64,000 bases of DNA from Antitrichia curtipendula. Its lineage: Eukaryota > Streptophyta > Bryopsida > Hypnales > Leucodontaceae. The stretch spans positions 24,592,254 through 24,656,253 of the forward strand of contig OX579641.1 in NCBI GenBank assembly GCA_951230915.1, given 5' to 3'. Shown here in pieces: positions 1 to 64,000 of the stretch (the stretch's first letter is position 1; every line of letters starts with the position of its first letter). Both the position numbers and the translations under genes were made by a program. The notes under the pieces were generated by a model, which did not search any database, was not told where the DNA came from, and saw only the letters and a program-made list of their open reading frames with translations.

Positions 1-302
1 AAAACATCAAGCAAAGAAGAAACTCGAGACCACTCGTGCCGCCCACGCTTCCGCCTACCAACTAAACTGACAACTACTTTGCAAAGAGGGAGCACATCCT
101 GCACAATAATCCATACACCGATTGCCACACCAGAAGAACAGAGAAGGGACATCATCAACGGGTGCACTAAAGGATTTAATACTTAAATACACATACCGCC
201 GCCTCAAATTAGGTTAAGCACACCGTCCCCGCCTTCCGCCCCCGACGTTGCACGTTCCAAAATATCCGAAAATATCCGAACAGACTGAAACACTTGCGTC
301 TC
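1..302. other. 3' flank of eIF1A
   Basis: I see no gene here. This stretch lies directly downstream of the minus-strand eIF1A stop codon and should contain its 3' UTR and polyadenylation region. Confidence 0.5.
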
Positions 303-740
303 TCATATCCTATCGATATCCTCGTCCTCGAACTCGACATAATCATCGCCGCCGCCCTCTTCCTCGTCGTCCATGCCGCCAGCAATACCCTCGTTGAGGC
401 GCACATTTTCCGGCAACTCGCCGTACGCCTTCAACAGACGGGCCTCGTCGGGCTGGTACTTAAGAATCACATCCGCCTTGTCGTCCTGGTAATCTCGAAG
501 TCCGACTAAGATGATATCGCCTGAAGCGATCCACACCTTCTTGTGCATCTTCCCCCGGATGTGGCACAACCGCTTAGTACCGTCGATGCAGAGCGCCTCG
601 CAACGGCCATTCCCGAGCATCCGGAGCACCTGCGCGTACTCCTGGCCATCCTCCTTGAAGACGAGCTCCCGCTTCTCGTCCTCCGCCTCGTTCTTTCCCC
701 TCTTCCTGTTCTTGCCTCCCTTTCCTTTATTCTTCGGCAT
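303..740 (-). CDS. eIF1A: Translation initiation factor eIF1A
   Basis: Intronless 145-residue reading frame for cytoplasmic eIF1A. This OB-fold factor binds the 40S A site, promotes scanning and works with eIF1, eIF2 and eIF5B in start-codon selection. The sequence shows the basic N-terminal tail ([18 protein letters not shown]), the OB-fold core (about residues 25-95, with [20 protein letters not shown] and [20 protein letters not shown]), the helical extension [23 protein letters not shown], and an acidic tail ending in EDEDIDRI. The length equals the usual plant length. The start is the first Met of the conserved N-terminus. Codon use is strongly C/G-ending, unlike the surrounding DNA, as expected for a highly expressed gene. 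Nothing is broken. It is the only clearly intact, recognisable host gene in the window. Confidence 0.97.
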
Positions 741-988
741 GCTTCGTCTTCGTCGCTGTCTGTCGTTGTCTTCGGCGCACTTCGGCGCACTTCAACTCCC
801 TCGAATGAGCCTCCACTTGATCCACGATTTCTGCAAAACCAGGGTTGATTCGCCGGGAGTCACCTGTTTCGCCTTGGAAGCCTCTCAGCAAACCAAAGAT
901 GAAACCCTGAAAACGTCGGGTAATAAGTACCATGTCTTCCCCGGCATGACATACAGTAGATTTCCGTCGACCTGCTACCTCGACGGGA
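741..988. promoter_or_regulatory. Putative promoter and leader of eIF1A
   Basis: GC-richer DNA immediately upstream of the minus-strand eIF1A start codon, presumably its 5' UTR and promoter. No TATA box or other site could be assigned with confidence. Confidence 0.35.
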
Positions 989-1190
989 TGAGAACCGGGC
1001 GGCTGCGGGCGGGTCTGTTGACAGGTTGAGAACCGGGAGGATGCGGGTCTATTGTTGGGTGGGAGGGCCTCTCTGCGCAGACATGCGGACGGGTCCGTTG
1101 TGAGGCTGAGAACCGGGCGGCTGCGGGTCTATGGTTGGGTGGGGTGCCTTTTTGCGCAGGCATGCGGGCAGCTGGCGTTTTGAAGAAAAT
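989..1190. repeat. 80-bp GC-rich tandem repeat upstream of eIF1A
   Basis: The block beginning GAGAACCGGGCGGCTGCGGG recurs near 990, 1028 and 1108. The last two are 80 bp apart and continue in parallel (TGCGGGTCTAT, GTTGGGTGGG, TTTGCGCAGGCATGCGG and relatives). The first copy is partial. The array lies about 250-450 bp upstream of the eIF1A start and could affect its promoter. Confidence 0.7.
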
Positions 1191-2470
1191 ATGTATCTAT
1201 CATCGGGGATTTTTCAGAGTGTGCTTTAACCCTTCACCGCCCAAGGGGACAAAAGTGTCCTCACACAATCTAGCAGTCAACTTCAAAGTGTTGTAATTTT
1301 TGCATCAAATGTCCAAATTCAATCAAACTTGTTGGGAAAGTTGCGCATACTAGTCTATTTACTGTGGTAAAATTTTCAGATCTATCAAAGATGTACTAAT
1401 TTTTTGAAAGTCATTCGAAGTTTGCAAGTTCAATTTGAGTTCACCACACTGCATTGAGATGGCTGCAACTTCAAGGGCTTGTATCTTTTTCATCAAATTT
1501 TATTTTTCAATAAATTTTGTTGAGTTTTTCTCCCCATAAAGTCTAATTATTGTGTTAAGACTTTCATGACAATCCAAGTTGTTTTGAATGCTTGGGAGCA
1601 ATTCGAAGTTCAAAATCCAGACATTTTTGCATTACAGTGAACTTTGCGGCTTATAACTTCTTCAGACAGGGGTTGTTTTCAATAATTTTTATTGGAAAAG
1701 TTGCACATACTAGTCTAGTTCTTGTGGTAAGAATTTCATATCAATTCAAGAAATTATGATTGACTGAGAAGCATTTTAGTAGAGGTAGGTTCAGCCATAG
1801 ATGTGTTTTTTTACTACTTTTTTTATTTTTTTTTGACATTTCAAAACAATTTTGCAAACGCAATGAGTCAATTGAATGATTTTTTTCCACCACAGTGTTT
1901 GTCTTTTGGTTTTGAATCACTTGGTAGTTAAATTTTTTTTCATTTGAGTAGGTTTAGAAATCGGATTTCACCTCCAAATGTGTTTTTAGAAAATTTTCAG
2001 CATCTTTTTGTAACACTAGAACATTATAATCTTTCAATCTATACGGTCAAATGATCCCAAATTTGATTAACACCATCTATAACATGCACACTACAATATT
2101 GTACGATTGAGATTTTCATACCTTACTCACATTTAGACTTATAACACTTGAAAAGCAAGGTTGTTTTTTGACATGATTAGGCCTTGGGCGGTGTAGGGTT
2201 AAGGAAAAATAGCCATTATATTTTTCATGTGGACCCAATGGATGGGGAGGGATACAATAAGAAATTCACACGTATTAGATTCTTTCAAGATTGATCAGTC
2301 TCCGCCAATGAGGTTGTTCACCTATATCGGTGAAAGCTCAACTCCTCCTTTTCCGCTTGTCTACCCCGGCAAGACAATCAATAGAGCCCTTTTTGTCTTC
2401 TTGCTTGAATTAGAGGTAAACTTGCCCACTGGGCTCACATGTAAGCTAACCCTTAGTATTGAAGGGCGGA
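1190..2470. repeat. Dispersed repeat copy 1, interrupted by a TTAA element
   Basis: The flanks 1190-1225 and 2203-2470 together match the reverse complement of 50860-51180. The similarity reaches the translated level (for example FPLVYPGKTINRALFVFLLE against FPLAHLDKTIGGAAFVFLLD). The reading frame at 2227-2520 belongs to this repeat and is probably not a gene of its own. Origin unknown. Confidence 0.6.
1226..2202. mobile_element. TTAA-flanked piggyBac-like non-autonomous element
   Basis: Element 1230-2198 is flanked on both sides by TTAA (1226-1229 and 2199-2202). Its ends are inverted: CCCTTCACCGCCCAAGG on the left, and on the right CCCTACACCGCCCAAGG when read inward, 16 of 17 identical. 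A TTAA target duplication with CCC...GGG ends is the piggyBac signature; Kolobok also uses TTAA but has different ends. The 969-bp AT-rich interior has no substantial reading frame, so it cannot encode its own transposase. It sits inside a dispersed repeat whose second copy (50860-51180) lacks it. Confidence 0.85.
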
Positions 2471-2561
2471 GTCTTGGGCATGGGTGTCTCACAACAATAT
2501 TGATGGCTTTGGAGATTTAGGGTTTGGGGTTTTGCAATGGGACTTGCGCATCGAATTTGCT

Positions 2562-2906
2562 CATGAAGTAGTGCTCCAAAGCTTCTAGTGATCTCTACCC
2601 CCTTGTTGCGTCTTTTTGACATCTGCACATCATGAAGTAGTGCTCCAAAGCTTCTAGTGATCTCTACCCCCTTGTTGCGTCTTTTTGACATCTGCACATC
2701 ATGAAGTAGTGCTCCAAAGCTTCTAGTGATCTCTACCCCCTTGTTGCGTCTTTTTGACATCTGCACATCATGAAGTAGTGCTCCAAAGCTTCTAGTGATT
2801 TCTACCCTCTTGTTGCGTCTTTTTGACATCTGCACATCATGAAGTAGTGCTCCAAAGCTTCTAGTGATCTCTACACCCTTGTTGCGTCTTTTTGACATCT
2901 GCACAT
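2562..2906. repeat. 69-bp minisatellite, five copies
   Basis: Five tandem, nearly identical 69-bp units (repeat starts near 2565, 2634, 2703, 2772 and 2841). Because 69 is a multiple of three, the minus strand stays open as five 23-residue repeats (MSKRRNKGVEITRSFGALLH and so on). The identity of the units suggests recent expansion. I do not regard it as coding. Confidence 0.9.
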
Positions 2907-3255
2907 TTTGTGTTGCACATCAAGAAAAGATACTCTTCTTTTAAAACAAAGTGCTATCATGGTGCTCAATTGTGCATGATAGTGCACAATTTGCTTCACA
3001 CTCTCCAAGACAAACAATTTGAGCTCACACCGCAAGGGTAATTTTTTTTTAAATCATAAAGGGCTCAATATAGGTACTTATATTTTAAGTGCAACTCATC
3101 AGACATCTCCAACTATTGGGACTTAATGACATAGTTCCAATCACCATATAATTTCCTTGGCGACAATAGGTCGAAACCGAGGCCAACGTTGGCATTATCC
3201 TCTAAGCTAGTAAAAAAATCAAGAAAGTCACTAACAACCATGACTGGAAACACCT
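2907..3255. other. No gene seen
   Basis: AT-rich spacer between the minisatellite and the next transposon. I see nothing recognisable in it. Confidence 0.5.
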
Positions 3256-4204
3256 TTAATCCCTAAAGGTTTTGTCTATGTTTTCACCACAAACGCTCCA
3301 AAACCGTCATTTCTAGCAAGTACCAAATTTAAGAAAAATAAAAATTGGACACATGTAAATGTAAGGTCTTGTAGTGTGATGGTTTGAGAAGATGTGAATT
3401 TTTTTTTAGAAATTTCCACCATGTAGATTGCAAGACATCAAAGTTTGAAGTGACAAAAATCCTTTTGGGGGTCCTAGAAAAAACCAAGCAATTGCACTTC
3501 ACAAGGTCAGATTATTATGAAAGAATGTCCAAAATGGTTGTAATTCTTTGGATTCATTCTCAAGGTAAGTTGACTACATGCTTGAAATTTTTTAAATCAT
3601 TTGGAATTGTTCAACATATAGGAAAAAAAAGTAAGTAGAAAAAAATAGAAAATGATTTAAAATATTAAATTGTTAACAATTTATTTATATAATTGAAAAA
3701 GTCCAATCCCAATGGTTATAATATTGTAATAAACAACCTACACGTAATGTTTTTATTTTTCTCCAAAATATTGAAAATTGAGTTAAATAAAGGACTTCAA
3801 AGTTTATCTTAGAAAAGAAATTCCATAACTATCCGCAAACTATTCACAACTAAAACTACTCATAACTTTCATCTCATTAATCAAAATGATTGGAACAATT
3901 AAAAGCTTTCCGTGTGAATACAAATCTTAGAAAACCAATTTCAAATTTTTATTTCTCAGAAAAGTGATTTTTTAAGAAGTTTTTTTAGCTACCTAGGCTA
4001 CTCGTTAAGCAATAAAAACTACATATTATATAATAACTTTTTGACCATGTAGTGCAAAGTTATAAAAATTATTGGGTCTTAAAGCTACTTCTTGGACACA
4101 TGTTGTGTGAAAATTTCAAAGAAAAAAATATAAATATCATTTGTAGTGAATTGCCCAAAATCTCTATATTTTCATAAAATATCGTTTGGTCCTTTAGTAG
4201 TTAA
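3256..4204 (+). mobile_element. Family A TTAA element, copy 1
   Basis: Element 3260-4200 is flanked by TTAA at 3256-3259 and 4201-4204. It begins TCCCTAAAGG and ends GGTCCTTTAGTAG, a decayed inverted pair of the family end CCCCTAAAGGACC. The interior matches the copies at 46803-47743 (inverted), 48011-48691 (inverted, internally deleted) and 48819-49757 (same orientation). Translated shadows align across copies, for example around QLHFTRS and YEKMSKMVV. It is non-autonomous, about 941 bp, and piggyBac-like in its ends and target site. Confidence 0.82.
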
Positions 4205-7200
4205 AGTGAGCACTTGAGCATTGAGGTCAAAGACCACATTTTCCTTTTTTATTTTTATTTTATTTTATTTTTTTCTATATAGTCATTTAGTCCAAACTCA
4301 CTGTGTTGAGGGCAGAAGGTGGATTTGAAATAGTTTTTGGCTATAGGTCCAAATTTGTTACATCAATAAGAGATGTAGGAATCCCCTTCTTATTCTTTGA
4401 CTTCTATCTCTTTGTTAGTTCCCAACTTATTTCGTTGAGGGAAGAACGATGGTTTTTTATAAATTATTCTTTATAAATTTACTTATTTCAATTGTTGCAG
4501 ATAGACAAACAATAAGAAAATTAAAACTAGATAACTAAAAAATGAATAAAAAATCTTCTTACCAGTTTTATGCATAATCAAGATTTTTTAATCTTCATTA
4601 CAAGTCTTTTTCTATATCCGAATGATACTATAGTCTTGATCAATCTTCTTTTTGATCAATAGTTCTAAACTATAAAAACAAATAATAGAGTGTTTGTGTA
4701 CTCACAATGAATCATAGAATTATAAAATGGCATATTTAAAACCCTAATATGGTTCAGATGCAGTATGTCTAAGATTTTATTTTTTTATTTTCTTACAAGT
4801 GTATTTCAAGTTTTATATAGATATAGACCAAAAAAGAGTATAAAAACAAAATAAGTATGTCAATTGCCAATATGATTTCTGGTCCTAAATAGAGTATTTT
4901 TCTCGAAGTAAGTCCAAATCCAAGTCTCAAAGCATGTAAATAAATTGAAAACCCAGAAATTGTATAAGTTATAGACATTAAGTGAAAATTGCCTAGATTG
5001 CCTAAACTTGCCATGTATATGACAAATTGTGGTTAAATCAAGGTTGTCTTGTTGGACATGTTCGGGGGTATTGGTGACATGTTGGATGTCTAACGTCGCA
5101 TGTCGTATTGGACAAGTGTCGGACAAATGGAAATGAGGCATCACGTAGAAATTTAGGGTTTCCTTTTTTTTAACTACGGGCTGCCCGAATTTGTCTTACG
5201 TGGTTGGTTGTCAAGAGTGATGTGGAAAGAGAAAACCACATCATGTAGGGTGACTTTGGGTTGGAGCACTTGTAGGTCTGAGTTGGGCGACCGCGGGTCC
5301 GAACATCAAGGCGACTTTGGGCTTAGGGTGTAGGGTGACTTCGGATATAGGGATGATCGCGGACTCAGGGAAGAAAAAAAAAAAAACTCTCACCCGAGGT
5401 TGCCACTAGACGTGGTCACCCTTGTCCGTGGTCGCCCCTATCCAATGTTGTCCCTATCTACAATTGCCTTGTACCAAAAGTCACCCCCCATGTCAGACCC
5501 GCAGGCACCCATGAATATGCCACAGGGCCGCCACATGGCATCTATGTGGTTCGAGCAGCAGAAGAATTTAAAAAAAGAAGTCAAAGGTCAATTTGACTTT
5601 GCTGGACGTCAGGGACGTCGCATGTTGGGATGTCTGGGAAGACAACCCTAGGTTAAATTGGTCAAAGGGAACCCATGTGAGAATTCTAAATTGATTTCTA
5701 AAGAGAGATTTTATTTTTTCATTTGATTTCGTGAAATAGTAGAAATCCCAATTCTTAGCCTACAAGTGTGATAATTCAAGATGGACTAGTGGAGGGCATT
5801 TACATCTAGAGTGTTGTATTCCAAGGTTGAAATTACACCAGGAGTTCAACAACAAAATTGGTTTGTCAAGATTTCCTTTCATGTAGAAGATTCCTTATTC
5901 ACTAGGAAATAGTGAAATTTGATTTTTCTTCTTCAAATGTGTAAAGTAAAAATATGAGATTGCATGTCTTTTGTAGAATTCCATAAGAGGCTCTATAAAA
6001 AGTTCTAGAATTTTCTAACTTATAGAAGATTTTCTTCTAGATAGTCAATTGTCAAAATCTACAATAGAATTTTTTTAGAAATTACATAGGGTGCGATAAA
6101 ATCTCACTAAATTTTAATTTTTTTTTATACTATTAACATTCTCCAACAAATTTTTATGACATTTTGGCATTAAAAAACATCCAAATTAAGAATATTCTTC
6201 AAAACTGGCAAAATTAAAGGAAGTTTGCAAAGTTGACCAATGTTTTGGAGGCATATAAAATCAGAATGAGGTCGAATGGGATTTATCTTCACTCCCTTAT
6301 ACCTATTAAAGAACCTTGGCTAGTTACCTTTCTAAGAAAAAATGAACCCCCAAAGTTGGATTTTACTTTTTTTGATTTTAAGTTGGTGCTAGGTTCCAAT
6401 GAGTTTTTGTGAAGGAAAAAATGTTAGGGGATCTTTTACACTAAAATGGCCTTTTGAATTCAATGATTCAATCCGTTTGTGATATAGAGTCTTTTTCTAA
6501 AAGTTAGAGTGTAGATCCATCTTAGAAAGTAGAAAAATAAAGAATTAGGATGAAAATCTTGATTATTAAGTTTACCTGTAGGAAAATTAGAGGGAGAGAA
6601 GCCCACAAAAAAATATTTTAAGGGAACCCATTCCTCTATTAAAACACTCCTTGTTTTTACTATGACTATATTTGATTCATTTATTTGAATTCTAGTCACT
6701 TTTGAGCTATATCATTAATCGGATGTTTTTAAGAGCTTTTGTACTTGTTTTTGTTTTTGTTTTCTAAGCTTTCTTTGAAGGACATTGTAGTCTCTTTAAA
6801 GGTTGCTATTGTATGTGCTTGTTGCAAGTTGTTTTTTACTAATTTGTTGAGTTTTTTAGTTTATTTAACACATTGTACTAATCCTAGAGATCTACTCCTC
6901 TATACCTTGGCAATGTTGTTTAGGGGGCCTTCTAGTGTTTTGTAGTTGAGTTGGAACTAATTTGGTTGTACTAACCTTGCTTGTGTTAGTTGGTGTTGTA
7001 TTACATATTGCATACTAATTTCTTGTACTAAATTCTGCTTATTAACTTGTTTTTGTACTTTGTTATTTTGCTAACACACTTGTTCTTAGTTTTCTACCTC
7101 TGTAGACAGTGGAGCTTTGATTTTAGGAGTCACAAAAATATTGATAGAATTTCCAAAATATTCCAAGGCAACAAAGCTTTGAACCCATAAGTCCTGAAAA

Positions 7201-7575
7201 ACGTATAAAGTCTCAAAATTAATCACAAATTGTAACATGTTGAAGTCTTTAGTTACAGTATTTGCCAATTTTAGTCTCCAAAAATTGAGTAGCCAAAACT
7301 CACATTAGCTTACTAATTAGTGTATAAAGTTTAGCTTTGGTCCTCCAAGTTATCATTCTACTTGTTGTCAAAAATTAGCACCAAAAAACACTAATTTTAG
7401 GTGTTAAAAAATAAAAAATTGGAATCAATGTCAAGAGAAAATAGAACCAGTTCAAAATAAGAAGAAGGGCCAGACAAAAGGCCCAAGAAGGTCTTAAATT
7501 TCATTTAAAACGGCAACCAAAGGAGCTAGTAGTCCAAATACACACAATTTCATTCAATCAGGTGCTACCATGTTA
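4205..7575. other. AT-rich intergenic DNA, no gene recognised
   Basis: A long spacer with only short spurious reading frames. A somewhat GC-richer patch near 5040-5660 contains local TGTCGGAC and GACGTCGCATGTTGG motifs but no convincing gene. No element boundaries could be placed. Confidence 0.45.
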
Positions 7576-7799
7576 TTAGGCCAACGTTGCTAGTATGCGA
7601 GCGAGAAGCGGGAAATGGTGAGCGGGGAGTGCAAATGTTAGAGGAAAGAAAGAAAATGAAGGTAAATTTTTTTGAAAAAGCAAAAAAAGTTTAGGTGAAT
7701 TAAAGGTAAAAGTGAATGAAAATTTTAAAAGGGGCTTTTTAAAATTGGAATGAAAGGAGGTAAAACTGAAATATGGAAGAAATTTAAAAAATGGGATGA

Positions 7800-8270
7800 A
7801 AGTAGTTTTTAAGGATGGATGACCGTCAACATAAAATGGATGAATAAATTGGATGAAAGTAGTGCCAGTGGATGAAAGAAGTGAAGTTGGATGAAAATAG
7901 TGATGGTGGATGAAATTGGTGAAGGTGGATGACAGTAGTGACGATGGATGAAAGTTTAGGATAAAATGGATAAACATGTTCGATGACACCAGCTAGAACG
8001 GATGAAAGTGCTTCAAGAAATGGATGAAATATTTGGATGACAATAGGGTTCTGGGGGCATAAGAGTAAGCCAAAAATGGATGAAAGTATTCAAGGCGGTT
8101 GAAAGTTGAAGGAAAAATGGACAAACAACTTGAACGAAGCTAACTACCTAAGTGGAGGTAGATGAACGAAGAAGAACAAATTGGTGAAAAAGTAGAATGC
8201 CATTAGCATAAGGCCATAAGTGGATGAAAGCAGAATGTAGAAATGGATGAAACGGGTGCATTCACTGTAA
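7800..8270. repeat. Degenerate GGATGAAAGTAG repeat field
   Basis: TGGATGAAAGTAG and close variants (GGATGAAAATAG, GGATGACAGTAG, GGATGAAATTGG) recur irregularly with spacing near 12-30 bp. The minus-strand reading frame across it (FIHHHYFHPTS and similar) is a by-product of the repeat and not evidence of a gene. Confidence 0.7.
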
Positions 8271-8950
8271 AAACAAATAGGATAGAATAGTAGGTTGAGG
8301 TTAAGTTGGTGTTATAGGTTGCCCACCCTTTTTGTGGTTTGTTTACACGGATGATGTTGTTTTCCAATCCCTCTTCACACATGAGGAGATTAAAGAGATT
8401 TAGAATGGAAAAAAGAAATGGATGTGGCATCTGCTGACGTATACCTGTTATAACAGGGGTGTCCCAGTTTTAGGGTTTAGTCTAAGGATTTAAGGTCCTA
8501 TATCCATTTCAGATGGTAATTAGCAAGATGTTTATCTTGTCACGGTTTTAGGATCGTGAACCTATAACTGTGGATCATTTGACATCAAAAGGCGGTTTAG
8601 GGCCTAATACCGTAGAAAGGATCACTAGATCAGGAGTTATTGAACCGTATTGCACAAAGACCTGGTAAGACAATGGAAAGGATCGCAATTGCTGTTAGCT
8701 TATGCCCACGCGGGCAACCAGACGAAGTAAAAGTATAGACAAAGCAATTGTCAAGACACGCAATTTAGGGTGTAGGGGTGATGAACACCGTGCACTCTTG
8801 ACAAATAGGGTCGTGATTAGAAATTCCACCAATTTTGGTTGATTACTTTAGAATGCAAGTAGTGGCTCTTGTAGTGTTACTACATTTCCATTCATGGCTG
8901 CAATACAAACCTGTAAAACCAGAGATTCCTCCTGTTTGGTATGGCAAAAA
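8271..8950. other. No gene seen
   Basis: Spacer left of the SWIM pseudogene. Mixed composition, with no domain or element end recognised. Confidence 0.45.
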
Positions 8951-9671
8951 CTACGGTGACTCTAAATCCTTTAGTATCCCGTTAAGCAATACGTGCTTCA
9001 CCTCGTTAAAACTGAAACTAGCAGCATGGATAAAGACATCTACCGTGCTAACCAAATTACAAACTACATTGAGAATATAATATAGATGTTTACAATTTGT
9101 CCAACTGCCACGTTTACCCAAACAACTCAACTTCATCTCTTTGAAATTCGGACAGTTGCATTCCAGGAAAGATGAAATTATTACCATGTAATTTTCAATC
9201 CTAGGAACCACCCCCAAATTCAAGGAAACTATGCAACCGAATTTGGGATGGGGAACCATCGTCACTCTTACAATGCGGGCATTTAGAGTGATTGCCGAAG
9301 CAATTATTTTGATGCTTTGTTGTAGGTGCCTTGGGGTTTCGCCGAACAACTTTGCCTGCTCTTACTGTGGGTTGCTCATCTGATGATGATGGAACAAGAT
9401 ATGCCTGCACAAGCTCAAGACCTGCATCTCCGCCGAATAGTCGTCGAGGTAAAATGACCTGATGTTGTGGTAATGCGAAACCAACAAATTCGAGTGACAA
9501 AATTTCAGCCTTCAAGAGCTTAATGCCAATTTTTACTGGCCAAATGGTTGGAAGAGGTGGTACAGAGAGTACCCACTTGCGCCTTGTCCCCTTCACGCAA
9601 CGCTCGATATTGTCGTTACAAAAGAAAAATTGCATTCGCTCATTTTGGTTCTTCTTGTAATTCACCATCAT
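8951..9671 (-). pseudogene. SWIM zinc-finger protein remnant, frameshifted
   Basis: Two overlapping minus-strand frames together make one protein fragment. The downstream part carries a SWIM-type zinc finger: ECNCPNF followed by NCKHLYYIL, the CxC...CxH arrangement. It then continues FIHAASFSFNEVKHVLLNGIL, which resembles what I recall after SWIM in plant proteins. The upstream part has KWVLSVPPLP and a Cys/His cluster GNHSKCPHCKSD. The frames join at a G-run near 9220-9235 (TTGGGGGTGG): losing one G would connect LEFG to VVPRIENYMVII. SWIM fingers bind DNA or protein and are common in MULE/FAR1-type transposases and their domesticated relatives. No catalytic domain is visible here, so I infer a decayed transposon-derived or host SWIM gene. 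Confidence 0.6.
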
Positions 9672-9952
9672 ACCTATATAGGTCGGTGCAGCAGTGGCAG
9701 TGTTGTGTTGGATGATTCGGGCTGTGCACTTCTTCCTTGTATTTGCCTATAGTACAAAACACGCTTTTGCTGATTGAGTAGACAATCGTGCAATGTGCCA
9801 TTGCATCTCATCGCACATGCTTTCTTGGATTGTTGATACATGCAGCCACTCAGTACGGGTGGGAAGGGTGACATTGAATCAAAGTGGCACTGCATTGTGA
9901 TCTTCACATTCCATTGGAAAAATAACATCTTTGGCAATGGGAGATAGTTCAG

Positions 9953-11043
9953 ATGCACTTGCTGATTCTCGGAAGGACCTGTCCTTCAAAGACAGAAGAT
10001 GACAATGCAGCATATTGTGGCAATGATGACCCTTCAATGAATGATGAAAATAATATCAATCCTCCTCCAAGACACAATGGCGTTGCCAGAGATGAAGGTA
10101 GTAGTGGAGGCTTGGGAACTGTAGCAAGGTGCCATGGTAAAAATGTAGAGGTTATACAAGTATCCTGCACAGTTCAAGCGTATAATTTGAGGGTTGATGA
10201 TGCAATGCGTTTTGACCCTTCATGTGTACGTATAGAAGAGGACAACGTTCCATGTCAAACGCAAGGTAGTCGCACTCCCACCTCGTAAATGATTTTCGCT
10301 ACAGTCCCTCATGGGAAGGGCCATCAACGCAACGCTCTCGAAACTCTTTTGCAAGCCGATCTTCCCCTCCTTCCTCCAAACAAGTTGAAGATTGGTCAGG
10401 CTCAACGGAGAATACTCGAGTTGTGGCGTAAAATATTTCTCATACTATTAGTGGTGGTAGGCCCCCTCAAGCCCCTCGTCCAATGGCAAGTGGTAAATAT
10501 GCATTGCCTCGTCATGGTCCTCGTCGAGGCAAAAAAACAGTTGGAGCATCATCGTCTAGACCACTTCCACGTGTTTTTTGTGGAATTGGAGCAAGAGATC
10601 TTGAAGTGGTCATAGCACCGTTTCTTGAAATATACACTCCAGGACCCATTAGGATGACATCGGCGTTTGTTTTGTCAAGAGTTCCAAGGAGCCTGACTAT
10701 AAATCTAGATGCTGAGGACCCTGCAGCAAAGAGACACAAGAAGATAGTGAGCAACAACTAGAAAAGAGGAAGAGCAGTTACGGAGCTTCGAAATGAGAAT
10801 TCAGAGGTTGAAGGACATCAGTCCTCACAGCACAAGGACGATGAAGAGGGTTTTGGAGGGGAAGATGAAGAAATGGACTATAATAGCAACTGCGATGAAG
10901 TACTAGCAGACGATGATGTATGCATTCGAGATGCTCATTGGGCAAATATGTCAATCCATGAAGTCTGGAGGTCAAGTCGTTTGAATAGTGGAACAGAGGC
11001 ATTAACAAATGAGGTAGAACTGGAAGACCGTTTGAGCACTTAA
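9953..11043 (+). pseudogene. Unrecognised decayed protein gene
   Basis: Not recognised. A plus-strand coding remnant divergent from the SWIM fragment. The first part (9953-10288) contains DDNAAYCGNDDPSMNDENN and ends at a stop. The reading then seems to shift by one frame near 10270 into a Ser/Pro-rich stretch, has a stop near 10430, and continues from 10483 with LPRVFCGIGARDLEVVIAPF. That frame runs past one in-frame TAG (10759-10761) into an acidic tail with NCDEVLADDDVCIRDAHW and ends at 11041-11043. The mixture of stops and a frame change indicates a pseudogene. It may derive from the same element as the SWIM fragment, but no catalytic motif is visible. Confidence 0.4.
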
Positions 11044-11399
11044 ATGGAAGTTTGAAGATGATGGCCAAGGTTCTTTAGGTAACTAGTGTAGAGGTTTGCA
11101 AGTGATGGAAGTATAGGTTAATTGTATTGTTGTTGGCTTATTGCACATTGCAATGCATGAAATCTATAAATATTTTTGGTTATCATAATGATGATTGCAT
11201 GTGTACTGCATTTTCATTTTACATTGTATCATCACTATCATGCATGATTGTATCTCAAGTGCACTAGTGAACTAAATAGGATTACTACATACTTCATATT
11301 TCTTAAATTTTAATTGACAATGTCATAACCAACGTACAATGAAATGTTCCATTTGAATTCTTAGACCGTCAACACTTCTTCAGAGGCTAAAAAATGAAC
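11044..11399. other. No gene seen
   Basis: AT-rich sequence following the decayed gene. Nothing recognisable. Confidence 0.45.
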
Positions 11400-11640
11400 T
11401 GCTACAAACTGCAGCCCATAGCGTCCGCGCCCAGGCAATCTACGTTCATGGCTGACTGTATCCGCGCCTAGACATAGCGTCTACATCTCTACACTCAAAA
11501 CGTCCGAAGTCAATTGTGTCTGTGCCTGGATACCAACGTCTATGCCTGTACCTGTTAAGCTCACGCCCATCTGTGTCTGCCCCCGCACTTTTGCGTCCGC
11601 GCCCGCTGTACCCGTCCACGCCCATACTCCAGCGTAGAAG
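11400..11640. repeat. Degenerate GC-rich short repeat
   Basis: Variants of GCGTCCGCGCCC and GTCTATGCCTGTACC recur about every 12-25 bp. This is an imperfect minisatellite with many CG dinucleotides in an otherwise AT-rich stretch. The plus frame across it is not credible as a gene. Confidence 0.5.
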
Positions 11641-12999
11641 GCCATGTCACGCAGCGATGGTAACTCATGGTAAATTTTTCTTACCTTCCAAAAGTCTTAA
11701 AATCGAAATTGTAAAAGCTATCCAACCGTCTGTCAAGACCGCCCGTCTATCTGTCCCGTCCAATGACCCTAAATTGCCCGATGTGACAACGATGGATGTC
11801 AATCATGTCATTGGACTATTTTCAACATTTTTTTTCATAACTTGATTAGAGTACAAGTTATGCGATAATTAGGATTGAAGTGCATTACAATATCTGGACC
11901 TTGATAATTGAACTTTTTGTATTCGTATTTTTGACCATTGACAGTCATTTGACATTGCGACTTCAAGCAAGCGACTATAGGGAAAAACAAATCCATAAGC
12001 AAAATTAAATGTAACTGTGGAGTCCTTTTAGCTGCTCTGGAGCCACCCTCTGGAGGCTTGAGATTTTCTGAAATGTTAGCCTGTTCTACCTTAGTTAGCT
12101 CTTGTAGTGGTACATTTACAAGATAGTTTGTTTAATATTGTTTTTTTATCTGGTAATAACTAATATTAAGGTAGTAGGTCTCAAAATCATACTTATAGCA
12201 TAGGGTATGTTTCCATCTGGATTTAGGGCGGGTGTTAAGAAGAACTATTAGCAATATTATTTTGTAATTCATATTTAAACTTAGTCAAGTGTTGTGGCTC
12301 CTTTGTAAACCACTCCTAGAAAATTGCTCGTTCATTTCCTAGGAGGCTTCTGTGGTGCAGTTAGTTGTAATGCCCGATTACACGGGCAAACTTGCGTAAT
12401 TTGGCATTACGGATTTTTTATCTAATTGTGACTTTTCATACCGAGTGTTTCATCTTGTTTTGTTGACTTCCTAGTTTTGATTTACGTCGGACAATGCGTA
12501 TCATTGTCAAACATTGCCCTATACTAAAACTACTTTTAAAAGCTTTGTATGTTACACTACTACTCTACTAGAACTTTGGACTCAGTAGAAATCGAAGAAG
12601 AATTTTGTCAATTTTTTTTTATAGGTTTAGACAAGATGGTTCAAACAAAAATGAACAATTTCATGTTGGTTATGGAAATGACATCCACTTTAGTATGGGA
12701 TTGGAGTGAGGAATGTCACGTGGTTATCAAGGCCGGGATTTTAGGGTTTAGGGTATAGATTGCCTAAATCATTATTACTTAGCACCTTATTACCTTGCTT
12801 GTACTACATAAATCATAGCTGACACTACTACTATGCCTAGCGTGAAGGTTTGATTTGGCACTCAAATGTCAAAATTGAATTTCCATGTCAAATTCTCAAG
12901 GGTCCACATCACCTCACACCATTCACAAGATGACATGTGGCATTAAAAAAAATACAAACTGACCTAATTTATGCCGAATTTGACCTTCACGTGGTGTAC
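11641..12999. other. Intergenic DNA, no gene recognised
   Basis: No coding region recognised. It contains the short tRNA-like structure described separately at 12348-12425. Confidence 0.45.
12348..12425 (+). other. tRNA-Val-like fragment or SINE head (tentative)
   Basis: GGCTTCTGTGGTGCAGTTAG resembles the acceptor stem and D-arm (A box) of plant tRNA-Val. It is followed by an anticodon-like hairpin, TGCCC-GATTACAC-GGGCA. The loop is 8 nt instead of 7, no good B box (GGTTCGANNCC) follows, and a T6 run lies just downstream. I take it as a decayed tRNA-derived sequence, not a working tRNA. Confidence 0.25.
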
Positions 13000-13550
13000 C
13001 CTGTACCCGTGTCGCAAAGATCAGATCCATCGTATCTGCCAACGGCACTCCCCGCATGTTACAATGCTTCAAGTGCTGCGCGGATCCTGAAGCGACACTC
13101 CTGCCCCAGCGGACCGCAGACTCCCCTAGCCTCCTCGGCCAATAGCCAGCCCGCCAGACGCGTCTATCTGAGTATCTGACTACCGCGGAGTACCGGCAGT
13201 TGAGGAAGGTCAACTCCGGACCTGCGTCCGCTGGCGCCAAATTTAGCGCCGATAACGATCAACAACAGTCGCAAATGCTGCATTCCGAACTTCGAATTCA
13301 CACCGCAGAGCACAGCTAGAGAAGACCGCCGCTCGGGGTTGGCGGGAGCACTTACAGTGATCGAGCAGGCCCAGGGGGATGGGATCCTTTCTCTGCCGGA
13401 TGAATATTCCTCCAGTCTCAGTGGATCAGAATGTGCCACACCAATTCGATCCTACTGCCGATCCTACCAGCCCACCCTCGATACCTGGCATTCCGGAGTA
13501 CGGTATCAAGGTGATAAAAATGCATTCTTCGTAATAAACACTGATGGACT
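13000..13550 (+). other. GC-rich candidate exon region
   Basis: This stretch is distinctly GC-richer than its flanks and has protein-like segments in all three plus frames, for example MLQCFKCCADPEATLLPQ, LTTAEYRQLRKVNSG and NIPPVSVDQNVPHQFDPTAD. The last ends at a good donor (AAG|GTGATA near 13510). The frame changes mean it is either several short exons or a decayed gene. Not recognised. It may be the upstream part of the gene whose last exon is at 15256-15628, but the phases I tried do not fit directly. Confidence 0.3.
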
Positions 13551-13850
13551 CTGAACTAACACAATCGAGTAGCAGAGGTAGTTTAGTTTAGAGTTTTAAA
13601 AGTGAATGTGCCTTGAGTCGCATCACAAAACCAAAGCGATGAATATGTGAATTGGACGTAAATTAAGTTTCTACTAGCAAGTTGTGAGGAACAAAATAAT
13701 GAATTCTTACGGAACTATAGTCGTAAGTTACTCCGTAAGCGGAGTACTTCGTAGTGTGTGTCGAAAGATCTTCAGGGTGTACATCTAGCAGAGGAAAGGC
13801 TAACGAAGGGAATCTTAACTTAACGCATATTAAGAAGGAGGAACTGTAAG

Positions 13851-14207
13851 TTGGAGGGAGCTGCAGCTCCTTCTGGGTCCGTGAATTCGGGTGCTACTCG
13901 GCGATTGGGAGCCAACTGGATTCAAGCAGGAACCCGGGAGAAATTAATGAATCCAGGCGTTCTCGTTAGTTATTATCGGGCACGCGGCTGTGTCGGCGTC
14001 CGTGTGGACCAAGAACTGCCAAAAGAAGACGACGAAGCTCCCCGGCACCTGATCCGGTACATGAACCCCACCTGTGCAGCTTTGCTGACTTTTGGAATAA
14101 GCGTGGGTCACCGGAACCCACCTCCTGTTGAAGAAGAAAATCCCAAGCAGGGCGGGCAGCCCCAAACTGAAGGCTCCGTGTCTTTTTCCATTGCAGGAAT
14201 CAATTAA
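13851..14207 (+). other. Open frame, possible exon
   Basis: A 118-codon frame with mixed-charge, protein-like composition (KEDDEAPRHLIRYMNP) in the same GC-rich island. A strong donor consensus, CT|GTAAGT, lies just upstream near 13848. No family recognised. The following 14210-14560 is also GC-rich without a convincing frame. Confidence 0.25.
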
Positions 14208-15255
14208 ATTAAGGTTTAATCCCGAAAATAATTAAGTAGTAGATAGAAGCAAGTCCTTCGGAAGCTCCCCAGAAGACGCGACCCCGCCTGGAAGGAATCT
14301 CGCGAGGACGCTGCTCCGGGGCTTTGTCGCATACCTTTGTCGTGCTCGCGCTTGCTTGCGAGCCGAGTGACTGGGCTTGCGAGCCAATTGAACTGGATCG
14401 ACGGGGGCACTTGTAAGGCCGAGCATTCGGAAGGAGCCTGGGAAAAGAGTCGGCTGAAGGCGCGTCGGACGTTTCGGAAGCTTGGCGTTTCGTTTCCAAT
14501 GTGCGAGGAATTCTAAAATCTGTGGGAATGGAAGGAGTCAGTGCCACGCCAAGCTGAAAGTAACTTAATTAGCTGCATAGGGGAGTCGGTATTGTACAAT
14601 TTGGGCCTCAGTTCACACCCCGTGGGTCGTGGCCATATCGAATCGCCCCAAATGTCCTCATTCTGACAGGCTTCACCTGAATTCCAATTAAACCTCTCGC
14701 TTACGGTTGACTTCACTCGACCGCACCTGACGACGAAATTCCGTTTCAATTCGTTGCACGTTATACCCTTCCCGACTTCTCGTTGCCTCTGAAGTTGCAT
14801 GGCCGAGATCATTTGAATTTAATCAGACACTTTGCAGTGCGCAGCACTCCAACTGCTGATGCAAAAGCCTATTTAAGGTAATCCACACTGGTAGAGTGGT
14901 GGGCTTTGGATTATTATGTTTCGTTGCAAGCTTAGTTGATGATGAGCTCAGCACCCTCATTCTACTCAGGCTAACTGTTTTTCCTCTCTTTCCTAAAATT
15001 CGGGAGTGCACTGGAGCTAGCTTGCTGACTAGAACGAACGTTTTCCCGAATCGAAGGTGAAGTTTCAGAGATTTCAAACCTGGCTAGCTAGCGCAAGCCT
15101 GTTGCAAGACGGTGCACCAGTGAATATATTGTCTGTCGAGAATTAATGACAGATTCTTGTCTAATGAAGATTGAACAATCTGTCTACCAGACTTTTGTGT
15201 TGAAGTTTGCTGAATGATTTGTGTAGTTGAGATATTTAATTGTGGGTGGTTGCAG
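14208..15255. other. Island interior, probably intronic
   Basis: No recognisable coding region. It ends at a plausible 3' splice site (GGTGGTTGCAG) immediately before the acidic-tailed exon. Confidence 0.35.
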
Positions 15256-15628
15256 AGACTCTGCCATTGAATTGGTGCCTCTAGTCCAGGAATCGCTCAA
15301 GATAGGCAATTGGTCCTCAGATCTCTTCATGGATCCCAAAGATCTGTTTTCCAACCTCTCGCCAGACTCATTACCGGAGTGGGCCAGTGTAGCCGAGGTT
15401 CTGAGCGCCATAGAAGAGGAGCTCGGGGAGGACGCTCGGAATGAGATGGAGGAGATGCTGGAAGGACGGGAGCTCCCTGATCGCGTGAATGTGCGGGAGC
15501 TTCTCGGAGAGATTCAGGAGGAGCTTGGGGAACCCTACTTTGATCATTTCCTCAACCCTACTGGCGCCGAATCCAGTCGCAAACCTGGGGAAGACGAGGA
15601 AGATGACGACGACGAGGACGACGAATGA
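15256..15628 (+). CDS. Terminal exon of an unrecognised acidic-tailed protein
   Basis: Not recognised. After a credible acceptor (TTGCAG) the frame runs 124 codons to a TGA at 15626-15628. It shows two similar helical segments, SVAEVLSAIEEELGEDARNE and NVRELLGEIQEELGEPYFDH, which look like an internal duplication. A Glu/Asp tail follows (EDEEDDDDEDDE). Exon phase requires the upstream exon to end with two bases of a codon. GC content and codon use are much higher than in the surrounding spacer, like eIF1A, so I infer a host gene and not a transposon. The upstream exons lie probably within 13-15 kb. Confidence 0.5.
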
Positions 15629-18600
15629 AGTCAATTCTCCAGTGTCTAATTCTTAACGGCATTGTGTATTGCACATCATGCATGATCAAACGACTCAAGG
15701 TGAGAAGGACTAGTGAGAAGCCCTCGCTTGCACGAGCTTTTGCCCTCCATGCAGCATGGAGTCAACGCCATCCAGTTACATAGACGTCCACAAGCATTGG
15801 TGCTAGCTTAGACTATAGACTCCGAAAGCAGTTTCGGCAGAATTGATGGGGCTGCGTGTACTTGTAAATGCGTAGTAGTAGTCACAACCTCACAGATTCA
15901 GCGAGTAACGACCCAGATTCAGAGTCAATAGAATTCTTATATACAGAGGTTGATCAATCAAAACCTCAATTACAAACCTGAGTCTGTAAATGATGTACAG
16001 TTTCTGACGATTAGATGAGTAGATGTCTATGCCCGCCTGCATGTGAAAAAGTCGGCATTTTACATTCCTGTGAGTTGCTACCCGAACTCTTTTGATCATC
16101 ACTCTAGTGAAATTGACGAAGTTTCAAGAGATTGGCACTTTTCCAGGTGCTCGACGTTGCTGTAGAAAAGAAGAAAGGAAGAGCATCGGTAGGTAGGATT
16201 GATAAGGACATGTGCCGCACACTTACGTATCCTATGCAGCTGGGATGCCACGGAAACTGAAAGTGTTGGATAGATGTAATAAGTCCTTAATAAGTGTAGA
16301 ATTCCACTTGGAAGTTAATATAGTCAACTATGATTGCCTCCAAAATTAGTTTCCATTATTCAAAAATCGTAGGACATGATTTCTTCTTTACATTGATACC
16401 AGATCTAGAGTGTAGAGCTCTGTGCTTGTGAGCACCTCCTGTCCCAACTTTGGCGCCAATTTAACTGAAATGACTATGCAGTCGTTTGATATTATCCAGT
16501 TGTCGAGGCATAATTTCGTGTCCCAAAATCAAGCACTTGTGAATTCAGTGCACATGCTGAAAGCATGTGCCCCAAAATGTAAATTGCAACAGTGCAACGA
16601 ACATCGCCATACAATTCGATCAGTTCGTGCATGCCAAAAATATCAGGCAGGCACTGTGGCATTTAGCTTCGCGGTGAAGTTAGCGCGCGTTTCCTTCTTT
16701 CATACGCTTGAGGTGTGTGACACTGTTGTCATGGGATATGTTCTGTGGCGCTGGTATCATGAACCGCGTCCGCAAAAAGGAGACGGAGCGAGGGTCACCA
16801 CAACTGTAAATCGAGCTTCATGAGCCTCCAGAATTTGAGCGTTCCTTGTTTTTGCATGTTCATTTGAAGCCACAACATAGGCCGCAGGGGGGCCCAGGCC
16901 ACCACTTGGGCGTTTCTTTGCTGAAATAATAGTAATAAATGGGAGCTTAGCCAATGAAAAGCTCCAAGCATAGTAGTTACCTCGACTTCTGTGCGCCAAT
17001 TGGGAGAATCTATAACGAGAACAGCACTCTTATTAGATTTGATTTCAGTTCGTTCGCTTATCTCTGATGATGCCTATGCCTCCCTTCCCTTTGTGGTCGT
17101 GGGCCTCGCTTCCCGAGCCTACTAGCCCCATGTGTCTGCGATATTGTCTCCACTCCCAGTTGCAGTCTGTTGACCATCAACAGGCTAGATTTTCTGTGAT
17201 TACAGGCAGGTAGTCCACTGGGGATAACAGTCAAACAACACGACATGGCGGTTAGAGCGGTTCAAAGGCTTCGGTGTAGCTAGAACAGGAACTTGGTAGT
17301 GGAGAATGCAGTTACAAGCTGCATCAAGCTACAGTGGACGTGGAAATTGGGGACCTGCGATAAATAAAGAAACAATGCCCATATATATACTTAACACTTG
17401 AGACGGCCAGAAAATTGGGCATCAGGAAAATCGGCCTCGGGAAATTTGGAGCCAAGGAAACTTAGGGCTTAGGAAACTTGGGGTTCAGGAAAATCGTGCC
17501 CCAACTAATAAAAGAGTTGAGAATCCGATTTATAACCTGTTGTTTGTATGTCAGTTGAAAGAGCTTGCCTTGGATGGCAAACAAGTCTTGTGGGAAAGTG
17601 TTAAGTTTCACTGTAGGTGCTCACTTTGTCTTTGCTAGATATGAGAGAGAGTTCAAACTTCAAAGCAGCGGGTTTTTTTTAATTTAATTCGGGGCGAAAC
17701 TTCGCACTCTCTGACAGGTTTGATCCTGTCACACTCCCTCCGTCCCGGCCTCCGGAGTTGTGCGCCAGTACTGTGAACGGCCGGCTTGTTGTACTGTTCC
17801 ACGAAAAAACACACGCTCATTCAAACGAGAATCCAAGACGACACGAATCTAGTGTCCTTTTTGAATGTGGAGTCCATCTTCGATATTTTTTAAATATTTT
17901 GACGTCGTCAGTCGGACGGAAGGTTTTGGCGGAAAGCACCCTTGTACGACTATTGCTGTCAAGCATTTGGGCACACAGGTGTACTTCGGTCCATGGTCGA
18001 ATATGCGCCGGAAGAAGCAGCTTCAGAGCCGGCCCCGAGTCAGTCCTGGAGAAAAGTACGATGGCGGAGGAAGTCAAGCCTTTGCTTTTCGCTTAACCCC
18101 GGCCAAAATGCTCAAGCCTCCGTTTCCAAGTGTATTTTCTCTATTAAAAATGAACATGCACTTATAGTTACTATACTCAATGAAGTAAATTGTGTTTTTT
18201 TCAAAATCGAACCATACAGATGTTTAAAGATTGAGCTTGCTTATTAGTATGCATATCAATTTTGAGTGCGAAATTGCATAGGAGTTGTGAGATTTTAACA
18301 AGAGAAATGTATGTTTCCTATTTTTAGTATGCTGCCCCCTCCACAATAGGCCAACCTCAAAAGCCATGACAACCTAAAAAGCCATGACACGGAGGTTGTC
18401 TAAAATATGTAATTTTACCTTATTTTCATATATGATGGAATACTTAAGTTTAGCCAATCATGTAGTAGTAAGTGTGATTTGCATTACTTGTTCTCTAAGT
18501 TATACACACCTAGAGACAACCCTAATTATAAAATCTAAGGATAGTCATTATTTTAAAAATAAATTATTTTTATTAGGTTTTATTGGCAACCCAAATAGGA

Positions 18601-18800
18601 TTCCAACTCACTATAGCATGCATTATTTGGACATTGTATGAATAAGTTATGAATTTTCAAAATAGATTCTTTAGGTATACCAAAATTCAACAATAGTAGT
18701 TCTCTTATACTTCATGTTTTAATCATGTATGTCTTGTATAATCAATATCTAGGAAAAAATGACATTTTTTGGTTCAAATGTAGGGATCTCATTTTGAATT
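15629..18800. other. Gene-island flank, no gene recognised
   Basis: Moderately GC-rich to 18.1 kb with several short open frames (for example 16422-16823 and 17758-18167), none resembling a known protein. Near 17400-17500 a degenerate unit of about 18 bp (GGGCTTAGGAAACTTGG variants) repeats roughly six times. 17740-18100 could be a promoter or 5' exon of an unseen gene. Confidence 0.3.
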
Positions 18801-18804
18801 TAGG

Positions 18805-19065
18805 GTTGATTATGAGCAGTGTTTCTTTTGAGTGACACTTCTCTCTCTCCATGGCAAATGAATGTTGCCTAATATTGGAGGGACTATCAACAAGGTTGTC
18901 ACATTGGGTCATTGGGTGCCATTGGGCAAAATGTTTGTCTAGACCGTCCAACGAACATGTCTAGTGACCTTGACCCACCAAATGCCCAATTGTAACAACC
19001 TTGACTATTGATTATTGACCACAGAGTTAGAGAAGTGTCGCTCAAAGAAAATGTTGATTATGGTG
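18805..19065. mobile_element. MITE-like inverted repeat
   Basis: TTTCTTTTGAGTGACACTTC near 18830 reappears inverted as GAAGTGTCGCTCAAAGAAA near 19032. A second inner pair exists (CAAGGTTGT and ACAACCTTG). The ends are only moderately conserved and no target duplication was fixed, so the class is uncertain. Confidence 0.45.
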
Positions 19066-22000
19066 TACATACCGTAGTACAAAACAAAATATATTTCAAA
19101 ATTTTGATGACTCCCTTCTGCTCATTGTGGCCATTAAACAAATAAAAGTAAAATGGTTTCAGTCTACTTTCTAAAGTAAAAATGCAATGCAAGTAATTAA
19201 TGCGTTACACTAATTGATTTAAATTGAATAGCTAGTTCGATGGTCTTTCGATCTGACTACGCAAACTGTTACAAATTCTTGATATTGTTGAGTCGGCCAT
19301 TGAGTATGACAGACAGGGGATTAACCATCTAACAGCCTTAACGCCAAGTTTGCGAATATTACACGATTTTAATTGCTGACTCATCCAGCAATAAAGAACT
19401 CAATGTAGTTGTTTCGGGAGTTTAATCATCTTTTCTTTATCTGTGTTTCGGAGTTGACCTAGTTCAGGCAGTGACTTGAATTCAAACCCAAGGCTTCGAA
19501 ACCAAATAATTAACGTTTTAAAAATTGTTATTGCAAATTGGCAGCACTTGTTGAACTCAAAACTCTCAACTTTCATCCTAGCTTTGAGTTATTGAGGGAG
19601 AAGGCGAGAACTTTCAAGAGGATTAACATTTAACAATGACTATGACAATGTAAAATGTTGAATGTCACGTGGAATCACCAGTTGAGACCAGTTTACGAGC
19701 GCAAATTGCAGATTAAGATCCTCAAGTGTTCGAAGGCTGAATACTGTTGAAAACTTGAAAAGCTCTTATACAATTAAACCGATCTAGTGCAGATGGCATG
19801 GAGTGGCTTGCTTCAACAATATTTAGTGTGTTAAGAAGAGAAATGATTCCTCAGTTTTATAAAAATTAAAGGACGCAGTATTTACATCTTTGCAATTGCA
19901 AATTATGTGAGAATCGGCGGGATTGGGGTACGTACCTCCGTTTCTAACAGGAGAAATTATATGCGTACGTAGGACTAAAATGAAACCAAAGAAAGAATCA
20001 ACTTAAGAGGCTAGGAAAAGACATGTAGATCATTCAGATACTGACACTCCTAATGTGAATCACGTACAGAGAGTCTCGTTACATGCACCGTGCGCTCGTA
20101 AACTGGTCTCAACTGTTGATTCCACATTGTTCGTACACCAAGCTAAATTATTTCGTTCATACACTAACTCAGCTTTACAACCTATGATTACTCTAAAAGG
20201 GCCTAAATGATGCACATCCTAGTTAAGTACTTCCATCTCTAACGAGTCCTGTGGCCTCTGGCAATGAATGAATCCAATCTGTAGCAATTGAGCATGCATT
20301 GACATGAATGTGTGAGAGGTCGAATGATCTTTAATTACATATGATAAGCGTGGCCTCCAAGTTGGAACGACGACAATTAAATTAATTCGAACTCGTATGA
20401 TCGATCGCACGAGCAGGTGAAATCATAACCATTGATTTCACTACTACTCCTGGCTGTCCATGTCGACAAAGTCATCACGCAATATATAGTGAATCAAAGT
20501 AGGTTGGTTTAGCCCAACTCATACTGAATGTCAGAGAAACTAAACTCCCTCACTTTGATCACTTTGTTAGCATCCCGATCTTCCAACGTCTCCTCGATCT
20601 CCTAGCGCACTTGCCTCCGCATTTGCTCTTCGATTAATTGTCGAGAGGAGCTCTAAACGTCAATTTCGTTAAAATGGCATATGAAATCCGCCACTTTGTC
20701 TGAACATCTAGGACATAGGACAGATATAGATGTAAACCCGCCAAAGTTCTGGAATGCCGCCATTTTAATGAAATTCACGTTTCCCGCAAATTATCGGCTT
20801 TCAAACAGCTCATCGACCACTTCGCTATCGATCTGCTACTTGAATTTCCTTGCAATTCAAACAGTTGACTTTGGAGGTTCGAGAATTTCTACTAGCGCAA
20901 ACGATTCAGACATCAACACTGTATCTAGCTAACCTATAGCTACTAAATTGTCGTTTGATCACTAGCTAGCTAACCTTTTGACAGTCCTACGGGATTCACC
21001 TCATAAGGCACTTTCAGAAGTAGTTGAACGACCAAATCTAGCTGGCCTGGCACGCAAGTGTTCAATCCTCAGTATTAAATTCTAGTCTCACATTTCACAC
21101 CCTTGATCAAAATTTGTAAATCGGGTCGTACTTACACTCGCTGAAAGATTATCCCTACACGGCACGCTTCAGCTAGATGCAGCATAAAGGTGAAGGGAAA
21201 TAAAGATCCTAGCCTGACTTCCAGTCGAGTCATGCCAGTACTATCATAAAAACGAATTGAATACCCTGTCCAATTCAAACCCACTCAAGTATCTGAGCCT
21301 CAAAAAATCCCGACAGCAAGCAAAAGTCTAGGATAATGCCCGGGATAGTGTTGCAAACTGAATTGCATACAATACAATCATATATAAACTCCCAAGCTCA
21401 TGTCTAGTCTGCCAGTATCATCCAGCTCATGCTTCAAGAGTAGTTATAGGTACATCTGTAACAGACTCTAAGTTACTTCAAACTCCAAAGGTCGGTGTTG
21501 TCTTGCAACGATGGACTGTCTCATGGATATTGGTATTCAAAGCTCCCAAGCGCTAGTCGTGACCATCAAGCTACCGCAGCAACCCTGGAAGGCTTTAACC
21601 CATTCTCCATCAATACACGTTGAGTTTTCCAGAATGTGGTGTCTTCGATTTCCTCTCGAGCATCTGATAATGGTATTCAGGTCTTTCTTGATCTGAATCT
21701 TGTTTGATATTACAAACGGGTGTCAATCAAAACTCTAGCGTAGTCTTGCAGACAACATGATTATGTTGCACAGAATGGAAATAGTGTCTCCAGTTGCATG
21801 CATTGTAAGCATACTACGAATTTGGGATAATTTTGAGCAAGGGGCAAATCTTCCACCACTGTTTTATACTGGAAACGCAGAAGTTGAGAACTTAGCAGAA
21901 TTTTTTGGACCTCATTTCAACGTAGCAGTTTTCGAAATTCAAAATCGATCAACTGAAATAAAAATTTCATGATTCAAGTTGACTTTGAACTCCAAAAATC

Positions 22001-22184
22001 CATTTGTTATTTGAAGCTTTCATTAGAAAGCTATGGACAAAGTTTAGACAGGGACACGGAGGTTCATTTTCATTCTCTCTCCCTCAACTTTTCTAAAACT
22101 TTTGAATGGATAATGAAAATCACAAACAGTTTTTTGAAGATGAAAGGCAACATAAATCCCCACATCTTCTAAGTTGAAAGATTT
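19066..22184. other. Intergenic DNA left of the large element
   Basis: No gene or repeat recognised. The stretch ends in ATTT (22181-22184), the candidate target duplication of the 23.4-kb element. Confidence 0.45.
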
Positions 22185-22215
22185 ATGCCACATTTAACTA
22201 TATTTGGACTTTGGA
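22185..22215 (+). repeat. Left terminal inverted repeat of the large element
   Basis: Begins ATGCCACATTTAAC and continues TATATTTGGACTTTGGA. It differs from the inverted right end at positions 6 (A/G), 14 (C/T) and 31 (A/G). All three differences are transitions. Confidence 0.75.
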
Positions 22216-22359
22216 GCAGTCCAGAAATAAAAAAATGCTGAAAATCCCCAGGTGTTTCTTTGTGCATCTGGAGCCCTCCCATTTCCTATGTATCTGGAGA
22301 TTTCCACAAACCAAGTGCTATGGCGTTTGAAACACTACATACTGTGCATCCATAAATAA

Positions 22360-22935
22360 TTATACTAGTTCGGGATCACTATACATCCAAGAGGATTCCA
22401 GATGACGCGCACTAGAAGACAATCTAGCTCCCTTCGAAGCACAGACTTCATGAATAATTGCACAATAGCCTTCATCATTAGAAATGTCACATTTAAACAT
22501 CATCCACCGGAGCCCAATCAATTGATAGAACTTTACATTATTTTTCACATTTTAATGAATTATTGAAACAATGTACACTGAAAACCTCGCTTCTCCTTGC
22601 ATGCAAAGATGGTGAATGCATCTAGGGACATCCAGTTGAAGTTGCCAAAGTACAAACAAGAAGAATGCAGCTAGAGGGCTCCAGACAAACTTCATAAACA
22701 AAAAACTTAACGGAGTCAAGGCTCCACCATCCAACAAAGCCTTGCTAATCAATCGATAAAAGTTTACATTTTCTCAAACTAATGAAATAAATACAATGTA
22801 CACTAAAAACCTCACTTGTCTTTGCTTGTGAAGACGGTGAATGCATCTGGGGACATCCAGATGAATTTGGAAGACTACAAAGAACAAGAATGCAGCTAGA
22901 GGGCTCCAGACGAACTTCGTAAACTAAAAGCAGAC
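22360..22935. repeat. Degenerate 225-bp tandem duplication at the 3' end of the transposase-like gene
   Basis: ATGTACACTGAAAACCTC at 22571 recurs as ATGTACACTAAAAACCTC at 22796, an offset of 225 bp. Both are followed by GAATGCATCT, a GGGACATCCAG half-palindrome and AGAGGGCTCCAGAC. A weaker third copy precedes 22560. The repeats run into the 3' end of the minus-strand gene and contain variants of the element palindrome. Confidence 0.6.
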
Positions 22936-22939
22936 GGAG

Positions 22940-25900
22940 TTAAGGATCCACCTGATTAGCCCTATTCAAATTCACTAAGGCAGCCTCCCTATTTTTCTTA
23001 GGAATCATCCGTGATTTAGGATCTACAATCTTGGACCAATTCGAATACACTACGCAAGTTGCATCCAACCAAGTAGGAGAACTATTTTCAACAACCCATT
23101 TACCATACCAGCAATTGCGGTACCGTAATTCCAAGGTACTTTCGGAGTTATCCGGCCGCCAATACTGAAGCAAGAACTTCCCGTAATTCGGATCTCCTTC
23201 TAGTCTACATATAGTGGACAATGCTCTTCCTTGCCAAACAGCACACACAACCGGGTCTTCAGGTCTCAAAAGCACCCAAGAACCTGGACGTATGTCAAGC
23301 CAAGGATTGAAGCTTTCTCGTGGAGCTTCATTGGCAGGGCCGCAGTACGGTTCCGGATCTTCTTCCTCAGGAACAACATCCACAGGATTGACCATGAAAG
23401 TTCGGCGAGGATTTTCATCACGTGTCACCCTCCAATCGTGTTGTGGCCAAAAGCCTTCAACCAACTCTGAAGGGCAGTCAATCAGTGGTTCTTTCAGCTC
23501 TCGCAGTATACTATTCCAATATTCCACATACGGACCAAAGGCAGTTGCAAACCCCTCACATTTAGACATCCCGTTTTTCCAGTACTGAATGTATTTTTCT
23601 AATCCTACCATCATAAAACCCTTGTTAACAGTAGCTTTCCTGGCCATCTCAATAGCCTTCTCTCAATTTCCCGTGTCTTTGGGAACTTCGCTCCCCCACA
23701 TGGGCTTGAATGGAACAGGCTTTGGACAGCCTGGAGGGAGCTTCGGCTAACCATGTGAATCTTTCTTCCAGAGGCGTTGAGAAGGTTTATCAGATGGTAA
23801 CCATTGTGAATCAACTGCTGACTTTTTGTACTTCATGACAGGGACCCCATCATTATCCACATAGAACTTAAAAAGATGCATCTCCTCCAATCCAATTAAT
23901 CTAGCAGTCCCACTACTTTGGTATCCCTTTATAAACGACTTGAAATTAGCCACTTCTTGAATGAACTCAGGCATGAATGCTAGCTCCTGCGACTGCATGA
24001 AGGCCTTCATCAAGTCAGCAACGACAAAAGTATTCTTGGTCTTCAAGGCCTTAGAGAGATGGCTGAAATAAGCATCAATGTCTTCATGTGTATGTCCGAC
24101 AAGTAGAAAACCAACTTGAATTTCCTTGAAGACTCCACGCGCAGTCAACAAGGACAAGAATGCCATGAGGTACTGGTTCTTGTTATCCTTTGCCGAGTTG
24201 TCGAACTGAAGATACAACTTTTCAGGAAGAGGGGAGGGTCCACGCCGAGATGATGGTTCCACTAAGGTCAAACAATCCATACAACGTGATTTTCCTCTAA
24301 GTAGTGCTTCAAACATAGGGTTTGCTGGCGGATATGGAAATAAGTCACCTATCTCTCGAATCGGAGGACCCTCCAAGCGACGAAACAATCTAGCCAATGA
24401 CGAAATTGTGAAGTTTGAGTCACCCGGCCAACACGATGGTGCATAGTGCGCATACGCACCATCACCGTGACCATGAGCTACCATACCTGTTACGCTCATC
24501 GGTATCTGCCCCAAACCTTGAGTGGCCTTGGTTGTCACGCGCATCCGTGGTAAAGCTGTCTTTGAGGTATCCATCTTATCATGAATTACACATAAAATGT
24601 TCTGCGGATTCCTTTTGGACTCCTCCTGCCATGAAGCGTATAGGCGTCGACAAGAGGCTTGGTGATTGAGATGTTCAATCCGTTGCTTCGAGAACTCCAC
24701 GAACTCAGGACTTCCTTTGGGGGACTTCAAAAGAAACTGTTGCAACTGGTCGCATAAACTACACTTTGCAAAAGAGCTCCCAATGGGCTTTATAGAAACA
24801 TTGTTGAAATGCTCCTTCTTGATTCTACTGATTGTAGACTGGCTCACAAGTGGAAGCCCGTAGTCAGCATTTAACTGCAAAGGCAGCAAAGCCAACAATA
24901 AAATACATAAGCTACAACAAAGGCAGAAGATCATACAAAACAAAATTGAAGAAGCCAGGAAACAAGATTTGAAGTAAAACACAAAAGCAAAGAATGTATC
25001 AGCTGGAGGGCTCCAGCTGAGTTCTAAACAAGATAGGAGAGAGTACCTCGTTGGCTTCAACACGAACACGTTTCCAGTTATTTCCTGCAGGCAAAAATTT
25101 GAGAGTGTCCATTCTCCCATGTCCAATACCGCGCATCTAGTGGGGCATTTGGTCGGCGTTCTCATCGATGATTGCTTTCATAGTACCAGTGACTTGAACG
25201 GTTCCAATCCTAGGCCTCTTGACCCCTTTGTTTCCGTGAATTCCCGAAACAACGCCGTCTTTATACATTAACATATAACCATGGTATGTGGACTTCAAAA
25301 TTCCGTGAATTTGGTACCAAGCCGTAATGCATATTTCTGCACCTTCAAGACTGATTACTTTCCGGTTCCTATCTCCTTCAAAATTATGAATTTGGCTGCC
25401 GGCAGCAATCCCATATTCGCGACGATCCTCAAAAGACTTCAAATAGAACCTCTGTCTCACAATCAATGTCTGCTTTTGTGGAAAGAACTGGCAGCACCGC
25501 CTGCTGCAGCATGGGGAGGCAGTAACCTTCCGAATTTCAGAGTCCCTAGTCTTACAAACGGCCAACGAATCCTTTATACAAACACTAGGCTTCCGGTTTA
25601 TGAATCGGTAAGGCGCTTTCTCTCTTCCACCAAGATAAGCTAAGTGGTCTTCAGCAACGGGAATAGAAGCAAAATAGTCAGTTGTCTCCTTCAAAGATCG
25701 GCCACAAGGAAACCAACAGGTTGATAATGGCCACCGGGCATGAGTCATTATAGCTTCCGTGTTTCCTAAAAAAACATCCAACACAGTAACACCCAAATTC
25801 CCTACACCAAGTACTCCATCCTGAAAATGGTCGTCTGGATTCCAGCAAATTATTTGCCCCGCCGCCTCAACAACGCCCTCGGAGTTCTGAAGATGAACCT

Positions 25901-26432
25901 CGAGACCCACCCAGTCATCTTGTGGAACATATGAAGAAGAATCCATGGGCGGATGTGGAGGTGCTCTTTGAACCTCTTCTGTTCTCCACAACACTGTCCG
26001 GTTCATAGCGTCCGACATCGATGTAAGCCCCCTTTGAATCGGTGTCAAAGGCATCAACTCCACTCCACGGAGTAAGGAGTGTGGCCGAACCAAAATAAAA
26101 ACACCTCGCTCCAAAGGAATATCCACCCCAAGCCACTGGCCCTGTGGACTAGCATCCACAACCAATCCTCGTCCAACTTCACCGAATCCAGCAACAAGAA
26201 GCATAACATCATCACCGTCGATAAATGGCCGACCCCGACCTGTCGACTCTTCCGAGCCTTCGTCCGTGGAAAACCCAATTGTACACCGAAGTACATTGTT
26301 GCTCTCACCGATGAAATTCATTTCCACTTCCATACAATTGGTCGAGGAGTCAAGGATACGTTCGAACGTAAAAGAGGCCTGAGAATCAAGGAAGCAAATA
26401 GAACTGTGAGAAATATTCAGAGGGATAAGCAC
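22940..26432 (-). pseudogene. DUF7869-like RNase H-fold transposase-like gene
   Basis: Two exons, 26432-25047 and 24874-22940, joined in phase by a 172-bp GT-AG intron, give about 1,106 codons. Residues about 70-330 contain two similar small-barrel-like segments (GDDVMLLVAGFGEVGRGLVV and VGLEVHLQNSEGVVEAAGQI). A Cys-rich segment (CCSRRCC) and an HGN motif follow near residues 335-415. The core has IHDKMD (D561), QFDNSAKDNKN (D687) and GHTHEDID (E726), a DDE-like spacing of 126 and 39. The C-terminus (PGSWVLLRPEDPVV, WLDA) again looks barrel-like. I recall this core as DUF7869, common in non-seed plants and invertebrates. Three in-frame stops (TAG 25137-25139, TAG 23747-23749, TGA 23663-23665) break it, but there is no frameshift. 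The true 5' exon is not fixed; 26432 is only the limit of the frame. It is the likely transposase of the large element. Confidence 0.72.
24875..25046 (-). other. Intron of the transposase-like gene, with a palindrome
   Basis: Donor GAG|GTACTC and acceptor TTTGCAG|TTAAATG on the minus strand. It joins ...VRVEANE to LNADYGLPLVSQ in phase 0, as the family sequence continues. A palindrome variant, AGCTGGAGGGCTCCAGCT, lies at 25008-25025 inside the intron. Confidence 0.7.
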
Positions 26433-26558
26433 TCAATGGTAATATATGACATATGAAATTTTGAAATCCCTTATTTACGGGGTCAGAAAGACACAGAAAG
26501 CTACATACCATGATCAACTTAGATATGCAACCTAAAATAGAACCCCTAGCTATTCTAC

Positions 26559-27077
26559 ATCTAGAGCACTCCAGATAGGAAGCCGTATCTGGATCACTCC
26601 AACTGAACCAGCCTCATCTCGATCACTAGAGATGTGAAATAGTCACATCTCTACCTAGATTGCAGAGTACAGAGATTCAATGACTAGTATCAACCATTCC
26701 CAAGCAATTGATGTGATCCAGAAAGAATTCATCAACAGGAGTGATCCAGATAGCATTCAACAACTGGAGTGATCCAGATAGAACTCAACAACAGGAGTGA
26801 TCCAGACAGCATTCAACAACTGGAGTGATCCAGATAGAATTCAGCAACTGGAGTGATCCAGACAGCATTCAACAACCGGAGTGATCCAGATAGAATTCAA
26901 CAACTGGAGTGATCCAGATAAAGTGAACCGCCGTTAATCAATTATCGAACAGTACCAAGTAGGCGTACTCATGAAGTCGACAATTTATCCAAAAATGATC
27001 TCCTTCTTCATGGGTTTAGGTTAATACAAAGGTGGACATCTGCCCAGGTCCTCCATTTCATCTGGATCAATCCAGAT
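26559..27077. repeat. Left palindrome cluster and 28-bp tandem array
   Basis: Copies of the palindrome stand at 26559-26576 (ATCTAGAGCACTCCAGAT), 26587-26604, and 27060-27077 (ATCTGGATCAATCCAGAT). Between them, at 26735-26940, about seven 28-bp units follow one another, each holding CTGGAGTGATCCAGAT or a variant with an ATAGAATTCAACAA spacer. The cluster lies upstream of the minus-strand gene, where its promoter or leader should be. I infer protein-binding sites. Confidence 0.8.
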
Positions 27078-30000
27078 GATGATTTATTACAATGACTGAC
27101 TAGAATTTTTACCAACTCCTCTTGAAACTGCTACGTTCTGTACTTCAGTACACCTAGAATGAAATATACATACTCGTATCGTTCATGTATGTACATACTG
27201 CTACAGAAATACATGTGTACATGTATTCTGTATGCACGTGTGGCTTCCGTAGACTGGCACATACCTTGAAGCAGACCGAGATTGTTGTAAACATCCTTTT
27301 CTACTTAATGCTATCATTTACGGCATCCTCTCTCTGCTCCCCTCTTCGGTCCGACTAAATGAATCATTTTCACTACAATGGTCTCAAAGTGTGTGAGCGC
27401 AACTGATCATATTGAACGCAATAGTGGAGCATTCTGTCGGGGTCAATCATTTAAATCTAAATTGACGCACTAGAACTTGAAAACTTTCGTATAATGAAGT
27501 GATGATCTCTCACCTTCTGCACAAAGCGCCGTCGTCAGTGAAGTCCTCTGCACAAACACCCTCAGCACAGCAATATGTCATTTTCTTACATCAAATCGCC
27601 AGAACTTGGAGATTAGAGATGCGGAGGAGGATTCAGTGGAATTCAAAAAAAAAAAAGAATGACTGACCATGAGAGAGTTGGCCTCCGCGGCGAAGGGGAA
27701 TTTTTTTGAATAATTTGAAATCCTGCCTGAATTGTGCACGGGATACCTTGGCGGCGGATCTTCTTTCTACACTTTGACTAACGGAAGATTGTCAGCTAGT
27801 AAAGGCATTATTCAGCAGTCGATGCCGCATTAGTGTGGCTTGTGGTTTCAAAATATGACTTCCTAAATTCCCTATTCCACTCCCTTGATGGTGCAGTGGA
27901 ATCCTATTTCATCGGAATCGAAATCTTCAATTTGTAGCTTCATGAGCATTAAAAGTTCGTTACATAACTATGGAGTATTTCATACACAGTACAAACAGTA
28001 ATCATAGAATTTTCCCCGTGCAGGTGCTCTGTTGAGACTTTCACAGCAAATTTATGCCACATCCCCAAAACTACTTCAATTTTCATTTGTTAGAAAAAAA
28101 AGCGTTTGTCTGATACATCCTGTATACAGGCACTTATCTGAGTATTTCCATTCTACAACCTTGCTTACATCACAATCATACCAGTTTTTTAGATCATCTA
28201 TAGTAAAAGGTCTGTCTCTTGAGTTTTTTTGAGAAATAGAGATATCCATGTACAATCAGCATCACTTTTGGGACAATTGCAAAAATTGCCCAAATTTGTC
28301 TAGAGCTTTTACTTAGCCTACTACAAAGTTAAGACTGCTCTTTTGTAATATAAATAACTCAAGTAGAAACATATATAGTTGGTGAAAACCTTTCTAAATA
28401 TATCAAAAAAGTGCTAAAATGGTGTATGGTATTGGAGAGAAATGTGAAACGAAATTCAATCGTTCCTTGAGGTAGTAAGCCTCACCTGCACCCATAACAA
28501 CCAACGTCAAAACATGAGGTTAGAAGTTGCATGCGAGGTGTCTTTAGCTTACTTCAACGTGTTATTGTTTTCACAAGGAAAAAAAGAATAAAAAACATCA
28601 CAAATCCAACAACCAAAATCACACCACATAAAATCAGCAACATAGAATCTGAACCTGGCTGCCGTTCATTGACTGAGATGAAGCCATATTTCCACTTGAG
28701 GTCCAACCAATGCAGTAAGACTAACTTAGCAAAAATCCGTAGAGTATCACTTCGTTTAGCCCAACGCTTGCTTATAGAACAAACTCAATAGCTAAAATCA
28801 GAACAAGCAAGAGACTGACCTCCCCAGATAGTGCAGCTCGTCATGTACAGCAATGCTTTGCTGGGTATAAGAACCCATTAAGCAATTAAGTTCTGTCGCT
28901 GTGACTGTCAAGTTCTGTTACCATCGTGCTCTGTTACTGTCAAGCTTTGCTACCGTCAAGCTGGCTTTAGGAAGCCAAATGGAGGCACATTAAAACCATC
29001 CTCTTAATGGTCTAATCGGTCATTTGTGCCCCAAATTAATGAATTAGTTAATTTGAGTAGTTGGACCATCCTTGTGCATAAATGTACCTGTCATTCTATA
29101 GAATTGAGGCGGTTAGGAACCTGTCATACTTGATAGCTGGGATTACAATCTCCACATGTTAGATCAAGGTAGGTACATGTCATAATTTTTCCTTAACTGA
29201 TAAATAGATTATTCATCAACGGAAAATTGCCATTAGTTTGATAACTATCATGGCATTAATATAACTGCAGATTTTGTCAAGTTTATAGTCATGTGATAAA
29301 TTGCCATTATAAGTTGGCTTAGCATAACCACAACTAGACTTAAATCTTTATTTTTGTATGCAAAAATAAAGCAAAAAAAAATAGAGTAGATATCTTCTTT
29401 ATTTAAGAATAAAGAAAAAATAGTATAGAAATTTTTCCATATGCTTCATTAACTCATCAAGTCAATATGTTCCAAAGATAAGAACATTTCTGAAATCATA
29501 CTAAATAGCCATCCCAAAACTTATACTTGGGTATGAAAGCTAGAAAAAAAGAAAAAAAAGAAAAAAGAAAAAAAACTACTACTTTAATTAAGGAAATAGA
29601 AGGTAACACGGACTTCCTCCTAATATAGAAGAAACTAGTGTGCCCATGTGCCGTTGTCATAGCCAAAAAGAAGTAAAATTAATTTCCTAAATTTTTTATT
29701 GATACAAAAACTTCGAAATTCAATAACTTTCATATTTTTCCGTTAATAGAATGATAATGTTCCGTTTCTTTCAACAAACTCAATAAAGCTAGCTACGTTA
29801 AGTTTTGGATCAAATATAATGAAAGGATCTGACAAAGTATGAGTATTGGCAAGTATGCAGGTGGATTGACTTCAGTCTCCTGTGTCAGCCAGAATTTTTA
29901 GGAACCTTCACAACGTTGCAAATGGTATAATGTAAGTTCTGATATACTATTCCGTTCAAATGGCAAGAAACTGGGGGGAGAATAATATTTCATACACTGT

Positions 30001-30409
30001 GTAGGTAAGATACTCTGCGCATGTTAAGTATTTGGATTTTCTAAATGACACGTGTCTGACAGAATATGAGAAGACTTTGAATTTTGATGCACTCACATAA
30101 ACTCTGGCTAGGTTGGAGAACCGGTCCACTGACATTGGGAATTCTAATTCCATCCGCGATTACTTTATGAAGGTACACGACTTCTTTAGTTACTTCATAA
30201 TAGATGCTTTTTCCTAATAAACCCACATCGTGACACAAAAACCCTAAACCCAAGCGGTTTAGGTGGAATGAAACCCTCCCAGTTTTTACAACTGAATGTT
30301 CAGAAAAAATCTTACTTTAGAATCCTAGACTGCGAATTCTACTAATTGTCTTTTAATTTTAATTTATATAAATTAACTATAACCACGTGGATGCAGTCAA
30401 ACAACAATT

Positions 30410-31024
30410 TTAACCCCTAAAGGACCAAGCGGATTTTCTGTGAAAATCCACTCCAAACTGCCACTACTGCTGCGTTTATAGAAAATTTCAACGAAATTTT
30501 TTTCCTAGTATAACCGTTGGATTCTGTACTATACTTGAAGAAGAACAACTGGTAAAAATTTCATAAGTAAACATTTGACCATACGGTTTGAAAGGTATGA
30601 GCATTTGAGTTGAACCCCCTTTGTTTCTCACTGTGCCAAAAGCTTCACCGTCCTGCCTTTGACCATTGATTGTTGTAAATTTTGTACTATGGTGCTAAAA
30701 TTTTTTAAATCTCAAATTGTAAATCATGTTAGGAATGTCTCCAAAAAAATTTCAAGAAAAAATAAAACATGGATCACATTCAAAAAAATGTTGCAATTAT
30801 GCAACAATGTCCAAAACTTTACAATGGCTCACAAGACTTCTTGAGAAATAATTTCACCACATTATTTTGAAATTCAAAAATCCAAACAATGGATTCAAAG
30901 TATGTCTTCACAATGAAAAAAATAATTGAAATATAATAAAGAATCTAGTTCCTATGAAATTTAGAAGCACTATGTGAAGAAAGAGTGGAATATGGTTTTG
31001 GGCATGACATGAAAAAAGGGTTAG
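30410..31024 (+). mobile_element. TTAA-type element remnant inside the large element
   Basis: TTAA (30410-30413) followed by CCCCTAAAGGACCAAG is the family A end sequence. The interior differs from the other copies. A possible right end is GGGTTAGA near 31018-31024, a decayed GGG-TTAA. Boundaries and family membership are tentative. Confidence 0.45.
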
Positions 31025-31133
31025 AAGTGTTCCCGATATGTTCCCATTATGCTCCCAGTATGTTATAATCATTGGGAACTTTCAGTGAGGAAGAACTTAG
31101 TGCACTGGGAACCAAGCTTAGCTTCAACTGGAT

Positions 31134-31354
31134 TACACTAAAGATGGTATTTAGTGTTACCTACACTAATTTGAATAAAAAAGATATAGTTTTTTACTCT
31201 TGATGGGTATTTTTACCCATGAGAACAATATCAATATTCATTAAAAATGAGGATCTCTGTAAACATAGTTGGTAAAAATATTCCTCCAGAGTGAAACGTT
31301 GTAGCATATTTACATCAATTAGTGTAGGTAACACTAAATACCATCATTAGTGTA
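31134..31354. mobile_element. TA-flanked MITE, 217 bp
   Basis: TA at 31134-31135 and 31353-31354 flank an element at 31136-31352. Its ends are inverted repeats of about 36 bp: CACTAAAGATGGTATTTAGT on the left; the right, read inward, starts CACTAATGATGGTATTTAGT. Both continue GTTACCTACACTAATT. The ends are almost identical, so the insertion is young. No coding capacity. A TA duplication fits Tc1/mariner-type MITEs. Confidence 0.8.
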
Positions 31355-34106
31355 GTGTGCCATGTACCATTACCACAGGCAAATTGTAAGTAAAAGTAAT
31401 TATTAAATTTTTTTAAACCAAAAATAACTAAAAAATGCACAACTGTTCCACCATAGGTCCGAACGCCATGAAACAAAGCCCATGCACCCTTTCTCGCTGA
31501 GGGCTTTCCAATGGTACCAAGCACGCAACCGGGGGATGCATAGTCCTCCAGATCTCACCGTACCAAAAACAAAAAAACAAAAAAATACATCATTCAACTT
31601 GAATAGAACGATTGGAGAGGAGATGGTCGGATTTCAAAGTACTGCAACCTTGACATCATCCCTACCACATGAAGTTAAACTTTTTCATAAACACAAACTA
31701 AGCGTCCCAATCCATTCTCATCACACATGAATCAAACAAATACATAATAACTACAAAGATAAATAAATAATTCAAGTGAACAAAATCTTCCACAATTCAT
31801 GATTGTTATTTTCAAAATGTTATAGACATTCCTTGAAGACATAGGAATTCTAAACAAGTCTATTAACAAGTAGTGTGTATTTGATTGATCTAACATTTTA
31901 CCACACAAACTAAAATAGAGTTATCAAAAATATAAATAATGTGGGGCATGGAATATAAAATGGGATAAGATGGAAATAAGGGGAGATGCAAAATAATAAA
32001 TATCCAACATAGAAACTAAAAATACTAGCTTGTTGAGAAGCTAAAGAAATAAATTATCCTTCAAATTAGGAAAGTTTACACAATGGAAACAAAAACCATT
32101 GGATAAGAAATTGGTACCCTATAATATTTTCAAAGTTGGTAAATTCCTAAATTATTTCATTAGAAACTTGTACTTCTTTATCTAATATTATCATATAGTT
32201 TATGTTTATCTGTACTCAACAGTTTCTTTTTGTTCCGTACTAACTATATTCACATCTTTTTCAGCACCGTGCTGTTTTATCAAACTTTGAACTCTATCTT
32301 CCCAAAAATTGGTATCCGGGCAGATGTGCCAAAACGGGTAAATCCATCTACCATTCTTGATTGTGAAGTGTCGTGGAAGTCAATTTTCCCTTGCCAAATT
32401 ATTTCAACAATGCCATCACACGTCCAAAGTTGACACAAATTTTGTAATGCAGAAGAACAAAATGCCCCCCATTACAATAAAATCCAATCATCACTTATTT
32501 GTGCTAATCTCCCATTTTGTTCTATTGTAGGTGCCCAAATCCCAAACACATAAGAACTGTGGTTTTGATCCCAATAGATGGTATTGTAGAAATCATTGAC
32601 TCAGACATCGTATGAATGAGAGAACTTGTGAATCCTACAGAGCATTCTTGAAGATTCATAAACTCTGTTTTGCCCTGTAATCGAATGCTAGTTTGTAATC
32701 CCTCATCTATAGTTTTCTTGTACATGCATGGTCTTAGTTTCATAAACCAGTCCTTCATTCATATTAAAACTCTGCAATCCGTTTCACCAACTCCACTTGG
32801 TCTTCTTCCCGTTCATCTATAGCGGTTTTAGAGTTTTTAATACTCCCATGACATAGTGACCCATGGTGTATCCTCTATTTATGCCACGTCTCCACCGTAA
32901 TGCAAACATTTTTTCATTCACTTGGTCCTGGGGTTTTCTTATGTACCCTAAGCCTCCCTTCCTCAATTTTGTTGGAGATGTTGTCAAGTTTTCAAAGTCT
33001 TCATAATTAATAATCTTCAAAAGTTAGATTTGATGTCTTCAAATTTTGTGAATGAAATCACTAGCACTATGTCTTTTGTGTTCTTATCTTAGATGGCTAC
33101 TTTATTTTTGTGTAGCATTAGATAATCACAAGGAATCTCATCCATCACCATTCCATCTGAAGCAATATCTTCTAAACTGTGAGTTCGTGAAATTATAACA
33201 CATTCATTATCTTCATGTGGACCTATTTTTTCAAACGTCTTCTTCAAAGATTTGTTGTACCGTGCTTTTGCATGAGCTTTGTTTATCATGGTCATATTAC
33301 CTTTCCCTCTCTTTGAATTCCCCTCATGATTGTATATATTCTATAGTTTTATAGAGATAATTCAAATACTTCAAATTTATTAACAAATAATAATTGTAAA
33401 TACATCCAATGTGGTGAATGCAAATAATATTTCATATGGCTTTTGCTACTCTATTTAAACACTTATATCTAAAAGTGACAGCAATCTTTTACATTAGAAT
33501 TCATTTATTTTTTTGAAATGTAAAATATACCTTTAATTTACATGATTAGAGGTCTTTCACTTCTTTGAAAAGTGAAAGGATTCACTCACAATAGACCTTT
33601 TTTACTTTTCAAGAGTAAAACAAACCTTTTACATTAGAGTTCTAGCTTTCACTGACCATCTAGATTGTCAAATTTCACTAAATTTGTTATAATTAAGACT
33701 GCTTCCAAAATATACTACTTCCAAACTCTCACATGAATCATGTACATGCCATATATAAGATCCGAGCCAATTTTAAAAAAAAAATCAAAATTTTTAAAAC
33801 TCCCTAAACCTAATTTTCAAAATTCTCACTATGTTTCTTACACCTTAAAAGATCAAAATTTTGAATTTTCTACACTTCTATTTTTAGAAAACACATATAC
33901 AATAATAGAACCGAGTACTTGCTCAAAACAGGATTTTTGAATTACTTTTTGGCCCTACATCCAAAAATAATAAAGGGATTCAAAATAAAATATTCATCAT
34001 TTATTTTGTACACATTACACACACGTGTGTACACACACAAAAAAACAAATTAAAACAAAAAAAAACAAATTAAAATTTATAAAAAAATAAAAATAAAAAT
34101 AAAAAA

Positions 34107-34109
<3 letters not shown>

Positions 34110-34163
<54 letters not shown>
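34110..34163. repeat. (AT)n microsatellite
   Basis: About 27 uninterrupted AT units flanked by AAATAA-rich sequence. Confidence 0.95.
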
Positions 34164-34172
<9 letters not shown>

Positions 34173-35790
34173 TAAAAAATAAAAATATATATACTTTCAT
34201 TTTATATTTACATACATCTTTAGATCTCCTTATTATTTTGTTTACACTAACTTTTTTTAGGAATTTATGCATGCCCCCTAAGTGTATGGTATGTGCATTT
34301 TTGAGAAGGATGACTTCTTAAGCATCCCCACATACTTGGAGGATATAAATTAGAGCAAGCACCATAACTTATTTTTTTATTTTCATTTCCATCCTTTTTT
34401 GTCTAGGAATTTGTGCAAGCCTCCCAAATATGTGATATGTGCATCATGAGAAAGATGACTTCCAAAGCATCTCCATATACTTGGAGGGCTTATTTTAGAG
34501 CAAGCATCAAAAAAAAATTATCTGGAAATAACTATAAGCTTGTATATATTTCTTGTGTTGAATGGCCTATCCAATTTCCTATGCTAATATGCTTCTTTTG
34601 ATATTTATTACAACTTCCAGTTTAAGGGAATGTCCTGGGCAGGCCCTTTCTGGGAATAAAAAAATAGAATTGTGAACAATTTGTTCATTCAATTGTGACT
34701 AAATAATGTAATTAGTGCCCTTTGGAGGTATTCATCATACCCCAAAATATTTTTTTTGTTGGGTTTATAGTGTAGACATTCATAAATAATAATTTTGATA
34801 TTACTTTTGAGTATTGACATGATTGAATATAGAATTATGATTAAAATACTCAATCATTATTTCAAAATAATGCATCAATGGCTTTAATGTAAAACACGCA
34901 GACATTCAATACTTAATTGTTAATCATGGAGATTTGATTTAAATTACCATAATAAATTTCATATCAACTTTGCAAAAATTATTACGTTGGTATATGGCCC
35001 ACAAATAGTGAATTTCATAATAATCTATTAATAACTAATATTAAGCAAGTACTTGGCAATATGATTGTATAAAACTTTAACCTTTGAATGACTAAGAAGT
35101 TCAGATTGGGTCTCACATTTTTTTAGGAAATGTTAAAGTTTGAATTGAAATGGTTTCTTTGATTAATTTAAATAATCATTTATTTAAACCAATGCATATA
35201 ATGTTTTTTTTATTGCAAACAATGATGCATTAAAAAACTTTATTACATTATACTTTCTACAATATAATCAATCAAAGTTTGTACCTTAATATTATGAACT
35301 CTTAGTACATAAAGAATTAAATCTTAAATAGACTTGAACGTTAATTTTACAAAAATATTAAATTAATAAAATTCTACAAGAATATTTAAATAAGCAATCA
35401 TAATATGAATTCCAATGAGGTGTATTGGATGACAAAAAAAATTTAGTGTGAATTTTAGAGTCCTAGTGTGGAAATAATAAATCTATCTTATTGATTCACA
35501 TCCAACTCCAAAAATTAGGGCCCTCATAAGTATAGAAATAATAAACCAGTTCTATTAGCTAAGTAATAAAAAAAAAATGCAATATGAATTTTACGGCCCT
35601 AGTGTGGAAATAAAATCTAGTTCTACTGTACTTTTTCCCTTCTCAATGGAGATTGTCCATGTGTTTAAAAAAACCCAAAAAAACAAACTAGTTCTATTGA
35701 CACATAGTCAATCAAAAGAATATAGATGGAATGGAATGATTTGGGTTGGACGACAAAAAATTGGAGCTCATATCCTAAACCCATAATAAT

Positions 35791-35873
35791 CAAATGAATG
35801 AACTTCATTCATTTGACTTCTCGATAACCCCCCCAAGTCTCCCACTAATGAAATGAATGAAGTTCATTCATTT
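35791..35873. repeat. Twin perfect palindromes
   Basis: 35791-35815 is a palindrome with 12-bp arms (CAAATGAATGAA, then C, then the exact reverse complement). 35851-35873 repeats the design with 11-bp arms around a G. They are 35 bp apart and lie just upstream of the likely leader of the right-hand gene. They could be regulatory sites or cruciform-forming. Confidence 0.85.
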
Positions 35874-35875
35874 GT

Positions 35876-36452
35876 AATCATGGCAGGGACGGCGCCATCA
35901 TGTGGGAGCCTTGAGCATCACCTCCTGCTCAACTTGTCTCCCTCCCGATGGCGGCTCCCTCTCTCGATGTACACTCTCTCTCCGCAAGCTCCCATTGTGC
36001 GTGGTGACTACTCGATGTGCACTGTCTCGACGCGTCGAGCTCCCGTCGTGATTTTCGTTGTCGTCTCTCCGCCCTCCTCTTGCACTGTGCTCTTCCGCCG
36101 TACTCTTCCGTTGTAGGTCCTTTGTCTTCTTCCGCCGCGCGCTGGTACCGTATGTCCTCCCTCCTCTTCCGCCGCGCGTCGGTACTTCCTCCTCCCTCCT
36201 CTTCCGCCCACCTCTCTGCTTCTACGAGCTTGTGAGTCCGTGATCGAAACCGACTACATTGCGCGGTTGGGAGGAGTACGCCGATTTGCAGCAAGAGCAG
36301 CTCTTACTAGTCACCACCAACGTCCCGGACATCGACTTGCCACCAACGCTGAAGCAGTCGGAGCAGCGACTGAAGTCCACCGCCACGAACGTTGGGACAC
36401 CGATTTGCGCCGCGAAGCAAGTGCGGCTGCCGTGGTCACCACATTTTTGTGG
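35876..36452 (+). promoter_or_regulatory. Putative promoter and leader exon of the right-hand gene set
   Basis: A pyrimidine-rich, GC-richer island (CTCTCTCCGCCCTCCTCTTG and similar) that ends at a strong donor, TTTGTG|GTAAGT, near 36452. Pyrimidine-rich leaders with an intron are usual for plant genes. A frame with DIDLPPTLKQSEQRLKST runs to the donor, so part may be coding. Assigned by position: the first in-phase ATG exon follows at 37321. Confidence 0.4.
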
Positions 36453-36517
36453 TAAGTTCCAGTGTGTGAGAGCTAGTGAGAAAATCTAGAGAGGGTGAAG
36501 TTCAGTCTATTTTCCTG

Positions 36518-36652
36518 GACGGTGTGTTTCCTCTTGAATTTCCGTTGTATTTCCTCTTAGATTTCCGTTGTGTTTCCTCTTAGATTTCCGTTGTGTTTCC
36601 TCTTAGATTTACGGTGTGTTTCCTCTTAGACTTACGGTGTGTTTCCTCTTGC
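36518..36652. repeat. 23-bp tandem repeat
   Basis: About six units of TTCCGTTGTGTTTCCTCTTA plus GAT, with starts near 36541, 36564 and 36587 and further copies either side. It lies in the presumed leader intron of the right-hand gene. Confidence 0.85.
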
Positions 36653-37640
36653 ACATTCAACTTGGCTTGCTTGGCTCTGACTGAAGGTGCGGCAGCTCTG
36701 TTAGCACCAAAGATGCCACATGGAAGACAGTGAACTAGTTTGGTAGTACAGGTCTCCTTGTGTAATGGAGGTTTAGGTTCCTCTTGATTCAATCATGGTT
36801 GTTTGTTTTTCCAAATAATAATATTGCAGCTTCAGTTGCCTTCAGTTGACTCTTTCTCCCAAACGCATCACCATTTGAAAGGATCATGATTGAGAATAGT
36901 AGGCCGTGTTTGAAGTCTGTAAACTTGATTACAGTTTTAGTTCATTAATTTGTTGTAAGTTTTAGTTCAATCATGTGTTCATTTGTTTGAAGTTTAGGGT
37001 TGCGGGGTTATGTATGCAGAAGTTGTAGTTCACGCATGTGGAGAATTCAAGGAGGTGTCTTGTAGTTAGAGAGTTAAATAGATAGTCATTGTTTGAAAAT
37101 CAATTTACTTCGCTGCAATGTCTGTTTGCCATCGCATGCAAGCAATGTTTGAATTTGTATTATTTTAATTTGTCAATGCTTTGGGTTTTGTCAATGCTTA
37201 ATTTGAAACAGTATGCACATTCAGAAAAAACGAGACATCCTTCGAATACAATGTGGTCATTGTATATTAAATTATACACTGCTGGTTGTATACAGGTATT
37301 TGAAGTCAGTAAGAAAGATCATGGGAACACGGCGAGGCAAGGAAACAACACCAGTGTGGGATAATCCGTAAGCAATTCCACCCTAAACCCTACTACCGTG
37401 GAAGTTAACCCTATTACCCCCAAAACTTGTCCTATGACCGCGGACCTCGAAGCTTCCAGATACAGTTCTGTAGTTAGATTTCTACAATAATCTCATACAA
37501 AGTGATCCATAGGATCATCTGAAATATCGAGCAGCAGGCAAGATCCGCAAAAGGCCACATAAAAGTAGAAGGTCGAAGGCTAAGTAATTTGATAGATAGG
37601 AATATAACGGAATCTTCATGCTTCAAGTATGTTCACAATG

Positions 37641-38500
37641 AGACATCTGGAGTGCTCCAGATAAATCAAGATGTTATCACATCTGGAGTGCTCTAGATGA
37701 GAGTCAGTTAATTTGAAAGCATTCAGAGAGTTCCACCTCAAAGCTTGGAATCACTGAGTCATCTGGACTGCTCCAGATATTTGAAGAGAATATCCTATCT
37801 GGAGTGATCCAGATGAAAGTCAGTAAATTTGAAAGCACTGAGCGAGTTCTACCATCACGCCTGGAAACAATGAGTCATTTGGAGTGCTCCAGATTATTGA
37901 AGATAATATGTTATCTGGAGTGATCCAAATGAGTCACATAATTTGAAAGCACTGAGCGAGTTCAACCTTCAAGCATGGGCACAATGAGTCATCCGGAGTG
38001 CTCCAGATAATTGAATAAAATACCTCAGCTGGAGTGATCCAGATAAGAGTTTGAGAATCTGAAAGCAGTGAGCAAGTTCCGTATTAACGCTCCTAAAATA
38101 ACAAGGTTAGATGCAAGCTTATTGGTTGGATACGATTATCGCGCAGACATGAGGCCTCATATACGGTCTCAATTAGTCATCAGGAGTGATCCAGATGATT
38201 CAAAATCTTGTTTCATCTGGACAGATCCAGATGAGAGTCTTAGTGAGTTTCCCGTGAACTTACGCAGCATTGCAGGCTGGGGTGCACATTTCATGGACGA
38301 CTAGGAATAACGTTGAATCTCAAATGCATTAAGCATTGCCCAACGATCAGTCATCTGGAGTGTTCCAGATGTAGAAATAGGTCACCGCAGGTGGAGTGGT
38401 TGATAACCTAGTCGTAGAATTCTCAGGCGATTGGAAGTAGTGATCGGTTAGTGATGCACAATGCATGCTCGCAGTCAGTCATCTGGAGTGCTCCAGCTCA
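37641..38500. repeat. Right palindrome cluster within intron 1
   Basis: At least twelve copies of the palindrome. Exact ATCTGGAGTGCTCCAGAT is at 37645-37662 and exact ATCTGGAGTGATCCAGAT at 37797-37814. Variants stand near 37681, 37761, 37875, 37913, 37990, 38028, 38181, 38212, 38352 and 38480. From 37641 to 38060 they sit in about four tandem units of 115 bp, two palindromes per unit, with AATTTGAAAGCACTGAGCGA between. The array fills the inferred first intron of the right-hand gene. Confidence 0.85.
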
Positions 38501-39863
38501 ATGAAGAGGCTAGGTGCAGTCGATGGTCACCTTCACATCTAACTAGCTCTTGGTTGAATGCAGTGATGAGTTTCTTCAGGATGGACCTGAGGACGCGTGC
38601 CCAATTAAGCTCAGACCCTTTTGTGACGGATGGGTTCATCAATTTCATTACAGTGGGAAATTGCACACAGCGGCGGTCTATTGCTGCTTAAGCAAAGTCA
38701 GTGAATGGGGGATCCAGTGGAAGAAGGATGAAGATGAACGCGTGCGAATTGTCCCAAAACTTATGAGTGGTATGAAAGTGCACCGCGACGTCGGCCTTGA
38801 CATTCTAGAAATGCAGGGTCTTGACAACGATACTGCGCTCCTAGTCATTGAGGAGAAAATGCCCGGATCGGATAGTACAAGAATCTACGGCCTCATCCTC
38901 GATTACAGCTCGATGGAGTTGAGTCACTGCGAATCACTGGTGGAACAATCGTTACTGGATCCCAAAGGCGGCATCCCGAAGTGGACGCCGAAGGAAATGC
39001 AAGTTACTTGGAGCATAATTGAGGAGGCTCGCCAAGACAGCAGCCGAAGCAAGGCATCCCAGGCAATAGTACCAGTCGCAGATGCAACACCGTTGCCAAA
39101 GAAAAAGGGGAAGAAACGGAGGTCCCTGACCGGAGCACCAGGAGACAAGACGGCTGCAGAAGATGCTGCCAGTAAGCTGACCATTTCCGCTTGCATTGCA
39201 ATGAAGGAGGCTGAGATAAAGAAGCTCGACTCCAAGCAGTTGAAAGTGATGAAGGCATTGTACAAAGCTCACTTCGACTGCATGTACAAATGGAAGAAAC
39301 AACCCTTTGTCGACGCCAGTGGTGACGTCCTGCGGGTGTACTTCGACTATCTTCACAGGGCCCCAGAAGGAAGGCTAGTGTATCAAGGCATTGAGGATAC
39401 CCGATTACCTGGTATGATGAACAGAGCACGCCTAGAAACTGACTTTAACGCTGATTGGAGAGTCATTACAGTGCTTCCTATAAAAATCGGGCCATACAGC
39501 GCAGAAGGGAGGGCGACGTATTTTGATACCTGTCCAAAGCTGGAATCCATCACAAGACAAACCCACTACTTTATTATTGGGGGACAACACACAGTGGAGG
39601 CCTACAAGAAACTTGTCGAAAACGGAGAAATTCCCGAATCGGATGTTCATGAAGCCTCTTGCTTTAAAATCATCCCAATCTTTGCGCCGCGAAGCAAATT
39701 CTCGGACGTGATACACCTCTCTCGAGCTCTAAACCAGAACGTCGCTGGTGAACAGAAGGAGCAATCATTTCTCACGCAGCTACTTACCGCAAGAATCAAA
39801 TGGAGGGAGATGGGAAGTCCACAACCAGCGTATGGCGGCCGACCACACACTCCTGCGTATAAT

Positions 39864-40178
39864 GTACGTTTATTCTTTTCTATATTTTTTTTCTTTCATA
39901 AAATATTGTTAGAAATGGACATCACATTACACCCATCTAAATCACTTCTGATGGTCGAATCTGTGAGTCCGTGATGGTTTCAAATGTCAATCCATTGTTG
40001 CTTTCACCTGGAGTGATCCAGATGGTGTCCATTGCTTCTGCTCGTGGTATTATAGTCTTCGGGATTATAGTTCTCAAATAGGTCATCTGGTTCACTCCAG
40101 CTGCTTGTTTTGATTTTCTCTAATGTCGACAAATAACATGGATGTAAAACTAATTCTGTATCATTATGCATTCAAGAG
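39864..40178 (+). other. Intron 2 of the right-hand gene, with palindromes
   Basis: Donor AAT|GTACGT and acceptor CAAGAG|TTTGTT, both phase 0. Palindrome variants lie near 40008 (CTGGAGTGATCCAGAT) and 40085 (ATCTGGTTCACTCCAGCT). Confidence 0.55.
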
Positions 40179-43135
40179 TTTGTTCCACTGATCTCAACTA
40201 TTTTCACCTCCGTCAAAGGGACCGACACAAGTGAAACAAAAATCCCATTGTTATTTCTGGAGGATGACGTTGACGTAGAGAAGTGGGTAAGGATTGAGAG
40301 GGAGTATGTGCAATACATTCTTCCGGGCAATGAGGACAAACTACCGGATCCAGCGAAAGGATTGCGGAAGCGCCTGACTCTATTTGATTTTAAGACTCTA
40401 TACGGGTTGCGGGTGGAGGATATCAACTTCCTTGCAGATCGGGTGCAGAATAAGGAGATAACTGTGAAAAGCTCGAAGGCCAAGCGAAAAGGCGGAGGCC
40501 CGACACTGGAGACCCTACCGGAAGCTGGAGCTAGAGAACGATACATCCGAGCCATGAAGAATGAGATGATGCTTCATTACCGGCAGTACCATCTTCCCAG
40601 CAAGAAGCCGGAATACGTTCCATACCCCGATTCGGAGTTCGAGGAATTTGCTACTGAGATGAAGTTTGGACGTCCCGAATTACAGCTTTGGGTGGACAGA
40701 GCCATGGCAATGGACACAGGGAAGAATTGGCTTGAAGGTCGGTCGAAGGGCTTAAACAAGACGTCCGACCCCGCGGACTGTCTCAAATTTGTGCACGACA
40801 TGTGGAATGCATTCATCACGGCGAAAGCCCAAGTCGCAGTGGCAGAGGCAATGGAGAAAGGATTTGCAGAGAAGTACCTATCAAAAATCATGGACGATAA
40901 TATGTGGAACATCAACGGCATTCTAATGCAACAGGACGTTGTAGCATGGCGTGGCGAAGGGATGAGGCACTTGTACATCTGGTATTTGTTTGAAGCCACG
41001 GCTACGGGACCGCGGGCAAAGTTTTTGGAAGACCGGAATCTGCGACGTGTTTTTGATGCTCTGGAAAGCGTGGAGAAGAATGGCACCTCCGTTCGGTCAC
41101 CAACGATTCTCATGACGGATGCTCAAGGATTCCATGAAGTAGTGGCTCACTTGTACAAATGGAAGTTGGAGATCGCGCACAAAATTTGGGACTAGCACGT
41201 GATTCACTACATTGTTGGACGCGATCACGGCTTTCCAGAAACTGCCACTGGAAGCGAATTCGTGATGTCCGTAATTTTCTGCTTTGGATACAATGAAACG
41301 GAAAGCGCGCAGAGCCGCTTCAACTACTACTTCCCCTCTCAATAAGTATACAGTTCTGTATACAATTCGGAGGCAATCCCGGCTGACGTAAACAGTTCAT
41401 GGAGGCGTCGTGGTGTGCCCTATCTGAGTGCAAATTCCGCACTTGTATTATTCGGAGGGTTAATACGAGATGACATGGTGCTTGTTAACGTGAACGGGGG
41501 ACCAGAGATCACTCACCTGGGAATGGTAAGACCAAACGATGGAAACTGGTTGTTATTGTTGTTATATGTTGTAGTCTTAGTCATCTTGTATTCCTAGTGA
41601 TCTTGTGAATTAACTGGCGATCGTTGTATTGTACCAGTGGGGAAGGGTGAAGGTTTTGGAAGTATTTAACTCTGCGGAGGCGGAGAAAGCTGGGATAATT
41701 ACTGCCAGACAAATGCAGGAGCAATTTGCAGTCAACGTCCCGCAAGAAGAACCGCCCGATGTTGAGGAACTCTCAGACAGTGACACGGAAACTCCAGAAA
41801 ACACCGGCGAACAATACTCTGAAAAGAGCGATGATGAGCCTCCAAAGCGCAAGTCACCCGAGGTGAGTGTTGCATGAACTTCATGCATCTGGATTGCTCC
41901 AGTTGTTCGTTTGGAGAGTGTTTGTGGACCTAGTCTCATATTCTAGACATTGTTATTGCAGGTGTCCTCTCCTCCACCATCATTGCCGCCTAAGAAGTTG
42001 AAGGACCCATCCGCAAAGAAAACTGCGGAAAATCCACTTTCCGCAGTCACGACAGAGGGAACAAGCAAGCAGAAGAAGAGGAAACTTTCGGAGTTGGTGG
42101 AAGATACCCTACCAGTTTTAAATCGTAAGAAGGCGGGTCAACCAAAGCAGAACCTGAATGCACGATTTATGGAGTCGGAGAGACGAGGAGAGGGGAGTAA
42201 TGCGTCCCCAGGGAATCCGGATGTTTGTGATTCAGTGGATGCCGCAGCTGAGGTTGTTCAACAGGAAAGGGATGCTGCATCAGCATTACTATCTTTCCCA
42301 AGTACTGGTCAAGTTGCTCACACTCCGGGATCTACTGTTGCTGAGTCTGATGGACTGGAGGGCCATGCTGCTAGAGCGAGGAAGGATGGAGCTGCGCCTA
42401 GTTCATCTGGAATAGTCCAGATGGACCCAACTGAAATCGGTGCTCCGGAGATGTCTGGACCTATTTGGGATGACACACTAGAAGACTTGAGCCCATTGAG
42501 TCCCAACTTGCGCCGTCATAACGATGCAAATGTCGCAGAGAAGGTTAGATCTAGGGGATAGCATTACAACTCTGTATCATTTTCATTGTTTGAATAAACT
42601 GGACAGCTTTGACTGCATTTATAGTATCAGGTGATGAATAAGTTCCATTTTGATTCATTTTACTCAGGGATGCGTATGTGTGTGTTCTTCCTTGTCTCCC
42701 AGGATGTTCCCATTGCTGTGGTACATGACTCTTTCGTAGGAGTGTTGAATGTTGTGACCCCCGACGTGATCATCAAACAGAAGGTTGCGGGTGACAAGGT
42801 GACTGGCGTTGAGGTAGAGGAGGGGATTCGGGGTGACGAGTTAAAGAAGAAGGATGATGTGATGGTGGAAAGTAATCCTGGGAAAGACAAGGCTGGTGGA
42901 GTAGGCGTGGTGGAGGTGGAGAAGGAGGCTAGCGTGATGGAGGTCGAGAAGGAGACTAGTAAGCTGGAGAAGGAGAAGGAGGCTAACGTGATGGAGGTGG
43001 AGAAGGATTCTCATTTGGGTGTCCCGAAAGGTGCTTCTCGTGACCTCTTCGACTAGTTTATTTTCTACTGGGACTTTCATTGTTTGTAACGGTTGTATCC
43101 TGCCTGTAACTGGTTCCTTTGTTTGTTGTCTTCAG

Positions 43136-43788
43136 ATCTTGTTTCGGATTCATTGACGAAGAAGACTGTATCAAGTAAGGTATCTATAAGGCAATACGTC
43201 GTGGTTCTGGACTTGAACGGACTTCTTATTCATCGTACTTATAAGGATAACAAATCTGGCTTTACTTGGAGACCTGGTCTCAAGAACTTCCTTGACTGGC
43301 TCTTCCGTAGGGTACGAATAATATTTTGGAGCAGTATGCAAGATAAGAACATGTGCAAACTGCTAGCAAAGATGCTGTCGGCTACCGCTTTTGGCCCTAC
43401 AGAATGCACATATCTTTCGCAGGCTTCGTGCACTCTGTCTTCATACTGAGACCCAGCGAACCCAAATAAACCAGTATTTTTGAAGGATTTGTCAACCCTG
43501 GTTCAGATGGGCGATGTTCAGTCTGTAGAGAATGTCTTTTTGGTTGACGACAGTCCGATTAAGAACTTATTGAACCTTGTTGACAATGTTGTTCACCCAG
43601 CGACCTGGTCTGGTGAATTAGGCGATAACTTCTTGTCACGAACTTTGAAGCCTTGGCTTGAAGGTCTTTTAAAGTGCAACGAAGCTGTGCAGGTTTATGT
43701 CAAAGCCAACCCACTTTTCGGGTGCCAACTGCCGGTGGATCCAGTGGGTAGTGTAGGATTCCAGGTTCTGAAGGGTGTAAAGTATTAA
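43136..43788 (+). pseudogene. FCP1/NIF-like HAD phosphatase domain
   Basis: After acceptor TTGTCTTCAG the frame gives a full FCP1 homology (NLI-interacting factor) domain of the HAD superfamily. These phosphatases act on phosphoserine or phosphothreonine, often on the RNA polymerase II tail. Motif I is VVLDLNGLLI (nucleophile Asp at 43210-43212); the second Asp of the usual DxDx(T/V) is Asn, a variant I recall in a plant subgroup. TWRPGLKNFLDWL, IIFWSSM, NKPVFLKDL and the motif III-type FLVDDSP follow in family order. One TGA (43447-43449) interrupts LSSY-DPANPNKP; CGA to TGA would explain it. The domain ends normally at TAA 43786-43788. It begins in phase 1, so it is probably the last exon of the preceding gene or of a separate one. 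A palindrome follows near 43812. Confidence 0.75.
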
Positions 43789-44351
43789 GACTGTGGAATG
43801 TTAGGCTGCGTTCATCTGGGGCGCTCCAGATGATCTCTTTTCAGGGTTTTCTTAACCCCTGGACACAGTATTGTTGTAGATAGGACTAGGTGCAGACTCT
43901 CTGACATTTTGTATCAATCTATAACTGTTGTAAATGTCTTTTTTTAAAACTACCTTACAACTACTTTATATATTAGGATGACGGCGATAATGTTGTGTTT
44001 GTGTCATTTTAAAAATTTAATTGGCAGTTTAAACGCAAGTTCCTTAATTACATGGGTGGAATTTGGAATATTAGACAAGAGCAATGATGAATGTCAACAT
44101 GTAGTATTTCGAATTACAGATTTTGTCAGAAATTTTAACAACATTGCACACTGTCGTCAGAATTTGGGTTAGGACAATAAGGGAAATGTACTGGTAATGT
44201 GCTTTCTTTGGTGAACATTGAATGTGTGAATTTTATGCTCTGTAATGGACCCTCTAATCAGTGGTATTTGGTAATCTACACCAGGAGCACTCCTGTTGAA
44301 TATTGGTCGTCCGTTCACAATTGACCATGTGTTGTCACGTGGGTCTTTGCA

Positions 44352-44772
44352 GAGAGTGGTGATCCTGGTATTGACAGGTGTTTTGTGCACTGAGGCTGCT
44401 GTCGTGGATGTTCGACAAAACAAACAGATTGAGGCCTTCCAGGATTTAGTTGGTTTTATGCTGTCGAAGACTTCCGTTGGTATCTGGTCGAACATGACCA
44501 CTTCTAAATTGGAGGAGCTCCTTCCACGGATACTTCCAAGGAATTTTATTGCGATGTTATTTCTTATTAAAGGTTGTGACTTACCAAGCAGTTCAGACAA
44601 GTACTCCAATAGAGGCGACCTCTTCTCATATCTCTTTAGTAAAATGGCATGGCGCAACTTGCTTAGAAATTGCACCCTTGTATTCTCTGATGTGGATCCC
44701 CTAACCCAGAAGGTTTCTATAATACCCCCAGTTGTACATATTAGGGACACCCAACCAGCAGATTTGAAATAG
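44352..44772 (+). CDS. Degenerate FCP1-like domain lacking catalytic aspartates
   Basis: After a good acceptor (GGGTCTTTGCAG) the frame runs 139 codons plus a stop, without interruption. The layout follows the FCP1 homology domain: RVVILVLTGVLC where LDLDGTL would be, VGIWSNMTTSKLEELLPRIL for the IWSS/N segment, then NCTLVFSDVDPL and IIPPVVHIRD where LLIDDSP and NPP stand. Both motif I aspartates and the DD of motif III are replaced, so I predict a fold without phosphatase activity. It lies within the large element, downstream of the apparently catalytic copy, and may be a duplicate kept for binding or simply a decayed one. Upstream exons are not identified. The opposite-strand frame over the same bases is rejected. 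Confidence 0.5.
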
Positions 44773-44898
44773 ACTACCTTCAGAATTGCAAACAATGCTT
44801 TATTTGTATTCAATTCCTATTCTTTCATACATCTAAATAAAAAAAATGGTGGTTCCACTACCTTTCTTTATTATACAACTATCACTGTGTGATGGTGA

Positions 44899-45240
44899 AG
44901 GGAGAACATCAGAACGTCTCCAGACGTCCAATTCCCATTCCCAAGTTCAGTGTTAGAATTGTCAAATGAAAATGTAATGTAGAGGGGAGGACATCAGAAC
45001 GTCTCCAGACGTCCAATTCCCATTCTCAAGTTTAGTGTTAGAATTGTCAAATGAAAATGTAATGTAGAGGGGAGGACATTAGAACGTCTCCAGATGTCCA
45101 ATTCCCGTTCCCAAACTTAGTGTCGGAGTTGTCAAATGAATGTGTAATGTAGAGGGGAGGACTTGAGAACGTCTCCAGACATCCAATTCTCAAATTCTGA
45201 GTTGGAAATGTCAATTACTAATGCTATGGGTTGACAATCA
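44899..45240. repeat. 85-bp tandem repeat near the right end of the large element
   Basis: Four units at an exact 85-bp spacing (AGAACGTCTCCAGACGTCC near 44911, 44996, 45081 and 45166). Each contains ACGTCTCCAGACGT, a near-palindrome that includes the CTCCAG half of the element motif. Its subterminal position resembles the transposase-binding arrays of large plant transposons. Confidence 0.85.
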
Positions 45241-45563
45241 TGAGATGATCTCTAAATCTCCAATCCCCAACTCGAGTGTTGGAATTCCTCCGTTTCATGA
45301 TGAATGTGGAGGACTTAGCCAATCACGTGGAGATGGAAGAATGTAAATTCTCATTGCTTACACCAAATTGAGGACCTCGTGTACAAACATCACGATAGTT
45401 CCAGATAATTTTGCTAACTATATGCAAGTAACCATTGTCTACATGTTTCATTGCCCAATTATGAAATGTTTTCCTTTGTATTGTCACTGGCACAAGGCTC
45501 TGACTTCACCTAATATAGGTAGTAATTAGCTGGAGTGATTTTCCAAAACAGTCCAGAATTCTT

Positions 45564-45594
45564 CCCAAAGTCCAAATATAATTAAATGCGGCAT
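45564..45594 (-). repeat. Right terminal inverted repeat of the large element
   Basis: Reverse complement begins ATGCCGCATTTAAT and continues TATATTTGGACTTTGGG, matching the left end. A palindrome half-site (CTGGAGTGATT) lies about 30 bp inside it, near 45533. Confidence 0.75.
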
Positions 45595-45598
45595 ATTT

Positions 45599-46798
45599 AT
45601 GAAAATAATTGAATTGCTATGCTTAAATGAGGTCTGAAGTTTTGGAAAACTTACAATTATTTTGTTTTAATATATTCCATATAGATAGCCATGCCTCCTA
45701 CTCCTCATTTATGTAAACCACAAAGCTTCTTTGCAACCTATAGATATTAAGTTTAGTAAAATTTACAATCAATTGTCAATGTCATCTTCATCATAGTAAT
45801 AATAGTAGAACCATCTATTGTATATAAAATATTTTTATTGATGCTAACAACAGTGCAACATTCTAACACATTTTTAATGCCCTTAACAACACCTGATTTA
45901 TATATGGAAATTTAAAATTGATGCATGGCACAAAATCAAACGTGGATGTTCAATCCAACTAGTAGAGGTGTTGTAATGTACTTATGGCAACACTTAGAGT
46001 GCATTATATTTCTTTTTTAGTGCCTACCATATTCAAAACGTATGTCAAAATTATATTGAAAATTGTGTTTAATAATGTTGTTTACAACATGGATTCATAT
46101 TAAGGTAAATTAGCATATGATAGGCACAATGATTGGTTTTCCCTACTGGCATTGTTGAAATCTTTTAAATTTATTTTCATATAAAAGACAAGTTGAGAAA
46201 TAGGAGGAACAACTGAATTTTTCATTTTTTTGACCAAATATGAGTTTGTTATGAATTTTAGAAGTGTGCTGCCCAATTGTCCCAAAAGAGTCTCTAAACA
46301 ATCCCAAAACCATTCAAAAAGTGTATCCATAATAGGTGAATGCAAGAATTGACTAGTAGTATTTTGCCAAGAGTTGGTTTAAAGGATTCAATCCATTTCC
46401 AACTATCATCCCATTCTCACAGCTTAGTTGTATTATAAGTGACAATTTACGTACACCATGGCCAACAAAAGTAACATAAATGTTTGGGAGGTGTACATTG
46501 AAAGCATAAAATGATTACAACATACACATTAAAAGTCAAAATGATCACCTATATTGATTTTGTAAACAATTTTTGGTTATAAACTAATTTGCCTACAGAT
46601 CAAGAATGGGACAAACAGAATCTTCACAAAAAAAATTCATAATAATTTCGTTTTTGAAGAAAAAAATTTCAAAAATTATGAAATCCTTCTATCTTGTATC
46701 TATTTTTCTATATAGGAAAAAGGAGTGTTTTCGCATTTTTATAAGCCAACAATTCACATGGTACCAAAGCAAGATGATTTCCACAATGACCAACTCAT
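45599..46798. other. Intergenic DNA right of the large element
   Basis: AT-rich spacer. Nothing recognised between the right end of the large element and the next TTAA element. Confidence 0.45.
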
Positions 46799-46802
46799 CC
46801 TT

Positions 46803-47743
46803 TAGCTCCTAAAGGACCAAACACCATTTTTTTGACAACATAGCAATTTTGGGCAGCTCACTACAAACATAACTTTTATTTTTTTCCTTTGAAATTTTCA
46901 CACAACATGTGCCCAAGGAGTAGCTTTAAGGTCCAACAATTTTTTTATAACTTTTGACTACATGGTTAAAAAATTATTGCATGATATGTCATTTTCATTG
47001 GTCGGCAGGCAGCCTAGGCAGCTGAAAAAACTTCTTTAAGAATCACTTTTTAAAAAATTAAAAATTGAAATTGGTTCTTTAGATTTGTATATATATGGGA
47101 AACTTTCAACCATTCCATTTTGATTGATGAGAGGAAAGTTATGAGGAGTTTTAGTTTGAAGGTAGTTATGGAATCTCTATTCTAAGATAAACTTTGAAGT
47201 CCTTTATTTAACTCAATTTTCAATGTTTTGAAAAAAAATAAAAAATTTGGGTGTAGATTTTTTATTATAACATTACAACCGTTGGGATTGGCATTTTTCA
47301 ATTCAATATTTAAATTCTTAACAATTTAGTGTTTTGAACATTATCTACCTCTTTCTACTTACTATTTTTTTCCTATATATTGTACAATTCCAAATAATCT
47401 GAAAATTTTCAAGCATATAGCCAACTTGCCTTGAAGAGTGAATCCAAAGAGTAACCACCATTTTGGACATTTTTTCATACAAATGTGACCTTGTGAAGTG
47501 CAGCTGCCCGGATTTTTGCAGGGACAAAAAAAGGATTTTTGTCACTTCAAACACTATTATCTTGCAATCCACAAGGTGGAAATTTCTGAAATTTTTTCCA
47601 AAACTTCTCAAACAAGTTTAATACAAGATCCTATGGTTACATTTTTTTTAAAAGAAAAAATTCTAAAATTTGGTACTTGTATTAGAAATAGTAGTTTTGG
47701 AGCGTTTTGGGTGAAAACATAGTCTTTGACCTTTAGGGGTTAA
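46803..47743 (-). mobile_element. Family A TTAA element, copy 2
   Basis: Left end CTCCTAAAGGACC after a decayed TTAA (TTTAG). Right end GACCTTTAGGGG followed by TTAA (47740-47743). The interior is the reverse complement of the copy at 3260-4200. About 937 bp, non-autonomous. Confidence 0.75.
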
Positions 47744-48010
47744 GGGTTAAGTGGTTGAAAATAGGTCGTCATCCCGATACCTTAGTATTTGTTGCACAAC
47801 TAACAACAATGATCATGTTGATCTAGGCCGGAGGTTCCAAAATTTTGAAAAAAAACACGGCTTTTGTACTGGAGCCCTTATCCTCATGTGGTAACCAAAT
47901 CATTTCCTCCAAGTTCCCTGACAAACCCAAAGTTAGGTTTAGGCATTTCAAAAAATCTCAAACCTCCATAGGGCCGCTTCAAATCAATTAAAAGGACCCC
48001 ACAATAACAT

Positions 48011-48691
48011 TTAACCCGCAAAGGACCAAAGTGAGTTTTTTGGCACCTAAGTTGGCACCATAGAGATTTAGGATAGCTCATTACAAATGCAATGTGTTTT
48101 TTTTTGTTTTTTTTTGTGTGTGTGTGTGAAGCTTTGAATCATTCCATTTTGATCAATGACATGAAAGTTATGAGGACAAAAATAGAATCATAGGATGGAG
48201 ATTGTTTATTACAACATTACAACCACTGAGATTGGCATTTTTCATTTCTATAACTAAATTTTGAAAATTTTAATATTTTGAATCATTCTTTACTTCTTTC
48301 TGTTTAACATCTTTTTCTTATATGTTGTACGATTCCAAATGATCTGAAATTTTTCAATCATGTAGCCAACTTGCCTTTAAGAATGAATCCACAAAGTAAC
48401 CACTATTTTAGACATTTTTTCATATGAATGTGACCTCATGAAGTACAACTGCCCGGATTTTTGCAAGGACAAAAAAATGATTTTTGTCAATTCAAATGCT
48501 AATATCTTGCAATCCACATGGTCGAAATTTCTGAGATTTTTTCTACATATCCTCAAACTAGCGTACTATAAGATCCTACAATTATATGTGTTCAAGAATG
48601 TTTTAAAATTAATAAATTTGGTACTTGTATTAGAAATGACAATTTTAGAACGTTTTTGGTGAAAACATGTTCTCTAATCTTTAGGGGTTAA
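48011..48691 (-). mobile_element. Family A TTAA element, copy 3, internally deleted
   Basis: TTAA at 48011-48014 and 48688-48691. Ends CCCGCAAAGGACC and CTTTAGGGG. At 673 bp it has lost about 260 bp relative to the full copies. Same orientation as copy 2. Confidence 0.78.
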
Positions 48692-48818
48692 ATTCACTCA
48701 AGGACTGTTTTTCCCCTATACTTGCTCACCTTGTGCTACGATGGTGGATGACTATCAATAGTAAAAAAATCCAGATAAAAGATATCAAATAATTAGGATT
48801 CAGGTGTTGTAATGCACC

Positions 48819-49757
48819 TTAACCTCTAAAGTTCCTTGAAATGTTATCACAAAAAATGCTCAAAAATTGCCATTTTTAGTACAAGTACCAAATTTTTGAA
48901 AAATTTCAATTTTGGACACATACAATTGTAGGATCTTGTAGTATACTAGATTGAGAAGATTTGAAAAAAATTCAGAAATTCCCACCATGTAGATTGCATA
49001 ATATTAGTGTTTGAAGTGTCAAAAATCATTTTTTGGTCCCTGCAAAAAATCGGCCAATTGCACTTCACAAGGTCACATTTGTATGAAAAAATGTCCGAAA
49101 TGGTGGTGCTTTTTTGGATTTATTTTTCAAGGAAAATTGGCTACATGTTTGAAAATTTTCAGATCATTTGGAGTTGTACAACATATAGGAAAAAAATAGT
49201 AAGTAGGAAGAGGTAGAGAATGATTCAAAACACTAAATTGTTAAGAAGTTAATTATAAAATTGAAAAATACCAATCCCAATAGCTGCAATGTTTTAATAA
49301 AAAATCTACATCCTATGTTTTTATTTTTTTCCAAAATATTAAAAATTGAGTAAAATAAAGGACTTCAAAGTTTATTTAAAAATAGAGAATCCTAAACTGG
49401 CCGCAAACTAAAACATTTCATAATTTTTAACTCAATCATCAAAATGAAATGATTCAAAGCTTTCTATGTGTATATAAATCTAAAAAATCAAATCTAAAAA
49501 ATTTCAAATTTCTATTTTTGAAAAAAGTGATTTTTTCATATCTACCCGAATTGCCAGAGTTCATAAACAAACCACATATTAGGCCATAACTTTTGAATCA
49601 TATTTCCAAATGTTTTGAAACTTAGTGCACATGAAAGATATTCCTCGTCGACACCTTCTATTAAAATTTGGGCCAAAAACATAAAAATCTCTAGTCATAC
49701 ATACCTGTCCAAATTTCTATGTTGCCAAAAAATGCAGCTTGGTCTTTTCGGGATTAA
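48819..49757 (+). mobile_element. Family A TTAA element, copy 4
   Basis: TTAA at 48819-48822 and 49754-49757. Ends CCTCTAAAGTTCC and GGTCTTTTCGGGA are decayed family ends. 931 bp, same orientation as the copy at 3260. Copies 2-4 lie within 3 kb of one another. Confidence 0.75.
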
Positions 49758-49869
49758 CCCTAATTATTGCTTACCTTGTATTCTAACCAAGTTTTGGAAA
49801 AGAAAACAAGTGTTGAAATTAGACCAATACATCTACCATCAGTTTTTTTAATGGCAATGTGATAGTCAT

Positions 49870-50410
49870 AATTCATTGACAATTGCTAGGAATAAAGGTT
49901 GAAGTAGTTGTTTTTATAGAAAAATCAATTGTCCATGGTGAATCCTCAAAGGGTATGGGATATTTTGAAGAGAGATTTTTTCATTGTCAAATGCAAAAAT
50001 TATGTTCAAAACTGAATTTCAGACCCCATTTAGGCATAGTAAAATAATTTTTTCAAAAATATTTGAACTAAAAAGAGTTGTATAATCAATCTAGTTTTCA
50101 TTTCCAAAAATTTGTTTGAGGTTTAGAGCCTCCAATAAAAAGTCATGGAAAAAATCTAAAAGAGGTTGGAAGGGAAATTTTCTTTGACACTTAAACACCC
50201 TCTCCGAATTTTGTCCATAACTTTTTATTGGAGTCTTTAAACCTCAAACGGATTTTGGGAGATGAAAACTAGATTGATTTTCCAATTTCGTTTAGCTCAA
50301 ATATTTTTGAAAACAATTATTCTACTATGCCTAAATGGGGTATGAAGTTCAACTTTGAATACAATTTCTGGTTTTCACTTAACTGTAAGCGGTTGTGCTT
50401 CTATTACTCC
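49870..50410. mobile_element. Foldback element copy 1
   Basis: A long imperfect hairpin with arms of roughly 190 bp, about 49990-50175 and 50195-50385. For example, TTTGAGGTTTAGAGCCTCCA pairs with TGGAGTCTTTAAACCTCAAA, and GACCCCATTTAGGCATAGTA with TACTATGCCTAAATGGGGTA. A second copy lies inverted at 57590-58090. No coding capacity and no target duplication fixed. Confidence 0.7.
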
Positions 50411-50859
50411 TAATTTCCATACCCCACATGGATTGTTTGACCTACACTATCTCACTTGTATAAATATCTTCCCTTCTCAATTTGAAGTATATTAATCTAG
50501 AAAGCTTCTATAGCTAGTTGGTAGTCATAAGCGTTTTTAATTATTTAACAATTATCTTCAAAGTCCACTTCATAATGATTAATTTGCAAATTAGTCACCT
50601 TGTGTGTTTATGTGGTTGAATATTAAGTAGACTTTTGCTACAGTTTCTTTAACATCCTATGCAAAATCTAACGTCCTTTGTGAAATTCACACAATTTGAC
50701 TACGCATTGGGGCTATATGCCTACTTTCAAGTAATAGATTGATTTGGGCACTTTGGAACGGCCCTCCTAAGGCCTGTGATTTTCTCTAATCGGTTAAGTT
50801 AAGTTAAGGTATGTTTGCACTTGATATTAAGGGTGATGTTTGCAATTTGAATCTAGTCC

Positions 50860-51180
50860 AAATGTAATTCTAACTTCATCTCTAAGATCCTTACTAATGG
50901 CCTGCTTACATGTGAGCCTGGTAGGCAAGTTTACAACTAAATCAAGCAAGAAGACAAAAGCGGCTCCACCGATTGTCTTATCGAGGTGGGCAAGCGGGAA
51001 AAGAAGAGTTGAAGTTTCACTAATATTGGTGGACAACCTCATTGGTAGAGACTAGTGAATCTAATGCGTATGAATTTATAATTGTATCCCTCCCATCCAT
51101 CCATTGGATCCACATGAAAGTGCAATGGCTATTTTTCCCTATAGCACTCGCTGTGAAACTTCCCTGATAACCGATACATG
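50860..51180. repeat. Dispersed repeat copy 2, without the TTAA insertion
   Basis: Reverse-complement match to the two flanks of the TTAA element at 1226-2202. The junction reads GTGCTATAGGGAAAAATAG against GTGCT-TTAA-GGAAAAATAG at the filled site, so this is a near-empty site for that insertion. Confidence 0.65.
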
Positions 51181-51227
51181 TAAGGAAACCCTAACAACAC
51201 TCTTTAACACCAAGTGCAAACATATCT

Positions 51228-51451
51228 TTAACCCTGGAAAGATACGGGGTGGGGGTTCCTATGAAAATCATCGTTTCTGAAACCGTGGAAATAATTGGTA
51301 TTAAAAAAACCAAAATAACTCATTTGAAGTCAAAATATCTCCACTTTCCAAAACTAATTCCAAGGATGAATAGTTGTATTTCTATCCTACATAGGAGAAT
51401 GCCTTGTCATTCATCGGACATTAAATGTCTGCGGCGTCCTTTCTGGGTTAA
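51228..51451. mobile_element. Family B TTAA MITE, copy 1
   Basis: TTAA at 51228-51231 and 51448-51451 flank a 216-bp element. Ends: CCCTGGAAAGATACGGGG, and read inward from the right CCCAGAAAGGACGCCGC. The start is strikingly similar to piggyBac-type ends. The interior matches the copy at 59301-59521 (GGATGAATAGTTG, CTATCCTACATAGGAGA, TGTCATTCAT). Confidence 0.78.
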
Positions 51452-51507
51452 CTTACTTAGTGGGATTGTGTGGAGACCACATCAACGCCTCAGTCCATAG
51501 ACTATAC

Positions 51508-51816
51508 TAAGGTAGGAGGCTATTAAAGCAACCCTTTAAGAGATGATTGCATTTTCGGGGAAGCTAAACTCCTTGAAGCAATTTTCAGTAAACTTTACTA
51601 GGAAGAAAAATGGAATTGCCATCTAATCCAAGTCGTTTCATATTTTTTGGACCTTCATGAAATTAGTTACAAATTTTTGAAGTTGAAACGCAGTGGTTTC
51701 TAGAAGCCACCCCCTCCTGAAATGTACAAAGTTGGTACATTGAAGAAAGTAAAATGTACCTCTGTGTTAGAGGTCGCTTTTAGAGACAGGTCGCTTTTTT
51801 ACAGACCCCTACCTTA
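51508..51816. mobile_element. Family C TA-flanked MITE, copy 1
   Basis: TA at 51508-51509 and 51815-51816 flank a 305-bp element (51510-51814). It starts AGGTAGGAGGCTATTAAAGC and ends AGACCCCTACCT. It is an inverted relative of 59011-59537 and contains the empty site (TTAA, 51523-51526) for the family B insertion found there. Confidence 0.75.
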
Positions 51817-52335
51817 ACAGTTAGCTTCCTGGTCCTACTGCCAGTGGTGGGCAAGTACAAGACTACTGTACTGGTGATGGCTCCGTCGCCTTTCCTTCTT
51901 GCTCATTGGCTGGACTGTATAGTATCAGAAATCGTAGGCCATTTTGGATTGCTGAGTGTGTTTAAGGGTTAAGAATAGACCCTACAAATGGCTGTGAAAT
52001 GGACATGAGTTGGTTCTGTAATTGACATGTATAGTCATTGAATGAATCCAGGAAAAAAGCATTATCAATTGCAAGAGCCAATCATTCACTTTGCTTTCCC
52101 CATCTTTCTTCATAATTGCAAGTGAACCGTTTACAGAAGACCTAGGATCATAAATAGGGATCTTTGATCCAACTCGTTTGAAAATTCATAAGTAATTCAT
52201 AAATGCTTGGAAAAATACAAAACCACTTAGATTAGATTCCTCATCTATTTCTTTTTGTCTGGAAAATGAGCTAAAATTATTCCCGTCCAATGAAATACAC
52301 AAAAAGGCAGACCAGCCCTTAGATGTGCCATTTTA

Positions 52336-52481
52336 GAGCCTCCTACCTTAACCCAAGTGGTTTCATATTTTTTGGAGCTTTGTGAAATTAGTTATGAAAT
52401 TTTGAAGTTGAAATGGTTTAGGGCTCTAAATCACCCACCCCCTCAAATTGTTCACTGTTTGTACATTGTTGAAGACTACAA
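52336..52481. mobile_element. Family C fragment
   Basis: GAGCCTCCTACCTTA followed by sequence parallel to 51628-51745 (GTTTCATATTTTTTGGA, TTTTGAAGTTGAAA, CCCCCTC). The fragment ends where the pogo-like element begins, so the pogo-like element may have inserted into it. Confidence 0.5.
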
Positions 52482-53366
52482 TACAATCAGACCTCGATAA
52501 GTGTTACCTCGATAAATGTTAAAACTCTATATGTGTTATGGAGATTTCCGCTCCCTTAAAATTAAGACTAGTAAGTGTTATGTGTTAAGTGTTACGCAAC
52601 GTCGCGCTCCCGACTTTGTTAATTTTACCTCAGTAAGTGATAAGTTTCCAAAAAAAGGCTTTTCGTAAGAGCCATCGCTTGGGGGGAGATAATTTTAAGG
52701 TAAAGTAATAGTTTCTAGTTGCAAAGTGACTCTAGATGTCCATTCTAGAAACAAACTAATAGGTAGATGTATTGGAACAACTAAGTTTGATATCCTCTAA
52801 GACTGAGACCCCTAACATGAATGTTCAAGAGTATTTAAATTATGAGCTCGAGTTTGATTTGAATAACCCTTATCAGCCCATTGATGAAGAAATTATTGAA
52901 ATGCTTCCATCTCAACAATAAAGTAGTGAACACGAAGATAGTGATCCTGATGGAGCTAATCCTTACGATATAGTAGAAGAGGTTGTAGGCTTTAAAGATG
53001 TAGATAGTGCTCTTCAAACTTTGAAAAAGTTTTTGGAGCAAAGACCTAATGACACCATGTTATCTTTTAGGAATATTGAAGCACTAGAAAAGGAAGTAGA
53101 ATCTTGGCGTGTAGCAGAAACTCGCCAAAGTACTATTGATTCATTCTTTCGACGGATTTAGATGAATAATGAATCAATATTTTGTAATTTCATCCATTTT
53201 TTCTATAAATGTTATGTATTTACCTTTTTAATTCTTCTAAGTGTTGTTTTTTATAAGTGTTACAAATCATCGGCATCACCCTCTATAAGTGTTATGTGTT
53301 ATTAGTGTCTAAGTGTTAACTAAAAGTATGCTCCCAACCCCTAACACTTATCGAGGTCTGACTGTA
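52482..53366 (+). mobile_element. Pogo/Tigger-type element, internally deleted
   Basis: TA (52482-52483 and 53365-53366) flanks an 881-bp element (52484-53364). Its ends share CAGACCTCGATAAGTGTTA; the outer bases are CAAT and CAGT. The CAGT-ACCTCGATAA type of end is characteristic of pogo/Tigger elements, including plant Lemi/Emigrant. Further AAGTGTTA motifs repeat just inside both ends. Most of the transposase gene is missing; only its 3' part remains. Confidence 0.85.
52763..53161 (+). pseudogene. C-terminal fragment of a pogo-type transposase with a PIP-box
   Basis: Open from 52763, with one in-frame TAA (52919-52921, compatible with CAA to TAA) and a final TAG at 53159-53161. The acidic segment DEEIIEML...HEDSDPDG, the helix DSALQTLKKFLEQRP and the end RQSTIDSFFRRI are as in pogo/Tigger C-termini. 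QSTIDSFF fits the PCNA-interacting box QxxIxxFF; PCNA binding by Drosophila Pogo transposase is known. The DNA-binding and DDE domains are absent, so the fragment cannot transpose. Confidence 0.7.
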
Positions 53367-55411
53367 TGTGTAGGATTCATTCACCATTTGGATTGACACG
53401 TGGTGATACGGGGGGTTGCAAGAAACATCGAGTACTATTGGTTCAGTTTCTTGATTTATGGAAATTGGTACTATAGTAGAACCACCCGTAGTTGACCACT
53501 TAAGCAATTCCACATATGTTCTGGACTTGGGGAGTTCATTTAGAGTATCCATTAAAAATCACCTGCAAACAAAACTTTGGACCTTCTATATACTTTTTGA
53601 ATTTTAAATAAATAAATAAATATGAACAGATTTTTCTACTTTGAAAGTTTATATTTTGAATTATTAATATTTTTATTTGTTAATAATAATTAGTTACAAA
53701 TTTTTGAAGTAAAAAGATACACTATAGAACTGAAAAATAACTTTCACACCCTTATATTATATAAGAAAAAATTGTCTAAAAAATGAACAAAAAATTCCTA
53801 AAAATAACTCTCTATTGAAAGCTCATTTTGAGTTGAATACTGATTCAATGGTCATCTAAATGTGTTCTCTATAATTATTTGAGTTGAAAAACATGCCATT
53901 TTAGTTCATTTTCAACCTCTTTTAGAAATCATTCAATATTTTATTTGAGTTGGAAATTTTGGTAATAGAAACCTATAGTCATTATTACACAATGCTCAAA
54001 ATGTTAGGTTGAAATTATAGTTTATTAGAAACCACTTGTTCGCATGTGATTTGTTGTAGTAGAACTAAGTGCACCCCTTGAGGTTCTAGAGCAGTAGAAG
54101 GCAATGGGAATTTAGAACCCTGTAGGAAGATAGAAATGATGGACATTGCCAAGTTTTCATGATTTTTTTCCCTAAACTGAATTTACTATGAATTTTAGAA
54201 GCCAGAAATTGGCCTCAACCTATACCCAAGATATAGAGTCTTCCAATTTCGACCATTCCATAACTACTTTCCCACTCACTACTTCCTACTTTCTTGCTCA
54301 CTACATCAAGACATGTGTCATGACTCATGACTTTATAGTGCCAACCTTGCAAAAGAGAAAAAATTACATTCCAAACTATGGTTGGAATCTGTACCAGCCT
54401 TGGTTGGAAATAGGTGCACCCTACAGGTTGGTTATTGACGGCTGGTTGGTAATGGGTGGTTCTACCATATGAATGCAACTATGACTACGTCTTGGTACCA
54501 TTTCTAGTTGAGTTTAGGAGGCTCAAACCATTCATTTTCTCTTTGATTTTCTATAGTTTATGGCATGTGTGCCTTCTCTAATAGATGCAAATGAATGAAA
54601 TTGACTTTTCAACCTCTCTTTTTTTCCAAAACATATTGGGTAGGTATTGTTGAGTACTTCAAACTACACTCTAGTACTATTTTAGCAAATTTTCATTAAA
54701 AAAATGTGCTCGAGTTGGCAAAAAATAATTTAATGAAAACTTTGACCAAATCATTAAAGTTGGCATGAATCAAGTGTTCATTCTTGAGGTTCACTTGTTC
54801 AAAACCCATATGACTGAGTTCATACATTACGAAGTGGAATAAAAAATAGATAAATTCCTCTTTAAAGAATCATTTTGATTCCTACATTTACGTATGTCAC
54901 CCTATAGTAGCCACAATTTTTTTATCTATTTTTTTATCTAACCCTTGGGAGGATTGAGGAAGTGTCATATTTTTCACAAGTAGAGAAATAGGAAATGAAA
55001 TCATGTTTTTGACACAATACAATATGAATTAGGTATGAAATTTTGAAGTGATAAGTCCAAAAGCCAACAAATGCTACTAGGCTCCCTTCAAATTGTTAGA
55101 AAGCAATTCTATAATGGTCATCTAGCTCACTTCAATTTTTTTTCTAGAAATGTCACATTACCAAGGTTCTAAAATGGTTGTATTCTTTAATAGTTTTATA
55201 TCCAATAAATATATAATTCTAATGTGGCCACCAAGAAATTTCAAAGCCATCACTTGCACACCCAAATAGTGCCACGACCACATTTCAAAGTAACCTATTG
55301 CTTCATTATTTTCTTCAAATAAGCCACATTGAACTTTGTACATGGCTATAAAGGAACCAATTTTAGAGTGGCAAAAATAGCCAAGTAGCCACAATAGGGG
55401 GCTTAATTACC
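53367..55411. other. AT-rich intergenic DNA, no gene recognised
   Basis: Only short spurious frames, with no element boundary placed. Confidence 0.45.
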
Positions 55412-55998
55412 TTAACTTCTAAGCGCTCCAACGTCCAATTTTTGGACGATAAATAGATTCGCATTCTTGTTTCTTTCTCATTGCTACTTGGATGAAAATC
55501 ATTCTAATTTGTGGAGATGCTTTATCAAGTTCTTGTCCTATCTATTGGTTGGATTTGGTATTATTAAAATACATATTTTTCTAAAATTAAAAATGTAGAA
55601 GTATATCAAGTAGTTGACCAAGCCCAAATTGCATTGACTCTAGTTTAAAAATGGATTTGCAAAAATGAGGTCATAGATGTAAAAAACACAAGAATTTCAA
55701 AAAATCATCATGGCAAGAGAACTTCCTTTCAAATCCATTCCAACTAGTTTTACTCCAAAAATAATAATATTTTGCTTGTAATCGAATTTTGAAGGAATTT
55801 TTAAATTTTCCTTTCAAACTTCATAAAAAAATGTATTGGCAATAGCATTGGTGAATCTAACCATATGGACGGAATATAAAATTCAAAATCTATACTTTTC
55901 ATTTGTATATCAATTCCAAAATATTCTTTCAAATAGTATTTTATAATGATTTTTTTCAAATTGTTAATTTTGGAGAAGACTTTGGACGTTTAGGGGTT
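55412..55998. mobile_element. Decayed TTAA-type element
   Basis: TTAA (55412-55415) then CTTCTAAGCGCTCCAACGTCC; the right side is GGACGTTTAGGGG then TTAG (decayed TTAA). Inverted ends are recognisable but diverged. About 579 bp, non-coding. Confidence 0.5.
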
Positions 55999-56495
55999 AG
56001 CCCTTTACATACTATAGGAATCAAAAGTGTCAGTCAATCTAAGAAAATAATTTTGAACAACATAAAATCTGTCAAGATTTAGAACTTTAAGCAAACTGGA
56101 CAAATGTTAGAAATTTATGCCCTCCATTAAATAGTACAGAAATGCTTCATTCTTATATTAAATATAATTTAATTTTTTTATTTCAGCAATAAAAAAATAA
56201 TTATTGCGATTTTCATCATCCAAGATATTGAATTATTAAAGTACAGACTCAACGTGTAGCTCCAAAAGCAACGACGCTAGTTTGTGAGCCTAAAAGCGCA
56301 AGCTTGAGAGCAGTGAGCGTACATTTTGTGAGCCCAAAGCATTGACAAAAAAACACCTGAAATTTAAGAAATCAACAGAGTAAATAGAGGAGAAATTCTA
56401 TAATTTTATTATTAAGCCCTATGACAGCTTGTCAACACCTACGTTGCACTTGGCTTGATCTGCTGGCGGTCGACAATTTTAATTCACCTAGAGTC
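55999..56495. other. No gene seen
   Basis: AT-rich spacer. Nothing recognised. Confidence 0.4.
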
Positions 56496-57200
56496 CTAAA
56501 AGGGGTCTCTTAGTACCGAGAGGGGTTTCTAGGGTCACAAAGTTGTGAAATTGTTTATTTATTTTTATTTATTTTTATTTTTAAAGTTCCAAACCCCAAA
56601 CCCCATAAGGAGTCTCTTGCTACCGAGAGGGGTTTCACGGGGTCAGAAGGTTGAATTTAAAAAAAAAAATTAAATTATTATTATTTTTTTAAAGTCCCAA
56701 ACTCAGATCCATGGGAGGGGTTTCTTGGGGTCACGAAGTTGCAAAAACAAATTGAAAAAAATTGGAAAAAGAAAAATCTTTTTTTTTGCAGAATTCCAAA
56801 CCCCAAACCTCAGAAGGGGTCTCTTGGTACTGAGAGGGTTTTCATGGGGTCACAAAGTTGTGAAAAATTTGAAAAAACTAAAAAAAACTAAAAAAATTAA
56901 AAAATTGAGAGTCTCAAACTCCAAACTCCAAAAGGTCTCTTGATAACAAGAGGGGTTTTTGAGGGTGATGAAGTTGCAAATTAAATAAAATTTTAAATTT
57001 TAAATAAAGATTTTTGAGAATCCCAAAGTCTAAAACCCTCAAGGGGCTTTTGGAGGGTGATGAAATTGCAACAAAAAGAAAAAAAAATGAAATTTTTCTT
57101 TTTCTTTTTCTTAAAGTCCCAACTTCCATACCTTCCAAGGGTCCTCTTTGTGTTGAGAGGGATCTTTGATTCTCTAAGGGTGATAGAGTTGCCATTAAGA
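56496..57200. repeat. Degenerate tandem repeat of about 110 bp with hairpins
   Basis: About seven diverged units of roughly 105-125 bp. Each has a CTCTTGGTACCGAGAG-type hairpin, then GGGGTTTC..GGGGTCACAAAGTTG, an A/T-rich linker and CCAAACCCCAAACC. The best hairpins are near 56507, 56614 and 56820. Confidence 0.7.
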
Positions 57201-57589
57201 ATTTAAAAAATAAAAAAATGGATAGGGTGTTTGGAGAACATTCGGAATGTCTCAACCCTATTTCAAGCCAACTGACATTTTTTTAAGTTCACTAGCTATA
57301 AAGATCCTCAAATCTCAAACCACGATCATAGGTCTACACCCTGAAAGTCAAAAAATTGAACCTAAAATTGAAGGCTCACAGGCTCTCAGGCTCACGCTCC
57401 AAAGCTCACAATATAGCACTTCCGGCTCCAAAAGCAACTTATGAAGATGTGTGTGAAGACATGAAAGACAAGCTCTTTATACAAATTGGATGATAGGAAA
57501 TAAAACAACCCATGTGGGATATGCAAGTAGTTAGGATTAGTAGGAGCTCAATTGCTCCTACTAATTAAGTCAAAAGCAAGAATTGTGTT

Positions 57590-58090
57590 GAAAGTAGAAT
57601 TTCAAACCTCATTTAAGCTGTGTGGAATAACTTTTTTCAATTTTTTTTTGAACTAAGTTAATGTAAAAAATCAAGATATCTTTCATCTCCAAAAATCTCT
57701 TTGATATCAGAAGCCTCCAATCAAAAGTTATGGACAAATTTTAGGGAGGAGTTGGAAGGGACATTTTCTTTGACATTTTCAAACATTCCCTTTGAATTTT
57801 ATCCATAACTTTTTTTAGAAAACTTACAATCACAAACAAATTTTTGGAAATAAAAGTTAGATTTATTTTTCTACTTTTTCTACTTCTTTTTCTACTTCTT
57901 TTAGTTCAAATTGTTTTGAAAAGTATTATTTACTATGCCAAAATGAAGTCTAGAATTCTACTTTGACCACAATTATTAATTTTTGCCAATGAACAGTTAA
58001 GCTCTCATCTTCAAATTATTCCATATCCTTTGAGGGTTCATGATAGACAATGGATCTCATTTTTAAAAGCAACCTCTGCATCCTTCATAC
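57590..58090. mobile_element. Foldback element copy 2
   Basis: Imperfect hairpin matching 49870-50410 in inverted orientation: GAAGCCTCCAATCAAAAGTTATGG against CCATAACTTTTTTTAGAAA, with a shared ATATCCTTTGAGGGTTCATG flank. Non-coding. Confidence 0.6.
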
Positions 58091-59008
58091 TCACTATATA
58101 TCAAAGAAAAAATAGCTTTATGTTTCCATCAGAGAAATTCTACAACTATGAAAAAATTGTAGTTTGGCTTAAGTGAACAACTTGGATGAGTGACTAATTA
58201 ATTTTAATTATGTTTGAAAAATGTCTAATTTTAATAAATGATTTTTTGGACTGCCTAATTGTTTTATGTACTTTAATTAATTATTAGGCAAAAAATTGTC
58301 TAAGTTGCTAGGAAGCTACGATATGCAAATACAATTTACAAGTTTTATTTTTTGAAGATCATATAGTTGATGTTTAGAGATAAGTATTGCCCTTCTAATC
58401 TTAAAGTAAGTGCATGAGTTAGTGACTGAGATGTGTACAAGCGTACACCCTAAATCATATATAAAATTCAACATGAAATTTTAAAAAAATATTAATTTTA
58501 AGTTGTGTGTGTATTTGCAATGTATCTTTGGAAAGGTTATCTAGTGTCCAATTTCATGTCCACCTTTGCTTCATTGGGAAAAAACTATTTTTATTTCTAC
58601 AAAGGCTATGAACATGACAAGGTCTTAGAATAATACAATATAATCATGAAATCAAGCGCAAAGCCCATTGCTGGATGCATACCAAATTTGACATACCATA
58701 ACACCATTATAATAGGCAAAATTTTGGATCAGTCTAATTCAAGCCAAAAAATTCTTGTGTAGTACATTTTACAAGACACATGTACTACTTATGAATTTAT
58801 GGGTTTACATTAGGCTAGTCCAAAGTTGGTCTATCATAGGTAGAGTTACCTAATGTGCACTTCTACTTTCTATAGCTGGAATCTAAGTGTAGACCTCCAT
58901 ATTTCAATAAAGAACAATGTTTTGTAAGTAGGTACTAAAATTTGTGAAAACTGCAATATTAAAAAACAAAAAGGCTAGGATCTCAAGGTTTTAATGCAAA
59001 AATGTGAG
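58091..59008. other. No gene seen
   Basis: AT-rich spacer. Nothing recognised. Confidence 0.4.
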
Positions 59009-59539
59009 TAAGGTAGGTGTCTCTAAAAGCAACTTGGCTCTAAAAACGACCTCTAATTTAGAGGTACATTTTGTTTTTTTCAATGTACCAACATTGTACA
59101 TTTCAGGAGGGGGTCAATTTTAGAATCCACTGCGTTTCAACTTCAAAAATTTGTAACTAATTCCACAAAGGTCCAAAAAATATGAAACGACTTGGATTAG
59201 ATACCAATTCCATTTTTCTTCCTAGTAAATCTTTTTGAAAAATGTTTCAAGGAGTTTAGCTTCTCTGAAAATGCAATTAGCTCTTAAAGGGTTGCTTTAA
59301 CCCTTAAACGACGGGCTCATAACTATAGAAAACATCTGTTTTGATACCATGTGAATTGTTGGATTAAAATGATGCAAAAACACTCATTGGGAGTCAAACT
59401 ACTATAGATGATCTTCCCTTTTGTCACAAAATTTGGAGGATGAATAGTTGCACTTCTATCTTACACAGGAGATTCTCTTGTCATTCATTGGTAGCAAAAC
59501 GTCTGCCTCGACGTTTAAGGGTTAAAGCCTCCTACCTTA
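59009..59539. mobile_element. Family C TA-flanked MITE, copy 2, with a nested insertion
   Basis: TA at 59009-59010 and 59538-59539 flank 59011-59537. It starts AGGTAGGTGTCTCTAAAAGC and ends GCCTCCTACCT. Without the nested family B element and one TTAA it is about 302 bp, close to the 305 bp of copy 1. Confidence 0.75.
59297..59525. mobile_element. Family B TTAA MITE, copy 2, nested in family C
   Basis: TTAA at 59297-59300 and 59522-59525 flank a 221-bp element. Ends CCCTTAAACGACGGGC and (right, inward) CCCTTAAACGTCGAGGC. The surrounding family C element has an uninterrupted relative at 51510-51814, which confirms the insertion point. Confidence 0.85.
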
Positions 59540-59746
59540 TACTGATGCCAGTAGGAAGAGAACACAAGCACCATTATTTAGCTTCTGAGTGTACAATGAT
59601 AAGGTATCTTGTGAAACCAACCCTTGCAGATTTGTGCCCAAAATAAACACCTTCTAATCTTGAGAATGAAGGTTTGGTTTGGGGTATTCCCAACCTAGTA
59701 CTCCATAGTTAATCCATACACTGTTAAAAAATTACAAAGCTAGGTA

Positions 59747-60469
59747 TTAACCCATAAAGGACCATTGTCCCTTCAGGGGACAAATGAGATTTTGGACAGG
59801 TACCTATAGGATGTATTTTTTTCTTGATTTTTTGAAACTTTTATTGATGATAGAAAAATTGATTAGCTTCGTGGGAGTATAATTCTTTTTTTCAATTGGT
59901 GCTTGGGAACAAAAGTTATGTCCAAATAAGCTCAAAACAAGGAAGAGTGGGCAACAAAAAAAATTTGAAAAAATTTGAATTTGAATTTTCTCATAGTTTA
60001 TATGTTTGTCTATCTAGTAAGCTTTGATTCATTTCATTTGGATTTGTTATGAGAAAGTTATGGACAATCTTGTTTTTCAGGGAATTAGAGCATCTTTTTT
60101 AAATAAATAACTTGTAGGATTCATTTATGAATGCAATTTTTGCAATTTTTCAAAAACAAAAGGTCTACATGGTTTAGTTTTCTTTCTGGAACAATCTCAC
60201 CATTTGGGATTAGTGCATTTTAATTCCATCTAAAAGATATTAAAATTTAAGATTTTCTTTTTATCTCGTACCTACTTCTGCTTAACCATTTTTTGAAGAA
60301 TGAAAATTAAGTTTTTTGAATTTCTTTTTCTTCCTAGACTCTCAGCTGAATTCTCTACTATAAAGATTTAAATCTCAAAATTCTATAATGCAAAAAATTG
60401 AAGCTAAAAATGTTCAAAGTCAAAAAATCTAGTCCTACAATGTGCTGAAAACTTGTTTTTTTCACTTTA
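59747..60469 (+). mobile_element. Possible further TTAA-type element (one end)
   Basis: TTAA (59747-59750) then CCCATAAAGGACC is a clear family-type left end. No matching right end was found. At 60466-60469 another TTAA is followed by GCCCTAAAGGCCC, which again reads as a left end. Boundaries are unresolved. Confidence 0.4.
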
Positions 60470-61833
60470 AGCCCTAAAGGCCCAAGGCCCCTTGTTGTAG
60501 CACAGGGTAGGTAAATTTCCCATTATACTCACAAAAATCACCCTAGAGTATAACTAAGTGACTCTAAAGATCGAACCCATGAGATTCTGTGAAGTATCTA
60601 GTCTTATTAAGCAACTAAGCGTAGTCAGTATCCAAATCCTTCCTTCCGGTCTTCTTCCTAAAATCGGAAATGTAAAAAACACCAAAAAAACTATAGACTG
60701 GATTTCCTCTATCTTCCGATTCCAACTAGTTATCTGGTATTCAAATCCAACACAACCCCAGGATCTTTACCACTTCCGATCCTGGTATCCATCTAGACCA
60801 ATCCGCTCTAGACAACCTACAGGTATTCTCACTCCTATTTGGTTTGATTTTACCTCTATTTAGCCATTAGAGGGGTCTTCACTTGCTTTTGAGAGTGGTA
60901 GATCCACCACACCTTCTGTAACTTATAGTGGCTGAAGACCCACTATCCTAACCTCTAATTTCCTAGACTAACCCGGATCCGGTTTGGTCCTTTACAACAG
61001 CCCAAATAGCAATCCAGACTGTAGGTCACACAAAGATCCCCCATACAATCCTCTCATACTACAACGACCTTAGCGTCACTTCTTATCCGTACAAAGCTAG
61101 GCAATTACAAGTGAACCCGTCCATTCCAACATCAATCAAAGTTCTTCCGTTTACCACTAAGGTAGCGAGACCTCATAGGAGATCGAACACTCAACCGGAT
61201 TTCCCACCCGGAAGTTCTAGCGCAACTAAGGAATCCCTCCCTATCCGCCTAGCCTAACAACGGCTTTCTCACCTAGAATCTGAAACTCTAGACGTACTGA
61301 GGAACTGAAATTCACTCCCAACTCTTTCCTACCCGTTCTCATGTACTTAGAATAAAACTTAAAACGCCAAAGGGAGAAATCCTTCAAGAATCCGCTCGCA
61401 CCTTCCTAACTCCTTGCCATACAATTCTACCAAAATGGGAGAAACACACAACAAGAGAGCAAAATACAAGATGCAAGAAAATTTCAAAGTGCAGACTTCT
61501 AATCCCCAGCACAGGGACTGACTTATATACAATTGTAAAACTTTCCAAAAATACAAAAAGGCAAAAGTGCCTGTAAAAGTCAACCTTTTTCCGGATCCTA
61601 TCCTCCGGTCCGTCCTAACACTACCGGATCGGATTACAAGTCTGGATCCGTTCCCGTCCTATTTTACACTGACAAAAATATTCTACCTACAAAGCAACCC
61701 CACGCCCCAGCGAAGGACTCTTAGGCTCCGGTCCTAGTCCGTTGAAGACATCCTCCAAGTTCTTGTTCCGCTCCCCAGCCGTAGGATTTGGCAGATCAGA
61801 TCTAGGTGATGAATCTAAGTTAATTGGCGCGGT
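60470..61833. other. 3' flank of the Gag-like gene, no gene recognised
   Basis: GC-richer than the DNA to its left, with many TCCGGATCC-like words. Probably untranslated or terminal sequence of the element that carries the minus-strand gene at 61834-63322. Confidence 0.35.
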
Positions 61834-63322
61834 CTAGGAAGGTTGACTCTTCTTCGACTGTGGAGTCTGATTCTTACCTTCCCTCGTTTCCGTTCCATCT
61901 GAAAATGACTCCGGCAAGGAAATATCCGACAGGTGGATCCTCATGGATCTGGTCAACTTCCGCGTGTACTCCTCCATCCGGTTGGTTGCCTCCTGCGCCT
62001 TGACCATCGACGCCTCCACCTGCTCAAAGAAGTCTGTCAAGATCCGAACCATCCAGGAACCGGATAGTTTCTTATCTTCCAATACCTTCTCGTCAAATAA
62101 CTTCACCTTGACGATGGCGGTTCCGGTTTCACTGAAGTGGCCTTCACTGCCTCCGCAACCTTTTGCGTCTCATCCGCCATCTCTCGTGTGGCGGCCATGT
62201 CCTCCTTGAAGGTGAAAACTTCCGCCTTCAACATGTCGACTTCCTCCTGAAGTCGACAAATTTTTGCTTCTTGTTTTTGGATCTCATCCAGATTAGTGAT
62301 GCAATCTGCCACCTTCGGAGGTAGATCGTTGTCCAGAGATGCATGCACTAGCTTTTCGATCTTGGAAAGCGTCTTTTTCTTGACCTCCCAATCCTCTCGT
62401 ATGTTGCAGAAGATTCCAATCAACTGTTCAAATGGATCTTTGGGATCCGTCTTCTCGGGGCTTGACTTCTCTACTTTTGGTCCCTTATCCGGAGTAGACT
62501 TGTCTCCATGCGGCGATCCTCTTCCGTGAGAAGATGTGGTCTTGTGCCGTTTGTTCGGCCTTTCGATATCTTCTTCTTCTTCCATCTCGGATCCGGTTCC
62601 TTCCTCGACTTCGTCATCCGTTTTTGACTCTTTGTACTTCAGGAGGGGTTCCTGAGTCCTCTATTCCTTCTCCTCCGTATCCGTGAGGAGTTGGTTGTGC
62701 TGGTATAGGTGGAAGAGGTAGGGACACAACGGTGTGGACCTACTCCTTCCGATCCTTGTAGCAAGCTGTGACACCAAATCGAACAGGATCTGGGTCCAAT
62801 CTGCTTTCCGGTCTCTGCTCAAGGCACCAAAAATCATATTGCTGAGGGTTATCGTCACCCTCATTGGTTTCTCTGGGTGGAGGATCGAGATGAGGAACTG
62901 GAGGAGGTTCTGCTGCCGGTCATCTACACAATCTTCGACCACGTATCCGTCCTTCGGGTTTATTGTTCCCCAGAACTTGCCTCGGATGTACTCGTCCTTC
63001 CGGTTGGCCATCCCATGACCCCCTAACGGAAACCGTACACTGCTCTCCATATCTCTTCCGTCTAGTTGGCCGGAACACCCCAAAGAGTGTTGTCAAACTG
63101 GTTTGACAACTTCCCGAGTATTTCTTTCACCATCCACTCATCTCTAAATCCCCAGGATTTATCTATCAATCCGGGGCATCCCATCGCGGCGAGATCTGCC
63201 TTGAGCTGCTCCATCTCTTCTTCCGTGGAAGGGATGACCAGAATCACCTTTCGGAGCTTGATCGGAGTTGTGGAGGAAGTGGACGGTCCCACTCTATGCC
63301 TTCGGAGTTGCAGCATGGACAC
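61834..63322 (-). pseudogene. Gag-like or plant-transposon-protein-like gene, decayed
   Basis: Minus-strand segments form one broken protein. The first (from 63322) has VPSTSS..., EEMEQLKADLAAMG and SNQFDNTLWGVPA. After a frame change near 63080 follow KFWGTINPKDGYVVEDC, LLQFLISILHP, IFGALSRDRKADWTQILFDL and CPYLFHLYQHNQLLT. An in-frame TAG (62661-62663) interrupts EEKE-RTQEPLLKYKE. An acidic, Lys-rich stretch (EEEEDIERPNKRHKTTSS) and a coiled coil (EIQKQEAKICRLQEEVDMLK) come next, then a further frame change near 62103 and KLFDEKVLEDKKLSG to the end. It resembles, from memory, the plant transposon protein domain (Transposase_32-like) seen at the front of retroelements. No protease, reverse transcriptase or integrase is in the window. 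Confidence 0.5.
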
Positions 63323-64000
63323 AAACTACATCTAGCCGGATCCTTTCCGATTCTACCTCACCCGCTTCTAGCCGCATGTCCCGTTCTCACTTTCTCTCTC
63401 CGATCTCAACCGGAATCACAAACAAACTGGCGCGCGCACAGAAATCTACCTTGTAGCACACTTCTAACACACGTCTGCCTTCCGCACACTCACACACTCA
63501 CAGAAAACCAAAGTGCTGAGCAGAAAACGAGGAGCGCGATGAAATTCTTTTGCCAAACAGAGTTTGGAAAAGGGGCGCAATTGGAATGGTCTAGGCCTTA
63601 TATAGTCTCGGGACCCAAGACTAGTCATCATGACTTTTTCCGGTCTAGTCCGGTCCCCAGCATTCTAGTCTAACCCTAATCCAGTCCTCAACCACTCCAG
63701 ATACAGTTCCGCTCCTGAGTACTGGTACATGAACCGGATCAAATCTAGTTGTTCCGTTACTTGAATGTCCTTGTTTATTTCTAGTCTTCTCTTGTTTCTA
63801 AACTGAATCCGGATACTAATTGCTAGTTTTTGTTCCATCTTCTAGGTAAACAAGAAGATACCAAAAATTCTGGTTGCAAGGTCATTGCACGAAACACTTG
63901 TACTATTTGTTGCGTTTTGCCTTTTTGGTCAGTCAGTACTATAGGTACTATTAGTACTGTGAGTACTATAGCTGTGTGGAAGAAGAAATCTGGGCCGTTA
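63323..64000. other. 5' flank of the Gag-like gene
   Basis: No coding region recognised. Probably the leader or terminal region of the same element, cut by the window edge. It contains CCGGTCTAGTCCGGTCCCC-type words like those at 60.5-61.8 kb, but no terminal repeat could be demonstrated. Confidence 0.35.

Follow-up and report, generated by a model that had tools for sequence, protein, structure and literature searches.

A giant element and its dispersed copies

Between positions 22185 and 45594 of the window, the 64,000-nucleotide stretch of Antitrichia curtipendula DNA analysed here, lie a leftward gene for a DUF7869 protein, a rightward set of ParB-like and FCP1-like frames, and arrays of a palindrome. 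The left terminal inverted repeat, ATGCCACATTTAACTATATTTGGACTTTGG (22185..22214, plus strand), matches the right one (45565..45594, minus strand) in inverted orientation at 28 of 30 positions over 23.4 kb, and ATTT target-site duplications flank both (22181..22184 and 45595..45598), just as a first-pass annotation had claimed. The runner-up inverted match to the left end in the whole window reached 19/30, versus 28/30 for the right end.

Do such ends occur as pairs elsewhere? The annotation had anticipated further copies with the same ends, equal short duplications at different sites, deletion derivatives and an empty site, and all of these were found. The terminal pattern matched 397 times in the moss's own 400-Mb genome (reversed control, 2), and inverted pairs recur across it at spacings of about 18 to 24 kb, with one at 39 kb. 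Among the matches listed there are 24 such pairs: the 4-bp target duplications are perfect in 22 and one base off in 2, and their sequence varies between insertion sites. Both ends start with ATGCC in 21 pairs; in the other three, one end has ATGCC and its partner ATGCT (E1, E7) or GTGCC (E10). Paralogous empty sites within the genome were found for three insertions. The complete copies (n = 11) measure 18.4 to 24.1 kb, are mostly 92 to 98% identical to the window copy and have a common gene layout, save one derivative without the transposase. We conclude that 22185..45594 is one copy of a giant, dispersed TIR-type DNA transposon family, which has probably been mobile recently.

The canonical length of the family is about 22 kb. 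Comparison of copies revealed some 1.44 kb extra in the window copy within an A-rich tract (28101..29545), where E1, E4, E20 and E24 carry a short A/C-rich sequence; this is a later insertion, outside the canonical element. Direct repeats on the plus strand lie inside both ends: two of 137 bp, 85% alike, on the left (22568..22929), and three of 85 bp on the right (44888..45192), the latter more numerous in other copies.

Two divergent gene sets

The claimed orientation of the genes, DDE-like to the left and ParB-like/FCP1-like to the right, held up. The leftward gene (minus strand) comprises a Cys-rich N-terminal exon A (25047..26432), placed by tblastn of P0082, P0093, P0108, P0114 and P0121; a GT..AG intron (24875..25046) with one palindrome inside (site 25000); and exon B (22943..24874), which holds the catalytic part, DUF7869 and a barrel-like C-terminus. 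In the window copy, exon A is open over 25140-26432 with a stop just beyond, and exon B has in-frame stops at 23747-23749 and 23663-23665; the exon B frame is open in other copies (800 aa in E1, for example).

The predicted fold of this protein points to a DDE/D transposase. Its candidate catalytic residues are D115, present in 24/24 rows with a residue there, D241 (26/27) and one of E280 (26/27, with D in one row), D281 and D283 (both 27/27). Residue 115 is the aspartate of a conserved H-D in the motif IIHDKMD. Structural comparison of the model gave a best Z of 8.0, a level that unrelated folds can reach, with uniform rows; with Foldseek, MazF, Mos1 and Argonaute came up side by side and no hit reached E <= 0.001, and a PDB sequence search with the protein gave no match. 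All 89 scored DUF7869 places in the 400-Mb genome matched, drawn from 1745 first-look candidates. Our literature search found no publication under the name DUF7869; a Pfam family "of unknown function" would gain a predicted fold here, that of the DDE/D transposase of giant elements abundant in this genome.

The rightward set (plus strand) begins with exon 1 of the ParB-like gene (38547..39863; ParB-fold part, about 39294-39731). It continues with an open frame without a Pfam match (40137..41192; longer in E20 and E22), probably the next ParB-like exon, and with two low-complexity open frames (41947-42558 and 42625-43053, together 41947..43053), probably disordered linker exons. An FCP1/NIF-like domain follows (43090..43785), and then an open frame with faint FCP1-like similarity (44275..44769; 26% over 65 aa to P0137).

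Modeling suggests that the right-hand protein carries a ParB N-terminal fold domain. The model has a mean pLDDT of 48, with 55 to 89 in blocks of residues 251-390. VIA-align, run on Foldseek's own candidates, ranked ParB first; Foldseek itself had no ParB among its top 50, and sequence searches with the protein found no PDB chain and no Pfam ParB family. Of 8 aligned rows, 6 have the motif IIGGQHTVEA unchanged; P0131 has M in place of Q, and P0134 has T in place of E.

The FCP1-like frame has one in-frame stop in the window copy (43447-43449) and is open, at 232 aa, in E1, E4, E5, E20, E22 and E24; that of E20 matches the NIF domain PF03031 at E 1.4e-16. A protein search in which 224 candidates were scored gave four relatives. 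The catalytic motif of FCP1/NIF phosphatases is DxDx(T/V). Because the window copy, E1, E20, E22 and P0137-P0140 read DLNG instead, phosphatase activity of this domain is doubtful. Substitutions between copies showed little codon-phase bias: across the 11 copies, 5 of 79 300-bp bins fell at p < 0.05 and none below 1e-3, with some noise added by E23, which lacks the left part.

Among the matches listed, the transposase and ParB-like genes recur together in more distant families, divergent at 44 of 46 paired places (about 0.4 expected). Of the 90 ParB places scored, 44 lacked a scored transposase within 35 kb, and none of the listed matches showed the left and right gene sets apart with other ends. 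The first-pass description of a self-contained cut-and-paste element with regulatory cargo stands as regards the transposon. "Cargo" undersells the right-hand set, since it accompanies the transposase again and again across several families.

Relation to known transposons

The closest published element is Sola1-1_Ec32 of Ectocarpus, likened here by description: in the available text of PMC12477816 it measures about 21.5 kb, and a ParB-like domain fused with a predicted DNA methyltransferase is encoded on the other strand from the transposase. The moss element shares the size and the opposed ParB-like gene, and has an FCP1-like domain further on; Pfam scans of four ParB-companion frames gave no methyltransferase. 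It also has palindrome arrays, whereas that text describes none for Sola1-1_Ec32. The first-pass view that no described superfamily has this gene set therefore fails for ParB opposite the transposase and can stand, if at all, only for the FCP1-like part. Our literature searches found no paper combining "giant DNA transposon" with "moss" and no relevant one on ParB and FCP1 together.

Could the element, then, be no more than a giant Sola-1 of the Ectocarpus type, with DUF7869 as the Sola-1 transposase and only the host and the accessory domain new? We regard this as an even question. The 4-bp duplications, the size and the opposed ParB-like gene all fit the account excerpted from PMC12477816. 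From what is available of PMC10741241, the Sola superfamily has 4-bp duplications, variable termini, a DDD-type transposase and a usual size of 2 to 9 kb; the moss element shares the duplication length, a likeness by description. The same source places Sola in the moss Physcomitrella, with some elements exceeding 15 kb. Against the identification, the four ParB-companion frames scanned gave no methyltransferase match in Pfam up to E 10, and the moss element has an FCP1-like domain. That it is an integrated virus or Polinton-like element, which would suit the large size and the several genes, is very improbable: Pfam scans of ten element frames turned up no capsid, polymerase or ATPase, pattern-based scans of viral contigs found no relative of the transposase or the ParB-like gene, and Polinton duplications are 6 bp (PMC10045372, as excerpted) rather than 4. 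Ends arising by chance or by segmental duplication, with no transposon, have a negligible probability. On C5 (34.68-34.72 Mb) there is a pair whose members mirror each other and hold the same number of stops, and it does look like a segmental duplication, but we rejected this explanation on the strength of the 24 pairs at different sites, their differing 4-bp duplications and the paralogous empty sites.

Both piggyBac and Kolobok target TTAA, and none of the 22 perfect duplications has this sequence, which sets the element apart from piggyBac and Kolobok. According to the parts of the sources available, Ginger has TG..CA termini, which the moss ends lack, Mutator-like elements make 7- to 12-bp duplications (both PMC10741241), and Academ makes 3-bp duplications (PMC5199201), whereas those of the moss element are 4 bp.

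The palindromes and their candidate reader

We scored the palindrome against the consensus CATCTGGAGTGCTCCAGATG over 20 positions. With up to 5 mismatches, all 35 window sites lie inside the element, as the annotation had claimed of all copies; with up to 4, 31 of 31 do, and the 40.6 kb of flanks hold none. For the looser core TGGA-N4/5-TCCAG we counted 18 sites within the element against 1 beyond it (mean 0.2, maximum 1, in 50 first-order shuffles of the element). Array 1 (26558..27078; 11 sites at <=5 mismatches, partly with a 28-bp period) is upstream of the transposase gene, and array 2 (37644..38499; 12 sites at <=5 mismatches) is upstream of the ParB-like gene. Further palindrome-like sites are found close to the left end (22265, 22668, 22844 and 22893) and within the intron of the transposase gene (25000).

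Upstream of ParB at four related loci, the palindrome sequence shifts in step with the ParB-like protein, within CATCnnGAGATCTCnnGATG; the co-divergence was established at this position only. Half-sites are changed at L074 and L075, where transposase identity is 76 to 83% and ParB identity 47 to 52%, and unchanged at L077 (transposase 84%, ParB 72%). In Spm/CACTA, TnpA reads subterminal motifs. We wondered if, in the same transposon, the transposase might read the palindromes, the ParB-like gene doing something else. The sites close to the left end and the one in the intron would suit such a reader, and the transposase diverges too (73 to 89% identity among the more distant scored matches). 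Nevertheless, the half-sites at L074, L075 and L077 argue against it, and the main arrays are not terminal but lie upstream of the genes. We therefore judge a transposase reader unlikely.

The palindromes may instead be landing sites of the ParB-like protein; an element-encoded regulator probably reads them. We think it likely that the locus is a giant mobile TIR transposon in which a DUF7869 transposase is accompanied by a ParB-fold regulator that binds palindromes upstream of both genes. The transposase, as its predicted fold suggests, would join both ends and insert the element into staggered 4-bp targets. The rightward gene would yield a regulator that is specific to the element and contains a ParB-fold domain, the FCP1-like domain lying further on in the set. 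This regulator would bind both palindrome arrays, a step we propose mainly because palindromes and ParB diverge together, and, once bound, would control or un-silence the transposase and ParB-like genes. Puzzling ParB-like genes of eukaryotic transposons would thus be tied to DNA sites whose sequence changes as the protein does, and exchanging proteins and sites between families would put their role to a direct test.

A more tentative extension, which we consider somewhat improbable, is that giant transposons of plants own a ParB-parS-like system: a DNA clamp of ParB fold, perhaps nucleotide-driven, would load on family-specific arrays, spread along the 22-kb element and mark it, protein and palindrome co-evolving. 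Such marking could open transcription, shield the element from silencing or hold its distant ends together for excision, and co-evolution would leave each family serving only itself. As in bacterial ParB-parS, Noc and KorB, a ParB-type fold, here a predicted one, goes with a palindromic array beside the gene. At the place of IIGGQHTVEA, bacterial ParB has a CTP-binding GERR-type motif, and the moss protein's host is a eukaryotic transposon; no helix-turn-helix like that with which bacterial ParB reads DNA was identified in it, and the Pfam scans of element frames brought up no ParA.

The proposed regulation resembles VANC anti-silencing of VANDAL elements, here with a ParB-type DNA clamp. In the available text of PMC5735166, the VANC motifs of Arabidopsis VANDAL21 are 8-9 bp long, often stand in tandem in the element's non-coding DNA and shift from one related family to the next together with the protein that the element encodes, a trait that the moss element shares upstream of ParB. 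Its palindrome, in contrast, spans 18-20 bp, and its candidate protein has a predicted ParB fold in place of the DUF1985/DUF287 of VANC (same source), neither of which was matched in the frames scanned. Not all of the moss palindromes are non-coding, because sites 42404 and 44279 fall in predicted frames.

Ends, target duplications and empty sites

The window is eukaryotic DNA and lies at G000:C9:24592254-24656253 in its 400-Mb source genome. The first-pass annotation had proposed a transposon with inverted ends flanked by ATTT, and we found both exactly as described: positions 22185-22214 match 45565-45594 inverted at 28 of 30 positions, and ATTT is present at both flanks. Elsewhere in the window, inverted matches reach 19 of 30 at best. 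It was also predicted that other copies would show paired inverted ends with equal short duplications. We searched the genome with the 24 inner bases of the end, allowing up to 3 mismatches, and obtained 187 + 210 occurrences, compared with 0 + 2 for a reversed-pattern control. The 24 inverted pairs chosen among the matches listed bore out the prediction. Their ends lie ~18-24 kb apart in 23 cases and 39 kb apart in one. Flanking 4-mers are identical in 22 pairs and differ by one base in two (E10 and E18); the 22 perfect duplications vary in sequence and are 73% A+T. Eight more ends of the same pattern, without an inward partner among the matches listed, were also inspected.

The 39-kb pair (G000:C5:27566453-27605637) has an intact 4-bp duplication, ATAC; nested DNA probably accounts for its larger size. 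Genome-wide, many matches to the end pattern carry TATTTTTGG or TACTTTTGG in place of TATATTTGG. The TACTTTTGG-type ends, which adjoin transposases 84-87% identical (e.g., C1:1493485 and C5:1170547), are those of a sister family.

Flanks of all 24 insertions were compared with available sequence, and the joined flanks of nine were aligned. Three insertions (E14, E16 and E19) sit in repeats with other copies available. The E14 joined flanks match window 60491-60723 and another genomic locus, L038, in alignments that run across the junction; the tetramers of these empty sites are TCAT and TCGT versus TTGG, so the target itself differs. For E16, three stretches of the window align: 49309-49596 and 47038-47243 preserve the tetramer AATG, and the alignment with 3751-3977 shows a 4-base insertion where the flanks meet. 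The joined flanks of E19 align to 59955-60229 with AATT intact. All these empty sites are paralogous, not allelic.

Variation among copies

Counting the window copy, 11 copies were available in full sequence (E3 and E4 with 200 N each); the remaining 13 pairs were represented by their ends, plus part of the middle for the 39-kb pair. The greater part of each of the 11 aligns to the window copy, generally at 92-98% identity; some pieces of E6 align less well. In E23 the transposase has been lost and 176 bp of the left end remain. Among columns with a base in all 11 copies, 1146 of 2203 singleton differences are C>T or G>A, as would be expected from methylated copies.

A ~1.44-kb insert at 28101-29545 lies in an A-rich tract that may be a hot spot for insertions; it is absent from E1, E4, E20 and E24, and E5 carries a different insert at that position. 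Within the element, 36497-36673 and 44888-45192 are tandemly repeated, in units of 23 bp and 85 bp respectively, and the 85-bp array varies in length among copies. At G000:C5:34676468-34721928, two copies in mirror orientation have equal stop numbers in the transposase and ParB frames and encode proteins 90-93% identical to the window's; they probably reflect an old copy that underwent inverted segmental duplication. Elsewhere in the window, the minus strand at 306-791 encodes the host's translation initiation factor eIF-1A (PF01176, E 1.4e-23).

The divergent gene pair and its palindromes

Genome searches with the DUF7869 transposase (P0002) and the ParB-like protein (P0003) gave at least 89 scored matches from 1745 first-look candidates and at least 90 from 553, respectively. 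Among the matches listed, 46 of 90 ParB places have a scored transposase within 35 kb: 44 pairs are divergent (the E24 locus being counted twice), one convergent and one tandem. Random placement (500 trials) yielded a mean of 0.44 divergent pairs and a maximum of 4. ParB identity at paired places falls as low as 46%. Among the matches listed in both searches, no scored transposase lies near the remaining 44 ParB places, a figure that says little.

Palindromes had been described as confined to the element, and indeed none occurs in the window flanks. Eleven (26558-27078) lie directly upstream of the gene for the transposase, and 12 (37644-38499) occupy the corresponding position at the ParB gene. 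Twelve more are scattered: four left subterminal, one in the transposase intron, three between ParB exon 1 and the frame after it, and four to the right of these, two of the last four (42404 and 44279) being inside predicted frames.

We then took the 1.5 kb upstream of ParB in four related loci, one per family, with ParB identities of 72, 61, 52 and 47%. All four contain a palindrome array: CATCTGGAGTGATCCAGATG in L077, CATCTGGAGATCTCCAGATG in L076, TATCGTGAGTTCCCACGATA in L075 (54-bp period) and CATCGTGAGATCTCACGATG in L074. The frame CATCnnGAGATCTCnnGATG is largely conserved, and the arms change jointly, from TG..CA to GT..AC. Allowing up to 4 mismatches, the window consensus was absent from L074 and L075, as were their consensuses from the window region. 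Shuffled regions gave no palindrome sites; the consensuses derive from the same regions, making this control descriptive rather than an independent test. L077 and L074 have transposases equally distant from the window's (84 versus 83% identity) but differ in ParB (72 versus 47%). Hence, in these single loci, the palindrome tracks ParB more closely than it does the transposase.

Sequence comparison establishes mobility, ends, target duplications, a recurrent divergent pair and co-diverging arrays. The DUF7869 transposase would perform cut-and-paste, and the palindromes would be read by a dimeric protein encoded in the element. We favor the ParB-like protein as the candidate reader, since half-site change tracks ParB divergence and, in bacteria, palindromes are read by ParB-type proteins.

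Relation to known elements

In the portions of the literature compared, the nearest functional parallel is VANC, the anti-silencing protein of VANDAL elements: its tandem-repeat motifs lie in non-coding parts and change along with the protein, and loss of silencing results (PMC5735166). The same portions contained no description of co-diverging palindrome arrays, of the DUF7869 fold, of such a family in a (probable) bryophyte, or of an FCP1-like domain replacing a detectable methyltransferase domain.

Giant transposons of Ectocarpus include Sola-1, KDZ and EnSpm, and green and red algal transposons are reported to carry similar proteins, according to one study (PMC12477816). As described there, the 21.5-kb Sola1-1_Ec32 bears a ParB-like plus methyltransferase gene opposite its transposase (PMC12477816), and giant transposons of this type are the closest kind to the window element among the sources compared. 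Whereas Sola1-1_Ec32 has a methyltransferase with its ParB-like protein, the window element has an FCP1-like domain and no detectable methyltransferase. Named relatives in the liverwort Riccia and the moss Ceratodon point to a probable bryophyte host. The element would likely be classed with Sola.
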